From assembly GCA_015039365.1 (NCBI GenBank), contig WION01000232.1, positions 1 to 64,000 on the forward strand: a DNA stretch of 64,000 bases. Direction: 5' to 3'. Position numbers and translations under genes: made by a program. The notes under the pieces are model-generated. The model saw only the letters and a list, made by a program, of their open reading frames with translations, did no database searches and was not told the DNA's origin. Numbering within the stretch: the stretch's first letter is position 1; the number at the start of each line of letters is the position of its first letter. Shown one piece after another: positions 1 through 64,000 of the stretch. Source of the stretch: Amanita rubescens (lineage: Eukaryota > Basidiomycota > Agaricomycetes > Agaricales > Amanitaceae).

Positions 1-679
1 TCATGGAATTCGTCGAGTAGTTTGATGCGCTATGGTTCACCACGAGGCGAAACTTGGAATTCCCCTGTTTGGGCACTGCATGGATTGGCATGCTGTACAT
101 CCCAGGGAGAAGCTCTGTCCCGAAAGGCTCAGAAAACCTTTTGGATGCAATCTCGGTTTCACACTGATTAATGAGAAACTGGCGTCTCTCTCCATCCCTT
201 GGCGGGCGGGAAGACGCGTCGTTGATCAACGGATAAGACTCGAGTTTCGTATTCGCGAAAGGCCAAAACCCTTCCCGCAAGCCGATCAAGACAGATTCTA
301 CAAATGATCTGTTTGGATGAGTTCTGAGCAGACTTTCGAACGCGGATACGTTGATAGGCGTCACGATGTCGAAAAGATGGGGATTAAGATTGATAGTGTC
401 CCGGACTTCAGCTCGGATCTCCTGAGGATCTGGGCGAGGGAATGGCGTATCATGGAGAGTGGATTCGACGGTTGGACTGTGGCCTTTATCCTCGCGTGTC
501 CATAGGAGCCCACCGTGAAAGTTAGGTCCGCCAGGTTCAGGCCCAGACAGGTTGAGAGGGGTATATCCCCCCGAAGTGGCCATTCTTTCCACTTCGTCTT
601 GGCCGGGCGCACTATTAATCATACTCGATGAGGGTTCAAGTGCGTCCGCAAACCCGCTCTTCGAAATCAAGAGACCCAT
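1..679 (-). CDS. DIRS-like reverse transcriptase, N-terminal part, runs off the left edge
   Basis: The minus strand is open from an ATG at 679 to the window edge (226 codons, no stop). Its order of motifs fits the segment before the catalytic core of the DIRS-like reverse transcriptases of mushrooms: NLNPHLFDIVTPIN, a block ending in GLREGFWPFANT, and then LLPGMYSMPIHAVPK followed by FRLVVNHS. Diverged copies of the same stretch lie at 5040-5310 and 44090-44600, as expected of an interspersed element. The sequence is open further upstream to about 730, so the true start is unsure. The catalytic motif would lie outside the window. This is probably a fragment of an old element rather than an active gene. 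Family assignment is from memory of typical members. Confidence 0.72.
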   Translation of the reverse strand, partial: MGLLISKSGFADALEPSSSMINSAPGQDEVERMATSGGYTPLNLSGPEPGGPNFHGGLLWTREDKGHSPTVESTLHDTPFPRPDPQEIRAEVRDTINLNPHLFDIVTPINVSAFESLLRTHPNRSFVESVLIGLREGFWPFANTKLESYPLINDASSRPPRDGERRQFLINQCETEIASKRFSEPFGTELLPGMYSMPIHAVPKQGNSKFRLVVNHSASNYSTNSM

Positions 680-1945
680 TCTCGAGTGGCTCGCGGTAAG
701 AAAAGGGAGTGACTGCGGCACCGGAAAACGAACGACAATCTATATATGCATTGAATTGGAACAGTCTGAGCGCATATAGAGCTACCATGCTGCGCATGAA
801 TAAGATAAAAGTCAACTGCGCACTTCTTGTAGTCCTCTTCTCGCGATTATATATTCAATCATCATGAATGCCTCATTTTCGCGGAATCCCATCCTTCATT
901 TGTACAACTCGATGCTACTGTATATCAATGTATCCATCCTAATCATCTTTGGTCGTCTGGTGCTGTGCTTGATTCACACGTTATTTCTAGTCATCGTTTG
1001 TATTTAAATTGTCGTTGACCGGAGCGACAAATTAGGACAGTCCACGGTGTTGCGGATTGTTCATGTGACTGGGCACAGTGCATTAGTCTACCCTGTGAAG
1101 TTGAAGTGTCTGAACAAGAGATAGAAACTCAATTTGGCGCTCTGACCTGAGAATCAAGACGAATCGGTCTGGTATTATAGGCCTTGTATATATGAAACTG
1201 GCCGTATTGCCTATTTAAACGATGAGACGGACTGGGCACAGGAATCACACTGCCAGTACGCAGCCTTGTGGCTGCGTCGAAATCGAGGGAGATGCCGTGG
1301 CACCGTCACGGTGACCAGATTGCAACGTGGCGGGGAGCCAAAGTGCCGGCGATACAGAGCGCATACCAATCAAGGAACCGTTAAATGATTTGGTTATACT
1401 GACAGAAATGGATAGACACAGATGTCCTCATGACCGTTATTCCTTTCGCCTATACTTTTGTGTTAATCGTATCAAGTAACGTGAAACGTGTGAAAAGCGA
1501 CGGGACACTCGGTTGGGCTGGTCGAATGAGTTTCTGTCACCTTACTAGCACCCGTAAGCTGAGGCCAACTTCGAGGTGCATCTGCTGGTCAATACGGCTA
1601 AGCGTTCCCTGCCTCTAGACCTTCACGCATGTCCTTTGACGTTCTGTGCGCAAGGGTCCGACCACAGGATTCATCCTCTGACCATGCACGTGGCTACCGC
1701 CCTGCCCACAGCAGATGCACTGCTGGTTATATCTTCGCGGCCTGAGCTATCATTAGTTAACTCTGATAAACTCTTTCAATTGATTGTGGAGCACGCAATG
1801 TTATCGATGACGCGAGGCCACCACAGCTCACTAGAACCCTTACACTTTTACGGAGTTAAGTAACGCGATTGCCGTCAGGTCCAGAGCGATGTTGTCATCG
1901 TCAACCCCGACTCGGGAGGGCCGGATTGTAGATATCTTCCGCTTG
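680..1945. other. No convincing gene
   Basis: Only short unsupported reading frames occur here. I see no family motif, splice pattern or LTR. Confidence 0.5.
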
Positions 1946-2027
1946 CGGACTGTGTCGTTTGCATTCACCATACTAGGTATGCCGTTCCGGACTGTGTCGT
2001 TTGCATTCACCATACTAGGTATGCCGT
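1946..2027. repeat. 42-bp tandem repeat, two copies
   Basis: A 42-bp unit beginning CGGACTGTGTCG occurs at 1946 and again at 1988, with the second copy ending near 2027. The period is a multiple of three, so a minus-strand reading frame (1840-2118) carries a duplicated 14-residue block (IPSMVNANDTVR). That frame has no other support as a gene, so I record only the repeat. Confidence 0.85.
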
Positions 2028-2770
2028 CCCGGACCAACATTATGGCGTTTCTGCCCTTAATGATGGAAGTGTGTAGATTTCCATAGATCTTCTCGTTTTT
2101 CCCCTTTTGCACGGTCATGAAATGTAAACTAGCTATTCAACGTCCGACTGTGCCCAGATTAGCCATCCGTTCAGTCACCGGTGAGAAAAAGAGTCAATCG
2201 AAGGGCATGCCCAATCCGGGCTTGAGTTTCTCTTCTCGTCTGCACGCATGCCATGCAGGTCGCACGGGAGCGAAACTCGCAGATACAAAAGATGAAAACG
2301 AGGTTGACGGAAGAAATCTGGATCCGATCCCGTCGATGTGCTCCGCTTACAAGAGGAAAACATCGTGTAAAAATCTTAAGTTGCACCTCGTACTATTTGG
2401 GTTATTCCACGGCCCATACGTAGAGGGACTTGAAATGTCTGAGGGAGAATATCGCGACTCTTGGTGCTCTGTGATGGTAAGGGATGTACATACAAGTTAT
2501 CTAATTATCATCGATCAAACACGAGGCACCCGTGCTGTTGGCTAAAAGTCTTACGCCACTGATGAGAGTAACAGTGATTGGGCAAAGTTACGAACTTAAG
2601 TCCAACTTTTGGCCGTTGGTGTAGATGCACGACCTACGAAGGATTTAGTTTCGCACGCAAATAGCACTTTCACCGTCAGATGTACAAAAGTAACGTTTCG
2701 CCCACCAGACTCATTCAGATTCGTACCCCCCTTACCGCTACTTATCCGTTCTCACTAGTCCGGTAGCGGC
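2028..2770. other. No convincing gene; upstream region of ZF-1
   Basis: A 142-codon plus-strand frame (2117-2545) and two minus-strand frames overlap here, without recognisable motifs or splice structure. The segment probably holds the promoter of the zinc-finger gene starting at 2771. Confidence 0.4.
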
Positions 2771-3666
2771 ATGGATGACACATGCTACCGTAATGAGGTT
2801 CTGCCAATCATAAGCCAAGACGGGGTCGATGGAGCATTATATGTCGGCCTCAGGGAGTTCGACAACTTCCCCGGTGAATGTACTTCTTTTTTTTTGTTTT
2901 ATTATTTTGACGTTCCTACTCAATTCTCCAGTGGTAGGCTATGATAATCCAGTTATCTACTCGTGCGGACTGCCAAGTCAACATTCACATCCTAGGACAA
3001 CACTCTATGCAACCCAGCCTCCCCTGTATTTCCTTGACCACTGTACTCTGCCACCGGGCGAAGATCATCAATCCACCTTCAGCGTGTCTGGTGTGGATCT
3101 TCCTGAGACGTTCAATAATTATGGGTCTAACCCCAGATATCTAGGCAATGTAGCCCGTGTCCAGCCACGCTACCTGACCATTGGCAATGATAATTCTGGA
3201 AACCTTTTTCCACCCTCGGGCACAAATGACGCCTTGTTCTCGAACACCACACAACCGTATGCGTCAACAACAGTCCCGCCGCCTCCAGACAGGATGAATG
3301 TCTCTTCTATGAATCAGTACGTCGGCACCAAGTATGTTCGTATGGCGTCGAAAAGGAGGCGGAAGAGACCAGCTATGCACTTCTGTCACCTCTGCGGTGC
3401 AGATTACACATCCGCACAAAATCTGGGGTGTTTGTACTTTTCACCGATAACATATCACCTGAGTAACATTGAAAAATGCAGATCACGTCAATAAGCACTT
3501 AGGTCTCCGACCTTACGCATGCAAGTACAAAGGTCAGGGCTGCGCTTATAGCGCAACGGCGCCCATAACCGCGGCGCGCCATAGCGCTTCTTGCAAATAT
3601 AAACGGTGCATTCAAGTACATTCGGTTCCAAGTGAAGACCTGTGGGAAGCGAATGTGATTATGTGA
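2771..3666 (+). CDS. ZF-1: C2H2 zinc-finger protein of the local array
   Basis: Model of three exons: 2771-2873, 2938-3429 and 3482-3666, summing to 780 nt (259 residues). Intron 1 is phase 1 after a Gly codon (donor GTGAAT). An alternative acceptor at 2931 also keeps frame. Intron 2 is phase 1 with donor GTTTGT, between Leu-Gly and the T of a Tyr codon inside finger 1. Finger 1 is C-x2-C-x12-H-x3-H (CHLCGADYTS then NLGYH). Finger 2 is C-x6-C-x12-H-x3-C. A basic run KRRRKRP lies just before finger 1. Exon 1 lacks the Cys-rich motif of the other copies and starts MDDTCYRNEV, so it may be truncated or start elsewhere. The C terminus is about 20 residues longer than in the paralogues. A nuclear DNA-binding role is inferred from the fingers. 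Confidence 0.78.
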
Positions 3667-3969
3667 AGTAAAGAGGCATCATGAAATGTATAACCTACGA
3701 GGCATAACTGCCCCAGTTGTAACCGTATGTAGATAAGAATCATGGGATGGACTGTCCCGTTTAACTTCTTGTGATTTCGGAGGTTGAGTGGATCCTAGTA
3801 ATTACTGGCCACTGGTAGTACTTACTGCCCTGACAACTTGAGTTAATTGGCCGTGCTGGGCACAGGTCATGAGAAAGACATCAAGCCAGCCAACTGGATG
3901 AAACAACGAAAACCGTGCAGTTTGTAGGTTTGTGAGGAAATAACCTCGGGTTGTTCTCACCAGTTTTTG

Positions 3970-4180
3970 TTATGGCGTAACATGTTGCCGCTCATCCAGC
4001 TTCTTCTGCAGCGTCATTGTCAAAGCATTGGGATCAACCAGACCTGCCTTGTTTCGTGAAGTATTCCGAGTTCATCCCATAACTTGGGCAACTGAGACTG
4101 TTTCTTTGGTAATAAGGAGCATAGTACTCGGTCGACGAGGCGAGTTCAAACGAAAAAAAACAATCGTCGACTTGCCGAAC
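3970..4180 (-). pseudogene. DIRS-like reverse transcriptase fragment
   Basis: Reading the minus strand gives a VDDCF motif followed by SFELASSTEYYAPY, then KLWDELGI in a second frame and GLVDPNALTMTL in a third. The same series, better preserved, lies at 51369-51664. This is the catalytic palm and the region after it. At least two frameshifts separate the pieces, so it is dead. No ends or target duplication can be seen. Confidence 0.7.
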
Positions 4181-4299
4181 TGACACAGCCACGATCATGC
4201 ATGTGACATGTGACCAGAGCCACACCGAAAATGGACATGTGAAGGTAACCCGCCCTGCCTGTTTCTCGGGGTCGTTTTCTCCAAATGCGCTCACCCTGT

Positions 4300-5039
4300 A
4301 TAGCCCGCTCCTTTCTTAACGGCTGTCTTTATCTTCAGGTGTCCCGCTATATTATGTAACAAATGCGCTAATCCTCGCTTTCACCTCTTCCAAGTTCCCA
4401 GTCCGAGCAGGCAATCGAACTCTGTTCTTCAACCTCAACTTCTCGGATCTCATATTCGTGTTACAGAATGTATGTGTCTTCTTTTTCTCATTATACCCGA
4501 ACTCATGCAAATCAATCAGGTGCCTTACGCTATCATGTTACAATTACCTACTGCTTCGTTCCTCAACATTGTACCGAAGCTCCATACAGTCCCTCATCTA
4601 TGCATCAAGAAGTCTCTTTGCCACCATCAGAATGACATTCCAGGGAATTTTTTTGATGTCAGCCTTCTGTGCCAGCATGAAATTAAAGCCGCGTCTGAAA
4701 CCAAAGGAGGAAGAAACCATTCGGTACCGATCCACTTCAAGGGGTGCAAGCGTCCAAGCTAGGTGAGTTCAAGCGTTTTCTATTATTGGAGGTTGATACG
4801 AACCGACGCAATCCAGAGGCCTTTCGCTTACTTATCCTGGAAGCAATGATGCCGCACTACGTGATATTAGCCCCCGGTATTTCTGACATACCGGCAGTGG
4901 GGCAGCGAGTCCCAGTTCCCAAAACTTGTGCAACGGTCAACATACCTTTAACATTCGATGGTGACGATTCAATACGGATGCATAGGCAGAAGACGGCTTT
5001 TCAAAGATGGGTACGATTTGCGATGGCGATTGGAGATTC
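4300..5039. other. No convincing gene
   Basis: Two overlapping plus-strand frames (4458-4766 and 4744-5073) have no recognisable domain or paired splice sites. Confidence 0.4.
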
Positions 5040-5310
5040 CTGGGACCTGGGCGGTGGAAGGGGTGAATCGTGAATCGGACGGTCAGCTCCGCATGTTTCC
5101 TGGCTCTCCTCGTCGCTCCATAAGGAGCTCATGATGGAACTTGGGTCTACCAGGCCCACGGAGTGGTCGCCTTGACCAAATGCGCGGTCGTTGGACCTCA
5201 GGGGCGCTGAAGTGCATCTCGAAACCCAAGCCCTATTCTCAGCTGACTCGCGGACCCATCCAATGATAGGGCCCTTCTGAATGCGTGTACGACTAGGCCT
5301 TATTCTGTGT
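5040..5310 (-). pseudogene. DIRS-like element fragment (5' part)
   Basis: The DNA resembles 400-700 (for example the stretch around CTCCTTATGGAGCGACGAGG) and 44400-44530 (shared AATGATAGGG, then GCGTGTA). It therefore derives from the same element as the fragment at 1-679, upstream of the reverse transcriptase core. A minus-strand frame remains open, but its reading is not conserved with the other copies. Confidence 0.5.
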
Positions 5311-5452
5311 TTGTACAAACCTCAAGAATAGGGCATCTATCTTAAACCCTACTCGTGGTTATCTGCCGTGAGATCACACTCAAGCGCTGCCTTCTTTAGG
5401 TTTCCACTCGTCAACCACCGAAGCTCACGCCCTATTCTACGTTAAGTCCACC

Positions 5453-5915
5453 TCATCCGGTTTCTTTTCGACGAGGTAGGTTGTAACGTACAGGACAAGG
5501 AAGGTTCGTTTTCGACGTGGTTGCGCAGAACGCTCCATGAACAAGCCCCATTCTTCCATTCCGTCCCACTTCCATCACTCTCGTCTCTGGCTTTAATTCT
5601 CCCTCGCTGGGCTCTCTCTCCTCGCTGGAATCCATGGCCTTCCCTCCTCCGCGCATCTGCCTCCTTTGCGCCTCTCGTTCTTTTACCTCCTTCCTCTGCG
5701 CGCCTCTTTCCTTTCTCCGCGGGCGAGCCCTTCGTTCTCGGTACAATTCAGTCATGTTTGAAGTCCTAGTAGGCGCTGCATCTCCATCATAATCGCTGCT
5801 GCTCTCCTCGTCAGAAGTTTCGGCGCTCCTTCCTGAGGGGCTGTAGTATGCATCTGGACGAATACTTAACGTGAAAGCAAAAAGTTACCAAGACAACTCA
5901 TTACCTACATCTTCT
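5453..5915 (-). pseudogene. WPIR-family gene remnant, last exon only
   Basis: About 5750-5900 is nearly the same as 9950-10090 and 13620-13765, which are the end of exon 4, the intron and exon 5 of the WPIR-family gene. The minus-strand frame 5453-5755 gives the charged C-terminal tail starting MTELYRERRA. Its far end (VHGAFCAT) is shared with the copy at 9.7 kb. The sequence diverges above about 5910, so exons 1-4 with the WPIR motif are missing. Confidence 0.65.
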
Positions 5916-6423
5916 GAAGCACGTGGACGATCTCAGATCTGGAGGAAAGTCGATGCTGTACACAAGCTCCATCATCTACGAGCGCAGTTCCCTGATATCG
6001 AGGTATGCTTTGATGGGTCCATGGACCTGAACATGTATCTATACGTAAATTCATGTTCACGCTGAGGCTGATGCCGCCTTTGCTCTGCGTGCAATAATCT
6101 AATTATATTTTAAACGGCCAGATAGTGAGGATAAGGGCGAGGCACCGTGTCCGAGCAGAAGTCTGGATCCCATGCACGAGCAACGATAATGATATAGCAT
6201 CCAAACACCGATGAGACTTGGGAGCATATGTAAATATTATAAGTGTCGTTGTGCATCATGTCAAAAAAGACACGCCTTTATTGGTCTAACTACGGGAGAC
6301 TAACTTGGGAGCGCTTACGAATATGTTACATATAACGGGCATAAAATACAACAGCCTAACAGAACTGCAAGAACGGCGTTGAGCGCCAGTTAGCACATAT
6401 GTATATCACGATTTCCAACTTAT
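5916..6423. other. No gene seen
   Basis: AT-rich spacer with only a 64-codon frame that overlaps the preceding repeat. Confidence 0.5.
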
Positions 6424-6843
6424 TCACTGTCCTGTGTTCAAAGTTTGGGTAAGAGGGCATGATGGATCGTCAATCGGCATTTTCTGTACCTTTTTGTCTC
6501 CCCTGGGCCCCTCATTCCGACCGGCCTCCCTGCAGAGGATTTCGTTCCGAGCCGTGAACCCTAGGCACCTATTCCTTGGTAAGTAACCAAACCCGAAATT
6601 GCACATGAATGAAGATTACCATATGGCGGCTCCTCCGCACAAAGCACCTAACCGAACTCTTGTCCTGACCGCATCTTTCGATGCTATAACGCAACTTGTT
6701 ACTAGAAACCCGCATATGGCACCAGGGTCTCTGTTGCAACTGCTGGTGAAGACGGCGGGGACAGTAATATCCAACGGTGACGGAAGGGCAACAGCATTGG
6801 TCGCGAGAGTTGCGAGTAGTAGAGCGCGGAGGCTAAGCTTCAT
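6424..6843 (-). CDS. Small secreted protein, paralogue of the gene at 7439
   Basis: Exon 1 is 6843-6620 and exon 2 is 6568-6424, summing to 369 nt (122 residues). The protein starts with a typical signal peptide (MKLSLRALLLATLATNAVA) and then has CNRDPGAICG. Exon 1 ends in AAIW with a phase-2 intron at the Trp codon. The divergent gene at 7439 has DPGAVCG and an intron at exactly the same Trp codon in the same phase, which is good evidence of common ancestry. Exon 2 is poorly conserved and might be wrong, since a stop follows directly if the intron is not spliced. The family is not one I recognise. Secretion is inferred from the leader only. Confidence 0.62.
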
Positions 6844-7438
6844 TTTGCCAGTTGAACGGCGAACTCGAGGCTGTCTTATGCCGGTGACACTAACACTTGT
6901 GACCTTGCTTCATCGCATCCATTCCTTTTTTGGAATACATAAACTGCAGTCATCATGTTGAAATTATGTCAAGAACTCACGTATTTAATGCACGTTGTAG
7001 CTGAGCGCTGAGCGCTTGCCTCAAACCAATATACGCCATTGGAAACATCATTACAAGACAGCTAGGCAACGAACGGAGGTCCGGTAACGACGAACGGATA
7101 TTCGCTTGGCAAATCGTTGAGCAAACATACCAGACATTCTAGACATAGCCAAGCATAGCCCGCTGACTCGCGTATCATTTAACCTTGCCAAATTCGGACC
7201 TCTCACTTCCAACCGGCGTCACGGCGTGTATACCTCCCGTGGTGGGCGGTGACCGGATATTGTAACCAAGCGGGGCAATATCACTTCCCAAACGTTTGCA
7301 TGTTCATTTCGCCGCGCGCCGGTCACGGTGTAAGTAGTTCGAGACTGAGCGCTGAGCGCTGAATGTCCAAATGCTATAAAGGGAGAGTCGATCCAACATT
7401 ACAGACCAGAACAACCAACAAGTTCATCCTTCTCTTCA
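6844..7438. promoter_or_regulatory. Shared intergenic promoter region with two AGCGCT-containing motifs
   Basis: The two secreted-protein genes diverge from this 595-bp segment. The 15-nt string CTGAGCGCTGAGCGC occurs twice, at 7001-7015 and 7345-7359, each holding overlapping AGCGCT palindromes. A TATA-like CTATAAAG lies at 7374-7381, about 60 bp before the plus-strand start. A shared activator site is inferred. Confidence 0.55.
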
Positions 7439-8213
7439 ATGCAACTCAATCTGAAGCTCGTCTCTGCCTGCCTCTTTCTCTTCGTTGGCGCGATAGTGTC
7501 GTCTGCAAACGCACTTCCTGCCAAACGGGAACTTGTGATATATGGTTCGGGGTATGTCGCGAAGCGGAACTTTGGCGGCTGCCCGTTGGATCCTGGTGCT
7601 GTCTGTGGTGGATTGGCATCTGCATGTGGGGCTGCGCTTGCTACTGGCGCAGATGTCACTCTTGTCTGGCAAATAGTTTCATGTACCTGTGCAGCTATAT
7701 GGTGAGTGCAGTGGTTTTTGCCATCTCCTCCTAGTGGCCTAGAATGACGCCTGCCATAGGTGCGGAGGTCAAGCCATCCTGAATCTTCTTTGCTGCTTGG
7801 GCAAGCTTCCGAATTGCGATGGTGGCAATAACTTCATTGGTGACAAAAGCATCGACGTTTCTCAACAGGTGATTGATAACATCGCAACATTTGCCGACAA
7901 TTTTGGAAATACGTTTAGCAATGGCAAGTTGTGGACCCCACTTTGTCAAAGTATATGCACTAACAAACTCACCAGCCGACCTTTTGCATGCCAGCCAAGG
8001 CAACGGAGGAGGAAGCATCGCAAACAATCCTGCTTTAGTAAACATCATTAATGAGATAATGCAACAAATTACTGGTGACGTGAGTACATCCATTTAAACT
8101 CGCAGATATACAACACTGACAGAGATTCATTCTAGCCGAACGGCATGGCATCCCTAGATCAAGTTAACAGCTACTTGGAGGCGACTGACTTCGCTGCTGG
8201 TTGGCAGAACTGA
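7439..8213 (+). CDS. Small secreted protein, four exons
   Basis: Exons 7439-7701, 7760-7923, 7976-8079 and 8136-8213 sum to 609 nt (202 residues). The leader MQLNLKLVSACLFLFVGAIV is a clear signal peptide, followed by a short pro-like segment with KRE. The mature part begins near CPLDPGAVCGG and is rich in Cys and Gly. The last exon reads NSYLEATDFAAGWQN before the stop. Intron 2 is 52 nt with a GC donor (GCAAGT) and branch CTAAC, and it joins an Asn codon to ADLLHASQG. Intron 3 has GTGAGT and a CACTGAC branch. The 5' part matches the divergent minus-strand gene. Function is unknown; effector-like or cell-wall roles are common for such proteins but are not shown here. Confidence 0.75.
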
Positions 8214-9526
8214 GCTGTGGAGCTTCACATTCACTTCACATCAGGAAAACATGCATTTCATTTTGTATGTTTTTGTTAACTTGTACACTACTTATTCTAC
8301 TTTTACGTCTTATGTACCCTTATGTATATACCTTAATTTGCGCGACAGTGCAAGGAGCGAAAGGAATTATAAGTGTTAGTTCAGCAATTCAACCAAGTCC
8401 CGCCGTTCCGCACTATCACTGTTGCTCCCGGGATTGAAGAAGGCCATTCCGACGCCTTGTTTCATCCGATGTAACCAAACTACGTGCGGCAACAGCTACA
8501 GGTATACAACGAGTTTGCAAAGCCATCTCGCGTTTCGGCCGTACACTCGATCTTCTGTATGATGTTCCGGTCACGGCTTACGGAGGAAAATGTAGTTTTT
8601 GAGGTCTTGAACAAGAATCCGCATACGAAGAAATACAGCGCTAAACACAGGAATATTCGGTGAGCACCACGTTCAATTGGGTTAACTTGAAGATGTGGTT
8701 TCGACTCGAGAATGTTGCCTAGTACATTTGCCCCGGTGCGTGACCTGGATGGTAGTTGTGCCATCCCCACTATGCTTCTATCGTCCCACTAAACAGAACA
8801 GAACTAGAGAAAGAGATCCAGAGCCATAATTGCCGCGACCGCTCGTTGGTGGTATCTTCGGTAGCTCGTCGTACCATGGTGATAGTATAATGCTAGGAGG
8901 ATTGTAGTGTAGTCGAGATCAGACAAGCTTCCTCAACCGTTGTCAAAGACTCGATCGCCTTCTCCGTTAGCAAAGCGTTCGGAATGCGAACGATATATAC
9001 TACCGACTCCCGGGTCTTGGTCTCTGACCGTGACTACGGCCAGTCTGTGGAGAGGCTAGCTTTGCGGGAAGAGTATTGCTGTTGCCGTCGTTCGGAATGG
9101 CTAAAAAGGGGATTTGGACATCATTGACGGCATCAACACTGCGAGCGAAGGCCGTTGTGTTGGTGGACAAGATTTTTTCAGCTCCCTGCGAACCTGACCA
9201 AGCAACACCAGGAGTCGCTTGCACCGCAGTTGAGGCGAATACACTCGTTTTGCGCGGTGACGCCGCGCAGAAGCGCCTCGTGGCGCATCAATTCCCACGA
9301 CGCGACGCCGCTGATCGAAGCTGGGACTAATGTATCATGGTATTTAATAACCTGTCGAGTATTACATGGCTTACCAATGCGTTCATCACCTTGTGCGCGG
9401 AAAAATTAGTCTACCCTGTGAAAAGCATCTGAACAAGCACATGGAAACTTAATTTTGTGCCCAAACCATGATCAAGACGAATCGGGTCCCCGATTGCGGT
9501 ATTCGTTTGTTTCCTGACGTGATTTC
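8214..9526. other. No convincing gene
   Basis: Minus-strand frames at 9000-9330 have a coding-like look (a stretch containing SGVASWELMRHEALL, then a frame change) and may be a decayed retroelement. I cannot name it. Confidence 0.35.
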
Positions 9527-10860
9527 TCAGCGCGATGAAAAGAATGTCATCGTATTCTGCATCATCCTCATCGTCCATTCGGAACCAACTTCCGCACTGT
9601 CAAGCATAAGAGTATGGTTCGTCAGTGGTCTGTGCGAGATCATCAGCAATGAGGTAGGTTGTAACGTACAGGACAAGGAAGGTTCGTTTTCGACGTGGTT
9701 GACCGTTGCGCAGAAGGCTCCATGAACAAGCCCCATTCTTCCATCCCGTCTCTCACCCATCACTCTCATCTCTGGCATTGATTCTCCCTCGCTCTCTCTC
9801 TCCTCGCTGGACTCCATGACCTTCCTCCTCCGCGCATCTGCCTCCTTTACCTGCCTCCTTTGCGCCTCTCGTTCTTTTACCACCTTCCTCCGCGCGCCTC
9901 TTTCTTTCTCCCGCGGGCGAGCTTTTCGTTCTCGGTAAAATCAGTAATGTTTGACTTCCTAGTAGGCGCTGCATCTCCATCATGATCGCTGCTGCTCTCC
10001 TCGTCAGAAGTTTCGGCGGTCCTTTCTGAGGGGCTGTAGTATGCATCTGGACGAATACTTAACGTGAAAGCAAAAAGTTACCAAGACAACTCACAATTAA
10101 CAAGCCTCCGAAGCCTCTTATTCCCATAGGAGTATCCACGTTCATGGCGTTCTTCAGCGGCCATCCCCTCTTGAAGTTTCTTTTCATACGAGACGCGATT
10201 CGAAAGATATTGTCGAATCAATTGTCGTATCGGCCAACCGTTGTGAAAGGTCTTCAGCTCCGGGAATTCTTTCACAACCTTCGATGGGGCAAGTAAAACT
10301 GAATTGACATATAATTGTTACTTACATATCTGATAACTTTGCAGACGACCAGATCCTCTTGAACACTGATGCGCTTCGTCTTGTCGATATCATTCTAATA
10401 TGATGTTGGACCCTTGACTGTTTATATACGACAGTTTAAGACTCTGCGGCATAAATGTATGCACATATACGCACCCTGATCTGATCGTATGTTCGTTTTC
10501 TGCGTATCAGCCCCATTTGTTCACACAGGTTCCAGTCACGACCAGATCTCCCAGCTGGTCATGGAATAAGCTCGCGTCGGGGATCAGACTTCAAACTCCG
10601 AGTAAAGGGAAAACAGACAGGGGAACGGGAGGTTGTCCTCGGTCCAGGGGTGTAGGAGGGTTGCGGTGGCACAGGGAGGACAGATGATTTCGCACGACGG
10701 ACATGAGGATGGGGTTGTAGGAGGCCAGTGATGTGTAGAGGTGGAAGCGTTCGACGGCTGAGGTGCAATGCTCGATAATGCCGTCGCGGGTTGATTCATC
10801 GATATCTGAGTCGTCGAAGTCAGGTTCACCAGATTCGGCAGAGTGATTTAAACTCACTTT
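9527..10860 (-). pseudogene. WPIR-family gene, broken copy
   Basis: Closely follows the intact copy at 13490-14433. The WPIR exon is at about 10280-10090 (HNGWPIRQLIRQYLSNRVSY), and the exon before it reads DIDKTKRISVQEDLVVCKVI. A basic exon ends at about 10480. An in-frame TGA at 10559-10561 replaces a CGA Arg codon present in the intact copy at the matching place. The N-terminal coding sequence differs: upstream of about 10600 it reads DESTRDGIIEHCTSAVER, which is not in the 14-kb copy. The C-terminal exon (9527-10046) is long, charged and shared with the fragment at 5.45 kb. Confidence 0.65.
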
Positions 10861-11150
10861 ATTATGACCTTTCAAAACCACTCCTCATTCCTTCACTTAG
10901 TTGTTGGATTATTCCCTGTGGTTGATGATGTTGAATCCATTTATCCCTATCCGGCTTGCGTAGTTCCTTGTGATGCCCATGAATCTAGGTACGCAACAGA
11001 AGCCCATGTCGCGCTAGAGGTTGGTGGTGGTGGGAGGAAGGATTTCGTTAGTGAGAAAGGAAGCGCATGCAACGCAATTGACAAGGGGCGGATAAGAAAT
11101 GTATCGCAGTAATTGAAATGACACGTATGATGTATACCAAGATGAAAGGT
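10861..11150. repeat. Downstream segment of the ZF unit, copy 1
   Basis: This segment (CCTATCCGGCTTGCGTAG, then GATGCCCATGAATCTAGG, then a GGTTGGTGGTGG run) is repeated at 16450-16720, just after ZF-4. Part of it also occurs inside the fragment at 11.7 kb. It marks an ancient duplication of a ZF gene's 3' flank, although no gene body precedes it here. Confidence 0.7.
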
Positions 11151-11339
11151 AGATAAGAGTGAAAAAAAACAAAGGCAGACAGAAGGGTTTCTAATCCCAC
11201 GACTTCACAAACAATGACCCTTAATTGGAAGGAGAGATAGCCAGAAAGCAGCGCGCTGCGAGGCCGCGCGCCCTATAAAATTAGCTGGCTTCCTTTCTTC
11301 CTCAATGCCTAGTTGGATTAGATATAGTTTAGACTTTAA

Positions 11340-11525
11340 ACATACTTTATTTCCATTTCGGTTAAGCTGTCTGCACGTGGAACCGGAAGTCACAAGGGAT
11401 TTGCACAGCCTAGTCGACAGAACGAACTTGGCTTTCTATCCCATACTCCCAGGATCCTATATTCTTCTCGATTTGGAGTAGCATCAATGATTCCACCGAT
11501 GTCGTTAGAAAAAAGAACGAGGGAG
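11340..11525. repeat. Upstream segment of the ZF unit, copy 1
   Basis: Repeated at 12050-12245 with about the same order: CATTTCGGTTAAG, CGTGGAACCGGAA, GAACTTGGCTTTCTATCCC, GATTTGGAGTAGCATC, CCACCGATGTCGTTA. The second copy lies upstream of ZF-3, so it probably includes promoter sequence. Confidence 0.75.
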
Positions 11526-11570
11526 GACGATGACAATTAATAAGGAGATAAAAGGGAAAAAGGCGGTGTC

Positions 11571-11930
11571 AGAATGCTGTTGGCCTTGTCTACAGCACTT
11601 GGCCAGGGCACAAAAAGCCAAGTTTCCCTTGCCACTCTCTCATACTCGTCCTGGTGCGCAGCATGAATTACCCATGTTTTTGCGGCTCAGGAGTTTGCCC
11701 CCCTTTATGGCTTGTGTACTAGTTCCTTGTGATGCCCATGATTCTAGGTTCAACTTGGGCGGATTTACACCAAGTTTCCAGCTTAAGTGTTACCCCAACT
11801 GCAAGCGAGCTGCGTCCATATGTGGTTAATCCACAGCTCGGTGAAGAATCCTTCGGCGCGCTTGCATCCGATGAGAGCTTTACCGAGATATTTCATGATA
11901 GTTTTAACCCCAAAATGTAAGACCAGGCCG
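11571..11930 (+). pseudogene. ZF-2: chimeric fragment of a ZF gene
   Basis: The start (ATG at 11664) reads MNYPCFCG, then GSGVC, like exon 1 of ZF-4. It then changes to the 3'-flank repeat (GATGCCCATGATTCTAGG) and continues into exon-2 sequence like that of ZF-3 and ZF-5 (NPQLGEESFGALAS). The rest of exon 2 and both fingers are missing. The donor-like GGTGAGAA of ZF-3 is CGATGAGA here. This looks like the product of a recombination between units. Confidence 0.7.
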
Positions 11931-12049
11931 TTTTCAGGCCACCCACAGCAAGAAAAGGCGCGTACCTCACAGCTATAATCATGATATCGAAAGATTTGCG
12001 TCCTAATTCACTTCATTGATGGAGTAAGTTACTCAGCCAAAGGGTTTTT

Positions 12050-12245
12050 ATTTCCATTTCGGTTAAGTTCCCAGCTGTCTGCCGGTCACGTGGAACCGGA
12101 ACGCAGAGGAATTTGCACAGCCTAGTCGACGGGATGAACTTGGCTTTCTATCCCGTACTCCCAGAATGCACAGGATCCTATATTTTTCTCGATTTGGAGT
12201 AGCATCTATGATTCCACCGATGTCGTTACCCCGAAAAAAGAATGA
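12050..12245. repeat. Upstream segment of the ZF unit, copy 2
   Basis: Second copy of 11340-11525, with small insertions. It precedes ZF-3 by about 250 bp. Confidence 0.75.
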
Positions 12246-12491
12246 GGTACGTCAAGCCTCGTATATAACCCCTCCATTATCGCGACGAACTTTTGATCCA
12301 CAACTTAAGAGTTCAGGTATACTCCATTCTTAAGAACTTGAACCTGTTTGGTGCTCATAGCAACCTGTTCAAGCCTTGATATCTACTTCTGTTACTCATA
12401 CATTCCTTGGGACAAAAATCGAGGTAGTCAGATGGCGCGGAGACGTTCGCCGTTCTGCGTTCACCCGCCCATACCAGGCCTGGTACGCAGA

Positions 12492-13348
12492 ATGAATCAC
12501 CTTTGTTCTTGCGACGCAGGAAATTGCGTCGTGCATCCTCGACTAAGCTTTTCCACGGAAGGTACTTTTCTTACAGAAGAGGTTCAATCAATGAGCCAAG
12601 ATGCGGTAGGTGGAATGTCAAATATCGATTGGAGATTAGTTGGTGAGTGTTTGTTATTATTCGAAATCCCTGCTTAATCGAGTCGTCACTAGACTGCGAA
12701 TCCCAGACGACACTCAACTGGGGCGGGTCGACAATAGATTTCCAGCATAATGCTACGCTAATTGCAAGCGTGCCGCATCCGTATTCGCGTAACCCACAGC
12801 TCGACGAAGGATCCATCTTCTGCGCGCTTGCATCCGGTGAGAATTTGTCCGAGATATTTCATGATAGTTTTAACCCCAAAATGTAGGCAATGTAGCGCTG
12901 GACCAGCTAGGCCAGCTGATCATCAACGTCGACAACCCCGGAAACCCCTTTCCGTCAGCCGGCACGGACGAAACGTTGCTCTCGAACATGACCAAACCAT
13001 ATACATTGCCGACTTCGGACACCGGGATGCATATTTCTCTGATGAGTCAACGCATTGGAATCAGCGCTGGCCGCCAGGCTTCGAACAGGAGGCGAATGAG
13101 GGCAGCTGAGCACCGCTGTGACATTTGCGATCGTGACTTCACAGCGGCGCACAACCTCCGATGTTGTACTTGTTAACTGATCACTCTTCTCCCGACTGAC
13201 TGACATTGAGACTCGTCTAGTTCACCGCAATTCCCACTTTGGTCTTCGACCTTATCATTGCGAGCACAGAAATCGGGGCTGCGATTACACTGCAACGGCA
13301 CGTAGCACCGCGAGGCGCCACAGCGGTACCTGCAGATACAGACCGTAG
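12492..13348 (+). CDS. ZF-3: C2H2 zinc-finger protein of the local array
   Basis: Exons 12492-12642, 12693-12836, 12887-13162 and 13221-13348 sum to 699 nt (232 residues). Exon 1 starts MNHLCSCDAGNCVVHP, so it carries the C-x-C-x3-C-x2-H motif, and ends in Gly with a phase-1 intron (GTGAGT). The second intron (GGTGAGAA donor, branch-like TTTTAAC, acceptor TGTAG) is needed to keep frame; the matching segment is coding in some paralogues. Intron 3 splits finger 1 (CDICDRDFT then NLRFH, C-x2-C-x12-H-x3-H). Finger 2 is C-x6-C-x12-H-x3-C. Basic residues (NRRRMR) precede finger 1. Closest relative in the window is ZF-5. Confidence 0.75.
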
Positions 13349-13489
13349 ACCGTTGTAACCACGACTTACCTATACTTCACCTATCCCTTACTATGCTTAC
13401 ATACCCTGTACCATTCCCTTATGCTTTTTTTCGCTAGGAGATGAATTCATTCGCGATATTCCCTCTGGTTTATTACATTGCACCTTTTG

Positions 13490-14433
13490 TCAGCCTCCCT
13501 CCTCCTCCTTTACCTGCCTCTTTGAATGTCCCGTTCCTTCCTCCGTGCGTCTCGTTCCTTTCTCCCTTGTCGACCGCGGCCGGCGAGCTTTTCGCTCACT
13601 TTGTGATAATCGGTACAATTCAGTCATGTTTGACTTCCTAGTAGGCGCTGCATCATGATCGCTGCTGCTCTCCTCGTCAGAAGTTTCGGCGCTCCCTTCT
13701 GAGGGGCTGTAATATGCATCTGGACGAATACTTAACATGAAAGCAAAAAGTTACCAAGACAACTCACAATTAACAAACCTCCGAAGCCTCTCATTCCCAT
13801 AGGAGTATCCACGTTCACGTAGTTCTTCAGCGGCCATCTCCTCCTCTTGAAGTTTCTTTTCATACGAGACGCGATTCGAAAGATATTGTCGAATCATTTC
13901 TCGTATCGGCCAACCGTTGTGGAAGATCTGCAGCTCCGGGAATTCTTTCACAACCTTTGATGGGGTAGATAAGACTGAATTGATATATAATTGTTACTTA
14001 CGTATCTGATAACTTTGCAGACAGCCAGATCCTCTTGAGCACTGATGCGCATCGTCGTGTCGAGTGTCATTCTAACGTGATGTTGGACACTTGCCTGATT
14101 ATATACGACAGCTTAAGACTCTGCGACATAAATGTATGCGCATATACATACCCTGATCTCGTTATATGTTCGTTTTCTGCGTATCAGCCCCATCCGCTCA
14201 CACAGGTTCCAGTCACGGCCAGATCTCCCAGCTGGTCGTAGAATAGGCTCGCGTCGGCGATCCGACTTCAAGCTCCGAGCCCGCTTTCGTCGTTTTTCGC
14301 GCTCTGCCAAATAAAGCATGACGGAGAAGTATAATTATTCAGAATCTATCAACTTACCAATCAGACGGTCCAATTTTGCTCCCAGTTTCTCAAGCTCACG
14401 CTGAATATCTCTCTTGCGATGACTGCGCGACAT
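13490..14433 (-). CDS. WPIR-motif protein, five exons, function unknown
   Basis: Exons (minus strand) 14433-14358, 14303-14152, 14094-14002, 13954-13768 and 13719-13490 sum to 738 nt (245 residues). Exon 1 begins MSRSHRKRDIQRELEKLGAK, a likely coiled coil. Exon 2 is very basic (REKRRKRARSLKSDRRR). Exon 4 carries the best conserved block, HNGWPIREMIRQYLSNRVSY, followed by charged helix. Exon 5 has an acidic serine run (SDEESSSD) and then a Lys/Arg/Glu tail. The composition suggests a nuclear protein, but I recognise no domain. The acceptor of exon 3 was chosen to keep frame; the 10-kb copy appears to use a nearer one. Two broken copies lie at 5.5 and 9.5-10.9 kb on the same strand. Confidence 0.65.
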
Positions 14434-14879
14434 GGTGGGGAGCGACAAAAGAAGGGGAAGTTGGGGAGCGCGCTTTCATAGGTTGGGTCACGTGATGGCG
14501 ACAGCGCTGATCATTCTAAAAATACTCTCTGAGAGTTCTAGACCTTTTGGGCTGCACGCTTCGTAAAGCAAGGGTTGTTGAGCACTACCCCTACTAGCCT
14601 TGTCATGCGAGTGCTGGAGGCAGAAGGGGAAAGACAAGCCAAAATAGATCCATTGTTATCAAGTGCGCAGGAGGTCATTGGCGCATCGAATAGTGCTAAG
14701 GACGCACCAACGCTGCTGTGCGTTTCATGTTTAAGTTGGTTCCGCTTCAAGTACGCGATCAGCCAGTCGGTTAGGGAAGTCAGCTCCTGACTTGGCTGCG
14801 CATGGAAAAGCGAAAAGACAGTCCTGCAGACGCTGAGGCAATAGAGAAGCTATTCTACTTGAATCAAGGAAGAACGTGT

Positions 14880-15110
14880 GGCAAGGGTTTTATTTAGTAG
14901 CAGAACGATCGTTGTTTTTTTCTCCTGGGTACTTGTTCGTAGCTAAACCTGCATCTGAGTTTTGCGAATGACCTTCGTACCGAAGATGACCAGTTCTAGG
15001 CTTTGATGGATGCCCAAGTCTAGGAAAAAGCAGGACCTGTGGGAAGATTTATCGAACGGCTGAGGAGTTGGTTCAGTCTTTTTAGTCGAGTCTAGACTTG
15101 GGAAAAGACT
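14880..15110. repeat. Upstream segment of ZF-4, repeated before ZF-5
   Basis: The order GCAAGGGTT, GTACTTGTT, TTCGTACCGAAGATGA, then GACTTGGGAAAAG and TGATCTTGAAC recurs at about 16740-16920. Both copies lie some 0.5-0.8 kb before a ZF start, so ZF-4 and ZF-5 are a tandem duplication of a unit of about 1.8 kb. Confidence 0.7.
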
Positions 15111-15680
15111 TCATGATCTTGAACAACAACGTTGGCGCGAGGCATAGCTGGATCACGTTGGTTGGTACCTGCTGACGGATCGACAACCATCAACGCAAGA
15201 CACGACAGGGAAAAAAGCCCCAGAGCATCGATGGTCCGGAGCAGCTTCAGGTTGATACCGACGCACAAAGTTGGCTGTTAGCAAGTGATCGTTCGGATGA
15301 AGGCGCGCCACCGACACCGTAAGAGGCAGGTAACGATGGCAAAAGTTGACCATCAGCGATGGTGAAGGAACGCGGCCACGTCAGAGGGATCGAACGCGTC
15401 TTCAGGAATCAGGAGATGGCAACTTTCCGTTGCTGACCTAATACAGATGAGTAAGTATAAGTCGTCAGCTTATATTAGTAAACATGTCATCTTCCGCGCC
15501 GATTCACGTACGGTCTCGAGTCGTTCTACTTCTGCTATTCTGCTGTTACACAGCTAGTATGGTGGCATCCTTAACATCTTTTGCTGTTGGCCTTGCCTAC
15601 AGCACTTGGCTAGGACACATAAAGCCAAGTTCCCTTTGCCACTCTTACGTTTGTCCCTCGTACTCGTCCTGGTGCGCAAC

Positions 15681-16436
15681 ATGAACTACCCATGTTTTTG
15701 CGGCTCAGGAGTTTGCCCCCTGCATACCCCCCTCCCCATTGGAGGCGAATTTCTCACCGGGCCCGAGGCACTGTCAATGGGCGAAGAGGCGGTCGACATG
15801 GCGTCGAATATTGTTTCGGGGTCCGACAACTTCTCTGGCAAGTGCTACCCTCTATTATTTCCCTACTTAATCAATTCGCCACTAGAATCCCAGATGACTC
15901 TCCACCCACAATCGACAACAAATTTGCCGCCTAGTGCCATGCTAGGCGCAAATGGGTATTACGTTGACCCACAAAATCCGAATTCCCAGTTTCCTCAGGC
16001 TGGGACATTTGGACATGGCTTTAATCCGGGCAGCGTCGCACCAGCCCAGCTAGGCTACCACACCATCGATCCTGCTAACCTCGGAAACCCCCCTCCACCC
16101 CCGTATTCGACTAGCGCAGGCGATACCATGTCGTTCGCGAGCTGGCCGACTCTCCAAACCAGTATGCAAGCTGTTGCTCCGATGATCCCGAACAACGTTG
16201 AAATCAACGCTGTTCGCCAGGCGGCGAGAAGGCGGAGGAAGAAATCAGCTACATTATACTGTGCAACCTGCGGTGCCGATTTCACATCAGCGCATAATCT
16301 TCAATACCACCTCAACGGACACGAGGGTCTTCGGCCTCATGCTTGCGAGCATAAAGATCGCGGCTGCGATTATAGTGCCGCGGCGCCTAGCACAGCGACG
16401 CGCCACAGCGGTACCTGTAGATATAAACCATCGTAG
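15681..16436 (+). CDS. ZF-4: C2H2 zinc-finger protein, finger intron missing
   Basis: Model: exons 15681-15837 and 15886-16436, 708 nt (235 residues). Exon 1 begins MNYPCFCGSGVCPLH, with the C-x-C-x3-C-x2-H motif. Intron 1 has a GC donor (GCAAGTGC) where the paralogues have GTGAGT; it is 48 nt and open, so retention would also keep frame. Finger 1 (CATCGADFTS, then NLQYHLNGH) is uninterrupted, although all seven other copies have an intron here. Finger 2 reads CEHKDRGCDYSAAAPSTATRHSGTC (C-x6-C-x12-H-x3-C), given here as the family pattern. A basic AARRRRKKSA precedes finger 1. The exon-2 middle is rich in Asn, Pro and Gln. An upstream plus-strand extension to 15606 exists but lacks the conserved start. 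Confidence 0.8.
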   Translation: MNYPCFCGSGVCPLHTPLPIGGEFLTGPEALSMGEEAVDMASNIVSGSDNFSGKCYPLLFPYLINSPLESQMTLHPQSTTNLPPSAMLGANGYYVDPQNPNSQFPQAGTFGHGFNPGSVAPAQLGYHTIDPANLGNPPPPPYSTSAGDTMSFASWPTLQTSMQAVAPMIPNNVEINAVRQAARRRRKKSATLYCATCGADFTSAHNLQYHLNGHEGLRPHACEHKDRGCDYSAAAPSTATRHSGTCRYKPS

Positions 16437-16449
16437 CCAGCATTTGCTT

Positions 16450-16720
16450 ACATTCATTATGACCGTTCAAAATCACCCCTCATTCCTTCACTAGTTGTTG
16501 ATTTTACTGCGATATCCCCTGTGTTAATGATGTTGAATGCACTTGTCCCTATCCGGCTTGCGTAGTTCCTTTGTGATGCCCATGATTCTAGGTATGCAAC
16601 AGAAGCTCACGTCGTGCTAGAGGTTGGTGGTGGGGAGGAGGCTCAGCGACATAATTGAAATGACGTATGATGTATATCAAGATGAACGGTAGATAAGAGT
16701 GATGGCACTCGAATTACCGT
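16450..16720. repeat. Downstream segment of the ZF unit, copy 2
   Basis: Copy of 10861-11150 lying directly after ZF-4. Confidence 0.7.
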
Positions 16721-16739
16721 GGTAAACAGAAGAACGTAT

Positions 16740-16920
16740 GGCAAGGGTTCTATTAGCGGAAAGACCATTGTGGATTTTTCTTGCGTACTTGTTTGCAGCT
16801 CAGCGCGCTCCTTACTTTACCTGAGCTTTGCGAAAGATTTTCGTACCGAAGATGAAGGTTCGGTCTATTGGATCTAGTCCAGACCTGGGAAAAGCTTCGC
16901 GATCTTGAACAAGCGAGATC
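16740..16920. repeat. Upstream segment of ZF-5
   Basis: Copy of 14880-15110. Confidence 0.65.
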
Positions 16921-17429
16921 ACGTTTATCAGCATGTGCCTGAATATAGATTAGCGCGACGGATCAGGTTCAGAAACTACCGACGATCCACTGTTGCATTG
17001 ATGGAAGTCGGACGCGAGTTCGAGGGTAGTGCCACGGAGTATAAATTCCAAAAGCGGTAAGATATTAGTAAGCAGCCTTCTTCTATCCCGGATACCTCAG
17101 CTCTGTTCCCAAGGCCTCACTCGCATTTTTTAGTAGAATGTAACCTTGTGTAAGCTTTCTCTCTCTTTTTCTTGTCATTGCAAATCGAACGCTCACTATC
17201 TCTTTTTCAAGGCAGACTACCACTGAATTTCGCCAACTGAAGCCATTTTCCACAACAAGAGCTGTATATGTTAATGGTGTTAACACAGCTGGTGTAGCGG
17301 AATGCATGACATGACTTCCCACCGAAATGACCTCGCCCACAGCACTTGGCACAAAAAGCCAGATAGCTAGATGCTGTGGATCCTCCTCACCGTTCTGCTT
17401 CTACCTAGCCATACATGGCCTGGTACGCA

Positions 17430-18277
17430 ATGAATGACCTTTGTTCTTGCGATGCAGGGGACTGCATCGTGCATCCTTCACCAGTCTTCCACACGGAAGG
17501 TGGTAGTTTTCTTACAGAGGCGCTTTATCCAATGGGCCAAGATGCGGCCGGTGGAATGTTCAATACCGATTGGGAATTATTCGGTGAGTGTTACGTACCC
17601 CATTATTTTTTCGGAATCTGGAATCTGATCTGCTTAGTCGAGTCGTCGCTAGACTATGAATACCCGACGACCCTCAACTTGGACGGATTGACACCAAGTT
17701 TCCAGCCTAGTGCTACCCCAACTGCAAGCGAGCTGCATCCCTATATGGTTGATCCACAGCTCGGTGAAGGATCCTTCGGCACGCTTGCATCTGGTGAGAA
17801 CTTTTCCTAGACATTTGACAGTGACGGTTTAACTCCAGATATCTAGGCAATGTAGCGCTAGACCAGCTAGGTCAGCCGATCGTCGACATGGACAACCCTG
17901 GAAACCCGTCCTTTTATTCAGCCGACGCCTTGTCCCCTACATCGCCGACTCCAGACGCTGGGATGCATGTTTCTCTGATGAATCAAGACGTTGGAAGTAA
18001 CGCTGGTCGCCAGGCATCGAACAACCGGCGAACAAGGGCAGCTGGGCACCTCTGTGGTATCTGCGGTTGTGACTTCACAGCGGCACATAACCTCCAGTGT
18101 TTGTGCTTGAACTGATCACTCTTCTCCCGACTGACGTTGAAGCGTATAGATCACCGAAATTCCCACCTTGGTCTTCGACCTTATCCTTGCGACCACGGAA
18201 ATCGGGGCTGCGATTACACTGCCACGGCACCTGGCACCGCGAAGCGTCACAGCCGTAAATGCAAATACAAACCGTAG
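17430..18277 (+). CDS. ZF-5: C2H2 zinc-finger protein of the local array
   Basis: Exons 17430-17583, 17653-17793, 17847-18098 and 18150-18277 sum to 675 nt (224 residues). An in-frame ATG at 17415 would add five residues. Exon 1 reads MNDLCSCDAGDCIVHP and ends in Gly with a GTGAGT donor. Intron 2 (GTGAGAAC to ATCTAG) removes a segment containing an in-frame TAG, so splicing is required. Intron 3 (donor GTTTGT) splits finger 1: CGICGCDFTA, then NLQYHRNSH. Finger 2 follows the family pattern C-x6-C-x12-H-x3-C and the protein ends KYKP. Closest to ZF-3. A DNA-binding role is inferred. Confidence 0.77.
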
Positions 18278-19438
18278 ATCGTTGTAATCAAGACTTACCT
18301 TATCCCTTACTATGTTCTTTTCATACCTCTAATTAATTGTATTACACCATTTGTCCCGAGCTGGTTTGCTGGTACGGCTACAACGCGATGGAGAGGAGCG
18401 TAATCATCCAAAACATCACGAGCTGAATGTTTCATGGTGTTCTCAGCCTCGATCAGCGTGCGCCTGGCTGTCGCAGGCCTGTCAGAAAGGTACCTTGTTG
18501 ATCCAGGTTGTATACGTGCAGTCAAAGACTGATTGCGGAAAGATCAACCCCAATGGGCATACTATAGCCGGTTTTAGGTGGTTCCGACGGAGAACGAGGC
18601 CTCACTGATAGTCATACTGTCACAAATATCATATCCTCAAAGATTTGAAATTGCGTTTGAACGTTCCATAATTCACCCTGCATGTGGCATCAATTTTTTA
18701 CATTAGATGTGGGACATGCGTTATCTTCGGTCATGAATATGCCGCCAGGAGCTAGCGTTGGTCAGACGTTGATGTGCCATGGATCTGGACTCTGGACAGA
18801 ATTATCTTCTGAATCAAGATGCACTGCAGTAGGCTGCCGGAATGTTTTCTGGAATCTGTCACTTTAGCTTTCCGTTCGTTGGACAGAAAACATGTCAGGG
18901 CCCGGGAAAGAGCACATGCTTCTCACCTTCTTCGGGCAAAGTCCGCCCGGGCCCATCAAGAGTGAGCGTGATGTGATGGGTTATGGAGCCACAGAATAAA
19001 GCCAGAGAGAGAGAGAGTTATGTTGCTGTGCATGCCGTGACTAACCTGGTTTAGTAGTGCCACGCCACGCGGCCACGCGAACAATACTTAATGGTCATGA
19101 TCACGGACAACGTCGATGAGATGAGGGGGTCTCTGCCCCTCAAGGCCTCAACTACGGTTCGTTTATCATGCTCGTTCTTCTCTCTTGTTATAGAAAACCA
19201 AATGGTCTGTAGATATGACTCAATGTTGCATTGAATTTCCGGGGATATATAAACTTTAGAAGTGCTGTTTTGTGGTCCCATTCCACTGCTTTATTCTAGG
19301 TATTCAATGTGGATTACACGACTCATATGCTGCTGACCCTGCATGCCTTCTACAGCAGCAGTGCGTCATCCTCTTCGTCCCCATGGATAAGAGCCAATCT
19401 GCTCTTTCTGCCCCCTGCTTAACCGCCCAAATACGTGT
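18278..19438. other. Intergenic; upstream module of ZF-6
   Basis: About 18800-19160 (order: GAATCTGTCA, a GTCAG motif, GACAAAGT-like, TTATGGAG then CAGAATAAA, TCATGATCACG then ACAACGTCG) is repeated before ZF-9 (60060-60440) and in part before ZF-8 (54590-55030). A minus-strand frame at 18310-18525 looks coding-like but is unassigned. Confidence 0.5.
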
Positions 19439-19684
19439 ATGGAATGCGACATGGATCACCAATGTGAACTATGTATTGCAGGACTTTGCCTCGAGCATTT
19501 CGGAACAAGCATCCCTACAATCGAAGATGTTCATTCGCTTTTTCTTACGGAGCCAGTTCTGTCAATGAGCCAAAATACGGTCGATGGAACATTGTACTAC
19601 ATTAATTCTGAGGAATATGAAGTCGTCTTTGGTGAGTATTCCCACGTTATTTTCAGCGTTCCTTCTTAGTCGACTCGCCACTAT

Positions 19685-20135
19685 TGTTACAACACGGTAC
19701 GGACTCCCATATTATGCTTACATGACACGTCGGACATGTTTATTTTCTTATGCATACCTTATTCGTCGTCCCCCTTATGCTTGATTCATATGGACTAACT
19801 CGTTCCCTTTCTTATACCATCCCTTGTTCCACATATGACGCCGTCCTTGTACTTACTTTCATACTTACCATTATTCATTAATTAGTACGTCTCATTGTAC
19901 TTGCTAGTATAAATACCGCATGTATTCTAGAGTCGAACCCTAAGTTCGACTTAGCTGTTTATTGTCGTCTGGCAATATAACCTTACTCTTAACTCATCTA
20001 CCACAATCGTCCTCAGATCCTAAGTCAACGTCTTGACTTAGTATTGAACTTATAATCTTAACGTTTGACTTAAGACTTGTAATCGTGACTAGAGTTGCCG
20101 CTGCAACTTAGGTTGAGATTAACGAGTTCGTAACA
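19685..20135 (+). repeat. Gypsy 5' LTR
   Basis: Begins TGTTACAACACGG and ends GTAACA. It contains a TATA box TATAAATA (19908-19915), and 26 nt after its last base the 13-mer TAAGTTCGACTTA (19941-19953), which is the reverse complement of 20138-20150. Confidence 0.95.
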
Positions 20136-21762
20136 ATTAAGTCGAACTTATCAATAAGCCTGAACATCGATTCATTGGCATTTGATAACACACACTTCGA
20201 CGAACTTCCGGAAAGCCAGCCCGTAGGTTACTGGCCACGTTGTCAAAACGGATTGGAGAGCTCCACCAAATAGAGCCACACGAGATCATAAAGGGAACTA
20301 CATTCTTGATGGATACTACGTCAGACTAAACGGTGCAAAACGAATCTGGGAAGATCTAGGAGGAAATCCAGTTAAAGAACAAGAATTCTGGATACCACAA
20401 AAAGAAACTAGACCTCCGAACGAATCATATTATTATTTCGCAGATCTATATCTTCAGGAACAGCACATCAGATTCGATCACCTCACAGAACATTGGATAG
20501 CATCCGAAACACAAGACTTTGTCCCTAACGAATACTTCAATACCCCTACTTGGATAAAAGGGACTATTGACGCTCTACCGGAGAACTTAAGACCGAGAAC
20601 TCTCCTTCCCACATCGACAACTAAAAAAGGCAAAAAGAAAGCAAACTTTGGCCTAAACGATAGTGAATCCGAGAAAGAAGGAGATAAAGATCAAGAACCC
20701 GATCTATCCCTTGATTTTCTCAGTGACCTTTCAGTTGGAACGACACCAACACCTGCCCAACAACCGACCAATCCCGAACCAGGTCCTTCGAACCCTAAAG
20801 AAGAAAAGGACAAAGAAGACCCGTTTGACCCTGACAGAATCGAAGTAGACGAACCTAAACCCGACCCAACTCCACCACGCAGAGATCCATCACCCCCACC
20901 ATCACCAAGAATGTCTGGAGGAAGTACAGACCCTATACCCAACCCACGAACCCCTAGTCTCATCGGAGATCTTCCTGAATTCAAAGGGAAGCGAAAGGAT
21001 GCCAATACATTCATAGAAGACATTGAAATTTTCTTTGACATGAATCCTGAGCGGATGAATACCGACCGCTTAAAAATCCTTGCCGCCCTGAATAAGATCT
21101 CGGATGGAGCTAGACAGTGGAAAAAGAATAAATTAGCAGAACTACGAAAATCTCGCGCCACCACCGAAGAAGGCATCACGAGACCTGCTTTATTTGATGA
21201 TTGGGAAGCATTTAAACTGTCATTCTTGACAGATTGGGGAGAAGTCGATCCAAGTGGAAACGCATACACGAAAATTCTCAATCTACAGAACAGATCGTCT
21301 ATGAAAGGAAAGAAACAGATGACCTTACCTAATTATGTAAATCAGTTCAAGGAACAAATTACGAAAGCCGGAATCGAAGGAGAAGCAGCATTCCATATGT
21401 TCGGAAAAGGACTGACAGCACCAGAGTTCGAAAAAGCAATGCTCATGAACCCAAAAATGTTACAAGACTGGTACGACATTGCTATCAAGCTCGACAACAT
21501 CCGAACCCATTCATATGCCTATTCACCTTGATCTGGAAATGGTCATTCATCATCCTCTCACAACGACGAATCTTGGGCGATGCAGATTGATCACAAATAT
21601 CTAGAAAAGGATGAAGATCCAGAATTAGAGCTTATGATCAGATCTATGTCCAAAGAAGAAAGAGAACGCTATATTAAAGAAGGTTTATGTTTCATCTGCG
21701 GAACCAAAGGACACATGTCAGGGCAATGCCCAAAGAAGAAAAGAAACAAAGGGAAAGGCTGA
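20136..21762 (+). pseudogene. gag: Gypsy gag
   Basis: The N-terminal part is open in frame 3 (20112-20270, SLAFDNTHFDELPE) and then continues in frame 1 from 20227, so a frameshift lies near 20230-20270. No in-frame ATG exists before 20911 in frame 1, although that frame is open from 20227 and reads like protein. The start codon therefore seems lost, or lies elsewhere. After a Pro-rich acidic linker comes the capsid-like region (PEFKGKRKDANTFIEDIEIF). A TGA at 21529 interrupts it. The nucleocapsid knuckle CFICGTKGHMSGQC (C-x2-C-x4-H-x4-C) lies near 21690-21733. A second TGA is at 21760. Both stops sit where CGA Arg is plausible. Confidence 0.8.
20138..20150 (+). other. Probable self-priming primer-binding site
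   Basis: TAAGTCGAACTTA lies two bases after the 5' LTR and is the exact reverse complement of 19941-19953, where transcription should start given the TATA box. In Tf1-type elements the 5' end of the mRNA pairs with the site next to the LTR and primes reverse transcription. No match to a tRNA 3' end was evident. Confidence 0.6.
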
Positions 21763-21968
21763 TTTAAAGGAGGACAGAAAAGAGGATTCACGCCCAGACG
21801 TCACATTCGAGCCACATCAGATGGTGACGGAAATTGGGAAGAAGAAGAAGTCCGAGAGTCTAAACCAAATTACACCAAGAACATCCGAGTGCTGATGAAA
21901 GGGATGTCAATCGACGAAAAGAATGATCTATTACTATCTCTTGCCGACGATAACGAGGATTTTTAACA

Positions 21969-24900
21969 GTGGGACTCATGACAGTGGATGAAATCCCAGA
22001 AATATCAGATCCAACTCTCGATATATCTTATGTAACAGTACAATCTATTTCAAAACGAAGATTATCTGTCCCTATCAAAGTTGAAACTGAAAACGATACT
22101 GAAAACCTCATTGCCCTTATCGACTGCGGAGCCGAAGGGATATTTATCGACAAAAGGATAGCACACAAATGGAGAAAACGAAAAACTCCACGACCAATCA
22201 GAGTTTATAACGTCGATGGCACCATAAACAAAGAAGGAGAAATTGATGAACAATGTCTAATCACCTTCGAAATGAACGGAAAACGCATGACCGAATGGTT
22301 TTACGTATCAGCAATAGGAAAACAAACGATTATACTGGGGCTTCCTTGGCTAGAGAAGCATAACCCTGACGTAAATTGGAGAGAAAAGACTCTAGAGTTC
22401 CGAGACTCTGAACAGGACAAGATCAAGGCATCACTTCGGAGCATCTGTCAACAGATTGACAGAATAGCTATGCCTGAATGGGAAGAAGATCTCGTCATCG
22501 GATATTTGATGTCACACAAAGGATCACAGACGACAGATCACGGATGGAACACGCGTACATTTGAGGATATAGGAAGCTGGTCAGAAGACGAATACGACCA
22601 AGTAACTATCGCACGATATACACCAGCTCAACAAATGGAACACAAATACCATCAAACAGAGGAGGTTTACACGCTCCCTCCTGAATACTCGGCATGGAAA
22701 GATGTATTTGAGAAAAAAGCAAGTGAACGATTCCCAGAAAGCCAATCTTGGGATCACCAGATAGAACTTCGCGATGATTTCATACCAAAAAGAGGAAAAA
22801 TCTATCCCTTATCTCCAAAACAGCAGAACACACTGGATGAATGGATTAAAGAACACGTCGAAAAAGGCTACATCAGACCATCGAAATCACCGCAGGCATC
22901 ACCTTTCTTCTTTGTAGAAAAGAAAGAAGCACAAAAATTACGACCCTGCCAAGATTATCGATATTTGAACGAATATACTAAACCAAACGCATATCCACTA
23001 CCTCTTATCTCCGATCTTATGATCAAACTCAAAGATTCGGAATACTTTACGAAACTGGACATCCGATGGGGATATAATAACGTTCAAATCAAGGAATCTG
23101 ACAGATGGAAAGCCGCCTTTATCACCAATCGAGGTTTATTTGAACCTAATGTCATGTTCTTTGGATTACGAAATTCACCAGCAACGTTTCAAGCTATGAT
23201 GGACGATTATTTCAGGGATTTTACAGAAAAAGGATGGCTCGTCATCTACATGGATGACATGCTAATACACGCACGCACTAAAGAAGAACTCGAGATTCAA
23301 ACAAAACAAGTACTTGAACGATTACAGAAACACGATCTTTACCTCAAGCTTGAAAAGTGTAAATTCGCTGCCAAAGAAGTTGATTTTCTAGGCACCGTCA
23401 TATCCAAAAACACAATAAAAATGGACCCGATCAAACTTGCCGGAATCAGGGACTGGCCAACCCCTTCTACCGTTAAACAAGTTAGATCCTTTTTAGGATT
23501 CGGAAATTACTATTGAAGGTTTATTTTCGGATTCGCCCACCTTGCACGACCCCTGCATGACCTAACAAAGAAAAACAAACTATGGACATGGACCGCAGAA
23601 TGCCAAGTCGCATTTGATCTATTAAAAGAATGCTTCACATCCGCACCTGTCTTAATGATGCCCAATGTTAACAAACCCTTTATTCTACAAATGGATGCAT
23701 CAGACCGCGCTATCGGAGCAGTTCTCATGCAGAAAGATGACAATGGCGACTTACACCCATGCGGATATCTATCCCATGCTTTAACACCGACTGAAACACG
23801 ATGGCAAATCTACGACCGAGAGTTATTCGCCATTTACTACGCTCTTTACAACGAATGGAGATACCTACTTGAAGGAGCAGAACACCCTGTCATTATTCAC
23901 TGCGACCACAAGAATCTACTCTACTATCGAGAACCACAACGTCTTACGAACCGCCAAGCACGATGGTGGAACGACTTGTCTCGATTTAATATTAAATTAA
24001 CCCACGTCCCTGGAGCAAAACTAATAATAGCGGATACTCTATCCCGCCGACCCGATCATATGACAAAAGACGAACCAGAAGAGTTAATAACGATGCTCCC
24101 AAAAGAACTCTTTGTTCGCACAATCGCCGAAGATCTCCGTGACAGAGCAATAGAAATAACTGTCAAAGACGAATTTGCTCAATCAATCAAGAAATGTCTA
24201 AAAGAAAAAGGAACACCACCTTTACGCACTGCCCTTTCTGACTGGACCCTTGACGATGAATTAATCCTGTACAAAGGGAAATCTTTCATTCCCCCTGATG
24301 CCGATCTTTGCTGAGATATTATTAGAGATTTTCATGAATCACCAACAAGCGGACACCCCGGTTTCTTCAAAACACTCGCCTTATTAAAGGAATATTACTG
24401 CATGTCAACAAATGAAATCAAATACACACCCTACTGCCGCACCTCTGATGCCAATCAAGTCTCACGCACACCGACCCTTTCAACAAATAACTATGGATTT
24501 CATAACCGATTTACCCACAAGTAACGGTTTTGATTCTATCTTTATCGTGGTCGATCAAGGACTTACAAAGGGAGTAATTCTCATGCCTTGTAATAAAACT
24601 ATCACTGCCGACGAAACCGCCGACCTCTACATTCGGAATGTATTCAAAAACTTCGGTTTACCCGACATCATGATCTCTGATCGAGGACCACAGTTCGCAT
24701 CACATGTCTTTAACGGCATAATGGACTCATTAAAGATCAAACACAAAATGAGTACCGCCTTCCATCCACAGACTGATGGACAAACGGAGCGATATAACGC
24801 CGAATTAGAAGCTTATCTCTGAATATTCTGTGCCTATGAACCAGATACTTGGAACAAGATGATACCAATAGCACAATTCGCGCATAATTCACGCACTCAT

Positions 24901-25524
24901 GAAGCATTGAAACAATCGCCCTTTCAATTGATGTATGGAACATCCCTGGTTGCACTTCCCCTTGTCTCAAATAAGACAAATACACCAACCGCCGATAACC
25001 GCATCAACTCCTTGTTCCGCGCACGAGAAGAAGCACTCGCCGCACATGATCTAGCACGAGCTAAGATGATGGAGAGAACAACGAGAAAGACTAAACCGTT
25101 CAAAGTCAATGACAAAGTATGGTTAGAGTCTAGGAACCTGAAGATTCCTTATCAGAGCAGAAAGCTCGCACCTAAACGAGAAGGTCCCTTTTCCATTAAA
25201 GAAGTCTTAGGACCAGTAACATATCGTCTCACACTACCAAGACAATGGAAAATTCATAACGTATTCCACGCCGCCTTACTAACGCCGTTCAAAGAAACTT
25301 CCTTTCATGGAACAATGGAAACGAGGCCCCCTCCCGATCTAATCGAAGGAGAACAAGAATACGAAGTAGAAGCACTGCTTGCACATCGCAAGTTTAGAGG
25401 GAAATTACAATTCCTTGTAAAGTGGAAAGGCTATGACACCAGCGAAAACACATGGGAACCAGAAAATAACTTGACGCATATGGAAGACCTCCTTCTAGAA
25501 TATAAAAGACGAAGGAAACTCTGA
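21969..25524 (+). pseudogene. pol: Gypsy pol with chromodomain
   Basis: Aspartic protease motif LIDCGAEG lies near 22110. Reverse transcriptase follows, with KLDIRWGYNNVQI and the catalytic YMDD near 23250. A TGA at 23514 falls in the conserved GNYY(R)RF. RNase H (IQMDASDRAIGAVL-like, YDRE) is at 23655-24060. A TGA at 24312 precedes the HHCC region, which has lost some twenty codons and changes frame near 24400. The integrase core has D, D and E in [18 protein letters not shown] and [19 protein letters not shown] at 24820 follows EAYL. The chromodomain (LVKWKGYDTSENTWEPENNL) ends the polyprotein. All three stops fit CGA to TGA change. Confidence 0.9.
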
Positions 25525-25556
25525 GATGTCATCCACATACCAAGTTACTATGCAGA

Positions 25557-25949
25557 ATGGAAACGACACCACCGACGCCGTTCAGCACTTCCCTTGGTCC
25601 GAATTTTATGCTGGGGAGACCACCGACACCCGAGTCACCACTTCCGCTGGGCCCCACCGACCTCGACTCGTTCTTCATACCACCGACACCGACGAAGAAG
25701 ACGCTGACCCGAACGACTTCATTGATGTTTCCCACAGATCTCCCGATCAAACCTCGTCTCAGACGATCCCGGTCACTCCCACCAAAACCCAGGAAACCCA
25801 CCACGGAACATCAGAAACTCTGGCTGTACCTGGACGAATTACGGAAGATCGCAATAGCCGACCGATCCCACCTAGAAACGCTGAAGACATTAGCATTACC
25901 TTACATAGAGAGACGGTACTTGCCGGTGAAACAACGCAAGAGAGGCTGA
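25557..25949 (+). CDS. Gypsy extra ORF-A, proline-rich, unknown
   Basis: A 130-residue frame starts 32 bp after the end of pol. It is rich in Pro, Thr and Ser (PPTPTKKTLTRT), then basic (RLRRSRSLPPKPRKP), and ends with a helical-looking LYLDELRKIAIADRSHLETL segment. A 174-codon frame (25526-26050) overlaps it in another frame. I prefer the 130-residue frame for its ordered composition, but either could be by chance. No known domain recognised. Confidence 0.4.
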   Translation: METTPPTPFSTSLGPNFMLGRPPTPESPLPLGPTDLDSFFIPPTPTKKTLTRTTSLMFPTDLPIKPRLRRSRSLPPKPRKPTTEHQKLWLYLDELRKIAIADRSHLETLKTLALPYIERRYLPVKQRKRG

Positions 25950-26071
25950 CTTGGGGTGCAGCCTCCGAGATGCGATGCGGCCGGCGAGTTCGGCAGCACC
26001 GAAAGGTGCTCGTCCGAGCTCGGTCGCACTTGTTGAGCTCGGAAAGTTGATGCGCAGTGCGGGGGAGAAGA

Positions 26072-26347
26072 AGATCTATAAAACTAACTACGACAGGGTA
26101 TATAAACTACATGCCTCGTGTGCTACGTGTGTAATACGGTCCGAAACGTATCCGATACCGAGTCTCGGAGCTCCGATCCGAGGTTCCGAGTCTCGGAAGC
26201 TTGAGCGAGGGTTTCGGCAAGGTTTGAGTATCGATTCCAGCATAGCCGGAATCGATACGTTACACCGGTCACGCTTCGACTCAATCTCATAACGAACCTA
26301 TTCGAGGCAACAACCAGAGTCACGGTACAGATGGGACTAACCGCGAT
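26072..26347 (+). promoter_or_regulatory. Possible internal promoter before gypsy ORF-B
   Basis: Two TATA-like boxes (TCTATAAAAC at 26075-26084, GTATATAAAC at 26099-26108) are followed by structured DNA. CCGAGTCTCGG occurs twice (26159-26169, 26187-26197). A perfect 11-bp hairpin, GTATCGATTCC at 26228-26238 and GGAATCGATAC at 26248-26258, lies 90 bp before the ORF-B start. Separate transcription of ORF-B is inferred. Confidence 0.4.
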
Positions 26348-27625
26348 ATGGCTGGCTCCATCATACAAACCACCCCCGATCTCTATTTCAGTTATCACGG
26401 AATTACTACTTACACCAAGGTTAGAGACCGCGTCACTCTGATCTGTAACGCCGCTAGATTACAAGTCGACATCTTTGACCAAGAAAGGATAGCTCGAGTC
26501 TGGCGACTCCTCATGGATTTCCGAACCGCCACTACCCTTGCCGGTCAAGCCCGAGATCAGTACAACTATCACTGTGCCGACTTAATCGAAACGTTTGTGA
26601 ACGTTACGTCACTATACTGGGAAGACGTTCATCCGAAAGGAGGAAATCTAGATCAACTGGCGATAGATCTATTACGACGACTTCTCACAGCTGACGTCGA
26701 GCGCTATATCATCCTTGCTATAGAAAGCATCGACGATCAAAGGTTTGGACTAAAAATACAACCTCACGATCAGAATAACCGCATCGCTGTCAACCATTGG
26801 TTTCGCGCTACCGAAGCTACACCCGACCGACACCGAGCAACTAGATGCATTATGGAGACAGATCGTAAATCGAGAGAAATCTGGTGCCTCACCGGAAAGA
26901 TCCGAGATCTCTTGTCCAGTATCCAAGGAGACACAGAATGGACCACAGCCGAATTCGCAGATGGAGTTCCCTTGCATCAACTCACTAGCGACCACATTGC
27001 GCAGATCAATAATGCGATCAGCGATCTCGATCTTCATCGCCGAATCCGTACAACAGGCGATCTCATTGAGGAAGAACCGAAACGAGATAAGAAGGCTCCT
27101 CCTCCTCCTCAATCCACATCACCCCCAACCACCACCGTTATTCGCCACGGAGTCTGGAATATTCCTGTCCCCACTACTCGACGAAACGACTCTCCGCCTT
27201 CTCGACGACCTACGACCCGCAGTATGACTAATGCCGCCAACCAATGCCCCCACCACTACAACCGCTGCATTCACTGCCGAGGTAAACATGCCTCTGAGGA
27301 TCACCATCTCGCTACTACAATTCCTCCTGTGTCTACTCTATCTACACGCGCTCCCACGCGCCGACACGATCCGACACCCGGTCCTTCCACTAAGAAGAAA
27401 GGACGTTCTCGAGCTACCACAGATACCGCCAATACCCCCGCTTCCACTAGCCGCTGCCCTCATCAGCCGAAGAAGAAGGGAAAGAAGAAGGCACACCACG
27501 CGTCACAGTGTCAGGCATGTGTCAATGGACGACAGTGCGACGGAGCCGACGACGACGCCTGCGACCTTTATGGTGACTACGGCTATCAGCACGACGACGT
27601 CGCCATGCACAACATGAACACTTGA
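26348..27625 (+). CDS. Gypsy extra ORF-B, 425 residues, Gag-like layout
   Basis: An uninterrupted frame lies between pol and the 3' LTR, the place of env in env-bearing elements. There is no signal peptide or membrane segment. The first 235 residues look helical (for example VRDRVTLICNAARLQVDIF). A Pro-rich basic linker follows (KKAPPPPQSTSPPTTT). The C-terminal third has Cys/His clusters, including CIHCRGKHASEDHH (C-x2-C-x3-H-x4-H), and ends with CQACVNGRQC and acidic residues. This resembles the arrangement of a Gag protein with knuckles rather than an envelope. It has no stop, unlike gag and pol of the same copy. Not recognised as a named family. Confidence 0.6.
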   Translation: MAGSIIQTTPDLYFSYHGITTYTKVRDRVTLICNAARLQVDIFDQERIARVWRLLMDFRTATTLAGQARDQYNYHCADLIETFVNVTSLYWEDVHPKGGNLDQLAIDLLRRLLTADVERYIILAIESIDDQRFGLKIQPHDQNNRIAVNHWFRATEATPDRHRATRCIMETDRKSREIWCLTGKIRDLLSSIQGDTEWTTAEFADGVPLHQLTSDHIAQINNAISDLDLHRRIRTTGDLIEEEPKRDKKAPPPPQSTSPPTTTVIRHGVWNIPVPTTRRNDSPPSRRPTTRSMTNAANQCPHHYNRCIHCRGKHASEDHHLATTIPPVSTLSTRAPTRRHDPTPGPSTKKKGRSRATTDTANTPASTSRCPHQPKKKGKKKAHHASQCQACVNGRQCDGADDDACDLYGDYGYQHDDVAMHNMNT

Positions 27626-27665
27626 ATGTTTTGTTGTTGCGGTCAACAACGTAGGGGAGAGCTAG

Positions 27666-28116
27666 TGTTACAACACGGTACGGACTCCCATATTATGCTT
27701 ACATGACACGTCGGACATGTTTATTTTCTTATGCATACCTTATTCGTCGTCCCCCTTATGCTTGATTCATACGGACTAACTCGTTCCCTTTCTTATACCA
27801 TCCCTTGTTCCACATATGACGCCGTCCTTGTACTTACTTTCGTACTTACCATTATTCATTAATTAGTACGTCTCATTGTACTTGCTAGTATAAATACCGC
27901 ATGTATTCTAGAGTCGAACCCTAAGTTCGACTTAGCTGTTTATTGTCATCTGGCAATATAACCTTACTCTTAACTCATCTACCACAATCGTCCTCAGATC
28001 CTAAGTCAACGTCTTGACTTAGTATTGAACTTATAATCTTAACGTTTGACTTAAGACTTGTAATCGTGACTAGAGTTGCCGCTGCAACTTAGGTTGAGAT
28101 TAACGAGTTCGTAACA
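27666..28116 (+). repeat. Gypsy 3' LTR
   Basis: Same length as the 5' LTR, with three differences, each C/T or G/A at a CpG. Confidence 0.95.
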
Positions 28117-28729
28117 ACTATGACCCAGATGAATCGCCAACAAACATACAATCTAGTGCACCACCGGCTGCAGGCGGAGGGCCTGCATATTTACTTGGTC
28201 TTTGCGGAGAATCCGTCGTGCCTCGCAGTAGAAATATCCATGGGGAGCTTGACAATGTCTTTTCCTCAAATTCGGACAATGTGGGGCCAGCTCAGCCGCA
28301 TAACCTGTTCATCGACAACATGACCAACAACCTGGGAAATGCCGCGAGCGTGGGGCCGCTTACTACCCCCCACGATCTGCCACTTGGTGGGGAATCCACC
28401 TTCAACGTGCATGGTAATGAGGGTTCCCTGAGACATTTCATGTCAGTGACCTTTACCTTAGTAGCACAAGCGCAGCTGCAGGACTTGTTAAGCTTGGTCA
28501 TTGACAACATGGTCGACGACCCAGGAAATGCTACGAGCGAGGGGCATCAGTATGTACTTAACCCTCATAGCCTGCCGCTTGGTGGGGAAGCTGTGTTTGG
28601 TAGTGGGTCCCTTCGTGATACGTTTTATGCCAGTGACTTTTACTTTAATCCAGACAATGTGGCGCCAGCCCAGCCCAGCCACTCAATCATTGACATCAAC
28701 GTCAACAGAAGCCCTTTTCCATTCCCATA

Positions 28730-29136
28730 TGACGAAGAAGACAGGTCTACGCGAGAGCGTGTCCACAGCATGAGCAGGTGCAATAGCTTACCTATTGCGA
28801 TATGATCTTAGCACTACCCTTCGGCGTAGTAGTGATAGTAAGAGGAAGAGAATGGATTGTCCTATTCTACGATACAGGACAGGTTTATATACTAAGAGAG
28901 AACAAATATGTGTCTACATATGTGTAAGCGTATAGTATAGATGAGAAAGTATGGCGTGCTAAGCACACCATAAGATGTGACCATGAGTCTATCATGATGT
29001 CACCATGATATCATAATGAAGTCATTATGATGTCATCTCTATGTCATACATAAAGGATGACGCGAGCGATATGAGTAACATTGATTGTAGTCAATCAGTA
29101 GTTAATCATTCTATAAATATAATTCTATATTTAACA
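28730..29136 (-). repeat. Copia-1 3' LTR
   Basis: Bounded by TGACGAAG and TTAACA on the plus strand. It is rich in short inverted repeats, such as ATGGCGTGCTAAGCACACCAT and GCAATAG...CTATTGC. Confidence 0.95.
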
Positions 29137-29158
29137 CACCCCTTCGCTTAGATATCCT

Positions 29159-31079
29159 TTATTTAAAGTCTATAATGTTCTCATCATAGAAAGGATCTAT
29201 AGCAGATTCAAAATCGTCAATGAGATTTTCTAGAAGTTCCATCAACTTCTCATGTGATAGACGGTCTATTCCATCTAATTCAAGATCTTGCCAATCAAGA
29301 ATTAATTTCGTCAAATCACGAATTTCATCAGAATCCATCCTATCTGGTTTTCTGATTAAGGAATTTGTTGAAGTTGGATATTCTTCTAAAGAAAGTCCCA
29401 ATCGTTCTCTAAAGAATTTGACGTTTTCAAAGGATAAATTCTTAGTCATGAGATCCGCATTTTGTTCATTTGTTGGTATATATTTGAGGACTACCTTTTT
29501 AGTCTCGATCAACTCGCGAACGAAATGATAGCGAATATCAATGTGTTTGGAACGATGTTCTTGTGCAGGATTTTGTGCCCAAAATATAGCGCCTTGGTTA
29601 TCTACGCTAAGTAAGATGCTTTTAATGGGTGCACCTATTTCGTAAAATAGATTTTCAACCCATGCAATTTGTCTTGCAGCATCTGATAAAGATATGTATT
29701 CTGCTTCAGTCGAAGACAGAGCTACAGTCTTTTGTTTTCTACTCGTCCAAGCTACCGCACCACCAGCTAACATTAAGACATAACCGTTTATAGATCGTCG
29801 TGTATTACGATCAGCGGCCCAGTCAGCGTCAGCGTAGGCTCTAAATTTATTATTGCCTTTGGCACTATAAACGATTTTGACGTTTAAGGTATGAGCAATG
29901 TATTTGACTATATACAAGGCCTTTTGAATGTGTTCTTGGGACGGGTTTGATGAAAATTGGGACATCAAAATTACTGCATAGATTATATCAGGCCTAGTTC
30001 CTAAGGTGAGATATAGAAGGGATCCTATTATCTGTTGATAATAAGAACGTTCCTGTGGTGTGCATTCTCCTTCATTTTTTATAGGAGCATACCCAGCAGG
30101 TAACGGTGTGCGTACAGACTTGCAATCTTCAAGTCCAAATCGCTTAACAACCTTCAAGGCATAAGGACCTTGATCTATGACTAAGAATCCTAAATCACGG
30201 TTGTAATTGACTTGGATTCGTAAATACTCTTTGATCTTTCCAAGATCACGACATTCCCACATCTCCATAAATTTCTTTTTAATGGATGCGATGGTGGAAT
30301 CATCATTTCCCATAAAGAGTATATTGTCGACATACAATATGCATATCGTGATAGTATTCTTGCCTTTACGAACGTAAACGCCAGAATCAGACAAGCATCA
30401 TTCAAAATGTAATGATTTCAACGATTTATCAGCTTGTTTATTCCAGGCATATGATGCCTGTTTCAATCCATATATGGCTTTCCTCAGCCTATATACTTTA
30501 GATTCTTGTCCTTTTACAACGAAACCTTCTGGCTGGGCCATGTAAATATCTTCATCAAGATCGCCATATAAGAAGGCAGTTTTTACATCTAGGGCTTGTA
30601 TATCCCAGTTTTCAAGCACTGATGTGGCCAGAAGTATTTGGATTGTTTCATATCTCGCTACAGGCGAGAATGTTTCGTCGTAATCTAATCCGGGACGTTG
30701 ACTAAAACCTTTAGCTACGACGCGAGCTTTTTTGCAGTCCATCGGTTTTTAAGTCGAAAACCCAACGACATCTGATTAGGTTTCGTCCTTTTGGAAGATC
30801 AACTAACTCCCAAATATCTCTAGATTGAAGAGATTTAAATTCGTCATCCATTGCAATCTTCCATTGTTTATACAATTGAGGATTACTGGAGCGCATTTTA
30901 GATATATCTCTATAGTCATATGGAATGTTATCAACAAGGGGAACAGCCGCTTTTAGAAGGAAATGAAGGAATTCATTCCCAGATTCATTAATCATTCGAG
31001 TTAAATGATCATGTTCCGCAGATTTTAATTCAGACTTTAAAGCGAAGATTTCTTTGAGTAGAGAAGCAGATTCATTCAT
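29159..31079 (-). pseudogene. pol: Copia-1 reverse transcriptase and RNase H
   Basis: Minus strand. It begins with TMDDEFKSL-like sequence before the conserved WVFDLKTDG (frame ending 30711), then a one-base frame change leads to ARVVAKGFSQRPGLDYDETF (30742-30398). A TGA at 30397-30395 falls in HFE(stop)CLSDSGVYV. The catalytic motif is YVDN near 30330, so the second Asp is lost. RNase H follows (AYADADWAAD, LSSTEAEYISLS, TKHIDIRYHFVREL). The C-terminal 60 residues are acidic. Confidence 0.85.
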
Positions 31080-31149
31080 TCTATCAGGGTTCCTGTCTGC
31101 TGACGGTGGATCCTGAGTCGAAGAACTCGGAGTTTTATCTTTTAACTGC

Positions 31150-31900
31150 TCTCGTAAAGCTATCTCGCTTTTGCTGAATTTCTGCTTCTATTTGTGCAGG
31201 AGTTTTATCTCCATACGCGTTGTCTCTTTGTATCCCTTGGAATTGGAAAACGACCAGAACGGCGAGGACCTATTTGTACAGAGGGTGGACCAGGATCAGA
31301 TACGATCGGTGGAGGAGGTCTAGGTCTCTGAGCAAATTCTCTAAAACGATCTCTTTGACGTTGTTCAAATTGATCAAATTCTCGATCCGTCATAAATGGG
31401 TTTTCTATTTCATCACGATCTCTTTGATTCAAAGAGAAGGGATTATCTTCATCCATAGGACTACGAGGCGAAGGTGACCTAGATACATATGGTATCGGAG
31501 TTATAGGCCTAGAAGGAACAGGAGTCTCCTCTTTTATTTGTGGAGAGGGAGTACGTCTAAAGGGTTCAGGAGTTTTACGTTTCTTAAACATATCACTCAT
31601 TTGACGTTTGAATTGATCTCGTAAACGAGACTGTTTATCAATTCCTTGACCCTTTTTCCAATCATCGCGTTGTCTACGATAATTGTCACGTCTTTCTTGT
31701 TCTCTTTCTTCCCTTTGCCTTCGGATATTATCATCCAAAAAATCTCTTCGACGATCGGCAAATTCATCACCGTCATCATCATCGTTTGAATCATCAGAAG
31801 GGTCTGACTGCTGTCGATCAGGAGATGCACCCCTTCGATCCAAACTTGGTGAGCGTCTACGGCTTCGGAGAACGTCTACGGTTCTCTGGGAGTAAGTCAT
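31150..31900 (-). pseudogene. Copia-1 linker between integrase and reverse transcriptase
   Basis: A 231-codon frame (31900-31205) rich in Arg, Asp, Glu and Pro (DDWKKGQGIDKQSRLRDQFK). It starts at an imperfect 18/19-nt duplication (CCGTAGACG) that shifts the frame relative to the integrase. A further frame change near 31170 links it to the reverse transcriptase segment. Confidence 0.6.
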
Positions 31901-33957
31901 CTAAATCCAAATTTTGTGGAGGGCGGTTAGGTTCCTCTTGAGGAATCGCCTCCCAGATCGGACCAAGATCTTCAGTAATTATATCTGCAGTCTTTCCTTT
32001 GCGCGGAAACCTGTTTTCAAAGAATGTAGCCTGGGAGGATATGACCAGTGTGTTTGTCGACGTCATGAACCTATAGCCTTTGGTTCCTGATTCATATCCT
32101 ACAAAAGTGCATAAAACGGATTTCTCGGACAGCTTATCCGGTCTCCGTTGATCAGGGATAAATACCCAGGCTTCACATCCAAATACTCGAAAGTATGATA
32201 CGTCTGGTTTTTTATTAAGAAGATTTTCCAGAGGGGTCTTCCATTTAGTCCGTTTTAGGGGAGTGCGGTTGTACACATGCACAGCCGTTCTGAATGAGAA
32301 CTCCCACCAAGATTTCGGACATCCTGCGTCTAATCGCATAGCCTCAGCTTTGTCTGACAAAGTCTGATTCATGCGTTCAACGCGACCATTTTGTTGTGGG
32401 GTGTAAGGAGCTGTCTGTTGATGTTTAATTCCTTTGGATTTAAGGAATTCTTCAAAGGCTTTATTTACAAATTCCCCCCCTCGATCAGAACGGAGGTGAG
32501 AAATAGGTTGTTTAGAATCTACAAACTCATTATACCAACCGGTAAAATATTCTAGAGTTTGATCTTTGGTTTTTAATAAACCAATCCACGTATACGAGGT
32601 GAAATCGTCAACGATAACACCAATATATTTGTATTTGTGGTAAGATATGGCCGGTACGGTCATAAGATCCATATGGAGTAACTCAAAAGGACGAGTAGCT
32701 CTCTTTGAAGACAGTTTATAAGGTTTTGCCTTCATTTTGCCTTTTAGACAACCTTCACAACGTAGTTTTCCTTCTGGAAGTGTAACTTCTTTCCATCCAT
32801 TGACATTTAACGGTATCTTCGAAAAGACTTCATTAGATGGATGACCAAAACGTTTATGCCAGGTTTCGTAGTCTAATAATTTTTCTATAGACTCTGCGTT
32901 TGGTTTCTTTGTCGGTCTTCCAAGAATTAATTTTGAATTCCTGTTGGCTAAGCCAGGACCGGAAACCAGTGTAGGATTCATTATAATAATCCTACCTCGA
33001 GCGTAAACTAATGTATCATCGGGCATAAGATAATGTCCTTCGATACACGTTCTACCCGAGTCTGTAAAGGAAAAGACTACCATCTTTTCATCTTGTTTAC
33101 AAGTTAATCCTTGTCGGATCAATCTACCGTTTGAAATCAAGCAGTGCAGTTGCTCGTGGCATATAAAGGACAGGGAAGAGCTTTACGAGTGTTGTTTCCC
33201 CTGTGGATAACTTGTGTTCAAGAATAACTGTGCCAAGTCCCTCAAGATGATCTAAACCATTAGCAGTTTTAACACTGTGGTTTTCATTTGCAGGAAATTC
33301 TCTGTATTCAGAGAAGTCTTTCCTACTAAAGGTAAAGTGATCAGATGCACCGGAGTCACACATCCATAGTGTATCTCCAGTACGTTTCTCAACACATTCC
33401 GGACAGGGACATGTCGGATGTACTTTATCCTTAAATTTTCTTTTATTGACCGCTAAACATGTAAAAGGTTTCTTAAACATGTTACCAATATTATATGATC
33501 GTTCGATCATATTTGCATTATAAATGGCAGTATCACACGACTTATCTCTTATGAGGCAGTTTTCGTCTAAATTTTCTTTATAATTTATACTATCATATAG
33601 TACAGATTGTTCAAAGAAGGAATTTATAGTACGACGATGATGTCCCAATTTAGGGAACACCATTTTCATCGCTGCCTCTATAAAGAGAAAGTTAGCCATT
33701 TCCAGCTTCTTAATGGTTTCATACCATTGTTCGCCGTTATCTTCATAGTAATAATCGTCATAATATAGTTCAGCTTCCTGATCTATATCCATATTTTTAT
33801 AATCGATATCGTCTGACGATATCCCCATTCCTCGGTTCGATTTATAGGACTCAAAGTCCTGTTCGTCCTTTTCTCTTTGTTTGCCTTTGCTAGAGCCGGC
33901 AACTGGCTCAGTGATGTCATAAGGCCCAATACGGGTGACGGTATGTGCAGAACTCAT
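31857..33957 (-). pseudogene. pol: Copia-1 protease and integrase
   Basis: The protease motif CDSGASDHFT lies near 33350. Upstream, CPCPECVEKRTGDTLW is Cys-rich. A one-base frameshift near 33130 joins it to the pre-integrase (WHKRFGHPSNEVF, CEGCLKGKMKAKPY) and the integrase core (DLMTVP, LRSDRGGEFVNKAFEEFL, PQQNGRVERMNQTL). The core catalytic D, D and E are in place. Confidence 0.85.
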
Positions 33958-35013
33958 AGTATGTTCTGCGGCTTTGGCAGCCTTTTTCTCGGCTGCATCT
34001 GCCTTTCGGCGTTCTCAGGTTCCTCTCCCAGTTAGGACCACGTGTTTGGCCCTCAACTTTACCCGGCCAATTTTGATTTGCCGGAGGAGCAGTAGGAGCC
34101 GGTGTCTGAGTGCCTTGTGGAGGCCTAGAATAAGGCCTCCCCCCACGTCCACGACCTGCTCCGCGGCCACGTCCGCGAGCACGTCCTCGTCCTCGACCAC
34201 GTACTTGTTGCCATGGTTGCTGCTGTTGTTGCGATGTATTAGCCAGTCGCGGCAGATTCAGGGTGCCTTCGGCGCCACTCATTCTGTATTAAGGGAAGTA
34301 TCCCTTGGATCGTAAGATCCGATGGTTCTGTTGTGGCTAGAACCACAGCGGCAAAATTGTCCCAATGACGGGGGACAGCTGAAAGTACAATCATTGCCTG
34401 TACATTTGCAGGCAATGTAATTCCGCTTGATGCTAAGCGGTTAATGATGGCGAGGAGGTCGTTTAAGGATTGTGTGGGATCCTTTTTATCTTGGAATTTC
34501 CAATTTATTGCTAATTGGAAATCATTGTAAATACCGGCAGATGTTGTCACACCGTATTGTTCTGCTAAGTTCTGCCATAGAACTCGGGCAGAAACTACAT
34601 GTTCATTAATCTGCTGTATAGTAGCAGTACATTTCATGTTTATGGATCCGAGGATGCGATCATCCTCGACGACCCAATCATCAAAGGCCTTTTTGATAGC
34701 CTCTGCATCATCAATCATTTGTTGAGTGATGGCGGGTTGTGCCGGTTGTGCCGGCATTGCGGGTATCGCATGTTCAGTTTCCGTTTCTGGAACTGCTGCT
34801 GTTGCTGGAACAGCTGGAACAAAGGCTTGAACCCCTGTGTCCAGGATAAAATTGTTCCAACGGCGTTATCCGTCTTGGACGAACATAATCGGTTTTTAGG
34901 TACCGATATAGACCTTTGGTTTGTAATAGGAAACGCATCATGCGTTCCCATTCTTTATAGTTAGTTCCATTCAAAACGGGAATGGAACTAGGAATCGTCA
35001 AGTCGTTAGACAT
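33917..35013 (-). pseudogene. gag: Copia-1 gag
   Basis: Starts at 35013 with MSNDLTIPSSIPVLNGTNYK, typical of the UBN2-type copia Gag (IPVLNGTNYKEWERMM). It changes frame near 34820, continues as 34757-34239 (AINWKFQDKKDPTQSLNDLL), and changes frame again near 34255 into a Gln run and an RGRGRG-rich segment. A further extra A near 34020 leads into the protease frame. No CCHC knuckle was seen; the RG-rich part may replace it in nucleic-acid binding. Confidence 0.8.
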
Positions 35014-35014
35014 G

Positions 35015-35566
35015 TTAGACGAGGAAGGCGGAGGTGATGATTATGATATAGGCGGTTAAAAGACGCCAAAAGAAACGGAAGTTTCTTTGATTTTCGAGGT
35101 TTTCAACCTCTTGGTTATCTCTTTCGAGATTATGGCGTGTACGCCTATTTGCTATGTGTTGGGCTACTGAAGTGCCCCTGGGTGGAATCCAAAGATCTAA
35201 GGTGGGTGAAACACCTTCTTCGATAGCTGCTTGTCTACGACGATGTATTATTTCGTCTTGCAAGGTACGACCGTTTCTAAGTCGCGCGGCTAGGAAGTGA
35301 TCTCTTCGATCGTGAACTGTGACAGGTCCACGAGTTGTGACACCAAATCTGGTATCAGAGTTGACAACACGAACTATCGTCCTAGAATAGGACGAAGATG
35401 GAATTGGTGCCGGTGTATCAATAAAAGTCCGGTCCCCTAAGATTAAGGGAAACGGTGGGATTGGAGCGTCGTAAGAAGGAGGTAATCTCCGGGCAGGAGG
35501 AAATGATTCTCCTTCGGCTTCGTAAACTGGTAGCGGAGTACTAGTTTCGGAATCCAGTTTTCTTTC
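35015..35566 (-). CDS. Copia-1 ORF-0, open frame before gag without ATG
   Basis: An open frame of 183 codons ends one base before the gag ATG. It contains no ATG. A stop just upstream is itself part of a good 3' splice site on the minus strand (AAATTCTCTTTTAG, AG at 35568-35567), so an upstream coding exon spliced to it is possible; I could not choose its donor. The product would be Pro/Ser-rich, then Arg-rich (HRRRQAA, NRRTRHN), and end in an aromatic-hydrophobic tail (WRLLTAYIIIITSAFLV) like a membrane anchor. The element has many one-base shifts, so the tail may be artefactual. Confidence 0.4.
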   Translation of the reverse strand, partial: ERKLDSETSTPLPVYEAEGESFPPARRLPPSYDAPIPPFPLILGDRTFIDTPAPIPSSSYSRTIVRVVNSDTRFGVTTRGPVTVHDRRDHFLAARLRNGRTLQDEIIHRRRQAAIEEGVSPTLDLWIPPRGTSVAQHIANRRTRHNLERDNQEVENLENQRNFRFFWRLLTAYIIIITSAFLV

Positions 35567-35569
35567 CTA

Positions 35570-36469
35570 AAAGAGAATTTAATGAGCTTAAAGCTTAATT
35601 AAAGCTAAAAGTCTAATTCAGTCTTTATTAAGTTATCCAGGGTGCCATAGACTAGAATGTCAGACTATATAGAGTTCCTCGGTTACGAGTACAGTCCATA
35701 TTCGGTTAAACCAACCGACCCTGAGTAACTTAGTTACAAGCCAAGCTTAGATAAAGCTCAGGTCCACAGGTCCACAGGTCCACTCGGTCTTGAAAGCTCG
35801 GATTATCCCTGAATGCTGTAAATGACATGCAAAGTCAATCGCATGGCTCAAGCGCTCTTGGGCGAACCACGGTTTTACCCGTTGCGATTGTAAATAGAAA
35901 TAATGTCTGGTCCATAAACCCCCCAGACCATTATATAAGCACGACCAGTAATCAATATGAAACTTCTAAATGGGATTATGGGATCACCATAGAGCCCAAA
36001 CTTAGAATGATCCTAACGATCATTCCGACTAAAGGAGTCCCTAAGGGCGCATCCTTAATAGACTGCGTGTACCACCCACAATGAGGTGTCAGCACGTCCT
36101 TTATACTAGAAGTTTCTATATACGAGCCATATTGTATTATAAAGCCTCTAAGGGGCTTATTATGGTATAGCGTGCAATGAATACCCCAGTCATCATCATG
36201 AGTGCGCAAGCGCTAAACACTCATGTGGGGGCCGACGTTGCCATGCCAGCGTCGAGAAACATAGGTAGTACCCTTATCCCTGGGTGTCTAGGAGATCCCC
36301 CTAAAGCCCTAGGGTCCGGGCGCATGTCATTAGCGCATATGCCATATCAAGGATTAGTGATATCAAGATGATAAGACCATATCAGGCTCGCTGCGATACT
36401 ATACCAGTGGGACATCATGTCGGATGACGAGCAAGCGAGCGGCGATGTGGGTCCTGGCAATATCGACGG
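35570..36469 (-). other. Copia-1 5' leader
   Basis: About 900 bp between the primer site and ORF-0. No conserved frame seen. It would include the proposed intron before ORF-0. Confidence 0.5.
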
Positions 36470-36483
36470 CGGGGCCCATAACC
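36470..36483 (-). other. Copia-1 primer-binding site for half initiator tRNA-Met
   Basis: GGTTATGGGCCCCG (minus strand) abuts the 5' LTR. Twelve of its bases are complementary to GGGCCCAUAACC, the anticodon arm of eukaryotic initiator tRNA-Met. Copia of Drosophila and Ty5 are primed by a cleaved half of this tRNA. Copia-2 has the same site. Confidence 0.75.
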
Positions 36484-36890
36484 TGACGAAGAAGACAGGT
36501 CTACGCGAGAGCGTGTCCACAGCATGAGCAGGTGCAATAGCTTACCTATTGCGATATGATCTTAGCACTACCCTTCGGCGTAGTAGTGATAGTAAGAGGA
36601 AGAGAATGGATTGTCCTATTCTACGATACAGGACAGGTTTATATACTAAGAGAGAACAAATATGTGTCTACATATGTGTAAGCGTATAGTATAGATGAGA
36701 AAGTATGGCGTGCTAAGCACACCATAAGATGTGACCATGAGTCTATCATGATGTCACCATGATATCATAATGAAGTCATTATGATGTCATCTCTATGTCA
36801 TACATAAAGGATGACGCGAGCAATATGAGTAACATTGATTGTAGTCAATCAGTAGTTAATCATTCTATAAATATAATTCTATATTTAACA
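36484..36890 (-). repeat. Copia-1 5' LTR
   Basis: Copy of 28730-29136 with one difference. Confidence 0.95.
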
Positions 36891-37589
36891 CCATATTCAG
36901 CTGGCACGGATGTCGCCTCTTCCTTGAGCATTGCTGAGATGCGCGCATCACCACCTGCCCCACAGCAGGCTCCAGACGGGAAGCATGTTTCCCCAACGAA
37001 TCAACCCATTCGCCGGAGGATTTCTCGCCAGGCATCGAATGGGAAGCATGTTTCCCCCACGAATCAGCCCATTCACCGGAGGATTTCTCGCCTAGCATCG
37101 AACAAGAGGCGAAAGAAACCAGCCAATTACCGCTGTCCCGACAAATCCTGCGATGCGGACTATACACAGAAGCATAACCTCAAGTGTTTGTACTTGGTCA
37201 CCTGATGTATTTCCCGATTAACATTGAAACGTGCAGATCACCTTAATATGCATAATAATCACCGACCTTATAAATGCAACTACAAGGATCAGGGCTGCGA
37301 CTTTGATGCAACGGCACCCAGCATCGTGGCGCGCCACAGTATTACTTGCGAACACAGGCTGAAGAATGCAGAAATTCGTATGGGTTGAGAGAGTGGACTG
37401 TATACTATTAATTCCTTTTTGATATGACCAACCTCAATTAGTATGCTTATATGTATATTCCGTAACCCCTCCAAGTGATTGTTCGGGGGAGCTATGGTTA
37501 CCATGAATCGAAACTTTGAGGTTCCCTATCTCGGCTCTGCACTGATCAACGAGAAACCTCATCTCTTGGCGGCGGGGAAGGTGGTGCAT

Positions 37590-38820
37590 GAAAGGGTGTG
37601 GTTGGTGAAGTGGCGGCGACGAAGAGAGGGAACACGGTGACTAGCGCGTTCTCGTCGCGCATATAACCCACAGTGTGCGTTTTAGAGCGCGGAGACATTC
37701 TGAGGCATCATTGAGATGCATGATGGTGATAATTTGTATGCATGTGTAGAAGTATCCGGTTGTGACTCAGTGTGAATTACGTTACAATGACATGCATGTT
37801 ACGTTGCATATTCTATGTGGACAGTTGGGAAGGTATCTTGAGGCGCAGAGCTAACTGTCGCTTGTTACGAGGAAAGGAGCCACGAGAGACAAGGCATCAG
37901 CTAGATTGATCCAAGCAGAAATCCAATCCATAGATAGCCAAATCTTGCGCTCCTGTATCATAGATACTATCTGGCGGAGTATGGCGAGCAGAGGAACGTC
38001 CCGATAAATAATAAAATGTTCAGCGTGGCGACTCAATGCGACCAATGTGCGAATGTCCATCTCTGCAACAACCATCTCTGTCTATTCGATTTCGCGGCTG
38101 TTCGCTTTCGAGCCTGGTTTGAGTTTCCAGGTCAATCAGCGATCAAGCATTCATATAGATGGTAATCGAGGGAATGAGTACATTCTACAATAAGGTTCTT
38201 CAAGCTTCGTGGTGTGGGAGGGGAGGCTCCGTCGAATCTGAGTACGCTGAAAGTTGTCGGTAACCGGGAGGTAGTACAGACCGCCAGCAGAACGTCAACG
38301 GGAGTTTCTTCGAGTCGGTTAATGACAGAATGGACCGGGATGTCAAAGGGGATGAACGATGCGGGGAAACGGTGAGGCGACCGGAGGTCAACACATGACG
38401 TGCTGTGTGAGTGGTCTAAGGTTTCACCGGTGAAACTTTCACCCGGCCCGTGTTGCATGATATTCAGAGGCGCCGTTAGTGCTTGTTTGGGTCACGCGGC
38501 AGGTACCAGGGGCGCTTGGGGGGGCGAAGCCAACACGAGGAGGGAAGGGAATAGCAGCCGGAGGAGAGCAGACAGAGGAGCAAGTGGCAGAAATGGGAGG
38601 AAGAGAGTTAAGCGTCATGAGCGGGGAACAGAACCACAACAGTCGAACAGTGATTCAAGAGTGATTCCACACCACAAGCGGGAGCGGTCGAAAGGGCAAG
38701 GTATACCGCAGAAAGGTAGAGCGCAACTATCGACGGGCGAGGAGCCTGTTAGTGAATCAGGTCTCCAATCTCTTGACAAGAATTAAAAAGGTCAAGACTT
38801 GACATTGTCTAGTTCAACTA
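37590..38820. repeat. Segmental duplication block, copy 1
   Basis: About 1.1 kb matches 58140-59230 in order, from TGGTTGGTGAAGTGGCGGCG to GACTTGACATTG. On the minus strand it has decayed coding sequence: FPASFIPFDIPVHSV in one part and a short RNase H-like piece in 37851-38075 (EMDIRTLVALS, then LADALS). The piece suggests retroelement origin. A perfect 16-bp palindrome (GTTTCACCGGTGAAAC, 38421-38436) is kept in both copies. Confidence 0.65.
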
Positions 38821-39500
38821 CGCACGTAGGCAGTCTAAAAGAATGTGAGTCATTGGAAGATAGACACTAGGGCACCGAGAGGGTCTCAATCTTGAGCGGC
38901 TCACGAGTGGTGGAACGTGGTGGAGATGAGGTACAATCGTTCAAAGGTTGCCGTCGTGGACGGAACGTTGCGTTCAGTTCTCCTCTTCAACTGGCGAGAC
39001 TGCGCCTGCCACGCTCTACCTTTCGCCTAACGCGTGTTAGGAGATTCGAAAACAGGCCAGAACTTCGGCGAAGTTGACGCATGCCCAGCAGTCACATCGT
39101 CACAAATATCACTGATGGGATCAATCTTTCTCGTAACCAGTCTCCGATTGTGCCGCACACAATCCAAGCTTCTTCTTGGAAAGCTCCCTCACTGACAGGC
39201 CCGGAACAATCGGGAACGCGTCGGCCTCGCGGGGTGCTCACTTCTCCAACACACGCTAAGCAAATCTCGCCCATTGAGGCTCAGAACAGAACCCAACCTT
39301 TTCCGTTCACGAAGGCGTGGCAGTCCCTCCGGACGATTGTGCCTCTCCACCGCGTCCCGCCACTCGGGAGCCATAGTGTCTATTCTCCCTGTCCCCGCTG
39401 TTTGTATTTTTTTTTTTTGATGACTAACCAGCTTACATTCCGCTTTTGGCTCGGGCGAAACAGGAACAATGACATGAGGACACACCTGTTTGTATGCATC
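38821..39500. other. No convincing gene
   Basis: Overlapping short frames on both strands near 39081-39518, without motifs. Confidence 0.4.
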
Positions 39501-39521
39501 TCTGTTGATCTAATCTAATCT

Positions 39522-40140
39522 ATGCGGGGTGCCAAATCATCTGTGGTTATGCGCGCTGTACCGCTGGCACTTTGACTCCCCTCTACATTACGCTCCAGGA
39601 AATATCAAGGCTTTGCCCGGTGAAAGATGCGCCTCGTTTTGGACGGCATCTACGTCGAATTCGACCCAGCCGCAAGGCCGCACTGGCAGTGCGATTTGCG
39701 TGCGCTTAGTTCATCTCGTGCCCTTTAAAGCAGATTTCAACTGACCATGCAATTGCCCCCGCCACCGGGGACACCCAGAATCATACTTTCATCAAGTCAA
39801 GTCATCCGCCTTCGGGAAGCATAGTGATATGCAGTGATCGCCCATGTAAGGAAACAGTGACAAGGGCCGTGTGCATGCAACGTTGTCAATATAATTATTC
39901 GGGGCACCAAGTAATTTAATCGTCCGTGATTATGCGCGCTGTATTCCCATTTTGAACGGCATCTGCTTCGAATTCGCAATAAGTATTAAGCCAATGATAA
40001 TGTGATTGGGTGTGCACGTGTCGGATTTCACAGCGAAACTCGTGAAGAAGGGTGAAGATCGCATTAAATAACGTCATCACATTCATCTATCATCGTTCTG
40101 GACCAACAAACCAGTGTTCTGTCGTGTATCTTTCAGTTTC
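39522..40140 (+). repeat. Unknown repeated block (two partial copies)
   Basis: Two related parts (39522-39745 and about 39895-40140) match 53516-54150. Shared features are GGGGCACCAAGT then GATTATGCGCGCTGTA, a GGCATCTAC-GAATTCG stretch, and CAAACCAGTG then TTTCAGTTTCTAGAT. The protein-like reading NIKALPGE, then LDGIYVEFDP, suggests an old coding sequence that has been duplicated. Identity unknown. Confidence 0.5.
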
Positions 40141-42033
40141 TAGATTTATTATTTGTCCAGTTGTGCGCAATCATGGAATGCAAATCAGTCGTTTGTTATT
40201 CAACATGAACTGTATCTAGAACAGATTCAAAGCCGCTCATCGTACAAAAAAGGACTCATGGAAAGCATTGTCAGTCCCAGCTTGAATTTCTCTTTTTGTT
40301 GTCATGTGCATGCAGGTTCCGAGGGAGTGATTCTCGCTGATTACTTGGAAGATGGAGACGCCGAGGTAGATGAAATGAGGTTGACGGTCGTAAGATCCCA
40401 ACCATAGTAGTGACTGGGGGGGGCACGGTACAATGTTGCCGCAGAATGCGCTGGGCTATGAAAGGAAAAATGTCCTGTAATTTTTCATTCCGCTTGATCC
40501 AAAGTATAATGTGTGAATGTGATAATTGTGGGGGACTCGCGGTCAAATGCGGTTAAAGTTCGCAAATTGACACAGCCACTGATCCAGGTCAAATCTAACC
40601 TTAAGTTGTTCACGACGCTCGTCACTGTCGGTGATACCATAATTTTAGCAGATGAGCTTGTTTCTTCAGTAGCTCCGGTTACAAATAAAAAACAATCGTC
40701 GACATACAGAAATGATCCAGCAGCCGCGATTCACCTCCGGATGTGGCAGAAAACAACGGTAAGCTACCAAGGGTCGTAGCGCTAAACTCTTTCCGGGTGG
40801 TCACCGACTGCGGCTTAAGGACGCTTGCTCCAGCGCGCGTCTCGCGTGAGAGTGTGGCAAATTGAACCCTAATAATGAGCACTCTCGAGCGGCTCGAGCG
40901 GACGTGAGAGAACTTAGTTCGGAAAAGAGAAATAGCCGAGAGTCACGCAACGCCAGTTGATGACGTATAGTAATGCAATTGTTCAATTCGATCAGTCTAC
41001 TCACACCCATGTTTGCAATCATTCGATCAACTTTTTGGGGTGCGCATGTTTGGAGTACTATCTAGTCAATGTTATCCCGGCTCGGGCCTTGCGGCAGTAG
41101 CCCATGCCCTCAAGTATAGAAATCCAGAATCCCTCATTACGTGGCACCCTTTTTTCTGCCTGTATGGCGTACACTGGTATGATATCGATCTTCCATGTTA
41201 GGAAGTCAGCTGTCTGCAAGTACGTACTACCTGCAAATATAGAACGTCCCAACAAGCTTGCCGTGGAACTCGTGGCAACCACCATCATAATTTAGCGACT
41301 CTTGCGCAAAATATGGATAGTATGGGTTCTTCAAGTTCATTACCGTTTATGAGTCCGATACAGTGGCATTAGCATTAAAGGTATGTTTCAATGTCATGTT
41401 CTGCTCACTTGATCGAATTGTCAGGGAAAGCATACGCTTCCTTCTCTCTTTGCCAAACTCGAACAATTTGCCTTGTCGTCCGATGTGCGATCCAGCTAGG
41501 AACAAGAGTAGTCGCACATACAAGATCATATGTCCTGTTGTTCAACGCCACGATCAATGCGGTCGATCAACGATCACAGTCAAAGTTAGGCTTAATTTTG
41601 TTTATTTATTCATGATTTACAGTTTCTGTGACGACCAGGTGGCTCCGTTTCTCAATCGTGCTTTAAGAATGTTGTCTTGCACATTCTCTCTTGTTATCTA
41701 TGATCAAATGCCTTGGTCTCCGCATCCCACTACTTCCAGGCGCGTGCAAGGCTGCATTGCTAGGCGCCGACCCTGGTGGCAGCTGCCTGCCGATCTAGCT
41801 CCAGGTTTCATCACCTTGTAGGTCCACGATTTTGGGCTATTCAATTGATGGATGTGCTGTGGTTAAGTTCTACAGCTATAGTGGAATGCATTCACATTCC
41901 TTCACACGTTAACTCGATACAAAAGCCTGTATTCGCCCGATGTGAACACTCTGCCTTCTCTGCTCTGGTATGGATCACTCATACTATTCCTGTAACATTT
42001 CGCGTTGCATACCCGCAAATAATCACCCTGACC
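40141..42033. other. Mostly no gene; weak reverse-transcriptase-like stretch and ZF-7 upstream region
   Basis: Minus strand at about 40525-40720 reads GSFLYVDDCFLFVTGATEE, with a YVDD motif, open but short and not matched to the other elements here. About 41390-41560 resembles the upstream modules of ZF-8 (54600-54720: TCTGCTCACTTGA, GCGATCCAGCTAGG). Confidence 0.35.
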
Positions 42034-42874
42034 ATGTTTTTTCCAGATTTTCTTCAAACAGGGTGCCAAGATATCCCGGATGAGGGAACGTCATTTATTG
42101 GTTCGGGATCCAACGACTTCTTTGGTGAGTCCCCCCTCTTTATTTATTTATTTCACGTCCCTACTGATTAGAGCTTCCGCTAATAGGCTTCAACTCATCC
42201 TTGACGACCCTCAACCCGGGTGAATCGTCAACAAAGTCACAACTTGGTACTACGATGTCGGCTGCAAGCGAGCGGCCTCCGTATGTGCTCAATTCACTTG
42301 GCAAAGAATCTGCCTTTTCTATACCCGGTGGAAATCTTGGGTGCAAGGTGTCTTACGATCATGGCTCTTGCTCCAGATATCCAGACAATGTAGCACCAAC
42401 CTCCCTACCACCGCATCCGATCACTGACAACGACAACCCCGGAAATCCCTCGCCATCCCTGCATACAGCTAGCATGGATGTCGCCTTTTTCAAAAGCTCT
42501 GCCGAGCTGTATAGATCGTCACCAGTCCCGCAGCCACCTCTGGACAGGATGTGTATTTCTCCGATGAGTCAGCACATTCCGAGAAATGCTGTTCGCCGGG
42601 CATCAAACATGAGGCGGACAAGACCAGCTAGTTATCGCTGTTTCCTCTGCGGTGCAGATTACACGAAAGCACACAACCTTGATTGTTTGTCGTTATTCAC
42701 TGATGTATTTCCCGACTGATATTGACACATGTAGATCACCTCAACGTGCACTTCGATCGCCGACCATATGATTGCGAGCACAAGCATGAGGGCTGCAATT
42801 TTAGTGCGGCGGCGCCCAGCACGGCGAGGCGTCACAGTAAAAGTTGTAAATATAATCCCAAGTTGAATACGTAG
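42034..42874 (+). CDS. ZF-7: C2H2 zinc-finger protein of the local array
   Basis: Exons 42034-42124, 42187-42684 and 42735-42874 sum to 729 nt (242 residues). This start (MFFPDFLQTGCQDIPDEG) lacks the Cys motif. An earlier ATG at 41970 (MDHSYYSCNISRC) resembles the family's usual exon 1 but is out of frame by one base, so the N terminus may be damaged or the start moved. Intron 1 is phase 1 after Gly (GTGAGT). The segment that is an intron in ZF-3 and ZF-5 is coding here. Finger 1 is CFLCGADYTK, then NLDYHLNVH, split by the usual GTTTGT intron. Finger 2 is C-x6-C-x12-H-x3-C. Basic NMRRTRP precedes the fingers. Confidence 0.72.
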
Positions 42875-44089
42875 TACTAGCAGATCCATTTTGACTCCTC
42901 CGTACGGCTCTACGGTGCGGGGACTTGGGGACCATAAACGTGCGGACAAGCGGTACATAACTAAGTAGCATGATTAGCAAGTACGTAAATCGAGGAGTCG
43001 GTAGAGGGTTCTCGCGAATGGACCGCGTTCCCACCGCGCAAGCACTAGCACTCTTCACCTCGCATGGATCGATGACATTCTTTTCATTTGCATGCTTTTC
43101 ATGAGCATTCAGGTACGAGTCCTAGGACAATTTACAGTCCCTTACACTGACCTCGCTGCCATATTTGATCATGCCGCGCCCCTCACGTTGATATCCTTTT
43201 GTCACGATACGGATGGTTTTTCGAGGGGAACAAAATTCTTCCCTGCGAGTCATGCTACATTCACAGTCTGGCGGACTATATACTTCTTACTGCCACTCGC
43301 GTTGCTCGTGCTTCACGATCATGCAAGGATGGTTTAGTCATCGTGGTTCATTCAATCGAATGTCAGGGCGCCCTCGCAGCTATTCTTCTGGAGTGTAGGC
43401 AAAGGTGGAACTCCCTACTAGTCACGTACGGTCGAGTCGGCTCATCGGACCTGCAGACGCATGTACATTCAATGTCTTCACCTCTTCACACCCTAGCGCG
43501 TAGGTACATGTGCGTTCCGCGTTTTTGTTCTATTATTAGCATCCCCTGCCAGGTATACGTGCACATGTCTAAGATTCTCTTATCCAAATGGTACCGGTAA
43601 ACGTGCATGATGGGCATGATTTTTATTAAGACGAACAGTGGATAAGGTTACAAGAATAACGTACTAAGATCATAAAACTAATATGCAAGCGAAATGGAGA
43701 TTGAGAAAAGGACATTCCAAACAATCAACCGCCGCCGTAGATAGCACATTTGCTCATGCATCCCCCTGGCGCCATAAGAAACTTAAGCGTGAGGCGATAG
43801 ATGGCAGAGCAGGAGAATTACATACCCCAACTTGAACCGGCAGGCAATCCACGTCACAGGCGTTATGAATCCGACGCACAACCCATGGTTCCCAAACACT
43901 GTTGCAAAGATCAACATGTCTTCGACCTTTGATTGTCACGATCTGCTTTTTAGCCTCATCAGTCGCAGAAGCACGGAAGGACGACTGTACGTAGAGGAAA
44001 TGTCAAACTTGAAAAGCACGAGTTTTATAGATGAACCAGATCGGTACCTGCAACGGCCTCGAGGGGGATCATAGAATTGGGTGAGTATT
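42875..44089. other. No convincing gene; ZF-7 downstream flank
   Basis: About 43060-43100 (GACATTCTTTTCATTTG) matches the 3' flank of ZF-8 at 56775. About 43640-43670 has GGATAAGGTTACAAGAA, related to the repeated tail at 50.2 and 62.7 kb. Frames at 43092-43600 and 43832-44074 are unsupported. Confidence 0.4.
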
Positions 44090-44600
44090 CGGATGCGCTA
44101 TGGTTACCCACGAGCCGATACTCGGAGGTCCCCTAAGTTGGGCCGCACATCCCAGAAGCTATGATTTCTTGGCGCGCGTCAAGGGCTAATAGGTAAGATC
44201 CCGTCTCTCAGGGTTCGTATTGGCCAAGGGAAGCCGAAACCCTTGCCGCAAGGCGATCAGGACAACTGAACGAACAGTTTGTCTGGATGTTCCCTTTCGA
44301 AGACACTTTGATAGGCGCCACGATCCGGCGATGGCGGTTGACTGTGTCATCGGTTTCTGGCCTGAATTTCTGGGGGCCCAGAGAGAGGAACGCCTCAGCC
44401 CAACTGTAGAATGGACTTGCAGCGGGTTGAAGTATCCCTGTTCGAAAACGAGAGCCTTATTGACTGTGCCGCAGGTCAACGAACCACATCGAATGATAGG
44501 GCATTCCGGACGGCGGACGCGTGTATGCCGTATTGTTTGCCATATATACGGTGGGTTCCACAAACCCGTGCAAAACTGGGCAGCTGGGCAACAGCGTGCG
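44090..44600 (-). pseudogene. DIRS-like reverse transcriptase fragment (N-terminal part)
   Basis: Aligns with 10-480: TTGATAGGCGCCACGAT, AAACCCTTGCCGCAAGGCGATCAGGA and GATGCGCTATGGTTACCCACGAG have close counterparts there. The minus strand gives VVLIALRQGFRLPLANT, matching VLIGLREGFWPFANT of the first copy. Stops and frame changes show it is decayed. Confidence 0.65.
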
Positions 44601-44781
44601 ACATCGGGCGGAGGGACCCAAGGGGGCGGTAGAAAGACGGGGGAGCAAGAGAGGTAGTAGCAGAAGCTGTCGCAACACGTGGCAGAAAATTATAAATAGT
44701 CTGAAAACAGTCATCTCTAGGATTATCTTCTACTTAAGGATAAGTTTCGAGGCGCTGATCGATCTCGGCAACTCGCCGATC

Positions 44782-45049
44782 TGTTGGCAGGGAAAATTTA
44801 CCGGGGCGAGATTCTAAGGAACGAGCCTCAGTTATGATATAAAGAACTTGTATTAAAGAGTGAACTACCTAAGGAACGACTGCGGTAAGATTAGTATGAG
44901 TGTAAACGAATGAATAGGTAGCAACTCACGCCTCAGTTATGATATAAAGAACTGAGGCGTGCAGGCGAACATTCGACGTATCAAATATCAATCAAATAAA
45001 CATGCACAAATATTGGACTTAGCCGTAGCGCAACGCTCGTACTCCAACA
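44782..45049 (-). repeat. Copia-2 3' LTR
   Basis: Ends TGTTGGCAGG and CTCCAACA. It contains a 24-nt motif GCCTCAGTTATGATATAAAG... at 44825-44848 and again inside a perfect 12-bp-stem hairpin at 44927-44961 (CACGCCTCAGTT / AACTGAGGCGTG). Confidence 0.95.
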
Positions 45050-45071
45050 CTCCCCTTCGAGCTGAGCAATA

Positions 45072-48014
45072 TTAGAGAATATTGAGTAACGTACGAAATT
45101 TTTCAAACTTGAAACGAGACAGAGCTTTTGTAAAGATATCTGCAATCATATCATCAGTAGGACAATAGGAAATAGAAAGAATGTTGTTGTAGACAATTTC
45201 TCGAACGAAATGGAAACGGGTATCAATATGCTTGGTACGCATATGGAAAGTAGCGTCCTTCGATAACACGATAGCGCCTTGATTGTCGCAGTAGAGCGGA
45301 ATTGGTGCCTTGATCTCGTCAAAGAAGGGCGAGAGTTCCAAGTGGAGTTTCTGATGCCAGAGTAGATCCTTCACGACGTGTGAGAGAGCAACGTATTCCG
45401 ACTCAGTGCTTGAAAGAGTAACGATTGGTTGTTTCTTCGAACTCCATGAAACGGCTCCTTGACCGTGGAAGATGGCGAAGCCGGAGATTGAGTGGCGATG
45501 AGCTTGAGAAGCCCAGTCGGCATCCGAGTAGGCACGTAGTTGAGGGTCCTTTCCTCCAAGGATCAGACACTTATCACGGGTCTGTTTTAGGTTTCGGATC
45601 GCTCGTTGAGCGGCGGCGAGATGTGTCTTTGATGGATCTTCAAGATAACGAGATAAGGTGGAGATGCAATAGGCGACGTCGGCTCGAGTCACGGTGGAGA
45701 GATAGAGCAGAGCGCCGATCATTTCCCGGTAGAAGGAGCGTTCTCGGGCAGTCAGTTTGACTGGTGAGATGTGTGGAGTTCCGGGGGTGAAGTCAGATCC
45801 AGGTTCCATCGGAGTTGAGATGGGGCGTGCGTCTTCAAGTCCGAATCGCTTGACGATCTCGTCGATGTAAGACTGTTGTCCGAGTGATATCGTTCGCTTT
45901 TCAAGGTCGCGGGTGATGTGAACACCTAAGAGCCATTTGATCTCCCCGAGATCGACTAGTTCAAAGTGTTTGTTCAACTGATCCTTGATCAGCTGAGCGG
46001 ATTCGACCGATTCGGCAATGATAGTCAGATCATCAGTCGCAACAGCGACGATGGTGTATTTCCCAGTCGAGAATCTGTAGAAGACGCCGAGATCAGCGTT
46101 AGATACTTTGTATCCGAAGCTGATAAAAGTGTCACGGAGTTTCATGTACCAGCCTCGACCGGCTTGTTTGGTTCCATATAAACCCTTCTTGAGCTTGCAG
46201 ACGGCTCGTTTCTGGGCTAGATGGCTTGGTAGGGATCGAAATTGTTCGTAGGAAGGTGGGAGCTCTACGTAGATATCTTCTTTTATTTCAGCGTTGAGAT
46301 ATGCATTCTTGACATCAGCTTGATGTATGACTGATCCTCGTGCGGCGGCCTGGGCGAGAAGGTTCCGAATGGTTTCCCATCGGACTATCCAAACGCGGGT
46401 GTCGAAGTAGTCGATGCCGAATTTCTGCGTGAAACCGCGGGCGACCAGTCGAGCTTTGTATTTGACGATGTTACCGCGTTCGTCACGCTTAAGCCTGAAT
46501 ACGAACTTGGACGAAACAATGTTGGCGTCCGCAGGAGCTTCCACTATTTCCCAGGTACCCAGTTTTTCGATTTGGTCCAATTCGGTATGCACAGCCGCAC
46601 GCCATTTGTCAGCTTCGTCTCCCTTCAACGCTTCGTTCAACGATCTTGGCTCTCCTTCCGTTCCTGATGCTAGAACATACTCCTGCATAGCTGCAGCAAT
46701 GAGTAGGTCCTCTGTGTCTAAATCAACTGCTGAGAGCTGATATTCAGGTTGGTTTTCAGTGATAGCCACCATTCCTCCCCCTGGTGTCTTATCTCCTCTC
46801 ATCAGCGCCTTGTAGTAGCCCTGTGGCGGTCTGGCTCGTTTACCACGTCCTAGGAGTTCCTCTGCGACTTCCTCCTCGTCATCTGATGGTTGGATAGGTG
46901 TGGATTGGGTTGGATCTTGTGTTGGTAGCTTGAATGAGGTTTGGGTGAGAGGTGAGTTTGATTTCGTCGTATCTCCTCCGTTTTTCGTCGGATTGACGTT
47001 GTCTAGGGCTGGATTTTTAGCTTTTTCGACGCTCTTTCCGGTGGCGCTAACCGTTTGACGATTGGCATCTTCGTTCACCGGTGGTTCGACGTTTTCTGTG
47101 GGTGTGACCGCATTTTGGGTTTGATTGTTATCTCTGTGAGTCTCCCCTTCAATCAAAGTCGTTTCTGGGGCTGAGAGACCTCTTTTATCGAAGTAGACGT
47201 CACGTTCAACAGTTACAGCGCGTCTGTCCTCCCAATATATCCGGCATCCCTTGGATTCCTCGTCAAAACCAATAAAGCGTCCAGTAGCAACCCTGGACTT
47301 TAATTTTGGACTGTGGGTACGTTTCACCCATACTTTACATCCCCATTCGTGCACGTCTGACAGATTTGGACAATCTCCAGTTGCCATTTCCAACGGAGTT
47401 TTCGAATTTGGTAATGCCTTTGTGGGAGCGCGATTACGAAGCCAAACTTGGTGAGCGATGGCTTCGGCCCATAGGTTATCAGGTAATTTTGATGCTGACA
47501 ACATTGCTGTAGCTCCCTCGACGATCGTTCGGTTTGCGCGCTCGGCTTTTCCGTTGGATTGCGGGCTATCGTGCACAGTAAAGTGGCGGGTGGTCCCAGC
47601 TTTCTCCAGGTGTGCCTTAAAGACAGCGCCTGTGAATTCTCCCCCTCGGTCGGTGCCGAATATCTTTATGGGAGCGTTACGTTGAAGTTTTACCCATGCT
47701 TCGTAAACCTTATAGGCCTCAAAAGCTTCCGATTTCTTGGTAAGGAAATATATCCGTTGCTCGTGGGTAAACTGATCCTGAAAAAGTATATAGTACTTCT
47801 TCCCTTTGAGTGACGGCGAGGGAGCGGGTCCCCATAGGTCGGAGACAACCTTGTCGCCGTACTTCTTTGCACGGTCGCTTGTGCTCAGTTTTGGAAACGG
47901 CTTCCGCACGGCTTTCCCTTCTAGGCAATCAGGGCACTGTTCGGGTTTAGAGTCCATATCGAGGTCTACTCCAGTTGCTGTCCCGTTTTTGACCATACTG
48001 AAGTAAGTCATCAT
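45072..48014 (-). CDS. pol: Copia-2 integrase, reverse transcriptase and RNase H
   Basis: An unbroken 980-codon frame. After a CPDCLEGKAVRKPF zinc region, the integrase core has D, D and E in DLWGPAPS, GTDRGGEFTGAVF and PQSNGKAERANRTI. A low-complexity linker follows. Reverse transcriptase has VARGFTQKFGIDYFDT, LDVKNAYLNAEI-like QADVKNAYLNAEIKE, GLYGTKQAGRGWY and the catalytic motif ATDD (in VAVATDDLTII) instead of the usual YVDD. RNase H has AYSDADWASQ, LSSTESEYVALS and TKHIDTRFHFVREI. The frame start is an artefact of a frameshift near 48005; the polyprotein originally began in gag. Confidence 0.88.
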   Translation of the reverse strand: MMTYFSMVKNGTATGVDLDMDSKPEQCPDCLEGKAVRKPFPKLSTSDRAKKYGDKVVSDLWGPAPSPSLKGKKYYILFQDQFTHEQRIYFLTKKSEAFEAYKVYEAWVKLQRNAPIKIFGTDRGGEFTGAVFKAHLEKAGTTRHFTVHDSPQSNGKAERANRTIVEGATAMLSASKLPDNLWAEAIAHQVWLRNRAPTKALPNSKTPLEMATGDCPNLSDVHEWGCKVWVKRTHSPKLKSRVATGRFIGFDEESKGCRIYWEDRRAVTVERDVYFDKRGLSAPETTLIEGETHRDNNQTQNAVTPTENVEPPVNEDANRQTVSATGKSVEKAKNPALDNVNPTKNGGDTTKSNSPLTQTSFKLPTQDPTQSTPIQPSDDEEEVAEELLGRGKRARPPQGYYKALMRGDKTPGGGMVAITENQPEYQLSAVDLDTEDLLIAAAMQEYVLASGTEGEPRSLNEALKGDEADKWRAAVHTELDQIEKLGTWEIVEAPADANIVSSKFVFRLKRDERGNIVKYKARLVARGFTQKFGIDYFDTRVWIVRWETIRNLLAQAAARGSVIHQADVKNAYLNAEIKEDIYVELPPSYEQFRSLPSHLAQKRAVCKLKKGLYGTKQAGRGWYMKLRDTFISFGYKVSNADLGVFYRFSTGKYTIVAVATDDLTIIAESVESAQLIKDQLNKHFELVDLGEIKWLLGVHITRDLEKRTISLGQQSYIDEIVKRFGLEDARPISTPMEPGSDFTPGTPHISPVKLTARERSFYREMIGALLYLSTVTRADVAYCISTLSRYLEDPSKTHLAAAQRAIRNLKQTRDKCLILGGKDPQLRAYSDADWASQAHRHSISGFAIFHGQGAVSWSSKKQPIVTLSSTESEYVALSHVVKDLLWHQKLHLELSPFFDEIKAPIPLYCDNQGAIVLSKDATFHMRTKHIDTRFHFVREIVYNNILSISYCPTDDMIADIFTKALSRFKFEKFRTLLNIL

Positions 48015-48282
48015 GATTAATATGTCCCATTTTACGGTGTAATTCGTTTATTGACACCTTTCCGGATGCAGCTAGAGCATTATCTACTCCGGAAACACCT
48101 TGTGGAGCAATCGACACTCGGTATAATCCGTTAACCTTCGGAATGTGAGCAATAACTCGACGTTCGGGTCTGGCAGGTACTGATGGTACAGATTCCATCT
48201 TCAGTGAGGATCTGGAATCCTTTGTCATCCATCGTCCCCACGGATACCATCGTGAATGCGAAATCGGGTGCGTAATACACAT
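47947..48282 (-). pseudogene. Copia-2 pre-integrase segment in a shifted frame
   Basis: RRVIAHIPKVNGLYRVSI, then SINELHRKMGHINHDDLLQ, is the zinc-binding pre-integrase region (H-x4-H part). It lies in a third frame between gag and the integrase, so one-base changes occur on both sides. Confidence 0.75.
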
Positions 48283-49468
48283 TTCGGAGTGTAACTTTAG
48301 TTGGCTGACAACCTTTTCCCATAGGGAGCAATAACTTTAGATCGCCGCGGCCCGTAGCTTGTAGCAAGAGACCGTTGGCAGCTTTAATAGGTCTTGGGGG
48401 AATTTCGGTGAAATTTGCAAGATCGGAACGGTTCGGAGTGAAGTGCCGGGTGGCTCCGCTGTCGATGATGACGTGGCCATCGCTTGGGACGCTGGCTAGG
48501 GCTTCTAGAGGTTCGGTGGGGCAGCATTGCACTGCGAGTGATACATCATCCTCGTCGGGCTCGGTAGACTCGGCGGCATTTGCTTTGGCATTGCCGTCTT
48601 TGGTCTTCTTCTCCCATGGTGCCTGGCCTTCTTTTCCACCGCCTTTTCGGTAGCAGTCCTCCTTTTTGTGCCCGGTACGTTTGCAATTGACACATTTGAT
48701 CTTTTTCTTATCATCCCGTCTTTTAGACTGCGCAGCTATCATTGCTGCATTCTCGGCAACCCTATCTGCCTCTTTATGGACTTTTTGCTCATCGGCTTCT
48801 TCGTGGATAGCTCCAATGATTTCGTCGCTAGTGAGTATCTTCTTATTGACACGGGCAGTGGCGCTGAGCGTTTGTAACAGGGAGCGGTAACTCGCTGGGA
48901 GTGATTTGCGAATCATGGCAGCGAATGACGGATCGGATATGGGAGCACCCATGCCTTCAAGTTGCTCCTTCAGTTCCGACATGCTCGCAAGGTGAGCACG
49001 TATGTCGTCATCCTCGAGACAGACCATAGTTTGCATCCTCGAGAGAACGCTAACTTGGATTAGGTCGCCTTTGTTCTCCATGATCGACACCAATTTGTCC
49101 CAGACTTTGGCAGCTGTATCCTCGTTTTTGACTTGGAGGAATAAAGACTGGCCTATCGTCTCGTAAATGACTTCACGGACTGAGGCCTCTTTTTGCTCGT
49201 ACTCGTCCTGTTCTTTTTCGAGTGTGGTGAGCATGGTAGGGGTGAGTTCACTTGTTGTACCCTTCTTGTAGGCTTTGTCATCTTTGAATTCAATCTCGGC
49301 AGGCTTCCGCGCGGTTCCAGTAACATGTCGCTTGAGACCCTTATGAGTGAGAGTATTTATAATCCTCTCGCGGTACGTTATCCAATTGGTACCGTCGTCC
49401 TTGAGCTTCGGGAGCTTCAAGAGCTTGAGGGTGTCTGTTGCTGACATGATGGATTCTCCGGGGCCCAT
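48131..49468 (-). CDS. gag: Copia-2 gag and protease
   Basis: 445 codons. The first ATG lies inside the primer site; the likelier start is the next Met, MSATDTLKLLKLPKLKDDGT. UBN2-type Gag follows (VWDKLVSIMENKGDLIQV), then the knuckle CVNCKRTGHKKEDC (C-x2-C-x4-H-x4-C) and the protease motif IDSGATRHFT. The last 20 or so codons (after GICTI) are out of frame owing to the shift near 48185. Confidence 0.85.
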   Translation of the reverse strand: MGPGESIMSATDTLKLLKLPKLKDDGTNWITYRERIINTLTHKGLKRHVTGTARKPAEIEFKDDKAYKKGTTSELTPTMLTTLEKEQDEYEQKEASVREVIYETIGQSLFLQVKNEDTAAKVWDKLVSIMENKGDLIQVSVLSRMQTMVCLEDDDIRAHLASMSELKEQLEGMGAPISDPSFAAMIRKSLPASYRSLLQTLSATARVNKKILTSDEIIGAIHEEADEQKVHKEADRVAENAAMIAAQSKRRDDKKKIKCVNCKRTGHKKEDCYRKGGGKEGQAPWEKKTKDGNAKANAAESTEPDEDDVSLAVQCCPTEPLEALASVPSDGHVIIDSGATRHFTPNRSDLANFTEIPPRPIKAANGLLLQATGRGDLKLLLPMGKGCQPTKVTLRNVYYAPDFAFTMVSVGTMDDKGFQILTEDGICTISTCQTRTSSYCSHSEG

Positions 49469-49472
49469 AACC
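49458..49472 (-). other. Copia-2 primer-binding site for half initiator tRNA-Met
   Basis: GGTTATGGGCCCCGG on the minus strand abuts the 5' LTR. Its first 14 bases equal the copia-1 site. Confidence 0.75.
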
Positions 49473-49740
49473 TGTTGGCAGGGAAAATTTACCGGGGCGA
49501 GATTCTAAGGAACGAGCCTCAGTTATGATATAAAGAACTTGTATTAAAGAGTGAACTACCTAAGGAACGACTGCGGTAAGATTAGTATGAATGTAAACGA
49601 ATGAATAGGTAACAACTCACGCCTCAGTTATGATATAAAGAACTGAGGCGTGCAGGCGAACATTCGACGTATCAAATATCAATCAAATAAACATGCACAA
49701 ATATTGGACTTAGCCGTAGCGCAACGCTCGTACTCCAACA
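49473..49740 (-). repeat. Copia-2 5' LTR
   Basis: Copy of 44782-45049 with two differences. Confidence 0.95.
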
Positions 49741-49745
49741 CGATC

Positions 49746-50163
49746 GTGAAAAGACGCGCCCCATCCCGACGCGTCTTCTCATTCTTCTCTTCGCTCCTCC
49801 ATCTTGTCATCGCTAGCCTCTACGCTTTCTCGTCCTCTTTTTCTCACCCATCCCCCTCTCCCTATAGGTCTGGGCAGAAAGCCCGTGCCGCTGCGCTTAT
49901 CCTCCCGTTGGCACGGGTCGTCCAGGTCCGGCCCGACTTCTGAACCGTTTTGGGCCTTTCCGCTTTCGGGCATTTCCCTCCACCTCGGAGCTTCCCCAAA
50001 CGGAAATGCCACGTGAACGCGCACGGCCCCGGCTCTTCAAACCAAAGCAAATGAATAAACATTGAACTTTGGAAAAGGAAAAACACACAACTCAAATAGC
50101 GAGAGATTTACCTATATAATATCAAGCTTCTTTCACTGTCAATCGAGAAAACCTACAAAGAAC
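49746..50163. other. No convincing gene
   Basis: Short overlapping frames only. An inverted pair AAAAGACGCG / CGCGTCTTCT lies near 49748-49780. Confidence 0.4.
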
Positions 50164-51028
50164 TTATCTTGGGTGGAAAATTGGGATGGTTCTCATTATG
50201 ACGCGCGGCAGATAAGGTTATATGACGGGATCACGTAAGAACCAGAAGAACGGAAAACAACCTGTGTAAGCGAAATGACTGTAAGTCAAGGAAGTCCAAA
50301 TAGTACAACGTAGAAGTAATGAACGAATCGGATGCGCGTGTATACGGATGCGGTATCTTGCCCGGGATCATGAGCACGAGGTGGTTCAGGTAGGGTCACA
50401 GAAGAGCACCTCCAGTGTATTTCGTTTGTACGACGGTAACACGGGCAGAGTCTCGGTATCGACAATCGAGATGTCTGGCAGTCTCCTCCTCAAGCTATCG
50501 ATTTGCCCGCGAGACAACTCGTTGGCGACTTCATTCTCTCTTTGCCTCGAATCAACCACAACTTGAATCGCAAATAAATCATTGATAAGGATATCAACGG
50601 CCGAGAGGAGGACCGGATTGCGATCAGGAACGGACGTCTCTACCGTTTTCAAATTGTCGGTGTAGATCAGGATACGATCTTTGAGATTACGCCTGTGAGA
50701 AATGTGGATAGCCCAGCACACGGATAGTGCTTTGAGGAAGGGGCTGTCCCCATTGGTTGGTGAGGCCGCTCGGAAGCCAGTAGAAGCCTCTTTGTAGTAG
50801 CAACCCAGGCCTCTCCGCGATGCGTCACAGAAGAAATGGTGGTTCGCCTGGGTCGGCGTCCACGCAATGGACTTGATGATGTGAACGCCTTTCAGCTTCG
50901 CTGCGTGGGCAGCGAACCAAGAAATCTCGAATTTGATGGCGGCGTCCACATCCACCTCTTCGTCCAGTTTCTTTTGGGAATTGGAACCGATTGCCGCGTG
51001 GAGCGTCCGCAACCCTGGCTTAAGCATA
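50164..51028 (-). pseudogene. DIRS-like RNase H and 3' tail
   Basis: Frame 51027-50386: MLKPGLRTLHAAIG, then the RNase H motifs HHFFCDASRRGLGCYY, ILIYTDNLKTVE and EVANELSRGQ. About 20 codons between the reverse transcriptase (RHFCSVARR) and MLKPGL are missing. The stretch 50164-50386 after the stop (AAGGTTATATGACGGG... AACCAGAAGAACGGAAAAC) recurs at 57340-57535 and 62650-62855 and seems to be the 3' tail of the element. No tyrosine recombinase is visible. Confidence 0.7.
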
Positions 51029-51033
51029 GGAAA

Positions 51034-51368
51034 TGTTAAACGGTAACACGCTAATAGTAAAGATGTACTCAGTTACGAGTGTTCGTACTTATATTAGTTG
51101 CATACCTAATAGTAAAGATGTACTGTACGACATAGATTAGAAAGGTATGCGTGGAAATTGTTAGAATTATCTCACCTCAGTTACGAGTGTTCGTACTGAG
51201 GTGAGAGAGAGGAATGGGGGTCTATATATATGTTTACGAATGTATCCGTGAAGCGTATAATGCGGCATGTAACAATGGGAATGAGCGGGTGAGTAGAATG
51301 AGGCAAATGATGCGCTTTATACCTGTAAAGCGCATCTTATGACGTACTAAGCGTTGCAATGTTCAACA
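51034..51368. mobile_element. Solo LTR of a copia-like element
   Basis: 335 bp, TGTTAAAC to GTTCAACA, flanked by a 5-bp duplication GGAAA (51029-51033 and 51369-51373). It interrupts the DIRS-like reverse transcriptase fragment. It has a motif CTCAGTTACGAGTGTTCGTACT at 51068-51089 and again within a hairpin at 51171-51205 (CTCACCTCAGT / ACTGAGGTGAG), the same layout as the copia-2 LTR. Strand is undetermined. Confidence 0.85.
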
Positions 51369-51664
51369 GGAAAGGCAGATAATGACCTTGCAGCGTCTGG
51401 CGACGGAGCAAAAGTGTCGAATCATTGAAAGCAGTTTATCGAGCCTTTCCTTGGGTAGGGTGATTGTCATGGTATTGGGATCCACCAGAAAACCGGGAAT
51501 TTCGAGGGTTTCGCCGGAGACCCGCTTCCTCTCATCGTGGGGGATTCCTAATTCTTTCCATAGTTTGAGCAATCGAGCCTGCTTCGTCGGTAACCTTTTC
51601 TTATAAGGCACATAGTACTCCTCTGACGAGGCTAGTTCAAAAGAAAAGCAGTTGTCGGTGTACA
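51369..51664 (-). pseudogene. DIRS-like reverse transcriptase, core fragment
   Basis: Minus strand reads YTDNCFSFELASSEEYYVPY, then KLWKELGIPHDERKRVSG and GFLVDPNTMTITLPKERL. The YxDD motif is YTDN. Its 5' end joins sphingomyelinase sequence abruptly near 51664. Confidence 0.75.
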
Positions 51665-52560
51665 GCTGGATCTAGAAGCAAATCTGACAGATGCAAGATC
51701 TTGACTCGCTTTCCGCTGGCTCTGGGAATGTGACGTTCTCCGGCTTTGGCTTCGGGAAGAGGTTGCTGGTGTCGCGTGGGGCTCGTGACTGGCTCCGGGC
51801 AGAAGCTGCCGAAGGCATGACAGATATATTGATCCAAGCCTTGCACATCAGCAAAATAGAGTACGGTCGTCAAAATAGCTCCAAAGTTGGTAGCGTTGAA
51901 GCTCTCTTCGCAAGACGTATTGGAAGCGAACTGGGCGGATTTGCATAGGGAAATCATGGTCTCCGGAACCAACGACGGCGTCAACTGAGCTGCAACCAAG
52001 GCATTTTGACACCGGGTGCAGGTGCTAGAACCATCATTTGCCTCAAGCACCTTGGTCCTTCTTGAATCACGGCTTGGGCCTGCTGTTGAGTCAAATGCTC
52101 CTTGGGTTCGGGGTAGTAAACCGGATCGTGGTTCTCAGTCGGAATCGTGTTGGGATCCGTCAGGTCGGCTGGGAATGTCGATTTCAGAACAGGATCGTAG
52201 ATCGCGGGCTGGGGTTCTGCCGTTGGCGTCGCAGGCGAGAAATAGTAGGACCTGTATCCAATCGTTATTAAATATCGTATACCATGGGTTGAAGGAGCAT
52301 GTATCGGCGACAATACTTACGTGAAAGCGCTAGTAGGGAAGCCAGCTGGAGCCACAGCCCATTTCCAACTGTAGTGTTGAAATTAACAATGTTCCTATCA
52401 GGGGAGTCAAAATTGAGAGGATGAAAGTGTAAGGGTACACACCGCCTGCCCCTCCGAATGTTTGATAAATAGTCATCCTGCCTTTGTTGGGTATTGAGTT
52501 AGCAACGCGCTGCTGATAAATAGCACTTGGTCTCCAAAGCTCGGACAGCGGTGCCAAGGT
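51660..52560 (-). pseudogene. Acid sphingomyelinase-like phosphodiesterase, truncated
   Basis: Minus strand. An exon near 52560-52443 gives MTIYQTFGGAGG. The next (about 52368-52320) gives WKWAVAPAGFPTSAFT. After an intron with donor GTAAGT, a frame from about 52255 gives SYYFSPATPTAEPQPAIYDP. A frameshift near 52060 follows, then CTRCQNALVAAQL with further Cys residues (saposin-B-like). Then ASGKRVKILHLSDLLLDP, the first metal-binding motif of the calcineurin-like phosphoesterase fold (normally HLSDxHxD), so its key His is missing. Sequence then passes into reverse transcriptase near 51664, and the catalytic domain is lost. The enzyme family hydrolyses sphingomyelin to ceramide. This copy cannot be active. 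Confidence 0.72.
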
Positions 52561-52700
52561 CGGCTCCAGCTTCCTCGCCTTGAGGCTAAGCTTATCAATC
52601 GTTGCACAAGCAAGATCGGATAGATCAGTAGCAAGGCTCGGACAGCGGCGCCAGAGTCAGCTCCAGCTTACTTGCCTTGGGGCTAAGTTTATCTGATCAT
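52536..52700. repeat. Tandem duplication in the sphingomyelinase pseudogene
   Basis: GCTCGGACAGCGGTGCCAAGG... (52539) recurs as GCTCGGACAGCGGCGCCAGAG... (about 52637), followed in both by GGCTAAG-TTATC. This duplicates part of the exon encoding PTLAPLSEL. Confidence 0.7.
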
Positions 52701-53515
52701 CGCGTTAGATAGGTGGCAAAGAAAGGGAGAAAAATGACAACATACTCATAGCGCGTGGTACAGGTGTCGAGGTGACGTGACCGTGACTCGGACGGCGCGC
52801 CAGCCGTTCGGGCCTCCCTTGACGTGGCTGGAAGATTGAGGGACTCGATTCTGAGTCCTGATAGTCGTTGTGTCTGGCTGCGGTACGTGTTGAACTCGTT
52901 ACTAAGGGGGGGAGAGAGAGTAAGGGGAGAACTTACCCGTTGCCCCGGTATATCTCGTACCGTCGTGCTACCCACTGCAACCATCCGTCGCCCACACGTT
53001 CGCAGGCGCCCGTGAGCCCACGTACAGTTGTTGATTAAGACGAGGGCTGCTTCGTCTTTGGCCAGAAAGCGCGTAACACAGTGGATACTTGGTCAGTGCT
53101 TCAGCTTTCGATGAGAGAAACATTACATACCCGGTACTGTCATCTATAAATGGCTATATTCTCTTGACGATGGTCCAAGTGTGAGAGCTTCGCAGGCTCG
53201 AGTTGAGAAACCACCCGCGCACGTGAAACTTCCTTTTTCAGGCGGTTGCTCGGTTGCTACGGGCGTTTGCCTTGAAACCGGCGATTTGTGGACCGTACAT
53301 AGATTGTAAATCGAGTCTGGTAGCCTAGCCTCGATTAGCCCCGGGCCACGCAGCGAAAGATGAAAAGGGAGACTCACCTGTAACCTACTAGGCTGCCCTC
53401 ACACGGCCGCGTTGCCCTTCTCTTGTTTCTCCCGGATTATTGCTGTGGAAGAAGGCGGTCACGTCCTTGATATCAAGGGCGATAGCCTTGCCATGGAATT
53501 CCTGAAAATTCGAGA
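52701..53515. other. No convincing gene; possible upstream exons of the pseudogene
   Basis: Minus strand at about 52940-53040 is open and ends in a good donor (GTAAGTTC), so it might be an earlier exon, but I recognise no domain. Confidence 0.3.
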
Positions 53516-54150
53516 AACCGGAGTAGACTGTGAAAGATGCGCCCCGTTTTGGATAGCCGCAAGTGCACTGGTTTGCGTGTCCTTGTTCATCTCGTGCCCT
53601 TTAAAGCAGATTTCAACTGACCATGCAGTTGTCAAAACCACTTCCGACCCCACAGGGAACACCGACGCAATAGCTTACACTCCACCTCAGGCCCATGTAA
53701 GAGAAACGGCGACAACAACCATGAGAGCCGTTTTATGCAAGCAACTTTGCCAATACTATTATTCGGGGCACCAAGTCATTTAATCGTCCGTGATTATGCG
53801 CGCTGTATCGCCGGCACGCTCCCCGCTACTCATTCAATCTGGTCACAATCCATTACTGCCGGAAATATTAAGGCTTTGCGTGGTGAAACTAGTCTTCTTT
53901 CTCAGATGCATCCCACTTTGAATGGCATCTACCTCGAATTCGTCAAAGCCATAAGGCCCTACAATGATAGTGTGATTGCGTACGAAGTCACAGCAAAACT
54001 TGAGTTGCTATATGGGTCAAACAGAGTCGGATGAGGCGAAGAAGGGTGAAGATCAGATATTTCCCGAGTACGGACCGACAAACCAGTGGTGCCAGTGTTC
54101 TGTCGTTGTGTACATTTCAGTTTCTAGATGTATTACTTATCCAGCGAGCG
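53516..54150 (+). repeat. Unknown repeated block, fullest copy
   Basis: Related to 39522-40140. A frame 53735-54034 reads GAPSHLIVRDYARC, then GNIKALRGE and LNGIYLEFVKAI, with counterparts in the other block. This suggests a decayed gene of unknown family. Confidence 0.5.
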
Positions 54151-55085
54151 ACGATTCGTTGAAACGCAATTCGGACAAAAGGGAGAGAGGGACATCCACT
54201 GTTGCATACGGGACCATATTAGGGACCACCTAGATCACTCACTATGAGCTTAGTATCCTCCATTGAGAGCGACGGGAGTAAGGCGGGGCACAAAGGGGCA
54301 ACAGAGACACGGGACAAGGTTATACAGCCGAGGAGCGAATAAGCCAGTAGCGGCAGGTGGAGCACAACAGGGGCAGCGGAGCCGATGTCGGATTATTTGG
54401 GTTTATTTTGACATGAATAAACCTTAACGGTTTAACGTTTAACCAGATAGTAAAGCTTGGTTGAGCGGCATCAAGCGCGCACAAGGATCCGTCCCGTATG
54501 TGGTATTGGTGTCATCTCGGTGACGAAATGCCGCGGGAAGATAGTAGTGTTGATCTGGACGTGGTGATCTTTATGAGAAGAAATGACGCAGTGCTAGAAT
54601 CTGCGTTCTGTTCACTTGACCGAAAAATATGTCAGGAATGTTTTGATATGCGACCCAGCTAGGCACAGGCAGTTGCAGCTACAAGATATACCAACACGTC
54701 TCATTTCAGAGGTAAAACGTCCCTACGTCACTCTACTGTCGACCACTCCACCGCTATCACAATTCTGATACGAGATTGGTTTCTAGTTAGGGTCAATCGT
54801 TAGCTTCTATCACTCAAGAGATAATACTCAAGGCTTAGAAAAATTGAAGAGGGACCGGCGGCGTTAAGTATAACCGAGCAAAGGTGTGGGATGTCTATCA
54901 TGTAGTCAGCGAAAACTGTTAAACCAATACGCTCAGCCGCCGTCCAATGGGTCACCTGCTGCAACTTCTCCGGAAAAAATCCGCTGACGGTGCCAGATTG
55001 AGTTGTGGGGTCACATTACAGAATTATCCCGCTGTTAATGTTTGGTGATGTCATTGTTCCTTTCTAGGCTGACCAGCTTGGTGGC
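54151..55085. other. Upstream region of ZF-8, no separate gene
   Basis: About 54480-54800 is alignable with 59940-60210 before ZF-9 (GATCCGTCCCGTATG, TGGTGATCTTTATG, GTCTCATTTCAG). Confidence 0.5.
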
Positions 55086-55350
55086 GTAATAACTGAGTTC
55101 CCATTTGGGGACATGGTCGTTGCTCGATTGTCCGAGTCCTATTCTAGGTGTTGTGGAAGGCACAACTCATGCTACTGCTTCTTCGCATTTTTTCTGTTAT
55201 CTAGTACCGAACGTTCTTTTCCAGGCTCACCAAACCGTTTCTGGTGGAGTAATAACTGAGTTCCCATTTGGGGATATGGTCGTTGCTCGAGTCCCCAATC
55301 TCACTGCTGTATTCTAGGTGTTGTGGAAGACACAACTCATGCTGCTGCCT
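55062..55350. repeat. 163-bp tandem repeat before ZF-8
   Basis: GTAATAACTGAGTTCCCATT begins at 55086 and again at 55249, each followed by TGGTCGTTGCTCGA, TATTCTAGGTGTTGTGGAAG and CACAACTCATGCT. A single related unit precedes ZF-9 (60500-60620). It is likely promoter DNA. Confidence 0.8.
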
Positions 55351-55432
55351 CTTCGCACGCCTGCCAAAGCACTTGTACAAAAGCCTGGCCGTTCTACGCT
55401 TATCCGTCCATAATACACGTACGAGACGTGAC

Positions 55433-56631
55433 ATGGACCACCCATGTGGGTTTTGTATTGCAGGAATTTGCACCGTGGATATTCGAATAAGGCTTGCTGT
55501 TGAAGATATTCTTCTACCTTTTCTTACGGGGCCACTGGCAGATCTGTCAATGATTCAAAATGCGGCCGACGGAATGTCGTATCCCGAGGGACTCTTTGGT
55601 GATTGTTTCCTCGTTATTTTCTGCGTTTCTGCTCAGTTGACTTACCACTATCAACCCAGGCGAATCACCAGCAGATATGCAATCTAGTACCACGTCGGCC
55701 GCAAACGAGAGGTTTGCACACTATCCAGTTCATCTACCGCTTCGCGGAGAATCTGCCGTGGGTGCGCTTTGCAACATTCCCGGGATTGTTTGGAATCCGG
55801 ACAATGTTGCGCCAACCCAGCCATGGGACAACAACCCGGGAAATCATGATGCTGCGAGGGATTGGTCTCAATATATGGTTAACTCGCACAATCTACGAGC
55901 AAGCGTGGAATCCACGTTCGGCGTGCCTGAGAATGGAAATCTCGAGAAGCTTTACACCGGTGACTTTTCCAATGTGGCGCGAGCGCGGGCGCACGACCCA
56001 ATCATTGACGAGAACCCCGACCCCAGAAACCCTTTGCCACCCTCGATTTTGGCCAACCCGGGAAACGCGAGCAAGGGGCCTCAGTATGCGGCTAACCCGC
56101 ACAATCTACCACCTGGCGGGGAACCTAATGGAAGTCCTGACAGTGACTTTCTCCTGAACCAAGACAATGTAGCGCTAGCGCAGCCATGCGACCCGATCAT
56201 TGACGAGAACTCCGACCCCACTGGAAACCATTTTCCATCCCCGGTTTTTGCCAACGTCGATGGCATTTTCTTCCAGAGCACTGCTGACCTGCGTTCATCG
56301 CCACCCGAAGTCCCGCCGTCATCTCCGGACACGATGTATGTTTCTCTGGCGAATCGGCGCCGAACGAAGCAAGCGAAGTACCATTGTCCTGTCATAGGCT
56401 GCGATCATAAAGGCTTCACAGCGATGCATAACCTCCGCTGTTTGTACTCCTCCACCTGATGGTAATTTTTCCCGACTGACATTGAAACACGTAGATCACC
56501 TCAATACACATAATCATCGTCGACCGTATAAGTGTAAGCACAAGGATTGGGGCTGCGATTTTAGTGCAGTGACGCCCGGCACGGCGACACGTCACAGTAG
56601 GACTTGTAAACATAAACCAAGGGATACGTAA
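55433..56631 (+). CDS. ZF-8: C2H2 zinc-finger protein of the local array
   Basis: Exons 55433-55598, 55660-56439 and 56495-56631 sum to 1083 nt (360 residues). Exon 1 starts MDHPCGFCIAGICTVD, with the Cys motif but Asp in place of the last His. Intron 1 is phase 1 (GTGATT donor). Exon 2 carries about three repeats of a block with HNLPPGGE-like, NPDNVAPTQP and DPIIDENPDP parts. Finger 1 is C-x4-C-x13-H-x3-H (CPVIGCDHKGFT, then NLRYHLNTH), one residue longer than usual after the second Cys. Intron 2 (GTTTGT) splits it. Finger 2 is C-x6-C-x12-H-x3-C. RRRTKQAK precedes the fingers. Confidence 0.8.
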
Positions 56632-56739
56632 ATTCATTTTCGAATCGCTTACCATAAAGTATATCTATGATACATCCACAAAGTTTGAGCATGGTGCTGT
56701 GTTTTTCTGTCCGTAGAACACGCATGTTCCCCAATGAGA

Positions 56740-57540
56740 TCATGATCCGTATCGTCTGAGAGCTGCTCCGTCTATTGACGACATTCTTTTCATTTGTCTG
56801 CTTTTCGCGGCGTTCGCAGCCTCCTGCTCACAGCCCTAACTCGACCACGGTCGCAATCTCCGTCCTCCCAAAACTGGTTGCACCTCCTTAAACCACTCTT
56901 ACCTCAGCGCGGCCCGGGGGCGCGACTCTCGCTCGCCTTTTCATCCCCAGCGCTGCAGCCGTGGCTATAACGGTCATCTGCTGACTCGGTTTTTGTCCTT
57001 GCATCATCTTGTCTCCTCATCAATCACCGCACGCTGGCCGACAGTTCTATCGGCTTGCCCTACGCGGTGCTGCAATGCATATCGGGTGATGGTCAGTGAC
57101 CGGCCCACCTCTTATTGTCTTTTTTATATTTAACACCGCTTGCCTTATTCAATCTTACGAAATCAGAATGGTTTAGCCGCCATGGTCCGTGTAATTAATT
57201 GGCGAAGTTACCCAGTGTCGACAGCATACTGGAACCCAAATTACCAGATCCAGATCCTTGAGGAGAGCGAGCTCGGGGGCATATGCTGTGACAGATCATA
57301 TCACAGGTTTGGCATTTGATCAGGATTAGAATCTATTTTCCAGAGGATTGGGATGGTTCATATTATGTTATATCGTAAGGACCAGAAGAACAGAAAACGA
57401 CGTTTGTAAGGGAAATGACTGAGAACAACGTAAAGGTAATGAACGAGTCGGCTACGCGTGTATACGGATGCAGTATCTTGCCCGGGACCATGGAAATTGA
57501 ACACGAGGCGGTTCAGGTAGTAGGACTTTCCTAACCCTTG
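56740..57540. repeat. 3' flank of the ZF unit, copy at ZF-8
   Basis: Aligns in order with 62250-62855 after ZF-9 (CGGTTTTTGTCCTTG, CTCCTCATCAATCA, CTACGCGGT, then the DIRS-like tail AGGACCAGAAGAACAGAAAACGA). So the duplicated unit held a ZF gene plus an old DIRS-like tail. Confidence 0.7.
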
Positions 57541-58139
57541 ACTACGCCCATCCCTCGTGTGATCTCAATCTCCCTCAGGAATCCTCCGTTGGAGACATTA
57601 CTTTTCGTGCTTACAGCTTCGATAGTCTAAGTCTTCACAATTTTTTGCGTAAAAGCTACTCTTAGAATCGGCCTGATCACCCCCCCGACGTAGCCTCAAA
57701 ACAAACCAAAACAACATCAAAAAAAAATTTCTCTGCGTTCACCAACAATGACAACGAGAAGAACTATACAAAACCAGTCGACAACGACCTTCGCGCCATG
57801 CCCGGGAACCTGGCCAAGGAACTAGAGACAGCAACCAATTGCCGCAAGTCGCGCTACCAGACACACAACGTCGTGGCCCAATCCGACGTAGGTTCTTCCA
57901 CTAACGGCCTAGGCAATAAATGGGGCCACGACGGCGACGATCCTAAAAATCCGAGACGGGCGCCCAGTGGAGGGAGCCGGTACATAACGCCGGCCCGTTG
58001 AATCGACACATCGCCGACTTTTACTGCCACAGGGACCTAGGCGAGGAAGGAGAGAATCGTAGAATGATGCGTTTCTCGTGGCGTCGTTGAGTGGCCGGAC
58101 CCCAGGTGTTCTTGAGCACGGTTGTAACGCAGATGGTAC
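57541..58139. other. No convincing gene
   Basis: Frame 57798-58001 has no motif. A minus-strand frame 57909-58226 partly overlaps the next duplication. Confidence 0.4.
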
Positions 58140-59230
58140 GGGGAAAGTGATGCATAAGGAAATGTGGTTGGTGAAGTGGCGGCGACGAAGAGACGGGACA
58201 CGGTGATTAGCGCGTTCTCGTCGCACACATAACCCGCGCTGCGCGTTTTAGGTCATCTAGCAGCACGGAGAGGCATAGTTGAGATGCGCGATGGTGATAA
58301 TTCGTGTGCCGGCCGGTGTAGAAGTATCTGGTTGTAACTCGGTGTAACGTTACAATGGCATGCATGTTATTCTATGGGACAGTTGGGAAGGTATCTTGAG
58401 ACGCAGAGCTAGCTGTTGCTTGTCACGAGGAAAGGAGCCACGAGAGACAAGGCACCAGCAAGGTTGATCCAAGCAGAAATCCAGTCCATAGATAGCCAAA
58501 TCTCGCGCTCCTGTATCATAGGTACTATCCGGCGGAGTACGGCGATTGGAGGAGCGTCGCGGCTGTTCGCTTTTTGAGTTTCCAGGTAAATCAGCGATCA
58601 AGCATTCACGTAGATGGTAACCGGGGGAGACGTCCATTCTACAATGAGGTTCTTCAAGCTTCGTGGTGTGGGAGGGAATAGGCTGCGTCGAACCTGAGTG
58701 CGCTCTCAGAGAGTCGTCGATATCCAGGATGTAGTACAGACACTGGGAGAACGTCAACGGGAGTTTCTTGGAGTCGGTTAGTGTGTTAACAGAATGGGCC
58801 GGGAGGTCAAAGGGGATGAACGATGCGGGGAAAGGGTAAGGCGACCGCAAGTCAACGCATGGCGTGGAGCGTGGGTAGGAGTGGTCTAAGGTAACGCGTA
58901 GTTTCACCGGTGAAACATTCACGTGTTGGATGATATCCAGAGGCGCGGTTAGTGCTTGTTTGGGTCAAGTGGCAGGTACCAGGGGCGTTTGAGGGCGGGG
59001 CGGGATGCCAACACGAGGAGGGAGGGAGCAAAGGTCAGCCGGAGGATGTAGGCAGAGGGCTGCATCAGCAAGGACCACAAGAAGTAGTAGAAAAGCGTCT
59101 TGGGCAGGGGACAGTCGAAGGGTGATTCCAGGAGCAGTCAGAAGGGCGGTGCATACCGTAGAAGCCTGTCCCCTGAGCCTGTCACAGGATCATCTTTGAT
59201 AGGAAAAGTCAAGGCTTGACATTGCCCGGT
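58140..59230. repeat. Segmental duplication block, copy 2
   Basis: Partner of 37590-38820. The minus-strand frame 58922-58350 (190 codons) is open, but its reading frame differs from that of copy 1 after FPASFIPFD, so neither is clearly protein-coding now. The 16-bp palindrome is at 58901-58916. Confidence 0.6.
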
Positions 59231-60720
59231 TGTCCCAGGCCTGTCAGCGAGGGACCTAGTTCCAAGAGGATGGAAAGCCGGTCTGCCTCCGGAAGTCCTT
59301 CTGTTGGGGCAAGTATGTCAACGCAGGTCACAAGTGGTCTCGAAGCGCCACCACTGGCAGTTGAGTTCCGTTACATATTCAACTTGACGTTCACGTCTGG
59401 TCACATATGTCACACCCTCCTTATGTCCGACTCCACTCACGACTTCTAGCACCCAATCTGGAAAAGCCATCGGGCCTCAGATCGGAGGGAAGTGTCTCGC
59501 GACGAAGAAGCACCCTCAAATGACATCCAGGTCCGAGATCTGTACCTTGAATCCACCCCCTGTGCAACTGGGATACTAATAGTGACATGCCGTGGGTATC
59601 CTTGTCAAAACAAATGCTGTTTTGTCGTTGATCAGGTTCCGCTCAAGTGCCTGGGCTTGCTGCAGCTATGTTCGCCACCGACGTACATGGAGCAGAAACC
59701 CTCGAACTGTTCGTATGTGCGTTGCAACACGCCGCCCGGGTTGCACTGTTTGTGTACTCCAGTTTCTGAAATATGAGGCTCAGCGAATCGTTCCAGACGA
59801 TGGAGCCACGGGCAAGGTAGGGAGCGGTACTTACTACTTAATGACTAAGACAAAAGACACAGTAGTGTAACGTGGGACGAACTTGCATTCTTGTTCCAAA
59901 CTCAAAAAGGATTAAGCTCGGCGACCGTGTCTAATTTTTGGATCCATCCCGTATGCAGCAATACTTTTTTATATCAAACTCGCATCATCTAAATGACAAG
60001 TTACAGCCGTCTGGACATGGTGATCTTTATGAAACTTGACGTAGTGTTGTGAGGTTTTCTAGAATCTGTCATACAAGCTTTCTGCGCACCTCCAAAAAAT
60101 GTCAGAAATAGCCTTTTGATGCACAACGCAGTACTTTGAAGCATATGCCAATATCGCGACTCGTTTCAGGTTAGCCGAAACATCCCAAAGCCACTCTACC
60201 GTCGATCTTGGCATTTTCTCCGGACAAAGTTTGTTGACGGACCCAGAGTGAGTTGCGTATGTTATGGAGTCGCGTTACAGAATAAACCAGGTTGGTGAGA
60301 CGTTGTGAGTCGAGATTGAAATTCGGCATCGCTATTCTGTGGTTTAGTACCGCGCCGCCAATGTGCAGCGTCGGCGGAACGGATAATTTTGGCCTCGCGG
60401 TAATGTCGCCACTCATGATCACGAACAACGTCGGCAGTTTACGGAAGATTCTATTCCCCGACTAGAGTGCCCTGTGCGTGCTCCATTCTTTTCCAGGCTC
60501 GCCAACCGTCTCTGGTGGTGGCAGTTCCCATTCGGGGATATGCGTTGGTAATGTCATTCATCAGGATTTCCGAAATTCACTGTATTCTGTGTTATGGGAC
60601 TTATGCTACTGCCCCTTCGCACGCCTACCACAGTACTTGTACAAAAGCCTGCCTTGCGGCAAATATCCTATCCTATCTGCTCTACGCTTATCCGTCCATA
60701 ATAATTGTATGGGACGCGAT
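59231..60720. other. No separate gene; ZF-9 upstream modules
   Basis: 59490-59870 has overlapping plus-strand frames of uncertain value. 59940-60640 matches the upstream regions of ZF-6 and ZF-8. Confidence 0.45.
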
Positions 60721-61403
60721 ATGGGTGACCCATGTGAATTCTGTATTGCAGGATTTTGCATCGTGCATCTTCGAATAAGCCCTGCCGCCGAAGCTATTTT
60801 TTCATCTTTTCCTACTCTGTCTATGAGCCAAGATGCGGTCAATGGAACGTCCTATTCCGAGGGATACAATAACTTCTTTGGTGAGTGTTACCCCCTTATT
60901 TTCTGCAGTTGACTCACCACTGAATCCATACAATGTAGTGCGAGCGCAGCCTCGCGATCCGATCATCGACAAGAACTTCAACTCCAGAAACCCTTTGCCA
61001 TCCTCGTTTTTGGCCAACGTGGATGTCACTTTTTTTCAGAGCGAGCTGCGTCCATCGCCGCCCGGAGTCCCGCCGCCGTCTCCGGACATGTATGTTCCTC
61101 TGACGAACCGGCGCATTCCCCGGGCATCAAACATGAGGCGAACGAGACCAGCGAAGTACCGCTGTCCTGTCGTAGGCTGTGATAAAGACTTCACAATGAA
61201 GCATAATCTTCACTGTTTGTGCTTATCCACCGGATTGTATTTCACGACTGACATCGAAACATGTAGACCATCTCAATGCGCATAATAATCATCGACCGTA
61301 TGGTTGTAAACACAAGGATCGGGGCTGCGATTTTAGTGCAGCGGCGCCCAGCACGGCGACGCGTCACAGTAGGACCTGTAAACATAAACTAAAGGGTGCC
61401 TAA
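60721..61403 (+). CDS. ZF-9: shortest intact zinc-finger protein of the array
   Basis: Exons 60721-60880, 60939-61214 and 61267-61403 sum to 573 nt (190 residues). An in-frame ATG at 60709 would add four residues. Exon 1 starts MGDPCEFCIAGFCIVH. Intron 1 is phase 1 (GTGAGT). The chosen acceptor (ATGTAG) gives a 58-nt intron; an AG at 60907 would leave only 28 nt. Exon 2 has a single DPIIDKN-type block. Finger 1 is C-x4-C-x12-H-x3-H (CPVVGCDKDFT, then NLHYHLNAH), split by the GTTTGT intron. Finger 2 is C-x6-C-x12-H-x3-C and the protein ends KHKLKGA. NMRRTRP precedes the fingers. Confidence 0.8.
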
Positions 61404-62249
61404 ATTCATTTTTGAATCGTTCTAATACGGTCGATTTCAACCCATCCATGTGAGAATCAAAAGTATGCATCAATTGCCCTTCACATGAATCTATGAGTCG
61501 GAAAAGCAACACAGCACAGGTCTATGACATCATTTTCCGTATCTTAGGGTTTACTCATGGCTTGCGACCCTGTTCAAGCTTCAGGTCTGGTTAAAGAGCG
61601 ACGTGAGAAAATAACTTGGCAAGGGACCATCACGATATCTGAAATTATTCCGAGGCTGAATGAAGGTGAGGCCAACGCCAACGGCGATTACCGAGCCGCG
61701 AGTTGGCAAGCTCGAACAAATAAACTCGCTACTCCTTTCACTTGGCGGCCCATCCCTGCAAAGTTTACTCAGAGGAAAGAGAGAGCTGAGAGTTAATCCC
61801 GAGGCTCAAAATCAATTTCTAGTAGTTCTACGGGCTGTATACGACGTAATTGTAGGTAAATTGCTCGAATACGGGCCTCAAGGCCTCAAGTACCCTTGAC
61901 CTTGATGACTAGTATCCCAGCTGCATTACGGTCCAAACCTTGTGTGTAATCATCTTTAGCCAAAGTGGCGTTGCGCATCCGCTTTGGTCCCTAGAACTGT
62001 CGCACGGTTCTGCTTTTCCAAACTACCTCGCCTTAACTTTCCCCCGGGATACCTGGTTTCCGAAAAACCTACCTCCCTGATTATCCCTGATTATCCCCGG
62101 TATAAGTATTGGCAGCAGTCCCGTTTTGTATGCTTCTGTGACGTTTTCGGCCTCGTGCGCGAGAGCTGAGTCACAGCCCTGACTTGATCCGAAATTCTCC
62201 CCGGGTATGTAGCCGAAAAACAGTTGCAATTCTAGTAGTAGTATCTCCC
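61404..62249. other. No convincing gene
   Basis: Frames 61557-61796 and 61660-61899 overlap and have no recognised motif. Confidence 0.4.
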
Positions 62250-62855
62250 CAGCTCAGGGTTGCATTTGCTCACCCCGCGTGAAACGCATCTCTCGCTCCC
62301 CTTTTCATCTCCAGCGCTGACTGTCGTTATGCGAGAGCGGTTCACCGTCCACCGCAATCAATCGCCGACCTTCGCCGACCCGGTTTTTGTCCTTGAATTA
62401 TCTTGTATCCTCATCAATCAATTATCACCGCTCCCGAACAGGAGGCGCCCCGCTGACCGATAGTGCTATCAGCTTGTCCTACGCGGTATCTCAATGCAGA
62501 CGATCTAGGCCACATCATGCGGTGCTCACTGTCAGACCACCTCTTAACAGCTCTTAACGCCACTCGCAGCGTTTGAGAATTGTAAAGCCATCATGACCCG
62601 TGTATAATGTTATGTGGCAGATCGCATCAGAAGTTTAGCATTTGATCAGAATTAATTTTCCAGAAGGTTGAGATGGTTACGATGGGCGGCGGATAAGGTT
62701 ACATCGTAAGAACCAGAAGAACAGAAAACGATGTTTGTAAGCGGAATGATTTAAAGTCCAAATAGTACAACGTAGGAGTAATGAACGAATCGTGTATACG
62801 GATGCGGTATTGCCCGGGATCACGGAAATTGAGCACGAGGCTGTCCAAGGCTCAC
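62250..62855. repeat. 3' flank of the ZF unit and DIRS-like tail, copy at ZF-9
   Basis: Partner of 56740-57540. The part 62650-62855 also matches 50164-50390 and continues, after the hAT insertion, at 63861. Confidence 0.7.
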
Positions 62856-63860
62856 TAGTGATGGGCACGGCCCGGCTTGGCCCGAAAGCCGGGGCTTAGG
62901 CTTGGCCAAGGGCGGCTCTGGCCTGGGAGAAATACAGGCCAGGCCCTGGGCCCTAACTTTGGCCGGCTCAAAGCCTGGCCCGGCTCAGGCCAGGGCCTGT
63001 AGTGATATTTGTAGGCCAAAGAAATATACCCAAAGAGAGTATAAATAATTGTAAAGAGAGTGTAAAGAGATTGTAAAGAGAGCGTGCCAAACAGAGGTCA
63101 CGGTCATAACACATTCAGTTGCCAGTTGTTTTACGGTTACCTCAGACCTCTAGTACACGGTTACATATCATCTAATGAAAGTAATTCTACTTCTTCATCA
63201 ACATGGCCCTCGTCATCCTCCAGATCATCAACCAGAGCATCCCATGATATGTCTGAGTCCTGCACAGTCTCGCCCACCTCTGTCGCAACTGATGGATCAT
63301 CATTGTCTCGGAATAGTAGATTACGTTTGATAAGACATTTGAGACATTGTAGAGCTTCTACAATGTCAGCTTTCAGTCGATTACGGCGCTTACTGATTGT
63401 AATTCCAGCCGATGAGAAGGCTCGCTCGCTTGAAACAGAAGATGCCATGACCGAGAGGAAGTCATGGGCAAGTGAAGCCCAGACTGGATAGCGAGGGCCA
63501 TTCAATCCCCACCACTGGACCACCGTCTGGTCTTCCATCAAGTAATCCCGGGAGTTTAGATAGGCGTTGAAGTCGTCAAGCCATGGCTTAGCAGCCTGTG
63601 TGAAATTTGAAGCTGAGGTTGTCGGTGTTGCACCACCAGTCAAGCCATCAACACCACTGCCACTATCATCATCAGACGACAGTTCTCGCATCAATCTCTG
63701 CACCTTTTTGGATCTCGTATGTGGCATGATCCTTCCTTTCGCTAACCTCGGGGCAGGAGAATTTCTGTAAAGCAAGAGATATCGCTGCTTATACTATAAA
63801 TTCATCAGACATGGATAAAACGATTGAAAATTCAAACCGTACCATTTCTTCTGTGAGCCT
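62856..63860 (-). mobile_element. hAT transposon remnant, about 1 kb
   Basis: The left end TAGTGATGGGCACGG is typical of hAT terminal repeats. Flanks are AGGCTCAC (62848-62855) and TGGCTCAC (63860-63867), a 7/8 match for an 8-bp target duplication, and removal restores the related empty site at 50360-50400. The right end (near CCGTACCATTTCTT) matches the left only weakly. A GGCC-rich subterminal array lies at 62868-63000. Only the transposase C terminus is present. Confidence 0.7.
63161..63775 (-). pseudogene. hAT transposase C-terminal part
   Basis: Frame of about 200 codons with the hAT dimerisation region: VVQWWGLNGPRYPVWASLAH, ASSVSSERAFSSAGITISKR and LKADIVEALQCLKCL. The frame opens after a good 3' splice site (TCTCTTGCTTTACAG), so this is probably the last exon. 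Catalytic residues and the zinc BED domain are missing. The tail is acidic. Confidence 0.85.
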
Positions 63861-64000
63861 GGCTCACAGAAGAGCTACCTCCAGCCTATTTCGTTTGTAC
63901 GACGGTAACACAGGCAAAGTCTCGCTATCAACAATCGAGATGTCTGGCAGTCTCCTCCTCAAGCTATCGATTTGCCCACGGGACAGCTCGTTGGCGACTT
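63861..64000 (-). pseudogene. DIRS-like RNase H end, runs off the right edge
   Basis: About 90 percent identical by eye to 50386-50530. Minus strand reads VANELSRGQIDSLRRRLPDI and ends near 63880. Confidence 0.75.

What the first reader, a model, noticed from the sequence alone, without database searches (positions are those of the whole stretch)
2771..61403. Same-strand array of at least eight intact paralogous two-finger proteins
Seen: eight genes at 2.77, 12.49, 15.68, 17.43, 19.44, 42.03, 55.43 and 60.72 kb, all on the plus strand, share exon layout, intron phases, a variable Asn/Pro-rich middle and a C-terminal C2H2 plus C2HC finger pair. Hand-spliced lengths are 780, 699, 708, 675, 1236 (ZF-6 without its elements), 729, 1083 and 573 nt, all open multiples of three. 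Every transposon ORF set nearby except small ones is broken, so intact frames suggest selection. Known: C2H2 fingers often bind DNA. Inference: a lineage-specific expanded set of nuclear factors, possibly fast-evolving. I know of no description of this family.
Basis: partly seen in the sequence, partly recalled or inferred. Interest (0 to 1): 0.9.

Follow-up and report, generated by a model that had tools for sequence, protein, structure and literature searches.

The report
Fast-evolving mushroom zinc-finger gene array
A mushroom genome carries rows of related, fast-changing genes for small two-finger proteins that look built to bind DNA, probably copied from a larger gene-control protein; the copies I tested escape standard domain labels, and I found no description of them.

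Summary
Eight same-strand paralogues exist; seven hand-spliced lengths are reproduced exactly and all introns are phase 1. Seven are intact; the fifth is split here by two LTR elements, one in an exon. The genome is very probably Amanita rubescens. The array recurs on four contigs with copy-number differences, and a divergent second array lies elsewhere. Frames are protected: no nonsense among 358 allelic changes (9.4 expected), and 14 of 15 distinct coding indels are multiples of three against 14 of 62 non-coding. Constraint sits in the fingers (omega 0.45); exon 1 and the middle are near 1. Both fingers are predicted as beta-beta-alpha units that superpose on DNA-bound finger pairs. Finger-1 helix residues 2, 3 and 6 stay nearly fixed while -1 and 5 vary. 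New here: an N-terminal C-x1/2-C-x4-C-x2-H motif, and a larger transcription-factor-like gene beside the second array with the same finger intron and basic lead, a likely parent type. Best reading: short DNA-binding paralogues of that factor type, acting as competitors or modulators. DNA binding, and expression of the window's own copies, are not shown.

The parts
2771..3666 (+). g1: exons 2771-2873, 2938-3429, 3482-3666; 780 nt; finger pair; exon-1 Cys/His motif lost
   Evidence: alleles (duplicated on contig C179)
12492..13348 (+). g2: four exons (12492-12642, 12693-12836, 12887-13162, 13221-13348); 699 nt; exon-1 motif
15681..16436 (+). g3: exons 15681-15837, 15886-16436; 708 nt; GC-AG intron 1; no finger intron; exon-1 motif; exon 2 used for the structure model
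17430..18277 (+). g4: four exons (17430-17583, 17653-17793, 17847-18098, 18150-18277); 675 nt; exon-1 motif
19451..37388 (+). g5: exon 1 19451-19631, exon 2 pieces 28129-28729 and 36896-37185, exon 3 37237-37388; exon-1 motif; split by two LTR elements in this version, open on contigs C59 and C179
19685..28116 (+). LTR element A in g5 intron 1; RVT_1, RNase H and chromodomain frames; LTR 451 nt with 3 mismatches; TSD ACTAT
28730..36890 (-). LTR element B (Copia type) in g5 exon 2; LTR 407 nt with 1 mismatch; TSD CCATA
42034..42874 (+). g6: exons 42034-42124, 42187-42684, 42735-42874; 729 nt; degenerate exon-1 motif
55433..56631 (+). g7: exons 55433-55598, 55660-56439, 56495-56631; 1083 nt; found on this contig only; motif with Asp for His
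60721..61403 (+). g8: exons 60721-60880, 60939-61214, 61267-61403; 573 nt; exon-1 motif; C149 against C59 has 7 nonsynonymous and 0 synonymous changes
11636..11919 (+). relic: exon-1 piece 94% like g3 and exon-2 piece 88% like g4 in one fragment

Best explanation
A tandem, birth-and-death family of short DNA-binding proteins, derived from (or sister to) a larger two-finger transcription-factor-like gene still found beside the second array. Most copies have an N-terminal Cys/His mini-motif (probably zinc-binding, for dimer or partner contact), a fast-changing linker, a basic stretch, and a tandem C2H2 + C2HC pair that keeps a common recognition core. They most likely occupy the same kind of sites as the larger factor and modulate it by competition or partner exchange. 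SHOWN: paralogy, frame protection, finger constraint, predicted tandem beta-beta-alpha fold, shared intron position and lead with the larger gene, copy-number differences between array versions. INFERRED: DNA binding, nuclear location, zinc binding by exon 1, competition. My confidence is about 0.85 that these are maintained coding genes with finger folds, about 0.75 that they bind DNA, and about 0.35 for competition as the main mode of action; the figure given is for the statement as a whole.
Confidence: 0.5

Rival explanations
1. Genome-defence or drive arms race: an expanding set of finger proteins that track changing DNA targets such as transposons, as proposed for KRAB zinc-finger proteins (analogy recalled).
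For: Tandem arrays in a transposon-rich region; fast change; my site model finds a class with omega about 3 in the fingers, including helix -1 of finger 1.
Against: Contact positions 2, 3 and 6 of finger 1 are nearly fixed across both arrays; only two fingers; no KRAB or ZAD domain in the eight proteins scanned.
Confidence: 0.13
2. Self/non-self or mating-linked polymorphic locus, kept diverse by balancing selection.
For: Four distinct array versions with presence/absence (g7 only on C149, g1 doubled on C179); middle and exon 1 with omega near 1; g8 changes all nonsynonymous.
Against: Intron divergence in these genes (31 of 717 sites, one allele pair for each of six genes, my count) is not far above flanking differences of 2-4% between contigs, so there is no strong hyperdivergence. 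Mating-type genes were not searched for.
Confidence: 0.1
3. Relaxed, decaying family: duplicates drifting with little function, frames still open only because they are young.
For: Exon 1 and middle omega indistinguishable from 1; g5 broken in two of four versions; a chimeric relic at 11.6 kb.
Against: Fingers reject omega = 1 by 13.4 lnL; 0 of 9.4 expected nonsense changes and in-frame indels; the exon-1 motif persists in two divergent arrays.
Confidence: 0.15
4. Protein- or RNA-binding factors: finger 2 works like a SIAH/TRAF-type finger and the pair does not read DNA.
For: C-x6-C-x12-H-x3-C spacing; Sina_ZnF matches at 16.7 and 17.3 bits in P0005 and P0006.
Against: Those scores are far below the cut-off of 32; the modelled pair superposes on DNA-bound tandem pairs; recognition-helix residues are conserved.
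Confidence: 0.12

Closest known systems
Basidiomycete C2H2 zinc-finger gene family (survey PMC12295980; abstract start and passages seen, not the whole text)
   Same: C2H2-type finger proteins of mushrooms; tandem duplicates noted in some Agaricomycotina; Ka/Ks below 1 throughout, some clusters near neutral
   Different: No 'Amanita' or 'C2HC' in that main text; the eight proteins scanned here fall below Pfam gathering scores, so a Pfam-threshold census would probably miss them; exon-1 Cys/His motif and the C-x6-C second finger
Larger two-finger transcription-factor-like gene at contig C212:70510-70751 (-) and upstream, same genome, found once
   Same: C2H2 + C2HC at the C-terminus, finger intron at the same codon and phase, basic ASNKRRK lead, His2/Asn3 in the helix
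   Different: Longer (a 347-residue open frame up to the finger intron), no exon-1 motif seen, finger 2 with C-x2-C, Asn at helix position 6
KRAB-ZFP (mammals) and ZAD-ZNF (insects) expansions (recalled)
   Same: Lineage-specific tandem expansion of an N-terminal module plus C-terminal fingers, fast evolution
   Different: Only two fingers, no KRAB or ZAD match, recognition residues mostly fixed
SIAH/TRAF-type zinc fingers
   Same: C-x6-C...H-x3-C spacing of finger 2
   Different: Below Pfam cut-off; no other SIAH or TRAF domain reported by the scans; paired with a C2H2 finger

Membership tests
C2H2 (Krueppel-type) zinc-finger proteins | C-x2-4-C-x12-H-x3-5-H finger | tested here: met
   Finger 1 of seven of eight genes; g7 has 13 residues in place of 12
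C2H2 (Krueppel-type) zinc-finger proteins | Pfam gathering score for a C2H2 model | tested here: not met
   Best 16.9 of 25.2 bits for PF00096 and 19.9 of 21.2 for zf-met in g1, g2, g3, g7; best PF00096 17.2 of 25.2 in P0005, P0006, P0010, g6; g4, g5, g8 not scanned
C2H2 (Krueppel-type) zinc-finger proteins | beta-beta-alpha fold in tandem | tested here: met
C2H2 (Krueppel-type) zinc-finger proteins | sequence-specific DNA binding | not testable with these tools
   needs protein
KRAB-ZFP / ZAD-ZNF | KRAB or ZAD domain at the N-terminus | tested here: not met
   No match at E up to 1 in the eight proteins scanned, of which g7 and P0010 had no Pfam match at all
KRAB-ZFP / ZAD-ZNF | long finger arrays with diversified contact residues | tested here: not met
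   Two fingers; positions 2, 3, 6 of finger 1 nearly fixed, -1 variable
Transposon-encoded ORF | terminal repeats around the gene | tested here: not met
   No inverted repeat of 60 nt or more in the window; only 11-16 nt matches in 1.2-kb flanks of four of eight genes, none in the other four
Transposon-encoded ORF | transposase, RT or integrase domain | tested here: not met
   Pfam scans of eight family proteins
SIAH/TRAF zinc finger | Pfam Sina_ZnF or zf-TRAF over cut-off | tested here: not met
   16.7 and 17.3 bits against 32 in P0005 and P0006; not listed for the six others
Paralogue of the C212 two-finger gene | same finger intron codon and phase | tested here: met
   g3 has no intron there
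Paralogue of the C212 two-finger gene | groups with it apart from other C2H2 genes | tested here: inconclusive
   In an unrooted 22-sequence finger tree the array members separate from the rest with 0.938 and the three other C2H2 genes from array plus C212 gene with 0.848; the root was my choice
Paralogue of the C212 two-finger gene | shared N-terminal region | tested here: not met
   No exon-1 motif in its frames, read by eye

The most novel reading that the evidence does not exclude
An Amanita-restricted, copy-number-variable family of mini transcription factors with a new N-terminal Cys/His zinc module, diversified by positive selection on finger surfaces (helix -1 and 5, inter-finger residues) and linker while the DNA-reading core is frozen: many proteins competing for one kind of DNA site and differing in partner choice, a fungal counterpart of an intraspecific regulatory arms race.
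Probability: 0.2. Interest if true: 0.75.

Novelty: new variant of a known kind. Interest (0 to 1): 0.5.

Why it matters
Lineage-specific finger-gene arrays are well known in animals. This is a mushroom case that Pfam-threshold annotation does not label (the three deposited members found are 'hypothetical protein'), with a candidate parent gene in the same genome and four array versions to compare. It offers a tractable test of how short copies of a transcription factor evolve: whether they keep its DNA target while changing their partners.

Tried and rejected
Transposon-borne gene: rejected (no domains, no terminal repeats). Pseudogene array: rejected for the seven intact genes by frame and indel tests, kept for g5 in two versions. 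Strong positive selection on alleles everywhere: not supported; NG86 omega between differing alleles of g1-g4 and g6 was 0.34-0.99, and undefined for g8, where dS is 0 (g5 and g7 not in that call). The site models favour a class with omega above 1 (2dlnL 22.2 all columns, 9.0 gap-free columns, 15.8 fingers). They are my own script with fixed branch lengths and no recombination, and paralogues may exchange sequence, so I treat them as suggestive. Two versus four haplotypes: a TBP control lies on two contigs, three flank probes each on three contigs at 96% or more, two of these identical, the array on four; I could not decide between more than two nuclei, duplication and assembly mosaicism, so 'allele' here means array version. 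Papers: eight searches. Searches found nothing; others gave nothing on topic by title and abstract start; one gave PMC12295980; one gave two assembly papers on other fungi. I saw listings only, and passages of PMC12295980. 'Undescribed' means not found by these searches. SIAH/TRAF chains were not in the rows shown, which shows nothing about them.
Full report
WHERE IT IS. The window is the first 64 kb of an 84,676-base contig (C149) of a 75.7-Mb, 786-contig assembly. Three family proteins are deposited as 'hypothetical protein F5887DRAFT_...' of Amanita rubescens on contigs of 390,329 and 84,676 bases, the lengths of C179 and C149. The genome is therefore very probably that of A. rubescens, an agaric.

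THE OBSERVATION. I re-spliced the genes. The eighth (g5) is interrupted by LTR element A in intron 1 and LTR element B in exon 2, each with a 5-nt target duplication (LTRs with 3 of 451 and 1 of 407 mismatches). With both left out it reads 1224 nt without an internal stop. Exceptions to a common layout: g3 has no finger intron, and g2 and g4 have one more intron. Finger 1 is C-x2/4-C-x12-H-x3-H (x13 in g7); finger 2 is C-x6-C-x12-H-x3-C. Identity to g1 in exon 3 (42-44 residues) is 51-64%.

AN UNREPORTED MOTIF. C-x1/2-C-x4-C-x2-H occurs five times in all six frames of the window, each time a few residues after the start Met of g2, g3, g4, g5 or g8. Base shuffles gave a mean of 0.12 and a maximum of 1 in 50. 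g7 has Asp for His; g1 and g6 have lost the motif. In 12 second-array loci read in three frames of the gene strand it occurs nine times, in eight of the 12; some of these loci are near-identical pairs. A genome search with a composite exon 1 gave 17 matches at E up to 1, all on the four array contigs at g2, g4, g5, g7 and g8.

HOW MANY. Two finger-pair searches of the genome give 44 family copies by my count of exon 3. C149 has 8, C179 has 8, C59 has 7, C143 has 7 (one cut by the contig end). A divergent second set has 14: C212 6, C472 4, and C598, C726, C246 and C75 1 each. These are array versions added up, not genes per haploid genome. g7 occurs on C149 only; g1 is doubled on C179. A PF00096 search of the same genome (150 of 247 candidates scored) listed 49 matches, none at an array gene, and no Pfam model reaches its gathering score in the eight family proteins scanned. 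That may be why the family is not labelled.

ARE THE FRAMES KEPT? I modelled 28 coding sequences on four contigs: 27 are open with splice sites kept. g5 on C143 is frameshifted by a 17-nt insertion that carries an inverted copy of its flank. On C59, g6 has GTG at the ATG used elsewhere, but an upstream ATG is in an open frame with it. Leaving out g5 on C143, 358 minimal allelic changes contain no nonsense change against 9.4 expected at a transition weight of 3 (Poisson 8e-5). Coding indels of g1-g4, g6 and g8 against C149, each distinct event once, are multiples of three in 14 of 15 (the other, 8 nt, lies close to the g1 stop codon); non-coding ones in 14 of 62 (counted per allele pair 15 of 17 and 15 of 68). 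Against strong overall constraint: synonymous changes are 86 of 252 with 70.5 expected (P 0.019), and NG86 omega between differing alleles is 0.34-0.99, with g8 at 7 nonsynonymous and 0 synonymous between C149 and C59.

WHERE SELECTION ACTS. A codon model on 20 distinct alleles and paralogues gives omega 0.96 for exon 1, 0.88 for the middle and 0.45 for the fingers. Omega = 1 costs 0.0, 0.7 and 13.4 lnL respectively on a grid. One allele per paralogue gives 0.90, 0.88, 0.44. My own site-model script finds in the fingers 48% of codons at 0.08, 36% at 1 and 16% at 3.1 (2dlnL 15.8). Sites with posterior over 0.9 are helix -1 and +5 of finger 1, the residue before its second His, and the residue before the first Cys of finger 2. 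In 18 family finger pairs, finger 1 positions 2 (His 17), 3 (Asn 17) and 6 (Tyr/Phe 18) are nearly fixed. Asn3 is not found in the three other C2H2 genes compared, but His2 is in two of them, and Arg6 of finger 2 is in all 22 rows. The position labels follow the Zif268 numbering (recalled).

A LIKELY PARENT TYPE. Next to the second array, at C212:70510-70751 (-), lies a gene found once in this assembly with a 347-residue open frame up to the finger intron and the lead ...EASNKRRKNEAKHIC, compared with ASNKRRKKPANYRC in g5 and EAANKRRKKVLSHFC in P0005. Its intron, by the borders I read, splits the codon of helix position 6 in phase 1, as in the window genes that have a finger intron and at all 13 finger introns of 12 second-array loci. 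Its second finger is the ordinary C-x2-C form. In an unrooted tree of 22 finger pairs the array members separate from it and from three other C2H2 genes with 0.938, and those three separate from array plus larger gene with 0.848. That is compatible with a sister position but depends on the root. Inference, resting mostly on the intron and the lead: the arrays arose by duplication and shortening of this gene type, with a changed second finger and a new N-terminus.

RELATIVES AND EXPRESSION. Three protein searches returned ten distinct proteins: three named A. rubescens and seven without a species name. The first search scored only the 8000 best candidates. P0005 (94% identical to its query) and P0006, on contigs of 992 and 1258 bases, are full-length frames with both introns removed at the modelled places, as expected of transcripts, though the source type is not stated. 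P0002 and P0010 show the same longest contig length (23,377), which suggests an array in another sample. No relative with another species name was found; this is weak evidence for lineage restriction, as the share of fungal genomes in that database is unknown to me.

INTERPRETATION. I take the array to be functional coding genes for short tandem-finger proteins that keep one DNA-reading core and vary their surfaces and linker. Competition with, or modulation of, the larger two-finger factor follows most simply from shared fingers without its long N-terminal region; it is untested. An arms race tracking DNA targets predicts variation at positions 2, 3 and 6, which is not seen. Drift alone does not explain the frame and finger results. 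The family is a variant of a known kind (C2H2 factors), not a new kind of system.

Noticed in passing
44781-49741: Copia-type LTR element on the minus strand with open gag (445 aa) and pol (980 aa) frames and two 270-nt repeat copies 99% identical.
   Followed up: partly
11636-11919: Relic that joins a g3-like exon 1 (94%) to a g4-like exon 2 (88%), a sign of exchange between paralogues.
   Followed up: partly
5782-5977, 9975-10602, 13648-14279: Intergenic blocks repeated at 67-94% identity between genes of the array.
   Followed up: no
L019 (contig C143), g5 exon 2: A 17-nt insertion bearing an inverted copy of the neighbouring 11 nt, like an excision footprint, breaks g5 on that contig.
   Followed up: partly
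contigs C59, C143, C149, C179 of G000: Four array versions in an assembly where TBP lies on two contigs; C149 and C179 are identical in the downstream flank probes but differ in the array.
   Followed up: partly
2-739 (minus): Open frame resembling a reverse-transcriptase fragment by eye; 71%-identical copies lie beyond g8 on all four contigs.
   Followed up: no
L070, L072, L073 (contigs C598, C246, C75): A further family copy follows a conserved, unidentified open frame on three contigs, apart from both arrays.
   Followed up: no
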